This document shows, piece by piece, positions 1 through 34,808 of a stretch of DNA of 34,808 bases. The notes beneath the pieces were generated by a model, which was not told the origin of the DNA, did not search any database, and worked only from the letters and a program-made list of their open reading frames with translations. Where the stretch lies: positions 1-34,808 of the forward strand of contig NZ_JAEPKU010000040.1 of NCBI RefSeq assembly GCF_016652235.1. The letters are read 5' to 3'. The stretch comes from Dysgonomonas sp. Marseille-P4677 (GTDB lineage Bacteria; Bacteroidota; Bacteroidia; Bacteroidales; Dysgonomonadaceae). The stretch's first letter is position 1; every line of letters starts with the position of its first letter. The position numbers and the translations under genes are program-made.

Positions 1-1
1 A

Positions 2-619
2 GAAAACATTGTAGGAAAACGTCAAAGCAACCCTTCATTTGATATTACCAACAAAATAATAAACTCTATTGAGCACATAAATATAGAATGGTTAATGACA
101 GGTAATGGCAACATGCTATCAACTGCTACTACACATATTCTCGAAGAAAAAAATGATACAATAAAAGAAAATATTGTTCAATTGGGAAATTCATGCCCCT
201 ACACCACCAAACCATTTATTCATACTACATTCCCTATTGCTGACAGTTTCAGCAAAGCAATTGAAGCCGGAAATTATATCGAAATACCAATTCCATTTAT
301 TAGTGATTACGATTTTACACTTCGTGCTCATGGAGATAGCATGATCAAAGAAGAAAATCCTCAAAAGAGTATAGAAGATCAGGATATAGTAGTATGCCGT
401 TTTTGGAAGAACCGCTCTTATATTCGCTGGGGAGAAGTTTATGTTCTTTCCACCGCTGAAGGATATATCATAAAAAAGATAATGCCATCTGAGAAAGATG
501 GATGTATCAAATGTGTTTCTTTCAATAAGAAAAACGGTTATGATCCATATGACCTTCCCCTATCTGAAATATTTGATTGGGCTATAGTAGTAGGTTCAAT
601 AAGAATTTCCATGTGGTAA
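2..619 (+). CDS. S24/LexA-like phage-type repressor, 5'-truncated by window edge
   Basis: The reading frame is open from base 2, so the first internal ATG (95) is not the start. The 31 codons before it continue the domain (GKRQSNPSFDI, then INIEWLMTGNGNML), the usual end of an XRE-type helix-turn-helix in Bacteroidota repressors. Most of the DNA-binding domain therefore lies left of the window. The C-terminal half is a LexA/S24 peptidase fold: the AHGDSM motif carries the likely serine nucleophile, and the lysine general base is probably in YIIKKI. Known family members cleave themselves or act as phage, stress or plasmid-type repressors. No phage or integrase gene is visible here, so a stand-alone regulator is equally possible. 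It is tail-to-tail with tRNA-Asn and shares its terminator. The fold is confident; the target genes are unknown. Confidence 0.85.
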   Translation, partial: ENIVGKRQSNPSFDITNKIINSIEHINIEWLMTGNGNMLSTATTHILEEKNDTIKENIVQLGNSCPYTTKPFIHTTFPIADSFSKAIEAGNYIEIPIPFISDYDFTLRAHGDSMIKEENPQKSIEDQDIVVCRFWKNRSYIRWGEVYVLSTAEGYIIKKIMPSEKDGCIKCVSFNKKNGYDPYDLPLSEIFDWAIVVGSIRISMW

Positions 620-638
620 GATAAAGTACTAAAATAAA

Positions 639-665
639 AAAAGCCTAAGAAAAACTTAGGCTTTT
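639..665. terminator. Bidirectional intrinsic terminator between the S24 repressor and tRNA-Asn
   Basis: AGCCTAAG and CTTAGGCT form a stem around a five-A loop. T bases follow on the plus strand and an A-tract (632-642) precedes it, giving a U-tract on either strand. It can end the repressor transcript rightward and the tRNA transcript leftward. Confidence 0.8.
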
Positions 666-666
666 G

Positions 667-740
667 CTCTTCCTCTTGGACTTGAACCAAGGACCCTCTG
701 ATTAACAGTCAGATGCTCTAACCAACTGAGCTAAGGAAGA
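667..740 (-). tRNA. tRNA-Asn (GTT), copy 1
   Basis: Read on the minus strand this is a complete 74-nt cloverleaf. The acceptor arms TCTTCCT and AGGAAGA pair, the discriminator is G, the anticodon loop CTGTTAA sits between TCTGA and TCAGA, and the T stem is CTTGG/CCAAG around TTCAAGT. The anticodon GTT reads Asn. CCA is not encoded. A second copy lies at 22268-22341 in the same orientation and differs only at one D-loop base (724 here, 22325 there). Confidence 0.97.
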
Positions 741-756
741 ATGATTAATTCGGGTG

Positions 757-787
757 CAAAGTTAATAATCTTTTCCAGACAGACAAA
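757..787 (-). promoter_or_regulatory. Promoter of tRNA-Asn copy 1
   Basis: On the minus strand there is TTTG (784-787), 19 bp, then TAACTTTG (757-764), an exact match to the Bacteroidota primary sigma consensus TTTG-N19/20-TAnnTTTG. The box lies 16 bp upstream of the mature tRNA 5' end. The rest of the gap up to 972 holds nothing else I can support. Confidence 0.75.
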
Positions 788-972
788 GAAAAACATCACT
801 ATTTTATCATTTTTCTCTGAAACAAAAGGATATTTTGAAATAAAAAATCAATACATATTTGCTTATAAGAACTGTTCATTTTTACAGATACAATTAAGAA
901 ACAAATACTTACAAAACAAGTATATCTCCTCTATATCTAAATAATAAAGTTGGAAAAATAAAGATTTAGCTA

Positions 973-1788
973 TCAAAGATTAAATAATAAATATTCATCT
1001 ACTACAAAAGAAGAAGTAATTGCAGTGATGGTATCTTCAGGAGCTATCATTAAAGATGTCGACAGAACTTCTGCATCTACGGCATTGGAAGCCTTCACAG
1101 AGACAATTTTCCTTACTTCACTATAAACACCTGTATGTGGATCTAAGATATGTTTTGTATGGCTAGGCATATTACCGGAAGTTGACAATGTACTATCTTT
1201 TAGCTCAACTACACCAAGTGTATTTTGCGGATTATACGGATCCTCTATCCCTATAGGCCAGCTATCACCAAAGGGATGAGAACCCAGTGCTAACACCGAA
1301 CTATTTCCAAAATTAATCAATGCACAATTAATCTTATTCAACAACAAAATATTCCGTATTCTCTCCAATGCATAGCCTTTCCCAAAGGCCCCTAAATCGA
1401 GTTGAATCCCCTCATCCTGAAAAAAAACAGTTTGTTTTACACTATCTAGAGAGACTTTAGTATAATTACTTAAACTTATATCAAAATAGCCTAAAGTCAT
1501 GCTATGATATCGTTTGCAATCAATAAATACAGACCATAGCTCGTCACTTACAAAAAGAGGGGAATGAGCCGCTTGTTTATTAATAGTATATAATTCACTA
1601 TTTTCATCAAATTTATTGAACAACTTGGACAGCCGAGAAACTTCAGCTTCAATATCCAGCCAACATTGCATTGATACATTCTTATTCGGATTCACAATCA
1701 ATGCATCTAATCTAGTTCCCATTATCTGCGTTAAAACTCCATGGAACAAATTTGAGGACTCATAATAGTCTGTATAAGAATTTGACAT
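973..1788 (-). CDS. ApbE-family FAD:protein FMN transferase-like protein
   Basis: ApbE proteins move FMN from FAD onto a Thr/Ser of redox proteins, using Mg2+. Family blocks are visible in order: MGT (23-25), a helix with RLSKLFNKFDENSEL, GYFDIS, LDLGAFGKGYALE, LINFGNSSVLALG, a histidine-containing SHTKHILDPHTG, and NAVDAEVLSTSL, where the Asp and Ser/Thr usually hold the metal. At 271 residues it is shorter than the usual 300-350. It lacks the lipoprotein signal found on exported ApbE, so as drawn it would act in the cytoplasm. The glycine pair normally found in the GGN/GGD-type motif is reduced to GNS. It lies 186 bp downstream of SusD on the same strand and may be a separate unit. Confident of family, unsure of activity and partner. 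Confidence 0.82.
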   Translation of the reverse strand: MSNSYTDYYESSNLFHGVLTQIMGTRLDALIVNPNKNVSMQCWLDIEAEVSRLSKLFNKFDENSELYTINKQAAHSPLFVSDELWSVFIDCKRYHSMTLGYFDISLSNYTKVSLDSVKQTVFFQDEGIQLDLGAFGKGYALERIRNILLLNKINCALINFGNSSVLALGSHPFGDSWPIGIEDPYNPQNTLGVVELKDSTLSTSGNMPSHTKHILDPHTGVYSEVRKIVSVKASNAVDAEVLSTSLMIAPEDTITAITSSFVVDEYLLFNL

Positions 1789-1807
1789 ATTTAATAATCT
1801 TATGAAA

Positions 1808-1815
1808 CAAAAATA
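1808..1815 (-). promoter_or_regulatory. Possible -7 box of the ApbE-like gene
   Basis: TATTTTTG on the minus strand matches TAnnTTTG and sits 19 bp before the start codon. No good TTTG box stands 19-20 bp upstream. In DNA this AT-rich such 8-mers occur by chance several times across the non-coding bases, so this is only a candidate. Confidence 0.28.
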
Positions 1816-1974
1816 CTGATAACTTCTAACTTTAAAGTCGTCGATTTATTAAAACTTCAAAAAGAAGAAATGAAAGAGAAAATGTGATTATAATCTATCA
1901 TTTCCCCCTTCATTACTTCCCACCTACCTTATTCAGGCATCCTAATCATGATAATTAAACACGTCGCTCATATA

Positions 1975-3582
1975 TTAATTCCATCCGGGATTTTGTATAA
2001 GATTTGGATTCAAATCCATTTCGGCCTGTGGTATCGGCCACAGATAATAATGATCCGGGAATCCTCTTTGGCGAATCTTAACTCCGGTAAATTCGGTCAT
2101 CCACACGCCATCTACTACTTTTTTAGCAATTTTCCATCTACGAATATCTGAATACCTCTGCCCTTCGCCGCAAAGTTCCACCATTCTTTCATGATAAATC
2201 TTTTCACGCATCTGATCCTTACTCAAGCCCGAAGGAAGACCTGGCATCCCCACTCTGGCTCTGACACCATCTACTGCATCGTAAACAGACTTATCCGGAG
2301 CTGAAAGAGCCTCATTTTGAGCTTCGGCATACATCAACATCACATCGGCCAAACGGATAAGAGGAAAGTTCTGAGGCATATTGGAAGCCAACGAGTATGC
2401 AGACCCTGTCTCAACAAATTTTCGCCAAGCATAACTTCCATTTTCCCATACCGGTACATATGTATTTGGAGTAACCTTATCTACAGGAAATCTGTAAAGC
2501 AACGACACACCTGTTTTTCCGACGAATTCGGACCAAGGCACTATAATTCCTGCATGTAAGCGAGGATCTCTGTTTTCAAATAATTTTCTGACAGAAGCAT
2601 CATCGTTCCAATCTGTTACACGATTAGGATTGAATGTCTCTCCATTTGCATTTTTGTAATTATTAAAATCAAAAGGTGTTCCATCTATCATTTCATATGA
2701 GTTAACCAGTTCAGGTGTAGGGCGAGTTCGCTGCGAACCTTTCGTTATCCCCGATTGATTGCCATAATTAAGATCCGTAGCTATACCATGACCAGATTCG
2801 GCAACGTATTGAACATCAAAGATTACTTCGCTGTTATTATTTCCCGCCACTCTAAACAAAGTATGATAATCGTTAAGAAGTTTTCTGTCGCTTTTTTCCA
2901 TTATTTCCTTAAAGTCTGCAGCAGCTTTATCATATTGTTTTGCCCACAAATGAGCTTTACCTCTCATTGCTAAAGCTGCCCATTTAGTAGCACGTCCTTT
3001 ATCTACTTGGCTGTAACTTTCGGGTAAAAGAGAAATAGCATCTGTCAGATCCTGTATAATGAACTTATAAACCTCATCTTCTGTATTACGGGCCTTATAC
3101 CCTTCATCAATATTCATTGGGTAATCATATATAGGAACACCTCCGAAATAGTCCCATAGCTTGAAATAGAAATACCCTCTAAAAAATTTTGCTTCGCCCA
3201 GACAACGATTTTTCATTGTCGCATCCATCGATATATTCGGAATGTATTTTAAAGCTGTATTTGCTCTGTAAATACCTTTATAGAATATACCCCAGGAAGT
3301 AGAATAGATTCCGGCATTTGTCGGATTCACACCAGTAGTCAAACCTGTAGCCCACGACTGATAGGCAATATCTGTAAAATCATCCATCATACCATATATC
3401 ACTATACTATTGACAAACTCACGGTTAGCATGATATAGTGGATTTATACCCTGTATCGCATCTTCCTGTGATTTCCAGTAATCTCCTTCTGACAACCCTA
3501 CTAATGAATTTCTGTCAAGAAAATCGCTACAAGAAGATAGAAGACATACAGAGAGTAAGATTAATATTATTTTGTTTTTCAT
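1975..3582 (-). CDS. SusD/RagB-family outer-membrane glycan-binding lipoprotein
   Basis: The start at 3582 is preferred over the upstream ATG at 3624. It gives 535 residues, begins a proper lipoprotein signal (MKNKIILILLSVCLLSSC, lipidated Cys18), has AAAGAG just upstream, and leaves an 11-bp gap after SusC instead of a long overlap. SusD proteins sit on the cell surface as a lid over the SusC channel and bind oligosaccharide. Typical features are SCSDFLDR after the lipobox, the TPR-like region with EAKFFRGYFYFKLWDYFGG and AKQYDKAAADFKEI, and the C-terminal block with FPLIRLADVMLMYAEAQNE, RVGMPGL and the closing YYLWPIPQAEMDLNPNLIQN. It is co-transcribed with the SusC gene. The ligand cannot be read from sequence. 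Confidence 0.95.
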   Translation of the reverse strand: MKNKIILILLSVCLLSSCSDFLDRNSLVGLSEGDYWKSQEDAIQGINPLYHANREFVNSIVIYGMMDDFTDIAYQSWATGLTTGVNPTNAGIYSTSWGIFYKGIYRANTALKYIPNISMDATMKNRCLGEAKFFRGYFYFKLWDYFGGVPIYDYPMNIDEGYKARNTEDEVYKFIIQDLTDAISLLPESYSQVDKGRATKWAALAMRGKAHLWAKQYDKAAADFKEIMEKSDRKLLNDYHTLFRVAGNNNSEVIFDVQYVAESGHGIATDLNYGNQSGITKGSQRTRPTPELVNSYEMIDGTPFDFNNYKNANGETFNPNRVTDWNDDASVRKLFENRDPRLHAGIIVPWSEFVGKTGVSLLYRFPVDKVTPNTYVPVWENGSYAWRKFVETGSAYSLASNMPQNFPLIRLADVMLMYAEAQNEALSAPDKSVYDAVDGVRARVGMPGLPSGLSKDQMREKIYHERMVELCGEGQRYSDIRRWKIAKKVVDGVWMTEFTGVKIRQRGFPDHYYLWPIPQAEMDLNPNLIQNPGWN

Positions 3583-3593
3583 GTCTCTTTTAT

Positions 3594-6500
3594 TTAAAAT
3601 GTTACATTTAAACCAATAACCCATTGCTTCATCAAAGGATACGCCATGCTAGAATTTTCAGGATTATAACCATCGAAGCTCGTGAACGTGAAATAATTTT
3701 CAAGGTTTGTATATACTCTCAATCTTTCAACCATAAACTTAGAACTTAACTTTTTAGGCAAAGTATATCCCATCTGTATCGACTTTATTCTAAAGTAAGA
3801 TGTATTGTATAACCAATAATCACTATTTGCTGTATTAAGCGCTGATCCCGATGTAAGTAGACGTGGATATTCGGTAGACTTATTTTCCGGAGTCCATCGA
3901 TTTAAAACTTCTGCCCTTTGAAGAAAGCCTTCATTTATATTGAATGTATTAAATCCGTCATTACCCCAATATCCTCTGGCACCACTGACTCCTTGCCCAA
4001 CTATATTAAGATCGATACCTTTATATGCTGCGCTAAGATTAATTCCATAAGTCATTTTAGGTAATGAAGAATAATCTTTGATTACGCGGTCGTCAAGATC
4101 GAAAGTTTTATTTCCGTCCGTATCCTTATAAAGCATATCTCCGGGCTTAGGTGTGCCCCCTATGCTGGTTCCAAACTTGTAACCATCGGCGATTAACTGA
4201 TCTATTTCGGCCTGATCTTGTATGATTCGATCAAACTCGAGTACATAGAAACTCTGATAAGGCTTGCCCTCTTGTGTTATAGTAGCTCCGCTGATTGATT
4301 TATCTCCATTATATTTTGTTACTTCATTGCTGATTGTTGATAAATTTCCACTAACACTATAAGTGAAATCTTTGCCTACATTTCCATGATAAGTAAGTTG
4401 GAATTCCATACCTTTATTTGACATCTCAGCTATATTTTGCCAAGGTGGAGTAAAATTTCCAAATACCAGTGGAATTGGAATTGTTGTTAATAAATCAGTT
4501 GTATTTTTGTTATAATACTCGGCACTAAATGATAATCTGTTCTTCAATAGCACCAAATCCAATCCAATATTAGTCATAGTGGTAGTTTCCCATTTAATCT
4601 TGCTATTAGCTAGTTCTTTCGGAGCTACACCTTGCTGAAGTTGGCCTCCAAAAGGATAAAGAAGAGAACCGTATACCACTTGGTAGCCATAATCACCAAT
4701 CCTGTTATTTCCCAGTTTACCCCATGAACCTCTTATCTTCACGTCGTCGAAAATATTCTTTAACGGTTGAGCAAATGATTCTTCTGTCAATCTCCATCCT
4801 CCTGAGAATGAAGGAAAGAACCCCCATCTATTATCTTTGTGGAATCTCGAAGATCCATCATAACGGGCATTAACCTCCACTAAATATTTGCCTTTATAAT
4901 CGTAATTGATACGTCCAAAATATGACCTGAGAGCATCATCAGTTCCGGATCCTGTAATAGCCTCATTCTCAACACCAGCATCCATAATATAGATAGCATC
5001 ATCTCCTAGTATATCACCTTTTCTCGCATCAAACTTATCCATGCGATTGTATTGCTGATCGAAACCAAGCATTACTGCGAAATTGTGTTCTTTATTCAAA
5101 GAATAATTGAAACGTAAGAGTGAATTCAATACAGTTGTATAATCTCTACGTGTACCATTGAAAAGCTTATCTATATTAGAACTAGCCTGATATTCATAGC
5201 CCGTTTGGAAATTCCATAACGAGTATGGCCTTGTATATTCCCAGTTATTTCTGTTATCATAATTGAATCCAAAACTATTTTCCCACTCCAGATACTTCAA
5301 AAATTTAACTTTTGTATAAGCCTTCAATCCCAGTTTCTGTCTTTCATAGTTACCTCTTATATTATCAATATATGCTCTGGGATTTCCTACACGTGGAAAG
5401 TTTTCAAACATTGTACCTCCATAACGTCCGTCCTCATATTGAGGAATAACTCCCGGTGTAGTATTTCTGATATTATCATAAAAGCTAGTTACATTAATGG
5501 GATCCCTATCGGACCAAGAGCCATAAACATTTCCTCCCATATCAAGCCAATTGGTTACTTTCGAATCAACATTGATACGGAAAGTGTATTTCTTATAACC
5601 TGAATTATCTATGATACCTTTATTATCAAGATAGCCGAGAGACATTGAAAAATTCGTATTTTTGCCACCACCTCTTACTGTCAGATTATGTTCTGTCATT
5701 ACCGATGTGTTAAGCATCTCATCATACCAATCGGTACTCGGATAAAGAGGATTGCCTGCCGCAGATTCAGTTCTCCATTGTTCAATCAGACTAACCGGGT
5801 ATTTTTCACGGCCTTCCGATTCATTGACCAACTCCATATGAGTTGCCATATCATTTATAAAGTCAACTTTTTTTGCTGCCTTTTGCCAACCTACATACCC
5901 ACTGTAAGTAACGTTGACCTTACCTTCATTTCCTCTTTTGGTAGTGACTAATATTACTCCATTGGCTGCTCTGGAACCATAAATAGCTGAAGATGCTGCA
6001 TCTTTTAGAACGGATACACTTTCTACATCGTTCGGATTCACATCATTCAATGCCCCCGGCACACCATCAATAATAACCAATGGCGAAGCATCGTTCATCG
6101 TACCTCTACCTCTCACCAGAATATTAACATCTTCTGCACCGGGTGTTCCCGATAACTGGGAGATATTCAATCCTGCACTCAATCCTGTCAGCGCAGAAGA
6201 TAGATTCATCGTAGGACGACTCGATAAAGCTTCATCGAACTTAACTGCCGATACGGCACCGGTAAGATTCTGCTTTTTCATTGTCCCGTAACCGACAACA
6301 ATAACATCATCCATTATATGAGAATCCTCTACTAATTCAATATCGTAATCATTTTTTGAATCGATAGTAACTTCTTTAGTATGATACCCGATATATGTGA
6401 CAACTATCACAGAACCGGGATTTACTGTTAAAGAAAATTTACCATCAATATCCGTCATCGTCGCATTTGTCGTCCCTTTTATAGTAACGCTTGCTCCTAC

Positions 6501-6692
6501 CAGAGGCTCTCCAGCCCCATCTTTAACACTACCTTGTATTTTTTTCTGCTGTGTCGGAACTGATGCAAGGACTCCGATCTCGCTGCCTTTTGCTACCTCA
6601 GGATGAGTGTATGCATATACATCAATATTCGATAGCATCAACATTACAGAGCAAATAAATGCCCATAAAATAAGCTTCTCGCAGTTTTTCAT
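3594..6692 (-). CDS. SusC/RagA-family TonB-dependent outer-membrane transporter
   Basis: It imports oligosaccharides through the outer membrane using TonB energy, capped by the SusD partner encoded next. At 1032 residues it has full family length. In order: signal peptide (about 1-28), carboxypeptidase-regulatory-like beta domain (about 50-125, GSVKDGAGEPLVGASVTIKG), the TonB-box region DDVIVVGYGTMKKQ, the SusC signature region with plug (LVIIDGVPG, VLKDAASSAIYGSRAANGVI), then a 22-strand-type barrel ending WVIGLNVTF with the C-terminal Phe that barrel assembly needs. No N-terminal anti-sigma-interacting (STN) extension is seen, so it is more likely a plain nutrient importer controlled by the nearby XylR-like protein. 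A 528-bp gap separates it from the lyase gene upstream and contains a 14-bp inverted repeat. Confidence 0.97.
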   Translation of the reverse strand: MKNCEKLILWAFICSVMLMLSNIDVYAYTHPEVAKGSEIGVLASVPTQQKKIQGSVKDGAGEPLVGASVTIKGTTNATMTDIDGKFSLTVNPGSVIVVTYIGYHTKEVTIDSKNDYDIELVEDSHIMDDVIVVGYGTMKKQNLTGAVSAVKFDEALSSRPTMNLSSALTGLSAGLNISQLSGTPGAEDVNILVRGRGTMNDASPLVIIDGVPGALNDVNPNDVESVSVLKDAASSAIYGSRAANGVILVTTKRGNEGKVNVTYSGYVGWQKAAKKVDFINDMATHMELVNESEGREKYPVSLIEQWRTESAAGNPLYPSTDWYDEMLNTSVMTEHNLTVRGGGKNTNFSMSLGYLDNKGIIDNSGYKKYTFRINVDSKVTNWLDMGGNVYGSWSDRDPINVTSFYDNIRNTTPGVIPQYEDGRYGGTMFENFPRVGNPRAYIDNIRGNYERQKLGLKAYTKVKFLKYLEWENSFGFNYDNRNNWEYTRPYSLWNFQTGYEYQASSNIDKLFNGTRRDYTTVLNSLLRFNYSLNKEHNFAVMLGFDQQYNRMDKFDARKGDILGDDAIYIMDAGVENEAITGSGTDDALRSYFGRINYDYKGKYLVEVNARYDGSSRFHKDNRWGFFPSFSGGWRLTEESFAQPLKNIFDDVKIRGSWGKLGNNRIGDYGYQVVYGSLLYPFGGQLQQGVAPKELANSKIKWETTTMTNIGLDLVLLKNRLSFSAEYYNKNTTDLLTTIPIPLVFGNFTPPWQNIAEMSNKGMEFQLTYHGNVGKDFTYSVSGNLSTISNEVTKYNGDKSISGATITQEGKPYQSFYVLEFDRIIQDQAEIDQLIADGYKFGTSIGGTPKPGDMLYKDTDGNKTFDLDDRVIKDYSSLPKMTYGINLSAAYKGIDLNIVGQGVSGARGYWGNDGFNTFNINEGFLQRAEVLNRWTPENKSTEYPRLLTSGSALNTANSDYWLYNTSYFRIKSIQMGYTLPKKLSSKFMVERLRVYTNLENYFTFTSFDGYNPENSSMAYPLMKQWVIGLNVTF

Positions 6693-7220
6693 TTTATTAG
6701 ATTTTATAATTACACGTTAGATTTTAAGACTTTAATGATGTTTTACAATAATTATATATTGTCCTACTTACCTAGCTAATCACATTTCAAATATGATTTT
6801 ACAATCCTTCATCTATTTTAATCACCTTTGTTATATTCTATCCATAATATTAGAATTTATAGTATTATCCGATAAATAAGATTAATAAATAATATTAATG
6901 TGAGCTGACAAATCCTTAATGGTAACACTTTTATATTATGCCTTTAATGCTCACATTAATATCGAACTGCACATCTATGAATACCATAACTCAAAGATTC
7001 TAAACTAAATACACCTCTTCTTATGCTCTATAAACAAAAATATCTATTTATATACCTATTCAGGGATACATTCAAGCTAAAGAATCCTCATTTTACGTCA
7101 TTCTGATTTAATCTGGATCTTTTAATAAAACATTAGGTAAGAGGTATATTAGTAGCTAAGATTCAAAACCACACCAGATTCAGATCATATAATATTATAT
7201 TAAGCGATACACAAACTAAA
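6693..7220. other. 528-bp non-coding gap upstream of SusC
   Basis: No gene is visible. The gap holds a long inverted repeat (6892-6962, listed separately). An exact TAnnTTTG octamer occurs on the minus strand (TATTTTTG, 7035-7042) without a TTTG partner at the right distance, and a near match CATATTTG occurs at 6788-6795. I see no convincing terminator after the lyase gene, so SusCD could be fed by read-through, by its own promoter, or both. Confidence 0.6.
6892..6962. repeat. 14-bp perfect inverted repeat in the SusC upstream region
   Basis: ATATTAATGTGAGC (6892-6905) and its exact reverse complement (6949-6962) are separated by 43 bp, about 230 bp before the SusC start. The arm-to-arm centre distance is 57 bp. 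The spacer is too long and AT-rich for a normal terminator. Two half-sites for a dimeric or looping regulator is the likelier reading; the XylR-like protein at 17573 is a possible partner, but this is inference. Confidence 0.5.
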
Positions 7221-9968
7221 TCACTTATTTAGCTCATAGGTTCTTCCTGGAGAAATCAAATAGTCTCCTTTCCGACCATGAAAGAAAATTGTATTTTTAT
7301 TAGGCTCTACCTTAAAATTAGAATAGGTTCTTCTTTCTTTATCATAAATATTCCAAAACCCGGGTTTCAAATCTGTAAGTAAAATCCGAAATGTGGCATC
7401 TTGTTCTACACTAAGAGTAAATTGGCCTTGAATCTGTTCATAACCTGCACTCATACAAACGATACGATCTTCTATAGAAAGAATATATTTGTTATCATCT
7501 TTTCTAAAATCAACAGGCAAGGGATTTGTACCGTCTGACGCCATTTGAAATACAGTCAAAAAACGATTATGCTTAGCCTTCTTTTTCGGATACGCAATAA
7601 TCTGGTATCCATTTGCCTCCGGCAATCCGGATCTGACCTGATACTGAGGCCCCAATACACTACTTGAGTCTCTAAGGCTGGAAATCTCCATATTAAGATC
7701 GCCAAATGATGGCAGTAACATGTTTACATATGTTTTACCTACAATATTATTTACGCGATTGTGCAAGATAATATTTGAGTCTGAAGGCATGGGTTTATTG
7801 AATGTGTTTATTTTCCAATACTTTTCAATATCATGTTTCGATGCAATCAGATCATCTGCTAATATAATTGCAGCAGGCACATCAACTCTACTCAAATTGA
7901 GGAAACAAAAACTACGGGTATAATTACTGATCTTACTCGAATAAGCGGCTGTTAGATCTACTTTGAAATAACTATAAGAAGGCTTTAAGGTCTGGGCTTC
8001 GAAATCTGCTGAGAGCACAGTTCCATTATCGAACCAAGGATTGGTTTGTACCTCTAGAGGTGTCTTGGGTGTCTTTTGATTAAATCGGGTACCACCATCA
8101 TTAATTTTTGTTCTGGGTTCCAACTTTTCATCAGGATCCTTAACCAGCATCATACTGTGCGATACAGATCTTTTATTAAAGTTGAAATCATACGGAGAAC
8201 CGTAATAATAGTATATACCCAGATCACAGATCTGCTGTCCATGATAATAGAGCTGAATAGCACCGGCATCGCAATGCTGATGATTTCCAAAATGATATCC
8301 ACCTCCTTTTATTTCAGCAATAACGTCATTACTGTCTTCATCCATATTCCAACCTGTTCTGGCAATCATGCCTCCTACAACCGGGCCAAAGTCTGTTGAT
8401 AAAGGGAGAGAATTTAAATCTGGGTCAGGTTTTAGATCAGGATCATTCAACAGCAAAAAAAGAATTGGATTTTCCTTTATTCTGTCTAATCCTCCACGAC
8501 GTTCAAACTCAGCTTTTAATATTGGATCATTCGAATAAGCGTAATCCAATAATATGGTTTCAGAATATGCTTTATGAGGTTTAGCAAATCCATCTCCATC
8601 AGATAGTCTTAATCCATTTGGAAGACGCATATACAACCAATAGTTTCTTAGATTCGTTATATTTTCATCAAATATACGATACCCGGCCATCCGATAAAAC
8701 ATCCATACTGCATGCATTGCCCACCCATGTCTGTATGCTCCGTAATCGAATCCCTGACTATGTCGTTGCGATTGATACTCAAACGCCTTCATTGGTAATA
8801 AATCTTCAAGTATAAGATAAGATATATAGCGGTAAGGCTCCGGATCTTCATCATAAACAGCAATACTCATAGCAAATAAGTCTCTATTCACTTGGGCTTC
8901 GGAAGCATGACCACTGACAACGCTTTCTTTAAACGGAGGCCATCCTATTTCCATATAGGAAGCAAGATTCATCATCTTACTATAAATATATTGCCTATCT
9001 TTATCTTTTAGAATATCATAACACCAATCATAGGTGAGTGCTGCCGTATATATAGCTTTTCCTATTTCTCTTGTTATATCCCCACTCCTAACATTTCCAA
9101 ACTCAAGTACTGATAAATAATCTACGATTAGTCGAACAGCTTCAGCTCCAATAGTACGATCCTTGGTTATGAGATAGTAGAATGCTTTTATCACAACAGC
9201 ATCTTCCAGCCCATCATTATGAAAAATTTCTTTCCTTATATCAAATTTAAAGGGAAAAGGTTCCTTGGCTTTATCCTGGACTTTCTGCCATACCAAAAGA
9301 TTTTCCCCCTTCGTTAATCGTTCTTTCACCACAGATAGATTATCCTTATTTACCCACAAACGTGGTCTTTCTATAGGTGGAACGATCGCAGGAATGTAGT
9401 TCACTACTCCATCCGGTACACGCTCTGCTACATACTGCTCTATTTTTATCGACTCAAAAGATATAGCTTTTGGTAACCATATTTTAAGATCTTGCTCCTT
9501 GCGTAAATCGAACAGGCCTAAATCATGATATGAATACTCATACAGATCAGAAACTATTCGTCTGGTTATACGCTGATTATCTATTTGAAGTTTAGCAAAC
9601 CGAGTCTCTACCTTTGCGCCAGGTTTTATATCTTCATCTCTCTCTACATGAGTAAATATCCGGTACTTACCGGACACAGGCACCTTTATGTGGTATACAA
9701 TATCCGGATCATCTTCAGAATCATCACTAACTCTTTCTATAATCTCTTTTCTTAGCTTTATGAACTTTACATCCTGTGGTACAGTCTTGTATATTATCTC
9801 TGTAGTTCTATTATTTATTTTTGCTTTATCTATATTTAAAGTAATACTATAAGTACTATTTAAGGTTTGTGAAGAAATATTATTTTGTGCAGATATAGTA
9901 AATATCGGCAAAAGCATATATATAGAAAAAATAACAAAGTATTGTACATTACTTTTAGAACTATTCAT
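7221..9968 (-). CDS. Exported heparinase II/III-like polysaccharide lyase
   Basis: Proteins of this fold cut uronic-acid-containing glycans by beta-elimination (heparin/heparan, alginate, related polymers). After a signal peptide (cut near ISAQ, about residue 28) comes an extra beta-domain to about 200, an alpha/alpha toroid (about 210-510), and the C-terminal beta-sandwich (from about 525). Residues that line up with the known His/Glu/Tyr/His set of Pedobacter heparinase II are visible: H354xxE357 in SGHASEAQ, Y409/Y412 with H414 in FDYGAYRHGW, and H563/H565 in NHQHCDAG followed by the KRSVSHSMMLV block. At 915 residues it is longer than classic heparinase II (about 770), mainly through the N-terminal domain. 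It is last in the minus-strand operon before SusC. No sulfatase accompanies it, so a non-sulfated uronate polymer is plausible. Fold confident, substrate unknown. Confidence 0.85.
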   Translation of the reverse strand: MNSSKSNVQYFVIFSIYMLLPIFTISAQNNISSQTLNSTYSITLNIDKAKINNRTTEIIYKTVPQDVKFIKLRKEIIERVSDDSEDDPDIVYHIKVPVSGKYRIFTHVERDEDIKPGAKVETRFAKLQIDNQRITRRIVSDLYEYSYHDLGLFDLRKEQDLKIWLPKAISFESIKIEQYVAERVPDGVVNYIPAIVPPIERPRLWVNKDNLSVVKERLTKGENLLVWQKVQDKAKEPFPFKFDIRKEIFHNDGLEDAVVIKAFYYLITKDRTIGAEAVRLIVDYLSVLEFGNVRSGDITREIGKAIYTAALTYDWCYDILKDKDRQYIYSKMMNLASYMEIGWPPFKESVVSGHASEAQVNRDLFAMSIAVYDEDPEPYRYISYLILEDLLPMKAFEYQSQRHSQGFDYGAYRHGWAMHAVWMFYRMAGYRIFDENITNLRNYWLYMRLPNGLRLSDGDGFAKPHKAYSETILLDYAYSNDPILKAEFERRGGLDRIKENPILFLLLNDPDLKPDPDLNSLPLSTDFGPVVGGMIARTGWNMDEDSNDVIAEIKGGGYHFGNHQHCDAGAIQLYYHGQQICDLGIYYYYGSPYDFNFNKRSVSHSMMLVKDPDEKLEPRTKINDGGTRFNQKTPKTPLEVQTNPWFDNGTVLSADFEAQTLKPSYSYFKVDLTAAYSSKISNYTRSFCFLNLSRVDVPAAIILADDLIASKHDIEKYWKINTFNKPMPSDSNIILHNRVNNIVGKTYVNMLLPSFGDLNMEISSLRDSSSVLGPQYQVRSGLPEANGYQIIAYPKKKAKHNRFLTVFQMASDGTNPLPVDFRKDDNKYILSIEDRIVCMSAGYEQIQGQFTLSVEQDATFRILLTDLKPGFWNIYDKERRTYSNFKVEPNKNTIFFHGRKGDYLISPGRTYELNK

Positions 9969-10060
9969 AAGCTATCATTTTTAAGATATAGCCGAGTTAT
10001 TGGATATAACAACCCGAAAAACTTCACTCAGAGTGGAAATTCAAAATCGTTAGGTAGATC

Positions 10061-11257
10061 TTATTTCTGTTTTATAGAGTTAGTTATTTTTACATTCACA
10101 TTCTGTAGGTCGGGTTGAACATCTATACCTTTTGGATTGAATTGTATTATCTTATTAAAATGTGAATTATATACAGGTGCAAGAAACTCCAATGCTATAT
10201 CTGCCTTATAAGAACGAATATCATTCATATAAATATTATACATATTTCCAGGCTTGAAACCCGTGCCGTACTGCCCATTTCCATAAATACGCACAACTTT
10301 CCGTTTCCCTCCTTTTGGTCCATCTGTTATATTAGAGCAATAAATGTTATATATCTTAGGCTGTGAAGGAAGAAGAATCATCACATGGTGTATTCCTGAA
10401 GTTTCTATATTACGACATGTTATATCGTATATATCCCCTCCATATGAATAGTCCGAATACCTGACGGGTAATAAAGGAAATACATATTTATTATTACTCC
10501 ATCTAGACTCGTCGAAAGCTGCGAGTATAATGGTGTCGTCCGAAGTCTCGCCCGTTATATTTTCAATCACGACATTCGAACCTCCTTGAATAATACTAAT
10601 ACCATCACCATTTTTGACCGTAGTATGTAAATCTATATTATTAACATGGCCGTTTTTACAGCCATTAGTCAATACAATACCCCAGCTATGTGTTTTTTGT
10701 ACTGTCAATCCAGATATTTCAAAACCATCTACAAATGAAAATAATATTGTAAAATTTCTCCATCCCCAAAAATCACCTAACCACTTTTCTTTAACACCAG
10801 TTTTGGGATTTACTCCTTCGTAGAAATTTTCGGCACCCTCAATGATTGCCCCATTCAGCCCTATAACTTTGATATTTTTTGCCGGAAGCAATTGTTTGAC
10901 ATAGCTATTTGGATTCTCTTTGTCAATGTCTAAATTTCCGGAACGGATAATATTATCAAAAATATGATCATCTAACTTTATTTTGCATCCATCAATAAGC
11001 ATTCTTGTATTGGATGGCAAAGAAATAGCTTCTGATATAAGATAGACAGGTGTATCTTTGAACAGAATATCACCACCATTACATTCTTTTAAGAAATTAA
11101 GAGCGTTAGATATTTTCTCTGATATATTTGCACCCTCAAAGTCTTCCGGCTTAACCTGAACTTGCTTAAGCTCGTTCTCCGATTTTTTGAATACTCCTGC
11201 ATATAACACACTAAACTGGAAATTGAGTGCTAAAAATATGAATAATAATTGTTTCAT
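10061..11257 (-). CDS. Exported right-handed beta-helix protein, GH28/pectate-lyase-like
   Basis: A signal peptide (about 1-20) precedes a long run of beta-helix coils: SLPSNTRMLIDGCKIKL, NIKVIGLNGAIIEG, FEISGLTVQKTHSWGIVL, VNNIDLHTT and repeated N-ladder stretches. NGDGISII followed by ETSDDTIILAA resembles the NTD/DD region of GH28 polygalacturonases. The later HG motif is not obvious, and KVVRIYGNG only loosely recalls RIK. It could be an atypical GH28-like hydrolase, a beta-helix lyase or an epimerase-like protein acting on the same polymer as the neighbouring lyase. Its start ATG overlaps the stop of the small membrane protein (ATGA), so translation is probably coupled. 92 bp separate it from the lyase gene downstream. 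Confidence 0.75.
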   Translation of the reverse strand: MKQLLFIFLALNFQFSVLYAGVFKKSENELKQVQVKPEDFEGANISEKISNALNFLKECNGGDILFKDTPVYLISEAISLPSNTRMLIDGCKIKLDDHIFDNIIRSGNLDIDKENPNSYVKQLLPAKNIKVIGLNGAIIEGAENFYEGVNPKTGVKEKWLGDFWGWRNFTILFSFVDGFEISGLTVQKTHSWGIVLTNGCKNGHVNNIDLHTTVKNGDGISIIQGGSNVVIENITGETSDDTIILAAFDESRWSNNKYVFPLLPVRYSDYSYGGDIYDITCRNIETSGIHHVMILLPSQPKIYNIYCSNITDGPKGGKRKVVRIYGNGQYGTGFKPGNMYNIYMNDIRSYKADIALEFLAPVYNSHFNKIIQFNPKGIDVQPDLQNVNVKITNSIKQK

Positions 11258-11502
11258 TTCTTACTTGTTTTTTTACGAATCACATTTCTAATCAGCCAAT
11301 ATAATAAACGAAAAAACAGAGCTAAAAAATAGAATCCTATACTGAGACTAAACACCCATAGCAACTGTGTATAGAGTTCTTTCCATTCAGTATCGAATAG
11401 AATAATGGAGAATATATTCAATAAAAAAGCAAACAGGAAACAACCTCCCCATATCATTAATTCTGTCTTTTGCCTTTTTGCTGTTATTTTAATATCTTTC
11501 AT
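11254..11502 (-). CDS. Small two-helix membrane protein, unknown function
   Basis: The likely start is the ATG at 11502, giving 82 residues and beginning MKDIKITAKRQKTELMIWGG; the ATG seven codons upstream is less likely. There are two hydrophobic helices (roughly residues 17-37 and 46-70) with a short acidic loop between them and a very basic tail ending RKKTSKK, which predicts both ends in the cytoplasm. I do not recognise the family; it is loosely like the Bacteroidota 2TM-type proteins. It lies 37 bp after the oxidoreductase gene and its stop overlaps the start of the beta-helix gene, so it is firmly inside the operon. It has too few residues for a transporter; an accessory or anchoring role is only a guess. 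Confidence 0.65.
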   Translation of the reverse strand: MKDIKITAKRQKTELMIWGGCFLFAFLLNIFSIILFDTEWKELYTQLLWVFSLSIGFYFLALFFRLLYWLIRNVIRKKTSKK

Positions 11503-11539
11503 ATCTATGTATATTAAGGTCACAGACCTATTTATTATT

Positions 11540-12844
11540 TTATAAATAAGGTATTATATATTCTTTAGGAAACTCAAGAACAGTCCGTTCTTCCATTGCT
11601 TTATTTCCTAATAAAGCCAGAACTGATGCATAATATGCTTCTTCTACCAATATCGGCATAGGCTCGCCTGTAATGACAGATGAGCAATAAGCAGAAACAA
11701 GAGCCATGGAACCATCATCGACTGCTGCTCCTGTTGTATTCGACCCATCATGAGTTTGGATATTTGCTAATATAGGCTCGCCTTTGGTAGCTGACGCTGT
11801 TTCGGGTACCCAACTAGGACCGGCAAAGGAAATATTATCAAAAATTTTATGTTCAATTTGATTTATCAATTGTTGTATACCCGGCGCAGGTTTAGGATTT
11901 TCCATGTATAATAGACCTTGAGCCAACTCAAGAGTACCTTTATGTCCCAACACTTGCTCATCCATTCCATAATGCTTATTTGAGATAATAGATTCGAAAG
12001 TCATACGCAAACCATTTGCATAATGGTAGATAACACTAACACTATCGTACACCTCACGCCCATCATTCCAATAAATAATGTCTCCAAAACCTGTAATATA
12101 ATCAGGGAGAGACTTGTTGACCCATGTTCCCATTTGTAGTTGGTGAGAAGCAAGTTCTGTCATTAAACCTCCGGAATATTCTTTGTATAAACGCCAATTG
12201 ATCTGTCTTTCCAACGATGGTTCCGGTACAGGTCTGCGCCAATCATTATTTCGATACCAAAAATTACGAAGCCCTACAATCTCACCAATAGTACCATTCT
12301 GTATAAGTTCTATAGCTTTCAAATATTTAGGATCGAAAAGACGTTGCATCCCTATATAAAGAACTTTCCCTGTTTCCTTATATACTTCATACATCTCTTT
12401 ACATTCGTCCAATGTACGTGCCATCGATTTTTCACAAAACACATGCTTACCAGCTTTAAGCCCTGCAATCGAAATTGGAGCATGCTGATGCAATGGTGTA
12501 GAAATCAAAATCCCATCTACATCCGATGCCGCAATGGCTTCCCTATAATCTTTATATTGCTTGGCTTTAGGGCACAATTTTGCCGCATTATCCAAATGGG
12601 GTTGATAAATATCGCATATGGCAACTATTTCGGCATGGGGTATCTTCAATAAATGATTGATATGATACATACCTCTCGAACCTGTCCCTATAATTGCAAG
12701 GCGAGCTTTACCTCCTTTCGCATCCTCATTTTTCTGCTGAGCATATGCATGAAGTATAGGCAGAGAAGATAACATAAGTCCTCCGCCTCCAATTACGCCC
12801 ATATTTTTAAGAAAATCTCTACGAGATAAATTTTGTGTTTTCAT
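11540..12844 (-). CDS. Exported (Tat-type) Gfo/Idh/MocA oxidoreductase, GH109-like group
   Basis: It begins with a twin-arginine signal (SRRDFLKNMGV, residues 7-17, then a hydrophobic stretch to about 33). The Rossmann dinucleotide site is LAIIGTGSRG (49-58). The usual EKP motif is EKS here (138-140), with K139 the expected catalytic-site lysine. The alpha/beta C-terminal domain includes SGGLMTELASHQLQMGTW, where the His is in the catalytic position of the superfamily. Relatives act as sugar dehydrogenases, and GH109 members hydrolyse alpha-N-acetylgalactosaminides by a transient NAD oxidation. This protein lacks the exact GH109 signature I know, so I call it GH109-like only. It is 45 bp downstream of the lipoprotein oxidoreductase. 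The substrate is unknown; an exported redox enzyme with tightly bound NAD is the best reading. Confidence 0.85.
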   Translation of the reverse strand: MKTQNLSRRDFLKNMGVIGGGGLMLSSLPILHAYAQQKNEDAKGGKARLAIIGTGSRGMYHINHLLKIPHAEIVAICDIYQPHLDNAAKLCPKAKQYKDYREAIAASDVDGILISTPLHQHAPISIAGLKAGKHVFCEKSMARTLDECKEMYEVYKETGKVLYIGMQRLFDPKYLKAIELIQNGTIGEIVGLRNFWYRNNDWRRPVPEPSLERQINWRLYKEYSGGLMTELASHQLQMGTWVNKSLPDYITGFGDIIYWNDGREVYDSVSVIYHYANGLRMTFESIISNKHYGMDEQVLGHKGTLELAQGLLYMENPKPAPGIQQLINQIEHKIFDNISFAGPSWVPETASATKGEPILANIQTHDGSNTTGAAVDDGSMALVSAYCSSVITGEPMPILVEEAYYASVLALLGNKAMEERTVLEFPKEYIIPYL

Positions 12845-12889
12845 TATATGGATTTATTTTTTTAATGTTAGTCTTCTTTTACTTTATGA

Positions 12890-14293
12890 TTAGAATATTG
12901 GTGTTTCCTTTCTGGCAAGCTCTAGAGCTGTTGTTGTTATATAATATTTAACCAACATGTTAGGAACTTCCCATTCTGGCATTTCACGTGTGATCAAAAA
13001 ATTAAAGTACTTCTCTGCAACCTTAGAAAAATGAGCTTCATGTCCATCATCCATACTTGGTGATATTTCAATTTCCAGCATACCATCATATGCATCTTTA
13101 AGTGAGACAGGATAAATATTCTTCAATTCATCAATAACCTTTGTTATATTTTTACGAAATTCATCTTCTGACGCTTCTGCTCCTTTTTTCACATATAGCT
13201 TTGATTTATATCCTTGTTCTTCACCTTGCAAGACCAATATGATAGCTTTTGTTCCATTAATTACGGTTCTATGTGTATCTCCGGTTCCTTCAGGAGCCTC
13301 ATAATTCCAAATAACTTTTATACCGACATTTACGCCTTTCACCTGATAACCAATTTCTCCATTGGCATACACATACAAGGTCGAATCTTTCACATATTTA
13401 TTTAAATATTCCGGATATTCGGTTATCTTGGTTGAACGGCGAAACTGTTCAGGTGATATAGGAGTAGCCCAATGCCGGGCAGATGTGACCTTTATATCTT
13501 TTTTATAATCGAGGGAAATCTCAGGAAAACACTTCCAATTGATCAAATCGATCAGATGTGTAGTAACATCCACAATTCCCTCGCCTTGCTGTTCTACATC
13601 GTAATACCATGCAGGACGACTAAGCGGATTACCTGATACAATTTTATAGAAATGATGCACGCTCTCCATTTCCACTGCCGGACTTTGTGAAGTCCCGGTA
13701 GTCAAAGTCCCAAAAAACGCTTTATCCTGCATAAGTACCCTACTTAATATATTAATAAAGCTATAGCGCTCGGTCATGATATCGTATAAAAGAACATCGT
13801 TTTTAGCGGAAAGAATAAATGCACTTTTCAATTGCTCGAAAGAAGCTTTATCTATTGCCATCGGCTTATCGGCCAACACATTCAGACCAGCACCGACAGA
13901 TCTAAGAATATAGTCTGTTTTCAGCTGATTATTTCCGGCTAATACTACAACATTTCCATTCTTATCAGAAAGCATTCTTTCTAAAAAGTCACTTCCTGTA
14001 TACACTTTAGGATTCCAATATGTAGGATTGTTTTCGCGATTGTTATATGAATCGATAAGAGCCAGATAATTGTCTAACTCAGGTCCATTTGGAGCATAAA
14101 CTTGTACATTATAATTCAATTGCTTCAACATCGTTTTCTGCAACAAGGCCGCATGGAAATGACCAGGAGCTACTGTTATTAACCGTACCTCACCTTCCGA
14201 CCCATCGAACTTTTTATTTCCAGATTGCATATTACAGGCTGTTATAAGAACCAGAACTGCAAAAAAACAGAATGGATATCTTAAATATTTCAT
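12890..14293 (-). CDS. Lipoprotein oxidoreductase, Gfo/Idh/MocA-like
   Basis: The lipobox is VLITAC with lipidated Cys20, so it is anchored on the periplasmic or outer face. The N-terminal Rossmann-like part starts VRLITVAPGHFHAAL (36-50), without the normal GxGxxG. It continues through VVVLAGNNQLKTDYIL to NVLADKPMAI, with DKP at 142-144 in place of EKP. The larger C-terminal domain (about 150-467) carries GEGIVDVTTHLIDLINW, where His/Asp are placed like the superfamily's active site. It matches the Bacteroidota family described as putative oxidoreductase with an Oxidoreduct_C-type C-terminal domain. The altered cofactor loop means NAD(P) binding should be tested rather than assumed. It is 13 bp after the permease gene and in one operon with the two Tat-type relatives. 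Confidence 0.82.
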   Translation of the reverse strand: MKYLRYPFCFFAVLVLITACNMQSGNKKFDGSEGEVRLITVAPGHFHAALLQKTMLKQLNYNVQVYAPNGPELDNYLALIDSYNNRENNPTYWNPKVYTGSDFLERMLSDKNGNVVVLAGNNQLKTDYILRSVGAGLNVLADKPMAIDKASFEQLKSAFILSAKNDVLLYDIMTERYSFINILSRVLMQDKAFFGTLTTGTSQSPAVEMESVHHFYKIVSGNPLSRPAWYYDVEQQGEGIVDVTTHLIDLINWKCFPEISLDYKKDIKVTSARHWATPISPEQFRRSTKITEYPEYLNKYVKDSTLYVYANGEIGYQVKGVNVGIKVIWNYEAPEGTGDTHRTVINGTKAIILVLQGEEQGYKSKLYVKKGAEASEDEFRKNITKVIDELKNIYPVSLKDAYDGMLEIEISPSMDDGHEAHFSKVAEKYFNFLITREMPEWEVPNMLVKYYITTTALELARKETPIF

Positions 14294-14306
14294 ATATCAA
14301 ACGAGT

Positions 14307-15635
14307 TTAGTTTGTTTTTTTGAACGACCAAGTTTGAATTCTATGCCCCACCACAGCAAAGAATATCAAATAAATATAGCAAGGAATCAATATCCAGTAA
14401 GCACTTTGCAAATCCCATCGGTCTGCAAAAGAACCATAGACTATCGGCATAATTGCATTGCCACTCAATCCCATAATCATTAAGGATGAACCAATTTTAG
14501 TAAACCGCCCCAAACCTTTAATAGACAATGGCCATATACCAGCATAAATCAAAGCATTCGGTAATCCTAATGCACATAAAAACCATATGGAAAGAGTACT
14601 TTCATGTCCAAGAATTATCACTTCTTTATTTACAAGAATAATGGCTATTGAAAATATTAATCCAAGTGTACAGCAAAATTGTAATGCCTTTGTTTGAGAA
14701 ATATATTTAGGAATTAAAATAATACCAATCATATATCCTATTATTGTAGCAGTCAGTGTATAAGAAGGAAAGGCTTTAGCCTCCAACAGATTCATCCCCA
14801 TCGATCCGGCATAACTTATTATGGTATCGATAGCCACAATCTGTGTTCCCACATGAATAAACAAAGCAATAGCACCAAGTATCAGATATGGAAATTGAAA
14901 GATAGAAGTTCTTTTATGATTGCAATTCTCTTCTTCTTTATTATTCTCCTCTGGATCAATTTCAGGAAGAACAGAATAGCGGATAAATATTCCAAATAAC
15001 AATAATATTATAGATAATATCGCATACGGTTTTATAACACGACGAATTAAATCATCCAGCATCATATTTTTAGAAGCTTCGTCTAATGTTCCCGATTCTA
15101 AAAGAGTAAATAAACTACTATCCGTCACTTTCAGAACTACAGCTGCAAAAATGAGTGGAGATATGATTCCTGCAATCTTATTACATATCCCCATCAAGCT
15201 TATCCTTTTGGCTGCACTCTCGATAGGTCCCACAATAGTTATATATGGATTTGCAGCCGATTGTAAGATTGTTAATCCGGCTCCTATCACAAAAAGTCCG
15301 GCCAGAAAAATCCCATATGTCCGGGTCAAGGCCGCCGGAATAAATAATGCGGCTCCAACAGACATACAAATAAATCCGTACATTATACCTCGTTTATATC
15401 CTACTTTATTTAGAATATGAGCAGATGGAATAGACAAGCAGAAATAGGCTATATAAAATGCAAAAGCAACAAAATATGATTCGAAATGCGTTAACTCACA
15501 TGCAATTTTGAAATATGGTATAAGTATTGCATTAACCCATGAAACTAAGCCGAAAATAAAAAACATTGCCCCAACTATGATTATTGCAATTGTTGTATTA
15601 TGCTTGTTTAATTGTTGATTATTTTGTTGTTCCAT
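14307..15635 (-). CDS. FucP/NagP-type sugar MFS permease
   Basis: This is a 442-residue, 12-helix major facilitator protein of the fucose/glucose/GlcNAc:H+ symporter group. Family marks include FFIFGLVSWVNAILIPYF in helix 1, YFCLSIPSAHILNKVGYKRG between helices 2 and 3, GLTILQSAANPYITIVGP and the RISLMGICNKIAGIISPLI region. A charged cytoplasmic loop (DPEENNKEEENCNHKR, about 226-241) divides the two six-helix halves. Members move fucose, glucose/galactose or N-acetylglucosamine across the inner membrane. With NagA- and NagB-like genes nearby, an amino sugar or a modified (keto) derivative is the preferred cargo, but this is inferred. It lies between two oxidoreductase genes, 46 bp after the upstream one and 13 bp before the next. 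Confidence 0.9.
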   Translation of the reverse strand: MEQQNNQQLNKHNTTIAIIIVGAMFFIFGLVSWVNAILIPYFKIACELTHFESYFVAFAFYIAYFCLSIPSAHILNKVGYKRGIMYGFICMSVGAALFIPAALTRTYGIFLAGLFVIGAGLTILQSAANPYITIVGPIESAAKRISLMGICNKIAGIISPLIFAAVVLKVTDSSLFTLLESGTLDEASKNMMLDDLIRRVIKPYAILSIILLLFGIFIRYSVLPEIDPEENNKEEENCNHKRTSIFQFPYLILGAIALFIHVGTQIVAIDTIISYAGSMGMNLLEAKAFPSYTLTATIIGYMIGIILIPKYISQTKALQFCCTLGLIFSIAIILVNKEVIILGHESTLSIWFLCALGLPNALIYAGIWPLSIKGLGRFTKIGSSLMIMGLSGNAIMPIVYGSFADRWDLQSAYWILIPCYIYLIFFAVVGHRIQTWSFKKTN

Positions 15636-15681
15636 GGGTATTCAAATTAAGTTTTTCTTCTGTATACTGTTCATCTCAAGT

Positions 15682-17022
15682 CTAGAGTTTCATTTCCCAA
15701 CCTTGCTCATAATCGCGGCTCCAATACTTCGTCGCTTCAGCATCCTGAATGATACGTCCATTAGCTGAATCGACATTCAAAGACCGACCTACACGCTGCG
15801 AAATATTTCCAACCTGCATCAACACTGTACTCTTATGACCTGAAACTATATCTGAATTTAACTTTGCACCCTTTCTTATACCATCGAAAAAGTTATTTAT
15901 ATGTAATGCGTCCAGACTCTCTGCCGGATTCATCAGATTTCGTGGATCTATCTCAAGCTTACTATATTGTTGCTTTACCACTTGATTATCCATATCGAAT
16001 ACCCGATAGCCATCGCTACCTGTAATCAACATGCTTCCTTTATCTCCGTAAAACATAGAACCTACACTACTGCCTTCTATAGTTCTTCCATTACAACTTC
16101 TTCCTTCCCAAGATATCGATTTGCTTTTTCCAAACTCTATATTTATAACCTGAGTATCGGGAGTTTCCCAATCATCTTTATAATAATAACGGCCTCCTGC
16201 AGAATTTACCATTGTGGGGTAATCCACATCCATTCCCCAACGCAAAAGATCGACCATATGTGTACCATTATTCATAGATTCTGCCGTACCCCAACGCCAA
16301 AACCAATGCCAATTGTAATGAACCACATTATCTTTATAAGCCACACGTGGTGCAGGCCCTTGCCACAAATCCCAATCGAGCCATTCGGGCACAGCAACCT
16401 CTTTGCCAATCCCTATCGACGGGCGATTGTTTGTATACCAAGCTTTTCCGAAATGAACATTTCCTATAATACCTTCCTTAATAGCCTGTATTGCTTCCAT
16501 CACATTCGGCCAGGAACGCCTCTGATTCCCCATTTGGAGAACCCTATTGTATTTTGCAACAGCATTAATAAGTATTTCACCTTCCTCTGGACAGTAACTG
16601 CATGGTTTCTCCAAATATATATCTTTCCCGGCCTGCATTGCCATTAAAGCACCGGGAGCGTGCCAATGGTCAGGTGTTGCTATAATTACAGCATCGATAT
16701 CTTTCGATTCAAGAACTTTTCGTATATCTTTTTCTGCTTTTGGTCTAAAACCTTGAATTTTTGCCACAGCATCAGAGCATTTTGCTATAGCCCTACTATC
16801 TACATCACAAACATATGTTATCTCGCACCCTTTTTGCTTTGCGAAGTTTGCAGCCAAGGCACCACCCCTAGAGTTAACTCCAATTGCGGCAACTCTTATT
16901 TTTTCGTTTGCTCCGCTTATATTAGAATAACTCTTAGCACTCATTCCATTTAATACTCCCCCGAATGAAAGAGCAGAAGCTCCCATTACTGCTTTTTTTA
17001 AGAAATCACGTCGTGTACTCAT
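15682..17022 (-). CDS. Exported (Tat-type) Gfo/Idh/MocA oxidoreductase, first gene of the minus-strand operon
   Basis: A twin-arginine signal STRRDFLKKAVMG opens the protein. The dinucleotide site is VAAIGVNSRGG (44-54), the catalytic-region motif is YLEKPCSY (EKP 138-140), and the C-terminal bacterial-type domain ends with the characteristic YWSRDYEQGWEMKL. The WHWFWRWGTAESMNNGTHMVD segment supplies the superfamily histidine and is rich in aromatic residues suited to sugar binding. 446 residues is normal for the exported group. It is the promoter-proximal gene of a seven-gene run (to 7221) with mostly short gaps and faces the XylR-like gene across 550 bp. The role is probably periplasmic sugar oxidation or redox-assisted glycoside cleavage; direction and substrate are unknown. 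Confidence 0.9.
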   Translation of the reverse strand: MSTRRDFLKKAVMGASALSFGGVLNGMSAKSYSNISGANEKIRVAAIGVNSRGGALAANFAKQKGCEITYVCDVDSRAIAKCSDAVAKIQGFRPKAEKDIRKVLESKDIDAVIIATPDHWHAPGALMAMQAGKDIYLEKPCSYCPEEGEILINAVAKYNRVLQMGNQRRSWPNVMEAIQAIKEGIIGNVHFGKAWYTNNRPSIGIGKEVAVPEWLDWDLWQGPAPRVAYKDNVVHYNWHWFWRWGTAESMNNGTHMVDLLRWGMDVDYPTMVNSAGGRYYYKDDWETPDTQVINIEFGKSKSISWEGRSCNGRTIEGSSVGSMFYGDKGSMLITGSDGYRVFDMDNQVVKQQYSKLEIDPRNLMNPAESLDALHINNFFDGIRKGAKLNSDIVSGHKSTVLMQVGNISQRVGRSLNVDSANGRIIQDAEATKYWSRDYEQGWEMKL

Positions 17023-17072
17023 GATAATGTTTTTTATAGTGGTTAAATCTAATTCTTCGATAGTAATACAAA

Positions 17073-17102
17073 GAAACTCTTATTTGAATCAAAACGAAAC
17101 TC
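17073..17102. repeat. GAAACTC direct repeat, possible regulator half-sites
   Basis: GAAACTC occurs at 17073-17079 and 17096-17102, 23 bp start to start, each preceded by CAAA within a few bases. Two copies about two helical turns apart is the usual layout for AraC-type activators. They lie 51-80 bp before the start of the first operon gene, downstream of the candidate promoter, which would suit repression or an alternative promoter better than activation. Confidence 0.35.
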
Positions 17103-17189
17103 AAATGACGCCTTAGTATGCTCAAAAAACGTCAACATCGGTTTATTGTATTTTTAAACAAATAAGACTCCCTTTTACTTAAGTTTACA

Positions 17190-17220
17190 CAAAAGCAAAC
17201 ACTATTGACTTTATGTCAAA
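17190..17220 (-). promoter_or_regulatory. Candidate promoter of the minus-strand PUL operon with overlapping palindrome
   Basis: On the minus strand there is TTTG (17217-17220), exactly 19 bp, then TGCTTTTG (17190-17197), seven of eight to TAnnTTTG. The leader would be about 160 nt. A palindrome TTGAC-TTTAT-GTCAA (17205-17219) covers the upstream box and part of the spacer, a position where a bound regulator would control RNA polymerase directly. Confidence 0.4.
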
Positions 17221-17572
17221 AGCAGATATTATTATGAATTTATAACATTAGGAATCACATCCATTATCAGATAGTCTTCAATCTAAATCCAATATGATTT
17301 AATGATTCAGGTCAATAGTATAATGTTGTAGATAATGTCTTTTCTTTGTATATTAAATTTTCAAATAACCGTTAGCCTTACAATTACACCAGTTTAATTT
17401 TTCAGGTCCTAATATAATAGATTTTAGCTTCAGTACATAAAATAAAACATTAAATTTGAATATTGTAATGAATAAATAATCATTTTAGCTTATTTTTAAA
17501 ATCTGAATTATGTAATTGTAAGTACACAGTACCCTTTTGTAAGTTTCAAATTTTAAGTTGATCGGATAAACT

Positions 17573-18727
17573 ATGTTGAAAATACTCGTTCTAACAGATT
17601 TTTCAAGTGGATATAGCCGCCGATTACTGGAAGGTATTATCCGCTATTCCAGAGAAGTCGGTCCCTGGTCTTTTTTACGCATGCCTTTATACTATCAAAT
17701 GATATATGGAGAGGATGGTGTTGTCGATTTTGCGAAGAAATGGAAAGCTGATGCCATAATTGCCCAACTACGGGATGTGAATCTGGAACTATTCAACACT
17801 CTGGATATCCCTATTATTGTACAAAACTATCGTGAAAGAAATAAAGCCATATCTAATCTAACCGGAGACTACTACGAAACCGGCACCATGGCTGCCGACT
17901 TTTTCATAGGAAAGGGCTACCGAAATTTTGCATATTATGGATATCAAAATGCCATATGGTCGCGGGAAAGAGGATTCGGATACAAAGAAAGAATCGAAAA
18001 ATATGGCTATGAGTGTAAAGTCTTAGAAAATAAAAATCCTGATAATAAAGAATGGTTATATAACACCGAGTATATGGGCAAATGGCTACAGTCTCTGCCT
18101 AAACCTATTGCACTTTTTGCTTGTGACGATTATTATGCACTTCAAATATCCGAAACTTGTAATATATTCAATATTAATATTCCCGATGAAGTTGCTATAT
18201 TAGGTGTGGATAACGACACTCTATTGTGCAATCTGTCTACTCCCACTCTATCTTCCATTGTTCTTGATGTAGAAAACGGTGGGTATCAGGCAGCAAAATT
18301 ATTAGATAAGTATGTAAAAGGTGAAATAAATGAGGCATTCAACATCGTCATTAAGCCTTTATATATAGAAAACAGGGCCTCGACAGATAAATATGCAGTC
18401 CCAGACGAGCATATCAAAACAATACTGGATTATATTAATGAGAATTATAGTAATAAGATATCAGTCAGTGACCTGATCGACTTAGTTCCTTTATCCAGAA
18501 GAGTTCTTGAAAAAAAGTTTAAACGTCTCACAGGTACATCTATATACCAATGCATTCTGGACCAAAGAATTAATCATTTCATCAAATTACTTCTGACCTC
18601 CGATCTGCATTTACCGGACGCTGCTATTCAAGCCGGATTTGATGATTACAAAAACGTGTCCCGTATCTTTCGAAAATACAAATCTATATCACCGGCAGAA
18701 TATAGGAAGCTATATAAAAAACAGTAA
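17573..18727 (+). CDS. XylR-like transcriptional regulator (sugar-binding PBP fold + AraC HTH)
   Basis: Residues 1 to about 275 form a LacI/XylR-type periplasmic-binding-protein fold used inside the cell as a sugar sensor: MLKILVLTDFSSGYSRRLLEGI, GDYYETGTMAADFF, KPIALFACDDYYALQISE, PDEVAILGVDNDTLLCNLSTPTLSSI. Residues about 278-384 are an AraC-family double helix-turn-helix (KISVSDLIDLVPLSRRVLEKKF, then AIQAGFDDYKNVSRIFRKY and SPAEYRKLY). The same architecture and length (384 versus about 390) occur in E. coli XylR, which activates on binding cytoplasmic xylose. It is transcribed divergently from the PUL operon and toward nagA, so both sets are probable targets. Using a cytoplasmic sensor instead of a hybrid two-component system or SusR means the signal is a sugar already imported. 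Ligand unknown. Confidence 0.93.
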   Translation: MLKILVLTDFSSGYSRRLLEGIIRYSREVGPWSFLRMPLYYQMIYGEDGVVDFAKKWKADAIIAQLRDVNLELFNTLDIPIIVQNYRERNKAISNLTGDYYETGTMAADFFIGKGYRNFAYYGYQNAIWSRERGFGYKERIEKYGYECKVLENKNPDNKEWLYNTEYMGKWLQSLPKPIALFACDDYYALQISETCNIFNINIPDEVAILGVDNDTLLCNLSTPTLSSIVLDVENGGYQAAKLLDKYVKGEINEAFNIVIKPLYIENRASTDKYAVPDEHIKTILDYINENYSNKISVSDLIDLVPLSRRVLEKKFKRLTGTSIYQCILDQRINHFIKLLLTSDLHLPDAAIQAGFDDYKNVSRIFRKYKSISPAEYRKLYKKQ

Positions 18728-19056
18728 CTAAATTTTATTTTTATAAATAATACTATTACACGCAAGGATCAGCTATTATCCGACTAACAACCCGATACGC
18801 CAGATAATATTTATTCTATAAAGGAAATTACTATATAAGGTTTTAAATTACACTTTAAAACCTTATGAGTAAATGGTATACTATAGACAAAACATCCTCT
18901 TTATACTTTTATAATATCTTTTCTGACAAAAGAAAACTTTGACGTCTTATGAGGATAGTCATTCGCATTACAAACCTTATTCTGAAATTATAAAAGCGTA
19001 ATTTTGAAACATCATTGAATCACTATCTCGTTAGTTACTAATAATACAAATCTAAT
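18728..19056. other. 329-bp gap between regulator and nagA-like gene
   Basis: No gene is visible. It contains the 13-bp hairpin (18835-18866) and an exact TAnnTTTG octamer (TAATTTTG, 18999-19006) about 50 bp before the nagA-like start, which could be its promoter; no TTTG stands at the required distance. The gap shows that nagA probably has its own promoter rather than relying on the regulator transcript. Confidence 0.5.
18835..18866 (+). terminator. Perfect 13-bp hairpin after the XylR-like gene
   Basis: ATAAGGTTTTAAA and its exact complement flank the 6-nt loop TTACAC. The stem is long but AT-rich and is not followed by a T-tract (GAGTAAAT follows), so termination may be weak. An operator or attenuator for the nagA transcript is the alternative. 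Confidence 0.45.
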
Positions 19057-20250
19057 ATGAGAATTATAATAAAAAATGCGACTCTTATTTTACCGAACAA
19101 GGTATTGGAGAGAGCTTTCATTGTATGCACTGATGGTATTATTTCTGAACTTGGAGAAGGTAACTTCAACTTTTGTACGGACTCTGATCTGGTAATTGAT
19201 GCAAAAGGGAATTATGTATCTCCCGGATTTATCGATATACACACACATGGCGCAGGTGGATACGATTTTATGGATAATACTGTAGAGGCCTACCTTGGTG
19301 CTGCTCGTGCACATGCTAAATACGGGACAACCAGCTTAGTTCCCACTACATTGACCAGCACAATAGAAGAACTTCTAAATACATTTGACATATATGAGCA
19401 GGCAAAAAAAAACAATATAGATGGAGCAGATTTACTCGGACTCCATTTGGAAGGACCATATTTTGCATACAATCAGCGAGGGGCACAAGACCCTAAATAT
19501 TTACGAAATCCTATACCGGAAGAGTATAATGCTATATTGGAGAAAGGTGAGAAGCATATAATCCGTTGGAGCATGGCCCCGGAATTGGATGGTGCACTAG
19601 AACTTGGACAGCTATTATATTCGAAAGGCATCCTAGCATCACTTGGACATACGGATGCTCTTTACGAAGAAGTTGTAGATGCATATAAATGTGGATTTAC
19701 ACATGTCACACATCTTTATTCTTGCATGTCAAGCATCACAAGACGCAATGCCTATCGCTATGCAGGAGCCTTAGAAGCATCGTACATGATTGATGACATG
19801 AGCGTTGAGATAATTGCGGACGGAATACACCTCCCTAAACCATTATTACAATTTGTTTGCAAATTCAAAGCGTTTGATAAGATCGCTTTATGCACCGATT
19901 CTATGAGAGCTGCCGGAATGCCCGACGGCGAATATATACTAGGAAATAAGAATAATGGACAAAAGGTGATTGTCGAGGATGGAGTAGCTAAACTACCAGA
20001 CCGCACAGCCTTTGCCGGTAGTGTGGCAACAGCAGACCGCCTGATTCGTACGATGATACAAATTGCAGAGATTTCACTTTTTGACGCTGTAAAAATGATG
20101 AGTCAAAATCCAGCCCGTATTCTAGGTATTGACAAAACCAAAGGCTCTTTGGAAGTAGGAAAAGATGCCGATATCATAATCTTCGACTCTGACATTTCAA
20201 TACAAACAACAATCGTAAAAGGTAAAATTATTTATACATACAACACTTAA
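19057..20250 (+). CDS. nagA: N-acetylglucosamine-6-phosphate deacetylase (NagA family)
   Basis: NagA removes acetate from GlcNAc-6-phosphate in the cytoplasm, giving glucosamine-6-phosphate. The amidohydrolase-superfamily residues are present: H62-T-H64 in IDIHTHGAGGYDFMD, E132 in HLEGPYF, H198 in GHTD, H219 in THLYSCM, and the catalytic Asp281 in CTDSMRAAGMPDG. FAGSVATADRLIR near the C-terminus is also typical. THLYSCMS replaces the more common THLFNAM, and TDSM replaces TDAM, so it belongs to a side branch whose substrate may be a related acylated amino-sugar phosphate. 397 residues is normal. It is followed after 9 bp by a NagB-like gene, forming the usual two-step pair. Family confident; exact substrate less so. 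Confidence 0.88.
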   Translation: MRIIIKNATLILPNKVLERAFIVCTDGIISELGEGNFNFCTDSDLVIDAKGNYVSPGFIDIHTHGAGGYDFMDNTVEAYLGAARAHAKYGTTSLVPTTLTSTIEELLNTFDIYEQAKKNNIDGADLLGLHLEGPYFAYNQRGAQDPKYLRNPIPEEYNAILEKGEKHIIRWSMAPELDGALELGQLLYSKGILASLGHTDALYEEVVDAYKCGFTHVTHLYSCMSSITRRNAYRYAGALEASYMIDDMSVEIIADGIHLPKPLLQFVCKFKAFDKIALCTDSMRAAGMPDGEYILGNKNNGQKVIVEDGVAKLPDRTAFAGSVATADRLIRTMIQIAEISLFDAVKMMSQNPARILGIDKTKGSLEVGKDADIIIFDSDISIQTTIVKGKIIYTYNT

Positions 20251-20259
20251 TGTTTAATT

Positions 20260-21018
20260 ATGATTTTAAAAAAGGATAAACTGACGGTAAAAATATATAC
20301 CTCAACCAAGGATATGTCTGTCAGTGCAGCACTTGATGTGTCTTCAAAAATAAAGGAACTCCTAAGCCAAAATGAATATATTAATATGATTTTTGCAGCA
20401 GCTCCATCCCAATCTGATTTCTTCAAAGAACTTATCACATATAAAGACATTGACTGGGGACGAATAAATGCTTTTCATCTTGATGAATATATTAACTTGA
20501 ACGAAAATGCACCTCAAAGATTTGGCAATTTCCTTAAAAAAGAAATATTCGGGTTACTCCCTTTCCGAAATATTTATTATCTTGACGGAAACAAACCTAT
20601 TGAAGAAGAATGTAAGCGATATACAGCCTTACTGGAAAAATACCCACCTAAAATTATATGTTTAGGAATAGGAGAAAACGGACATATTGCATTCAATGAC
20701 CCTCATGTTGCAAACTTCAATGATCCTGAAACGGTAAAAGCTGTTATGCTGGACGAAAGATGTAGACAACAACAGGTAAACGACAAGTGTTTCGACAAAA
20801 TAGAAGATGTACCGGATAAAGCGCTTACCCTAACAATACCAACTCTACTCTCTGCCGAATATTTGTTTTGTATCGTACCATTCAAGTCAAAGGCACAGGC
20901 AGTATACAATATGATAAATGGGGAAATTACAGAAGCGTGTCCTGCATCTATTTTAAGAACCAAGGATAATATAAATCTATACTTAGATAAAGAAAGCTCG
21001 TCTTTGTTAGTTTTGTAA
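20260..21018 (+). CDS. Glucosamine-6-phosphate deaminase-like protein (divergent NagB)
   Basis: NagB converts glucosamine-6-phosphate to fructose-6-phosphate and ammonia. Fold and active-site blocks are visible: AFHLDEYINL with D75/E76 and GIGENGHIAFNDP (136-148) with H142, which opens the sugar ring in known enzymes. The phosphate-binding loop, PTGGTP-like in ordinary NagB, is replaced by FAAAPSQSDFF (45-55). The C-terminal half (QQQVNDKCF, ALTLTIPTLL, CPASILR) also follows the divergent type often found beside sugar oxidoreductase genes. 252 residues is slightly short. It lies 9 bp after nagA. It may deaminate or isomerise a different amino-sugar phosphate from the classical enzyme. Family confident, reaction uncertain. 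Confidence 0.8.
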   Translation: MILKKDKLTVKIYTSTKDMSVSAALDVSSKIKELLSQNEYINMIFAAAPSQSDFFKELITYKDIDWGRINAFHLDEYINLNENAPQRFGNFLKKEIFGLLPFRNIYYLDGNKPIEEECKRYTALLEKYPPKIICLGIGENGHIAFNDPHVANFNDPETVKAVMLDERCRQQQVNDKCFDKIEDVPDKALTLTIPTLLSAEYLFCIVPFKSKAQAVYNMINGEITEACPASILRTKDNINLYLDKESSSLLVL

Positions 21019-21083
21019 AAAAATCTTATAAGAAGTATATATTTTCATCCTGTACTAAATAACAATTAAAAATTTATCGACAT

Positions 21084-22094
21084 ATGAAACTAAGAATTAT
21101 AACATTATCAATTTTATATTTTTTTATATCCGTATGTATATATTCCCAGAATGTTATCAAATTAGGAATTATAGGACTAGATACATCGCACTCTCCCGCT
21201 TTCATCAAACTCCTGAATGATGAAAATGCACCTGAACAATATAAAGGGTTCAAAGTTGTTGCAGCATATCCTTATGGTTCAAAAACAATAGAAAGTAGCG
21301 CCAAACGTATACCCGGATACATGGAAGAAGCTAAAAACAATGGAGTTAAAATAACAACTTCAATAGCTGAAATGCTTAAACTTGTAGATTGTGTGCTTCT
21401 GGAGACCAATGACGGCAACTTACATTTAGAACAAGCACTTGAAGTATTTAAGTCAGGAAAACCTATGTTTATTGATAAACCAGTCGCAGCCAATCTGGCC
21501 GAAACCATTGCTATATTCGAACTTTCTAAAAAATATAATGTCCAAATATTCTCTTCTTCAGTTCTGCGATATTCCCCAATAAATCAAGAAATTCGTAAAG
21601 GCGAACATGGTAAGGTACTTGGTGCAGATTGCTATTCGCCCGATGCATACGAACCTAGCCATGCCGACTTCACATGGTATGGTATACATGGTGTGGAAAC
21701 ACTATACACCGTTATGGGTACAGGATGTGTAGAGGTAAGCCGCCAATCGACAAAAGACTTCAGCGTTGTGACCGGCGTATGGGCAGATGGCAGAATAGGC
21801 ACATTTAGAGCAATCCGTACAGGACATAACTACTTTGGAGGAACAGTATTTTGTAGCGGAAAAATGGTACAAGCCGGAGGATATGATGGATACAAAGTAT
21901 TACTAGATGAAATTCTTAAATTTTTCAGAACAAAGGAGATTCCTGTTAACCCCGAAGAAACCATAGAAATATTCACTTTCATGGAAGCATCTAATGAAAG
22001 TAAGCGACAACATGGAAATACGGTATCGATGGAAAGTATTCTGGAAAAGGGCAAATTGGAAGCCCGGCGCATACTAAAAAGCTTAGATAACTAA
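21084..22094 (+). CDS. Exported Gfo/Idh/MocA-family oxidoreductase
   Basis: A signal peptide (about 1-21, ending CIYSQ) sends the protein across the inner membrane by the Sec route; no twin arginine is present. The Rossmann part begins KLGIIGLDTSHSPAF (26-40), where TSHS replaces the glycine-rich GxGxxG loop. DKP (131-133) stands for EKP. FTWYGIHGVETLYTVMG contains the expected active-site histidine. At 336 residues it has only the short C-terminal domain. It follows the NagA/NagB pair by 65 bp on the same strand and ends before a very strong terminator, so it closes that operon. It is the fourth exported member of the superfamily within 11 kb. Reaction unknown. Confidence 0.82.
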   Translation: MKLRIITLSILYFFISVCIYSQNVIKLGIIGLDTSHSPAFIKLLNDENAPEQYKGFKVVAAYPYGSKTIESSAKRIPGYMEEAKNNGVKITTSIAEMLKLVDCVLLETNDGNLHLEQALEVFKSGKPMFIDKPVAANLAETIAIFELSKKYNVQIFSSSVLRYSPINQEIRKGEHGKVLGADCYSPDAYEPSHADFTWYGIHGVETLYTVMGTGCVEVSRQSTKDFSVVTGVWADGRIGTFRAIRTGHNYFGGTVFCSGKMVQAGGYDGYKVLLDEILKFFRTKEIPVNPEETIEIFTFMEASNESKRQHGNTVSMESILEKGKLEARRILKSLDN

Positions 22095-22162
22095 ACTATA
22101 TACCAAAAGATCATTCATATAAACCAAACAGAACGTTTCTAATAATAAATAATTGTAAGTAT

Positions 22163-22201
22163 AAAGAGAGCTACTGATATTTGTTATCAGTAGCTCTCTT
22201 T
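22163..22201. terminator. Strong intrinsic terminator, 17-bp perfect stem
   Basis: AAAGAGAGCTACTGATA pairs perfectly with 22185-22201 around a 5-nt loop and runs into TTTTATA. It ends the nagA/nagB/oxidoreductase operon. Read on the other strand it also lies downstream of tRNA-Asn copy 2 and can end that transcript. Confidence 0.9.
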
Positions 22202-22267
22202 TATATCAAAGGTATACCTGCTATTAAAAAATAAAAGCAGCCATCAAAATAGACAACTGCCCTCTTG

Positions 22268-22341
22268 CTCTTCCTCTTGGACTTGAACCAAGGACCCTCT
22301 GATTAACAGTCAGATGCTCTAACCGACTGAGCTAAGGAAGA
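22268..22341 (-). tRNA. tRNA-Asn (GTT), copy 2
   Basis: The 74-nt cloverleaf has the same acceptor, anticodon (GTT in loop CTGTTAA) and T arms as copy 1. The sole difference is one D-loop base (22325 versus 724). CCA is not encoded. Same strand as copy 1, 21.6 kb away; similarity extends only about 3 bp beyond each end, so an 80-bp direct repeat is formed. Confidence 0.97.
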
Positions 22342-22364
22342 ATGTTTTTCTCTTAAAAGTGACG

Positions 22365-22396
22365 CAAAAATAGGCCTTATTTCTGAATTATGCAAT
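22365..22396 (-). promoter_or_regulatory. Promoter of tRNA-Asn copy 2
   Basis: On the minus strand: ATTG (22393-22396), 20 bp, TATTTTTG (22365-22372). The -7 box is exact and followed by C, as in the other two tRNA promoters; the upstream box keeps TTG. The 81 bp between this tRNA and the PfkB start carry both divergent promoters. Confidence 0.65.
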
Positions 22397-22422
22397 ATCT
22401 TTATGCAAAAAAATTAATAAGA

Positions 22423-23400
22423 ATGAAAAAAGTATTGGGAATGGGTAACGCCCTTGTGGATGTACTTGCGGTTATGGAAAACGATAAGTTATTGGAAACG
22501 CTTGAATTACCCAAGGGCAGCATGCAGCTAATAGACGATTCTAAACTGGAAATAATAAGTAAAGAAATTAACAAATTACAAAAGAATATTGTTTCCGGAG
22601 GCTCCGCTTCCAATACAATTGTGGGACTTGCGCGCTTAGGTATCGATACTGGGTTTCTAGGACGTATAGGTTCCGATTTTTATGGCAAATATTATAAGGA
22701 AGATTTAAAAAAACATAATGTCAGATTGCATTTGACAGAAGTTAATGAGGCCTCGGGGGTTGCATCCACTTTTATCTCTAAAGACGGAGAGCGTACCTTT
22801 GGCACATATCTAGGGGCAGCAGCTCTTCTAAATGCCAACGAACTGCAAGAAAATGATTTTAGAGATTATAAATATTTTTATATCGAAGGCTATCTTGTGC
22901 AAAGTCATGATCTTATAAAAAAAGCAATTATGTTAGCCAAAGAGGCTGGATCTAAAGTTATACTGGATATGGCCAGTTATAATGTTGTAGAAGAAAACAG
23001 GGAGTTCCTTCTGGAGGTTATACCACAATATGTAGATATCATTTTTGCTAATGAAGAAGAAGCAAAAGCTCTCCTGGATATGGAGTCCGAAAAAGCTGTT
23101 TCAACATTAGCTCAATTAGTAGATATTGCCGTTGTAAAAACAGGCTCTAAAGGCTCATGGATTCAACAAGGAAACGAGAAAGTATTTGTCCCTGCACTTA
23201 AGGTAAATTGTATAGATACAACCGGTGCAGGAGACCTATATGCCTCTGGGTTCATTTATGGTATGATCAACAATTATTCCCTCTATACTTGTGGACAAAT
23301 AGGAACATTACTAGCGGCACATGTCATTCAGGAAATAGGTGCCAAAATCGTAGAAAATAAGTGGGGAGAGATAATCAATGAAATTTCAGTCTTAAAATGA
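22423..23400 (+). CDS. PfkB-family carbohydrate/nucleoside kinase, adenosine-kinase-like
   Basis: The start at 22423 (MKKVLGMGNALVDV) is preferred, because relatives begin directly with this beta-strand; the ATG 11 codons upstream lies in the tRNA promoter spacer. 325 residues. PfkB signatures are both present: GGSASNTIVGLARLG near residue 60-75, and the ATP/catalytic motif CIDTTGAGDLYASGF near 265-280, whose GAGD aspartate is the base. FLGRIGSDFYGKYY between them is typical. Relatives phosphorylate adenosine, ribose, fructose or other sugars, and close Bacteroidota homologues are usually labelled adenosine kinase. Its stop overlaps the SDR start by 4 bp. It sits just outside the tRNA-bounded PUL, so a role in hexosamine phosphorylation is possible but unsupported. 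Confidence 0.87.
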   Translation: MKKVLGMGNALVDVLAVMENDKLLETLELPKGSMQLIDDSKLEIISKEINKLQKNIVSGGSASNTIVGLARLGIDTGFLGRIGSDFYGKYYKEDLKKHNVRLHLTEVNEASGVASTFISKDGERTFGTYLGAAALLNANELQENDFRDYKYFYIEGYLVQSHDLIKKAIMLAKEAGSKVILDMASYNVVEENREFLLEVIPQYVDIIFANEEEAKALLDMESEKAVSTLAQLVDIAVVKTGSKGSWIQQGNEKVFVPALKVNCIDTTGAGDLYASGFIYGMINNYSLYTCGQIGTLLAAHVIQEIGAKIVENKWGEIINEISVLK

Positions 23401-24167
23401 AAACCACTGCCGATAATACATTTCAAAACAAAATCGTTTTTATCACAGGAGGTGCCAATGGCATAGGCAAGGCAATTGTTACCGCATTTTGTGAGACAGG
23501 TGCTGAGGTTATTTTTTGTGATACCGATGAAGAAGCGGGACTCCGGCTATGTAAAGAACTCAACAATGTTAATTGTACTTTTTCTAAAGTTGACATTACA
23601 GATAAGGATATGTTAGTAAATCTGGTAAATAACATATTCGATGTAAAGGAAAATATAGATATTATTATCAATAATGCAGGGATCAGCAATTTTGATTCTA
23701 TACTTAATGTTTCGATAGAAGACTTTGATAAGATATTAAAAACGAATCTTCGTCCGGCGTTTATCACCGCAAAATTATTGGCTAAACATCGAGATCAAAA
23801 CAAAGAATTAAACACATACGGACGCATAATCAATATAGCTTCTACCCGTCATTTGATGAGCGAACCAGACTCTGAGGCCTATGCTGCTTCGAAAGGAGGT
23901 ATAGTTTCGCTCACTCATGCTCTCGCTATTTCTCTGAGCAAATACAATATTACGGTAAACTGTATTAGTCCGGGATGGATAGATACCGGACATTATGGAA
24001 ATCTACGCCCCATAGACCATGAGCAACATCCATCGGGACGAGTAGGCATCCCAGAAGATATTGCCCGAGCATGTCTTTTCTTATGTCATCCGGATAACAA
24101 TTTTATAAATGGAGAGAATATTATTATAGATGGAGGTATGACAAAAAAGATGATTTATGTAGAATAA
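23397..24167 (+). CDS. Short-chain dehydrogenase/reductase (SDR)
   Basis: This is a classical SDR of 256 residues. The NAD(P) loop is TGGANGIG (17-24), followed by an Asp in FCDTDEEAG that favours NAD over NADP. The NNAG motif is at 92-95, and the catalytic Ser149, Tyr162 and Lys166 occur in NIASTRH and AYAASKGG. CISPGWIDTGHYG and the closing IIIDGGMTKKM are standard. Such enzymes oxidise or reduce sugar, polyol, steroid or acyl hydroxyl groups in the cytoplasm. It overlaps the kinase gene by ATGA, so translation is coupled; a kinase-SDR pair suggests a shared small-molecule pathway, not identified. The next gene starts 30 bp on and may share the transcript. Confidence 0.9.
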   Translation: MKTTADNTFQNKIVFITGGANGIGKAIVTAFCETGAEVIFCDTDEEAGLRLCKELNNVNCTFSKVDITDKDMLVNLVNNIFDVKENIDIIINNAGISNFDSILNVSIEDFDKILKTNLRPAFITAKLLAKHRDQNKELNTYGRIINIASTRHLMSEPDSEAYAASKGGIVSLTHALAISLSKYNITVNCISPGWIDTGHYGNLRPIDHEQHPSGRVGIPEDIARACLFLCHPDNNFINGENIIIDGGMTKKMIYVE

Positions 24168-24197
24168 TTTCTTAGCTTTATAAAAATTAAATCAACC

Positions 24198-25415
24198 ATG
24201 AAACGTCTCTACACAATATTTCTTTTGCTACTTGCTACATTTCTACCGATCGTGGCATGCACTACTGCTATTATCTCGGGTAAGTATACAGTAGATGGCC
24301 GCCCTTTACTTTACAAACACAGGGATACAGACGCATTACAAAATAAAGTGATGTATTTCGATGACGGCAAATACAAATATATAGGCATAGTAAATAGTAA
24401 CGACAAATATGGGAAAGAAGTCTGGGGTGGCTACAATTCGACAGGCTTTGCCATTATGAACTCGGCCTCATACAATCTCAATCCCGAACAGGCCGGAAAA
24501 GACGAATTAGAAGGCGTAGTAATGAAACTGGCCCTACAGCAATGTGCAACTTTAGCTGACTTTGAACGTTTGCTTGATTCATTACCTAAACCAATGTATC
24601 TGAGTGCTAATTTTGGTGTAATAGATGCACTGGGAGGTGCCGCATACTACGAAACCGGCGATTACTCTTATAAAAAATTCGACGCAAATGATCCTCTTAC
24701 AGCACCCAGGGGATACCTGATCCGCACAAACTATTCTTTTTCAGGTGATAGAAATAGAGACAAAGGTATAAGCCGATATATGGCCGCTGAACCAATACTT
24801 TATCAAGCAGCATTATCCAATTCACTTTCATACAAGTTTCTATTACAAGATGTATCCCGTAATCTCAAGCATGGATTAACCGGAACAAACCTATATAATA
24901 ATATACCTTTAAATAACGACAAACCTATATATGTTCCTTTCCGAGACTTTATCCCACGTTATTCAACATCGTCAGTCATAGTAGTTCAGGGAACAAAAGG
25001 AGATGAACCTCCGGCTCTTACAACTATGTGGACTATACTAGGCTCGCCGCTTACATCAGTTGCTATACCAGTATGGCTAAATAAGAATAACATTTATCCA
25101 TCTATCTTAATAGCCGAAAGATCGGAGAATGCAGACCTCTGCAATTGGTCTCTATTTCTAAAAAAAGAACTTTTTCCTATTTCGGTTGGGGAAGGTAATG
25201 ATTACATTAATTTGGCGGCTCTTCTCACCTCAAATCAAACAGGAATATTACAAAAAATAAAACCTATAGAAAATCTCATTTTAGAAAATGGAAATTCTTT
25301 ATTAGAAAAATGGCGAAAAAATGAACAATTAACCTCAGAGTTAAAAGATTTCTATAATCAGATAGACAATTATGTGAGTGAGTTTTATTTAAATGAATTA
25401 AAAGATGATAAATAA
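24198..25415 (+). CDS. Exported Ntn-type linear amide C-N hydrolase
   Basis: Residues 1-20 are a signal sequence ending FLPIVA, so cleavage before Cys21 gives a mature N-terminus CTTAIISGKYTVDGRPLLYK. This is the form seen in N-terminal-nucleophile hydrolases (C45/C59/C69 groups: acyl-CoA:6-APA acyltransferase-like, bile-salt hydrolase and dipeptidase relatives), where the exposed Cys attacks amide bonds. YKHRDTD supplies the conserved Arg/Asp next to the nucleophile, and GYNSTGFAIMNSAS and PRGYLIRTNYSF are typical inner strands. The same IVAC also fits a lipobox, which would block the Cys amine; see findings. 405 residues. The substrate (N-acyl amide, peptide or bile salt-like) is not readable. 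It lies 30 bp after the SDR. Confidence 0.78.
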   Translation: MKRLYTIFLLLLATFLPIVACTTAIISGKYTVDGRPLLYKHRDTDALQNKVMYFDDGKYKYIGIVNSNDKYGKEVWGGYNSTGFAIMNSASYNLNPEQAGKDELEGVVMKLALQQCATLADFERLLDSLPKPMYLSANFGVIDALGGAAYYETGDYSYKKFDANDPLTAPRGYLIRTNYSFSGDRNRDKGISRYMAAEPILYQAALSNSLSYKFLLQDVSRNLKHGLTGTNLYNNIPLNNDKPIYVPFRDFIPRYSTSSVIVVQGTKGDEPPALTTMWTILGSPLTSVAIPVWLNKNNIYPSILIAERSENADLCNWSLFLKKELFPISVGEGNDYINLAALLTSNQTGILQKIKPIENLILENGNSLLEKWRKNEQLTSELKDFYNQIDNYVSEFYLNELKDDK

Positions 25416-25661
25416 TAATACTCAGCTGATAAACAAACAGTATACACATAATTCGAAAGATTATATATGTTTTTATTAAGAGCTGTAATCCTAATCTTAA
25501 TACCAGTCTCTGGCATTATATATTCGAACTCTGTAAAATATAATAATCTTGCCTAATTTTTGCGAATATATTATAAGTAAAAACCTTTAATTTCACTTTT
25601 TGATTTGTAACAATAAAAAAATACTTTATAATAAAGGTTCGCAATAAATAGGATATGAAAT

Positions 25662-25696
25662 ATTAATGTTAAATTTGGAGTTATTTTAACATTAAT
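25662..25696. promoter_or_regulatory. 12-bp palindrome upstream of the TonB-dependent receptor
   Basis: ATTAATGTTAAA (25662-25673) and its exact reverse complement (25685-25696) flank 11 bp, ending 17 bp before the receptor start. It overlaps an exact TAnnTTTG octamer (TAAATTTG, 25670-25677). Another possible promoter, TTTG (25599-25602), 19 bp, TACTTTAT (25622-25629), lies upstream. The layout suits an operator at or just after a promoter; a leader hairpin covering the start region is the alternative. The remainder of the 298-bp gap shows nothing else. Confidence 0.45.
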
Positions 25697-25713
25697 TCGA
25701 TTAACCATAGTCC

Positions 25714-28134
25714 ATGAAAAAGATACGCCCAAGTCTTTTAACGATTTTATTTTTTATTAGCTTACTAATTTCTGCAGCACCTTCCTCGCCTAGAATCAGA
25801 GGAAAGATTATTGAGTCTGGAACAAATACAGTTCTTGAATTTGCTGATGTTATTCTTTTCGAAAAAAATAATCCGACTCCGATAGCCCATACATACTCGG
25901 AAAGAGATGGTAGTTTTTCATTCATCGAAATAAAAGATGGGGAATACAATTTATTAGTCAAACTAGTCGGCTACGATCTATACAACGGTTCCGGCATAAT
26001 ACTCACTACATCTTCAAGAATCGACTTAGGTATTGTAGAACTTAAACCCTTAGAAATAGGACTATCGGAAGTCATTATAGAAGCACAAAAAAGACAAGTT
26101 ATCTACAAACTCGACAAAAAAATAATAGACGCATCTTCAAACATTATGGCTAGCGGAGGTTCAGCTGTCGACATCCTATCGAATACTCCATCTATACGTG
26201 TTGATGTAGAGGGAGAAGTCACATTTAGGGGAAGTAGCGGATTTTCTGTGTATATAGATGGCAAACCCAGTCCATTCAAAGGAACACAAGCTTTAGAACA
26301 AATTCCGGCAGGTCAGATAGACAATATCGAAATCATTACAACGCCATCGGCCCGACATGATACAGAAGGTGATGTTGGTATCATTAATATCATCACCAAA
26401 CGAAATATGGGCCATGGACTGAGTGGTATGGTCAATATAAGCGGCAGTACTGTCCTCTCAAACAGCTTCGACTTCCTTATAAACCAGCAAAACAAGCATT
26501 CAAGATGGTTTATAGGTGGCGTTTGGAGCCAACCTATCCGCAAAAGTAGCTTCGATCAGCAGAAAACAACAATTGTACGTGATACAACTACTGTCTCTCA
26601 CTCCAATGGTCCCCGTGAAGGAAAAAATACTAATTACTCCATAAAAGGAGGATGGGCATACGCACTTCCAAAGACTGAAATAAGCCTTGATGGAGAAATA
26701 GGATATGCCAAAAGAGCTCGAAAAGGCGATCTATTTTATACCGAAGAACGTTCTGATGCAAAAGGAATATTTGAGCAGGGAATATACAATAGCCGTGACG
26801 ATTATGATCTACATGAAACCTATTATCAAGGAACTGTTGCATTTAATCACAAATTCGACGAAAAAGGGCATTTATTAACAGGGAGCTTTTATCTCAAATA
26901 TGGAGGTGATGCATTAGAATACTTCCAAAGCGACTTATTCGATTTGGATAATCAACGCCAACAAGGGCATCGAGCATGGGAAGACGAACATCGTTGGACT
27001 GTACGTGGCAATTTGGATTATATCCTGCCTTACAGCAAAACAGGAGCTTTGGAAGCCGGATACCAATACTTCTCATATCTGGAAGATGGCGATTATAGCA
27101 TGCAATCTTGGGATCCGTCAAAAAAAGAATTTTATTGGCGCAACGACATCTATAATACATTCTATTTTCAACGAGGAATAAACTCCATATATATTATAGG
27201 ATCTGAAAGTTATAAATCACTCGATTTACAAGTAGGAATACGAGGTGAACATACTCATCAGGTATTGAGAAGCTCGAAAGAATGGGCTAACCGTACAGTA
27301 AACCGTTTCGAAGTATTCCCATCTGTTCATTTAGGTTATACATTCCCTAACGACCATAAAATAACAGCGTCCTTTTCGAGACGAACAACAAGACCTGAGC
27401 TTTTCTTTATGGAACCTTATATTACCTATCGCGATTATTATTCAGCAGAAATAGGAAATCCTGATATTCGTCCGGAATATATTAATTCTTATGAATTGAA
27501 CTATAAAAAAAATATCGACAACCATACTATTTCGACAATATTGTTTTATAGAAACAGAAAAGACAAAATTGAACGGCTGCGGATTCCGTACGAAGCAGGG
27601 GTCACTCTCGATTCGATGGCAAATGTCGGACACGACCGTTCGATGGGACTTGAATTAAATGGGCAACTGCAGCCTCTACGCTGGTGGAGTACAACGATAA
27701 ATGGTAACCTGTATAGTTACAAAGTAGAGAATGAGTACAAAACCGATGGCTATAATGAGAAAAGTACAAACTACGATATAGCCTGGAATAACTCTTTCGA
27801 TCTTGGTAAATACACAAAAATACAATTCGATGCCAACTTTGTCGGACCGACTGTAACCACGCAAGGAAAAGCCGCTTCGTTTTGGTACGCAAATTTTGCG
27901 ATCAGACAACAGTTATTCAACAGAAAACTAACATCTGTACTTAGTTTCCGCGATGTATTCAATTCAGCACGTTATACTAGCGATATTAATACAGCTAACC
28001 TACAATCGGTAACACACATTCGTCCTAAATATCCGTTAATAAATCTTACTCTAAGTTACACATTTAATAATTTCAAGCGGAAAACAAGTGATGGAAAAAC
28101 TAGTCACGACTTATTTGAGGGAACCAATCACTAG
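25714..28134 (+). CDS. TonB-dependent outer-membrane receptor (OMP_b-brl_3 type)
   Basis: 806 residues. Signal peptide (about 1-22), then a carboxypeptidase-regulatory-like domain (about 28-110, IRGKIIESGTNTVLEFADVILF), a plug domain (about 130-215, with VDILSNTPSIRVDVEGEVTFRG, VYIDGKPSPF and IEIITTPSARHDTEGDVGIINI), and a barrel of the outer-membrane beta-barrel family 3 type with TASFSRRTTRPELFFMEPYITYRD and NPDIRPEYINSYELNY. This last block is the family's signature. It is not a SusC protein and has no SusD partner, so it is more likely to carry an iron complex, cofactor, peptide or similar than a PUL glycan. Unlike most barrels, it has a hydrophilic tail (KRKTSDGKTSHDLFEGTNH) after the last strand. 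It has its own upstream region with a palindrome. Confidence 0.93.
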   Translation: MKKIRPSLLTILFFISLLISAAPSSPRIRGKIIESGTNTVLEFADVILFEKNNPTPIAHTYSERDGSFSFIEIKDGEYNLLVKLVGYDLYNGSGIILTTSSRIDLGIVELKPLEIGLSEVIIEAQKRQVIYKLDKKIIDASSNIMASGGSAVDILSNTPSIRVDVEGEVTFRGSSGFSVYIDGKPSPFKGTQALEQIPAGQIDNIEIITTPSARHDTEGDVGIINIITKRNMGHGLSGMVNISGSTVLSNSFDFLINQQNKHSRWFIGGVWSQPIRKSSFDQQKTTIVRDTTTVSHSNGPREGKNTNYSIKGGWAYALPKTEISLDGEIGYAKRARKGDLFYTEERSDAKGIFEQGIYNSRDDYDLHETYYQGTVAFNHKFDEKGHLLTGSFYLKYGGDALEYFQSDLFDLDNQRQQGHRAWEDEHRWTVRGNLDYILPYSKTGALEAGYQYFSYLEDGDYSMQSWDPSKKEFYWRNDIYNTFYFQRGINSIYIIGSESYKSLDLQVGIRGEHTHQVLRSSKEWANRTVNRFEVFPSVHLGYTFPNDHKITASFSRRTTRPELFFMEPYITYRDYYSAEIGNPDIRPEYINSYELNYKKNIDNHTISTILFYRNRKDKIERLRIPYEAGVTLDSMANVGHDRSMGLELNGQLQPLRWWSTTINGNLYSYKVENEYKTDGYNEKSTNYDIAWNNSFDLGKYTKIQFDANFVGPTVTTQGKAASFWYANFAIRQQLFNRKLTSVLSFRDVFNSARYTSDINTANLQSVTHIRPKYPLINLTLSYTFNNFKRKTSDGKTSHDLFEGTNH

Positions 28135-28181
28135 CCTATATTAATTTCTTATCTTTACCTTAAATATAAAACACTGATACT

Positions 28182-29534
28182 ATGTTATACGATATTGCTA
28201 TTATTGGCGGCGGACCAGCAGGATATACTGCTGCTGAACGAGCTGCAGCAAATGGATTAAAAGTCATTCTTTTTGAAAAAAACGCACTGGGTGGAGTCTG
28301 CCTAAACGAAGGTTGCATACCAACCAAAACATTACTATACTCTGCTAAGAATCTAGATAATATAAAGAATTCTTCAAAATATGGAATTTCGGTAGAAGGG
28401 GAAACGACCTTCGATCTAAACAAAATTATTGCACGAAAACAAAAAACAGTCCGTAAGCTTGTCGCAGGCATTAAACAGAAGATGAATGCGCATGAAGTTA
28501 CGGTAGTAAACGGAGAAGCGACTATTAACGGAGAGGATGATAATCAAAACATTCTTATATCTTGCAATGAAGAAATCATTAAGGCTAAAAAGCTTTTGCT
28601 ATGTACTGGATCGGAAACAATAATACCTCCGATAAAAGGACTAAAAGATAGCCCATACTGGACATCTAAAGAGGCGTTAGACAATAAAGAATTACCAAAT
28701 TCTCTAGCTATTATCGGAGGAGGAGTTATCGGTGTAGAATTTGCATCTTTCTTTAACAGTTTGGGAGTAAAAGTCAGCGTTATAGAAATGCTGCCCGAAA
28801 TATTAGGGGCAATGGATAAAGAATTATCCGCTATGCTCCGAACCGAATACACAAAAAAAGGTATTGATTTTCATCTCAACACTAAAGTTATAGAAGTAAA
28901 AAACAATGAGGTGATAATAGAAAAAGATGGGGAACAATCTAGTATAGAGACCTCACAAATATTACTGAGCACAGGGAGAAGACCAATCACGACAAATCTA
29001 AATCTGGATAAACTGAATATAGAGATGTTCGGTAATGGAGTAAAAGTCAATGAATTTATGAATACCTCACATCCTAATGTCTATGCATGTGGAGATATTA
29101 CCGGACATTCCCTATTAGCTCACACTGCTGTACGAGAAGCTGAAGTAGCCATAAACCATATTTTAGACAAGGATGACCATATGAGTTACAAAGCTATTCC
29201 CGGTGTGGTATATACCAATCCTGAGATAGCCGGCACAGGCCAAACAGAAGAGGAATTAACCACGAAAGAGGTCAAATATTCGGTATTGAAATTACCAATG
29301 GCCTACTCTGGGCGTTTTGTTGCTGAAAATGAATTAGGCAACGGAGTCTGTAAACTAATAATTAATGATGACGACAAAATAATCGGCTGCCATATGTTAG
29401 GTAATCCGGCATCAGAATTAATTGTTATTGCAGGGATCGCTATTGAAAAAGGTTTTACAATAGACGAATTTCAGAAAATCGTATTTCCTCATCCTACAGT
29501 AGGGGAGATTATTCATGAAACATTATTTACATAA
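28182..29534 (+). CDS. lpdA: Dihydrolipoyl dehydrogenase (E3)
   Basis: It reoxidises dihydrolipoamide of 2-oxoacid dehydrogenase or glycine-cleavage complexes, passing electrons through FAD to NAD. In order: FAD-binding GGGPAGYTAA (9-18), the redox disulfide Cys40/Cys45 in GGVCLNEGCIPTK, the NAD-binding IIGGGVIGVEFASFF, the second FAD contact VYACGDITG, and the dimer-domain HPTVGEIIHE, whose His-Glu pair is the acid/base of E3. 450 residues is normal. FPHPTVGE replaces the usual HAHPTLSE, a small change. No E1, E2, lipoate or glycine-cleavage genes are near, so it stands alone. 47 bp separate it from the receptor gene. Confidence 0.93.
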   Translation: MLYDIAIIGGGPAGYTAAERAAANGLKVILFEKNALGGVCLNEGCIPTKTLLYSAKNLDNIKNSSKYGISVEGETTFDLNKIIARKQKTVRKLVAGIKQKMNAHEVTVVNGEATINGEDDNQNILISCNEEIIKAKKLLLCTGSETIIPPIKGLKDSPYWTSKEALDNKELPNSLAIIGGGVIGVEFASFFNSLGVKVSVIEMLPEILGAMDKELSAMLRTEYTKKGIDFHLNTKVIEVKNNEVIIEKDGEQSSIETSQILLSTGRRPITTNLNLDKLNIEMFGNGVKVNEFMNTSHPNVYACGDITGHSLLAHTAVREAEVAINHILDKDDHMSYKAIPGVVYTNPEIAGTGQTEEELTTKEVKYSVLKLPMAYSGRFVAENELGNGVCKLIINDDDKIIGCHMLGNPASELIVIAGIAIEKGFTIDEFQKIVFPHPTVGEIIHETLFT

Positions 29535-29611
29535 AATAAAAAGTATTTAAAGAGAGCTACAGAACAAACCATTCATCATCTATATTTGTTAATATTTTAA
29601 ACAATGGGATC

Positions 29612-30148
29612 ATGAAACAGGTATTATTTGTACTAATACTAATATCTTTGACTTTAGCAGGCTGTAAGACACAAAAAGATCCGGCTAAAGCCGCAGCTAA
29701 AGAAAGGGAACAAAAAATATGGTTTGACAAAGCTGTTCAGGCTTTGAATGATCGGGAGTTCGTACTTGAAGCAGATCGTATTACATTTAAGTACGGACAC
29801 TTTACTTATGTAAATGCCAATACAAATTTTGTCTCCATGCACGGTGATAAAGCGACTATTCAAATGGCGTTTAATTCACCTTATGCAGGCCCTAACGGTA
29901 TCGGAGGTATTACAGTCGATGGCACAGCATCAAATGTAAAAATGGTTACAGATAAAAAAGGAAATATAACCTTTACGATGGGGGTTATAGGAGTGGGAGT
30001 ATCTGCTACTGTAACTATTCAAATGATTAATGGGACGAATCAGTGTTCTGCCACAATCAATCCTAATTTCAATAGCAACCGGATAACATTTACAGGAAAA
30101 TTATATCAAGAGGCGGACTCTGATATATTTAAAGGAAGAGCTTTATAA
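29612..30148 (+). CDS. DUF4251-family lipoprotein
   Basis: The lipobox LTLAGC puts the lipid on Cys18. After an Ala/Lys-rich linker (KDPAKAAAKEREQK) the conserved domain spans about 35-175: ALNDREFVLEADRITF, a VNANTNFVSMHGDKATIQ strand, PYAGPNGIGGITVDG and NPNFNSNRITFTGKL. These blocks are diagnostic of DUF4251, small envelope lipoproteins common in Bacteroidales. Structure and position suggest a lipid- or cell-wall-associated beta-sandwich, but no function is established. 178 residues is typical. It stands alone, 77 bp after lpdA and followed by a terminator, and may share the lpdA transcript. Confidence 0.9.
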   Translation: MKQVLFVLILISLTLAGCKTQKDPAKAAAKEREQKIWFDKAVQALNDREFVLEADRITFKYGHFTYVNANTNFVSMHGDKATIQMAFNSPYAGPNGIGGITVDGTASNVKMVTDKKGNITFTMGVIGVGVSATVTIQMINGTNQCSATINPNFNSNRITFTGKLYQEADSDIFKGRAL

Positions 30149-30170
30149 GAGACTATTGAATAAAATAAAA

Positions 30171-30198
30171 AACGAGGATGTACATTTACACCCTCGTT
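30171..30198 (+). terminator. Terminator after the DUF4251 lipoprotein gene
   Basis: AACGAGGATGTA pairs with TACACCCTCGTT around the loop CATT, twelve positions with one A-C mismatch. The T-tract after it is poor. An A-rich run before it would make it work better on the minus strand. Confidence 0.65.
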
Positions 30199-30356
30199 CT
30201 AAACATAAAGCCTATTTTTTAAAGGTATTTATAATTGCTTTAAACTTTAAAATAAAGTAACTTTTATAATACCTATAACTTATATATCCAAAAACAATAT
30301 TTATAAGTTCCTGAATTAGTGTATTAAAAATGACATCGCATATAACCTTTCCAGAA

Positions 30357-30400
30357 CAATAAAGGCTATATATCTAGTCGATAAATAGCCTTTATATTGT
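30357..30400 (-). terminator. Hairpin downstream of tRNA-Lys
   Basis: ATAAAGGCTAT (30359-30369) and its exact complement (30385-30395) form an 11-bp stem around 15 nt, extended outward by ACAAT/ATTGT with a small bulge. It begins about 9 nt beyond the tRNA 3' end, where a tRNA terminator is expected, although the U-run is short. Confidence 0.55.
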
Positions 30401-30408
30401 CGTTTCTG

Positions 30409-30481
30409 TGACCCCGGAGGGGCTCGAACCCTCGACCCATTGATTAAGAGTCAATTGCTCTACCAGCTGAGCTACGGAGTC
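30409..30481 (-). tRNA. tRNA-Lys (CTT)
   Basis: The 73-nt cloverleaf has acceptor GACTCCG pairing with CGGGGTC (one T-G pair), discriminator A, anticodon loop CTCTTAA between ATTGA and TCAAT, and T loop TTCGAGC. The anticodon CTT reads Lys AAG. CCA is not encoded. Confidence 0.97.
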
Positions 30482-30493
30482 ATTTGATGTGTG

Positions 30494-30525
30494 CAAAAGT
30501 ATAACAATTATTCTTTTTAGGGAAA
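30494..30525 (-). promoter_or_regulatory. Promoter of tRNA-Lys
   Basis: On the minus strand: TTTC (30522-30525), 20 bp, TACTTTTG (30494-30501) followed by C. The -7 box is exact, the upstream box is three of four. It starts 12 bp before the mature tRNA end. Confidence 0.6.
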
Positions 30526-30554
30526 TTTTTGAAGAATAAAGTCTAAAAAAATAC

Positions 30555-30562
30555 TACTTTTG
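30555..30562 (+). promoter_or_regulatory. Probable -7 box of queC-queF
   Basis: TACTTTTG is an exact TAnnTTTG match and would start transcription near 30569, leaving a 57-nt leader. A TTTG lies upstream (30528-30531) but at 23 bp, a little far from the usual 19-20. Confidence 0.4.
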
Positions 30563-30585
30563 TATTCGAAAGGTCAATACCTTCC

Positions 30586-30620
30586 CGTGTAGCTTAGGAT
30601 GAACCACGTAAAAAACAAAG
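30586..30620 (+). promoter_or_regulatory. Possible preQ1-I-like riboswitch (H-type pseudoknot) in the queC leader
   Basis: Stem 1 is CGTG (30586-30589) with CACG (30605-30608). The loop offers CTTAG (30593-30597), which can pair four of five with CAAAG (30616-30620). Between them runs the A-rich strand TAAAAAA (30609-30615). The last loop base before the 3' side of stem 1 is C, the place of the ligand-pairing C in class I preQ1 aptamers. The 3' pseudoknot strand ends 5 nt before the queC start at 30626, where it could block ribosome entry. The first stem is only 4 bp and I cannot run a covariance model, so this is tentative. Confidence 0.35.
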
Positions 30621-30625
30621 AATAC

Positions 30626-31282
30626 ATGAATAATAAAGAATCGGCTTTGGTCTTGTTTTCGGGTGGACAAGATTCAACAACATGCCTCTATTGGGCAATA
30701 AAGAACTTCTCTTCAGTTCGCACTTTATGTTTCACTTATGGTCAGCGCCATTCGAAAGAGATAGAAGTAGCACAAGCAATAGCAGAGAAAGCTAATATTC
30801 CATTCCAGTTATTGGATGCATCTATTATCAGTCAATTATCAGTCAATTCACTGACTAGTGATATCGTAATGGATCAGGAAAAACCACAAGATTCGTATCC
30901 GAATACATTTGTTCCGGGACGTAACTTGTTATTCCTTACCTTTGCAGCAGTCATTGCTCGATCACATGGTATTCGTCATATTATAACAGGTGTTTCTGAA
31001 GCCGATTACAGTGGTTATCCCGACTGTAGAGATACATTTATCTTGTCGGCTAATGCGTCTATTAATTTAGCTATGGATGAACATTTTCAGATTCATACAC
31101 CGCTGATGTGGAGAGATAAGACTGCCGTATGGCAGTTAGCAGACGAACTCGGTGTTTTTAATATTGTACGTACTCAAACTTTGACATGTTACAATGGTAT
31201 AATAGCGGATGGTTGTGGTCAATGTCCGGCATGTAAGTTGCGCAAACATGGACTAGATAATTATTTAAAAACAAAGGAATAA
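30626..31282 (+). CDS. queC: 7-cyano-7-deazaguanine synthase QueC
   Basis: It converts 7-carboxy-7-deazaguanine to preQ0 with ATP and ammonia, in queuosine biosynthesis for tRNA. The PP-loop is [16 protein letters not shown] near the N-terminus. [15 protein letters not shown] and [16 protein letters not shown] are standard QueC blocks, and the C-terminal zinc site is [23 protein letters not shown] with four cysteines. The start at 30626 ([14 protein letters not shown], 218 residues) is preferred over the ATG at 30599, because homologues begin just before the PP-loop strand and because the upstream ATG lies within the putative leader structure. The stop overlaps the queF start (TAATG), so the two are translated together. 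Confidence 0.96.
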
Positions 31283-31749
31283 TGAAGATAGAAGGATTAA
31301 GTCATCTCGGTGCAAAAACCGAATACAAAGATGATTATGCTCCGGAGGTACTGGAAGCATTTGAGAATAAACATCAGGGAAATGATTATTGGGTAACATT
31401 CAACTGTCCCGAGTTTACTAGCCTTTGTCCAATAACAGGCCAGCCTGACTTTGCAACAATACACATCAACTATATACCCGATGTGAAAATGGTAGAAAGT
31501 AAAAGCCTTAAACTATATATGTTTAGTTTCCGTAATCATGGGGCTTTTCATGAAGATTGCGTAAACATCATAATGAAAGACCTTATAAAGTTAATGGATC
31601 CGAAATATATAGAGGTTGTTGGTATCTTTACTCCTCGGGGAGGAATCAGTATATATCCATATTGTAATTATGGGCGTCTTGGAACTAAATACGAAATGGC
31701 TGCGAGAGAGAGGCTGCTAAGTCACAATCCACAACAAACCTACAAGTAA
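31282..31749 (+). CDS. queF: NADPH-dependent 7-cyano-7-deazaguanine reductase QueF
   Basis: It reduces the nitrile of preQ0 to the amine preQ1, the step after QueC. This is the short single-domain (YkvM) type of 155 residues. Cys49 in [15 protein letters not shown] forms the thioimide with substrate, with Asp56 nearby. [22 protein letters not shown] carries the QueF motif (about 71-78) that binds NADPH, followed by the substrate-binding His/Glu region. It starts within the queC stop codon. Its own stop (31747-31749) abuts the stop of the convergent MATE gene with no base between, and no terminator is visible at the join. Confidence 0.96.
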
Positions 31750-33123
31750 TCATCCGATTTTTGGTTTCTTCTTCTTTAGTTTTCTGTATACTACAGAGAA
31801 CCATAAAGGTAGTATTATCCCTTTGCAAACTGTGGATATGGCTATAGCCCACCATACACCCCCTATTCCCATCTCTGCTGCTAAATAATAGGCCAATGGA
31901 ATTCGAAGGGCATTGAAACTGATACTTATGATAGCTGGTTCTATAGTTCGTCCTATACCGTTAAACATACCTTGCGTCGTTAACTCAAACATCATAAATA
32001 TTTGTACAAGCCCCATTACAAAAAGATATTGAGCACCCGCTTTCATCGCACTTTCTTCGGGTACAATAATGCCGAAGATTTGTGCTCCAAATAAGATGAA
32101 ACAAATACTAACAACGATACCAAGTGAAAGCATCACACGTATGGTGTAATAGTAGGCCTTCTTACCCCGTTCCAATTTATTTGCTGCATAGTTTTGTGCT
32201 ACAAAAGCACTGAGAGCTGTTGAAAAACCTTGTGAAGTATTCCACGTAACAGCTTCGATTTGTCCGCCTGTAGTCTGTGTCATTAACCCTAAGTGTCCAC
32301 CATGTATTGAAGCTACGCGTGCCAGATTCATATTGATGATAGCATATAGAGAGTTCATGATTGAAACTGGAGTTCCCAAAAAGAATATACGCTTTAAATA
32401 AATAGCTTTAGGCCTGATAAAGAAAGAAAAGTTACCCAATATTCGATTGCCATATTTGATCTGATAGAAAAATAATGCAAATACAAATATTTGGGCAATT
32501 ACTGTTCCTATCGCTGCTCCGTGTAGCCCGAGTCCCATTACAAACATTAATATAGGATCGAGAATCATGTTTACAACAAGTCCTGCAGCATTATTCCTGA
32601 ATGGGATAAAACTTCGACCTGCACCATTGTATATACCCGTGAAATTATATGACAAAAACTGGAACGGTAGACTGATGGTAAGAATACGCAGATAAAGTAC
32701 GGCATCAGCTGTTATATCAGCTTCTAATTTAAAGAAAGATAATATCTGATTGGCAAATACAAATAAAATGGACACCCATATTACACCAAGAGTGATAGAT
32801 GTAGTTGTAGAGTGAGAGGCGTAAATGGCAGCACGTTTCATTTTTCTAGCACCGATCGATTGCCCCACTGCTACTTCAGATCCAATCATAGCTAAATAAG
32901 CAACAGATGCCGTAAGCCATAAGAGCATTCCTATAGCTCCTATTGCAGCTTCCGACTTTGTCGCTATTTCGGGATGAGATATAGTGCCTAGCCGTCCTAC
33001 CCACGACATAGCCATTAATGTATATGCCATTTGTAGAAAGCTGGTTCCCATTAGAGGAAGTGCTAGGCGGATGAGAGTAGAAAATATTTTCCCTTCAGTA
33101 AGATTATGGATACCGTGTTTCAT
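31750..33123 (-). CDS. MATE-family multidrug/cation exporter
   Basis: A 457-residue, 12-helix inner-membrane protein with two MatE repeats. Each repeat starts similarly: LIRLALPLMGTSFLQMAYTLMAMSWVGRLG at the N-terminus and FFLGTPVSIMNSLYAIINMNLARVASIHGG near 250. GSEVAVGQSIGARKMKRA and FVAQNYAANKLERGKKA are the family's cytoplasmic loop motifs. MATE proteins expel cationic drugs or metabolites using H+ or Na+. The C-terminus is basic (YRKLKKKKPKIG). It lies 24 bp downstream of the YihY/BrkB stop-side boundary's neighbour start and is probably co-transcribed from the right. Specificity cannot be read. Confidence 0.93.
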   Translation of the reverse strand: MKHGIHNLTEGKIFSTLIRLALPLMGTSFLQMAYTLMAMSWVGRLGTISHPEIATKSEAAIGAIGMLLWLTASVAYLAMIGSEVAVGQSIGARKMKRAAIYASHSTTTSITLGVIWVSILFVFANQILSFFKLEADITADAVLYLRILTISLPFQFLSYNFTGIYNGAGRSFIPFRNNAAGLVVNMILDPILMFVMGLGLHGAAIGTVIAQIFVFALFFYQIKYGNRILGNFSFFIRPKAIYLKRIFFLGTPVSIMNSLYAIINMNLARVASIHGGHLGLMTQTTGGQIEAVTWNTSQGFSTALSAFVAQNYAANKLERGKKAYYYTIRVMLSLGIVVSICFILFGAQIFGIIVPEESAMKAGAQYLFVMGLVQIFMMFELTTQGMFNGIGRTIEPAIISISFNALRIPLAYYLAAEMGIGGVWWAIAISTVCKGIILPLWFSVVYRKLKKKKPKIG

Positions 33124-33147
33124 TATTAAAAAATAGAACGATTCATT

Positions 33148-34467
33148 TTACAAGTCTTTTAGCAGCTTTTTTCCATCCGGATGATTATCAAATTCTCTTA
33201 TTCGGAGAATTGTCTCCCATTCACTCTGAAATTGGATATCGGTATCTATCATAAAATCTTCTGATCCATGTCTATCTATTTTCTCAAATAGGAAGCCCAC
33301 GGTTATATGATTAATATCTAATGAGGGGATATAAGCAGGCACAAGGTTATCTTCAGTAGGAGTTTCTACTACCATCCCGACTTCCAACAAGTGGAATAAT
33401 GTATCGCTTGTTAGTTTAGTCGGTATTTTATAATATTCCGATAGCTCATCGGCTGTATAAGGGGTATGTCCCTTCTCGAATCGTTTTACGATGAGAGTCA
33501 TAATAAGCAGTGTGACAAAATCTTTATATCGGCGGCTAATATTTGATGTTTCATGTTCAAAGTTGAATTTATTTACATTCTGAAAAGAAAAAGATAACTG
33601 CACTCCAAACAGGATAAAGAACCATGTTAGCTGCAACCACAACAATAGTAACGGTAATGCTGCGAAACTACCATAAATGGCGTTATATTTTGATATCCAC
33701 ATCTGTCCGTTTATATATAAGACTTGGAATATTTGAAAAGCGATACCTGTAAAAATACCACCGAAGAGGGCACTCTTGAACTTAACCTTTGTGTTTGGAA
33801 TATAAATGTAGAGTATAGTGAACAACAAGATTATAATAAGAAATGGAACTATTTTCATTATAGGACTCATGACCAGTCCCAGAAAATATTGTTGCTCGGC
33901 AGTCGTATTCAGGATGATAGTAATCCCTGCATTACATATCAAGAAAACGGGTGTGATAATAATTAAGGCAAGATAGTCTGTAAACATACGGAAATACGAG
34001 CGCCCAGTCTTTACTTGCCACATTCTATTGAAGTTGTCCTCGATATTAGATAACAGATTGATGACTGTATATAATAGGAGTACGACGCCAATACCTAAAA
34101 ATACTCCACCTTGCGCATATTCTATAGACTTGTCAATAAATGCTGTAGCTTTATTAAGCAATTCTTCTTGCCCTGCAAAATAACTGAAAAGCTGACTCTT
34201 TACAATATTCTGGAATCCAAATCCACGTGCTATAGCAAATAATACAGCTAGTAAAGGTACAATTGACAATAATGTACTATATGTGAGGGCAGATGCACGA
34301 GTGAAAAGTTGTGCTCCATCTATATTTCGTATGGCCAGAATAAAGGATTTTATAATATTATAGAATCCTATCTTTCGAGATGGGCCGTCCTTCTTATTAA
34401 TACGCCAGATGTCATAAGATAAAAACCGTATTAGTCTGGTTATAAATATTTTTATTTTCTCAATCAT
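33148..34467 (-). CDS. YihY/BrkB-family inner-membrane protein with C-terminal winged-helix-like region
   Basis: The start at 34467 (MIEKIKIFITRLIRFL, 439 residues) is preferred; the 30 residues from the ATG at 34557 look like translated promoter DNA. Six membrane helices of the YihY/BrkB family span about 60-305. Typical motifs are QLFTRASALTYSTLLSIVPLLAV, NIEDNFNRMWQVK, KFKSALFGGIFTGIAFQIFQ and YNAIYGSFAALPLLLLWLQLTWFFILFG. The C-terminal 110 residues are soluble, with a winged-helix-like stretch (YTADELSEYYKIPTKLTSDTLFHLLEVGMV). The family was once called ribonuclease BN in error; its function is unsettled. It is followed after 24 bp by the MATE gene on the same strand. Confidence 0.92.
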   Translation of the reverse strand: MIEKIKIFITRLIRFLSYDIWRINKKDGPSRKIGFYNIIKSFILAIRNIDGAQLFTRASALTYSTLLSIVPLLAVLFAIARGFGFQNIVKSQLFSYFAGQEELLNKATAFIDKSIEYAQGGVFLGIGVVLLLYTVINLLSNIEDNFNRMWQVKTGRSYFRMFTDYLALIIITPVFLICNAGITIILNTTAEQQYFLGLVMSPIMKIVPFLIIILLFTILYIYIPNTKVKFKSALFGGIFTGIAFQIFQVLYINGQMWISKYNAIYGSFAALPLLLLWLQLTWFFILFGVQLSFSFQNVNKFNFEHETSNISRRYKDFVTLLIMTLIVKRFEKGHTPYTADELSEYYKIPTKLTSDTLFHLLEVGMVVETPTEDNLVPAYIPSLDINHITVGFLFEKIDRHGSEDFMIDTDIQFQSEWETILRIREFDNHPDGKKLLKDL

Positions 34468-34808
34468 ATTATTTACACTATTAAAGCATATTGATATGCT
34501 GAATCTTATAAACAAAATATCAACAAAGATAGTTTGTTCTTTGCTTAGAATAAGCATATAGTATCTATTTGTTTGCGAAGTTTATGGCAAACATTAGACT
34601 TGGTTTTCCCTTAATTTCAAAAAGGTGACAAAAGTTACAGGTTTTAAACCTTTTTTTATTATCACTTTTGTTTGAAATTCTGTGGTGAAATTCTTCAGTA
34701 TAGATAAAGTTTTATCATTGAAAAGGAAGTAAATTCTATATTCTAATTATAAAATATTCACCTTAATTTAACTTTAGAATAATATTTATATATTTGTTTT
34801 TCTAATAT
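34468..34808. other. Non-coding region at the right edge
   Basis: No gene is visible. An exact minus-strand TAnnTTTG octamer (TATCTTTG, 34524-34531) about 57 bp before the YihY start is a candidate promoter, without a TTTG partner. At the far edge TATATTTG (34789-34796, plus strand) could serve a rightward gene outside the window. ACAAAAGT (34628-34635) and its complement near 34664 make a short imperfect inverted repeat of unclear meaning. Confidence 0.4.

Follow-up and report, generated by a model that had tools for sequence, protein, structure and literature searches.

The stretch of DNA analysed here, 34,808 nucleotides from Dysgonomonas sp. Marseille-P4677 (contig NZ_JAEPKU010000040.1, hereafter the window), carries a SusC/SusD locus in which a PL21-type lyase module is combined with an exported redox cassette and a GlcNAc salvage set, and which probably (we would put it at roughly 0.55) frees GlcNAc by a 3-keto route. 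The lyase module consists of SusC, SusD, the lyase and a beta-helix protein. The redox cassette, which is the more widely spread of the two, consists of the Gfo/Idh/MocA (GIM) proteins GIM2, GIM3 and GIM4, and of GIM1 with a small membrane protein and ApbE. NagP, NagA and NagB make up the salvage set.

Composition and borders of the locus

Profile searches with Pfam and NCBIfam bore out the gene content given in a first-pass annotation, with matches to SusD, SusC, a HepII_C lyase, a NagP/FucP-type MFS permease, an XylR-like regulator, NagA, Glucosamine_iso and, four times, GFO_IDH_MocA. The genes for the SusD-like glycan-binding lipoprotein (positions 1975 to 3624, minus strand; PF07980 and PF14322 above cut-off) and the SusC-like TonB-dependent transporter (3594 to 6692, minus strand; TIGR04056, 943 bits against a cut-off of 368) are adjacent, the arrangement that defines a polysaccharide utilisation locus in Bacteroidota. 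The regulator (17573 to 18727, plus strand) combines a LacI-type sensor (PF13377) with an AraC HTH (PF12833); no 9-mer operator shared upstream of different genes was found in the Dysgonomonas loci at the thresholds used. None of the 24 open reading frames of the window that were scanned with Pfam matched a sulfatase, GH88, DUF1080, DUF6807 or any glycoside hydrolase family at E 0.001, in agreement with the earlier description of the locus as having no sulfatase and no recognisable glycoside hydrolase.

As had also been noted, the block is flanked by tRNA-Asn genes (666 to 740 and 22267 to 22341, both on the minus strand), each of which lies in an 83-bp repeat; the two repeats are 97.6% identical. 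No tRNA gene was found in the stretches examined at the four other Dysgonomonas loci, and the repeats were rejected as a general integration site for that reason. The extent first assigned to the locus, 1975 to 22094, stood as to its core but not as to its borders, as the conserved unit is wider, with ApbE at 973 to 1788. The order of genes from ApbE to GIM4 is that of one syntenic unit in five Dysgonomonas genomes (the window genome and four others), and the lyase and GIM2 co-occur in the identical 5 of 25 genomes of the genus. On these grounds chance adjacency, a doubt raised at the outset, was rejected, and both observations favour the 3-keto reading, as does a NagX-like acetyltransferase included in the locus of D. 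hofstadii.

The ApbE-type FAD:protein FMN transferase (minus strand; PF02424, 138 bits) forms a conserved edge of the unit. Its position is identical in all five Dysgonomonas loci, it adjoins GIM1 in loci L060, L063, L077 and L098, and its N-terminus, judged by eye, has no signal peptide. The first-pass annotation had overlooked it, and likewise an 82-aa membrane protein (11254 to 11502, minus strand) whose stop codon overlaps the start of the beta-helix gene. This small protein had no match in Pfam and is present at every locus seen with a GIM1 ortholog. A scan of the unit for a flavinylation target of ApbE found the motif once, in SusC (DKSISGAT); GIM1 gave a poor match whose residues are not conserved, and we name no target.

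The exported oxidoreductases

The four GFO_IDH_MocA proteins have, as first described, two Tat signals (RRDFLK), one lipoprotein signal (ITAC) and one Sec signal, as judged by eye from their N-termini. The Tat-exported GIM1 (11540 to 12844, minus strand) matches PF01408 and PF22725 and carries the motifs GTGSRG, EKS and ExxxH. EKS is too variable to serve as a mark of the family, being present in four of seven sequences, with EKA in the other three. The lipoprotein GIM2 (12890 to 14293, minus strand) belongs to the PF16490 family (384 bits) and matches PDB 4oo3 (E 1e-141), a structure titled only "hypothetical protein"; its nucleotide loop is replaced by PGHFHA, kept in 78 of 81 sequences. The Sec-exported GIM4 (21084 to 22094, plus strand) is a short protein (PF01408, 37 bits) with the motifs GLDTSH, DKP and WYGxHG in 17 of 17 sequences. 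Since GIM2 and GIM4 both lack the usual glycine-rich nucleotide loop, their use of NAD is putative, and this counts against the 3-keto reading. The window genome is rich in GIM genes, with 22 PF01408 matches.

GIM3 (15682 to 17022, minus strand) is Tat-exported, matches PF01408 and PF19051, and has a predicted fold (pLDDT 79) like that of glycoside 3-dehydrogenases. Structural comparison with keto-glycoside enzymes, which had been proposed and was run for this model, gave glycoside 3-dehydrogenases and redox glycosidases as its nearest neighbours: DgpA, RgNanOx, the Alistipes glucoside-3-dehydrogenase AL3 (369 residues aligned at 24% identity) and YjhC, followed by levoglucosan dehydrogenase and GH188 (17-18% sequence identity). 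This set of neighbours argues for the 3-keto reading. A glucuronide-3-dehydrogenase (PDB 8tdi), WlbA and KanD2 were among the further neighbours. The likeness to known redox enzymes is one of predicted fold, and a fold shared is not a function shared.

RgNanOx and YjhC hold ranks 2 and 6 in the VIA list of GIM3 fold matches. In each, according to PMC7535918, a single GIM protein takes an N-acetyl sugar through oxidation, elimination, hydration and reduction; unlike the present system, they are described there as acting on 2,7-anhydro-sialic acid after import and not on periplasmic glycans. GH188 comprises NAD-dependent sulfoquinovosidases (PMC10755693, in part); these differ in their sulfosugar substrate, and that portion of the source describes no SusC/SusD linkage for them.

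A GH109 identity, which the first-pass annotation had entertained, was not borne out and is rejected for all four proteins. GIM1 to GIM4 had no match to the GH109 C-terminal domain (PF21252) at E 0.001, and all lack the GGHGG loop, which carries the catalytic acid/base according to a title in PMC10755693 (its reference 22). A protein of genome G034, near a related lyase, has both and served as positive control (PF21252, 171 bits). What the GIM proteins share with the NAD-dependent N-acetylgalactosaminidases of GH109 is the superfamily, export and redox chemistry as a model; a Foldseek search with GIM3 also matched 2ixa and 6t2b.

The Bacteroides 3-keto glycan route, on which PMC9007349 and the titles of PDB 8tdf, 8tdh and 8tdi bear, involves the glycoside 3-dehydrogenase BT2158, the DUF1080 protein BT2157, a TIM-barrel protein and BT2159. 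The GIM3 model has the BT2158 glycoside 3-dehydrogenase fold, and the two systems have in common a Tat-exported GIM protein with the AL3 fold, the SusC/SusD setting and 8tdi among the fold neighbours. In sequence, however, GIM3 is far below the BT2158 cut-off (NF058561, 146 bits against 750), GIM1 scored 93 bits, and GIM2 and GIM4 had no match; a G034 protein reached 812 bits. The Dysgonomonas unit further differs from the route in having no DUF1080, DUF6807 or TIM barrel, in being tied to NagP, NagA and NagB, and in its four different GIM paralogs. In G034 the same SusC, SusD and lyase stand alongside a BT2158-family protein, DUF1080 and GH109, which again favours the 3-keto reading.

GlcNAc salvage and the spread of the GIM core

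The inner-membrane sugar permease (14307 to 15635, minus strand) is of NagP/FucP type, above cut-off for TIGR01272 (256 bits) and below it for the NagP model NF046060 (359 bits against 625). NagA, the GlcNAc-6-phosphate deacetylase (19057 to 20250, plus strand), scored 298 bits against a TIGR00221 cut-off of 226. The NagB-like glucosamine-6-phosphate deaminase (20260 to 21018, plus strand) is above cut-off for the superfamily PF01182 and below it for TIGR00502 (125 bits against 237).

Out of 548 GIM2 relatives, 80 loci belonging to named genomes were taken, and neighbours were counted within a limited stretch at each. NagA and NagB occurred together in 24 of the 80, accompanied by NagP in all 24, GIM3 in 21 and GIM4 in 18, and no DUF1080 or DUF6807 was found at any of the 24 within the stretch examined. 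The same GIM trio lies beside the glucuronate isomerase UxaC at locus L132, and a second GIM2 in the window genome adjoins UxuA and an SDR. The association with GlcNAc genes and that with glucuronate genes both argue for the 3-keto reading; with the fold neighbours of GIM3 they support the earlier proposal that the locus serves an amino-sugar/uronate glycan by means of a lyase and an exported redox route. Against the 3-keto reading stand the 56 of 80 loci without NagA and NagB, the weight of Dyadobacter (16 of the 24), the 24 of 80 loci with no GIM3-like protein, and the Parabacteroides locus L060, where these genes have a GH20 and a sulfatase-type protein as neighbours.

Within the stretch examined, 22 of the 24 loci with NagA and NagB have no ortholog of the lyase or the beta-helix protein, so that the job of the GIM-Nag core does not hinge on either. 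The distant genome G301 has the order GIM3-NagP-NagA-NagB-GIM2, with no SusC/SusD or lyase in the 19 kb covered. That part of the gene set recurs in distant bacteria hints that amino sugars may be released from glycans by a route not yet described. Among the literature matches listed, no paper dealt with a GIM cassette accompanied by NagP, NagA and NagB, weak evidence of absence given that the slash in Gfo/Idh/MocA is unsearchable.

The usual DUF1080 or TIM-barrel partner had been reported as missing. At the locus it is indeed absent (no match in the 24 open reading frames scanned in the window, and no DUF1080 or DUF6807 at the 24 loci within the stretch examined), but this does not extend to the genome: 12 DUF1080 (PF06439) domain matches lie elsewhere in the window genome, in 10 open frames, together with 11 GH88-family matches, two of them strong. 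Absence of DUF1080 from the locus is not absence from the cell. In G005, the genome of one of the 24 loci, a pair of GIM and DUF1080 genes lies next to GIM4, a little beyond the stretch used for the count. That pair and the 12 matches weigh against the 3-keto reading; in its favour, G005 carries the locus yet has no GH88-family match above 36 bits.

Lyase, beta-helix protein and the proposed route

The exported lyase (7221 to 9968, minus strand) is of heparinase II (PL21) type by sequence. It has the HepII_C domain (PF18675, 46.2 bits, cut-off 26.1), matches PDB 2fut (E 6e-101), and can be aligned with heparinase II over 712 residues, in which the catalytic His202, Glu205, Tyr257 and His406 are kept as H354, E357, Y409 and H563. 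It differs from heparinase II in about 190 additional N-terminal residues and in scoring below the cut-off of the HepB equivalog (NF045571, 445 bits against 600). Its substrate is most likely of heparosan/heparan type.

The exported beta-helix protein (10061 to 11257, minus strand) had no Pfam match even at E 5, and reached 1.8e-6, under cut-off, with the PglB polygalacturonase model. A remote relationship to GH28 is suggested by that profile and by its nearest outside relative, L140 (about 30% identity), which matches Glyco_hydro_28 (PF00295) with 35.2 bits against a cut-off of 22.9; L141 falls slightly under the cut-off. The window protein retains N-x-D-G and D-D stretches in alignment with L140, and orthologs more than 80% identical adjoin the lyase in all six genomes seen (five Dysgonomonas and G563). 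Its predicted structure is a poor model (mean pLDDT 46.5). The protein could itself be a hydrolase that cleaves, which counts against the 3-keto reading and opens an unlikely, though the best surviving, alternative: that it and GH88 or DUF1080 enzymes encoded elsewhere hydrolyse the lyase products in the classical manner, with the GIM proteins tidying up unusual sugars. The steady place of the gene beside the lyase, the resemblance to L140 and L141, and the GH88-family and DUF1080 matches in the genome are what such cleavage would lead one to expect, but a GIM-Nag core with neither lyase nor beta-helix ortholog in 22 of 24 loci, a G005 with no strong GH88, and the lack of any GH28 match in the window protein itself are not.

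Tat-type DegT aminotransferase and ceramidase-type amidase groups are found near GIM2 in 8 and 9, respectively, of the 27 loci at which NagA, NagB or NagP was matched at more than 45% (two members of each group were scanned). A neighbour in Daejeonella (L086) was rejected as a DegT protein, as it matches an enolase-superfamily domain. Such genes recall 3-amino-sugar chemistry, as do WlbA and KanD2 among the GIM3 fold neighbours, and the GIM set might accordingly convert a modified or epimeric N-acetylhexosamine (eg a 3-amino or other keto-accessible sugar) to GlcNAc before uptake, cutting no glycoside. We regard this as improbable: neither gene was seen in the Dysgonomonas units, and the GIM trio with glucuronate isomerase at L132 fits a broad release of glycosides better than one rare N-acetylhexosamine. 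An ordinary heparan/heparosan locus adjoining unrelated oxidoreductase genes would suit the PL21-type lyase with its intact residues and the 22 PF01408 matches of the genome, but is highly improbable, given that lyase and GIM2 occur together in exactly the same 5 of 25 genomes, that the gene order is common to them and that the GIM core recurs in distant taxa.

For the 3-keto route that we prefer, we infer the reactions, the position C3, the substrate and the part played by each GIM protein as follows. The lyase would cut a uronate/amino-sugar glycan of heparosan/heparan type to short oligosaccharides with an unsaturated end, which SusC/SusD would import. Once there, in the periplasm, they would meet GIM3, which, perhaps along with GIM1, would oxidise a ring hydroxyl, most likely at C3, by means of bound NAD. 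The glycosidic bond would depart by beta-elimination, water would add to the enone and the keto group would be reduced again, GIM2 and GIM4 supplying the other half-reactions. This exported oxidation-elimination-hydration-reduction core would free GlcNAc, and elsewhere uronate, from small glycosides. Free GlcNAc would enter through NagP and be phosphorylated by a kinase encoded elsewhere before NagA and NagB act.

Only tentatively do we go further and view GIM2, GIM3 and GIM4 as a self-contained exported glycosidase system, the GlcNAc/uronate branch of 3-keto breakdown. As parts of this one proposal, GIM3 would be the glycoside dehydrogenase, GIM2 (PGHFHA) and GIM4 (GLDTSH) would be eliminase/hydratase and reductase and take over the DUF1080 and TIM-barrel roles, and GIM1 with its 82-aa partner and ApbE would, where present, connect the system to an electron carrier.

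If the 3-keto reading is true, PF16490, with its structure 4oo3, would acquire a role, the DUF1080 step would have a candidate substitute, and a defined cassette of five to seven genes (GIM4, GIM3, NagP, NagA, NagB, GIM2) is at hand for testing. Exported redox enzymes could then open amino-sugar glycosides, which form the backbone of host glycosaminoglycans, mucins and bacterial capsules, in the absence of any recognisable glycoside hydrolase, and this would apply to Bacteroidota that carbohydrate-enzyme surveys might deem incapable of it.

Layout and conservation of the locus

The window is one entire contig of a 4.73-Mb genome that is 99.95% complete, and gene calls and profile searches found every gene listed for it in the first-pass annotation. 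Two runs lead out of the regulator region. The minus-strand run is GIM3-NagP-GIM2-GIM1-(82-aa ORF)-beta-helix-lyase-SusC-SusD-ApbE and the plus-strand run is regulator-NagA-NagB-GIM4, where GIM1 to GIM4 (11540-12844, 12890-14293 and 15682-17022 on the minus strand, 21084-22094 on the plus strand) are exported proteins matching GFO_IDH_MocA. A Peptidase S24 (LexA-like) protein at 95-619 adjoins the left tRNA-Asn, and in another Dysgonomonas genome, G003, a repressor-like ORF recognised by eye adjoins ApbE. A PfkB kinase and an SDR are followed downstream, at 24198-25415, by a protein with a sub-threshold C45/AAT autoproteolytic acyltransferase-like match.

The locus is real, conserved and present in several genomic settings. 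Its gene order is common to the window and four other genomes of the genus, two of which correspond to named relatives, Dysgonomonas hofstadii (G011) and a strain deposited under the name Prevotella sp. 10(H) (G005). Identity to the window proteins in the four other genus genomes is 87-91% for GIM1 and GIM3, 74-92% for SusC, 82-83% for the beta-helix protein (10061-11257) and merely 65-67% for the lyase (7221-9968). ApbE (973-1788) follows SusD in all five Dysgonomonas loci, the window counted, and GIM4 closes the plus-strand run in 4/4 loci whose contig extends that far, the G019 contig stopping at the regulator. Lyase and GIM2 are confined to the identical five of 25 genus genomes examined, a count that leaves out G010, where the lyase match is weak (E 1e-6). 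Of the 25, 18 have a completeness of 90% or more and a contamination of 5% or less.

Four genes lie between beta-helix and lyase in G003, G011 and G005. In G003 three of them encode a DapA-like aldolase, an NRAMP-like transporter and an M20 amidohydrolase; the fourth product, a 342-aa protein, gave no family match in the profile scan, and its Dyadobacter relative matches an SDR-type epimerase. The lyase module also exists outside the genus, since G563, from a different family, carries SusD, SusC, lyase, beta-helix and 82-aa ORF at 65-83% identity. A sulfatase (L152, 4695-6242) lies about 5 kb, or three genes, from the SusD of that copy.

The redox core in other settings

GIM2 belongs to a rare family, PF16490, found in 5/247 genomes of the class, the window genome among them. 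A scan of named genomes gave at least 548 relatives, and the best 80 were used for locus counts, with neighbours counted by profiles built from those loci; the set is skewed toward close relatives, with flanks of at most 10 kb and some short contigs. NagA and NagB were both present in 24 of these 80 loci, together with NagP in 24, GIM3 in 21, GIM4 in 18 and GIM1 in four; Dyadobacter supplied 16 of the 24. With multi-sequence profiles DUF6807 was found in 0/24 NagA+NagB loci versus 17/56 others, and DUF1080 in 0/24 versus 4/56. Single-sequence queries gave 0/24 versus 14/56 and 6/56 for DUF6807, and 0/24 versus 3/56 for DUF1080. Lyase plus beta-helix occurred in two of the 80, both the Dysgonomonas ones, and no GIM3-like protein was found in 24 of the 80. 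Mapped onto a rapidly built GIM2 tree, linkage to the Nag genes requires at least seven changes and falls into two deep groups. In G301, from a different family of the same class, the order is GIM3-NagP-NagA-NagB-GIM2 (51-60% identity), and the 19-kb stretch covered, which starts at a contig end, contains neither SusC/SusD nor lyase. The core thus extends beyond the window-type locus. Several loci (L081, L082, L088, L060 and others) have a Tat-type DegT aminotransferase and a ceramidase-type protein beside GIM/NagP genes, the two groups occurring in 8/27 and 9/27 Nag-type loci, respectively; these recurrent neighbours hint at amino- or acylamino-sugar substrates.

The core also stands beside uronate-type genes. 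In L132 a glucuronate isomerase lies next to GIM4, GIM3 and GIM2. The window genome has a second GIM2 (49% identical; contig C257, L030 and L053), whose neighbours are a GIM3-like protein, two DUF6807 proteins, an SDR and a mannonate dehydratase (UxuA); sulfatase-like genes were seen nearby by eye. GIM2 loci of Dyadobacter (L115) and Daejeonella (L086) hold relatives of the Dysgonomonas 342-aa and DapA-like proteins at 42-52% identity, an SMP-30-type lactonase is present in L109 with a relative in L115, and L086 has an enolase-superfamily protein. From this set we infer an oxidative uronate route. The GIM2 neighbours in L086 are SusC/SusD, ceramidase-type, DUF1080-like, SDR-like, DapA-like and enolase-superfamily genes. 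Judged by these neighbours, the GIM core is not restricted to GlcNAc. A glycoside-opening system would be expected to show just such a pattern, in which a single catalytic core is accompanied by downstream genes for one sugar or the other.

The 82-aa ORF (11254-11502), whose stop codon overlaps the beta-helix start, was found by tblastn across all loci collected in 6/6 GIM1-bearing loci among the 80 (in L060 the alignment covers residues 1-54 only), in 5/5 Dysgonomonas genomes with the locus and in G563; the sole further match had E 0.29. ApbE of the window type adjoins GIM1 in L060, L063, L077 and L098, and by eye neither these nor the window ApbE has a signal peptide. The ApbE of Pedobacter L090 is of a different, exported type. 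Our guess is that GIM1 is tied to an electron carrier.

Lyase and glycan type

The lyase aligns with heparinase II across 712 lyase residues (E 6e-101). His202, Tyr257, His406 and Glu205, listed for heparinase II in PMC12088678, correspond by hand count (offset 24) to H354, Y409, H563 and E357, which are invariant in 7/7 aligned sequences, the window counted. Against the HepB equivalog profile the lyase scores 445 bits, under the cut-off of 600, and the exact substrate is therefore not fixed by the score. In D. hofstadii a relative of heparan-alpha-glucosaminide N-acetyltransferase (E 1.5e-23), with no Pfam match, sits between lyase and SusC. NagX proteins of this kind are proposed, in PMC9007349, to convert periplasmic glucosamine to GlcNAc for NagP, and the gene fits a glycan giving glucosamine or GlcNAc. 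G034 (L025, L026) pairs the same lyase theme with the classical redox route: around its relative of the SusC/SusD/lyase module are found GH97, GH109, DUF1080, a BT2158-family protein, an ECF sigma factor and a sub-threshold DoxX match.

Candidates for the cleavage step

The GIM proteins themselves are favoured as cleavers because the core stands without a lyase or beta-helix ortholog in 22/24 NagA+NagB loci, the neighbours of which were only partly scanned for hydrolases. The beta-helix protein is favoured in turn by its closest outside relative, which matches GH28; a distant relative in L141 adjoins a DUF1080 protein. Cleavage by proteins in trans is favoured by two families of the window genome: DUF1080, with 12 domain matches spread over 10 open frames, and GH88, with 11 matches, two of them strong. 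In G005 (strain of L059) a GIM+DUF1080 pair comes after GIM4 in the same orientation, a little past the stretch counted for DUF1080; in the window genome and in G003 that pair is located elsewhere. A requirement for GH88 is disfavoured by G005, which has the locus but gives no GH88 match exceeding 36 bits; the remaining four locus-bearing genomes of the genus reach 300-402 bits. KduI is present in the window genome, where ROK-family proteins, abundant with nine matches, are a possible source of the kinase required after NagP.

We read the locus as a variation on the 3-keto glycan theme of Bacteroidota that has an amino-sugar branch, and regard the proposed mechanism as plausible.
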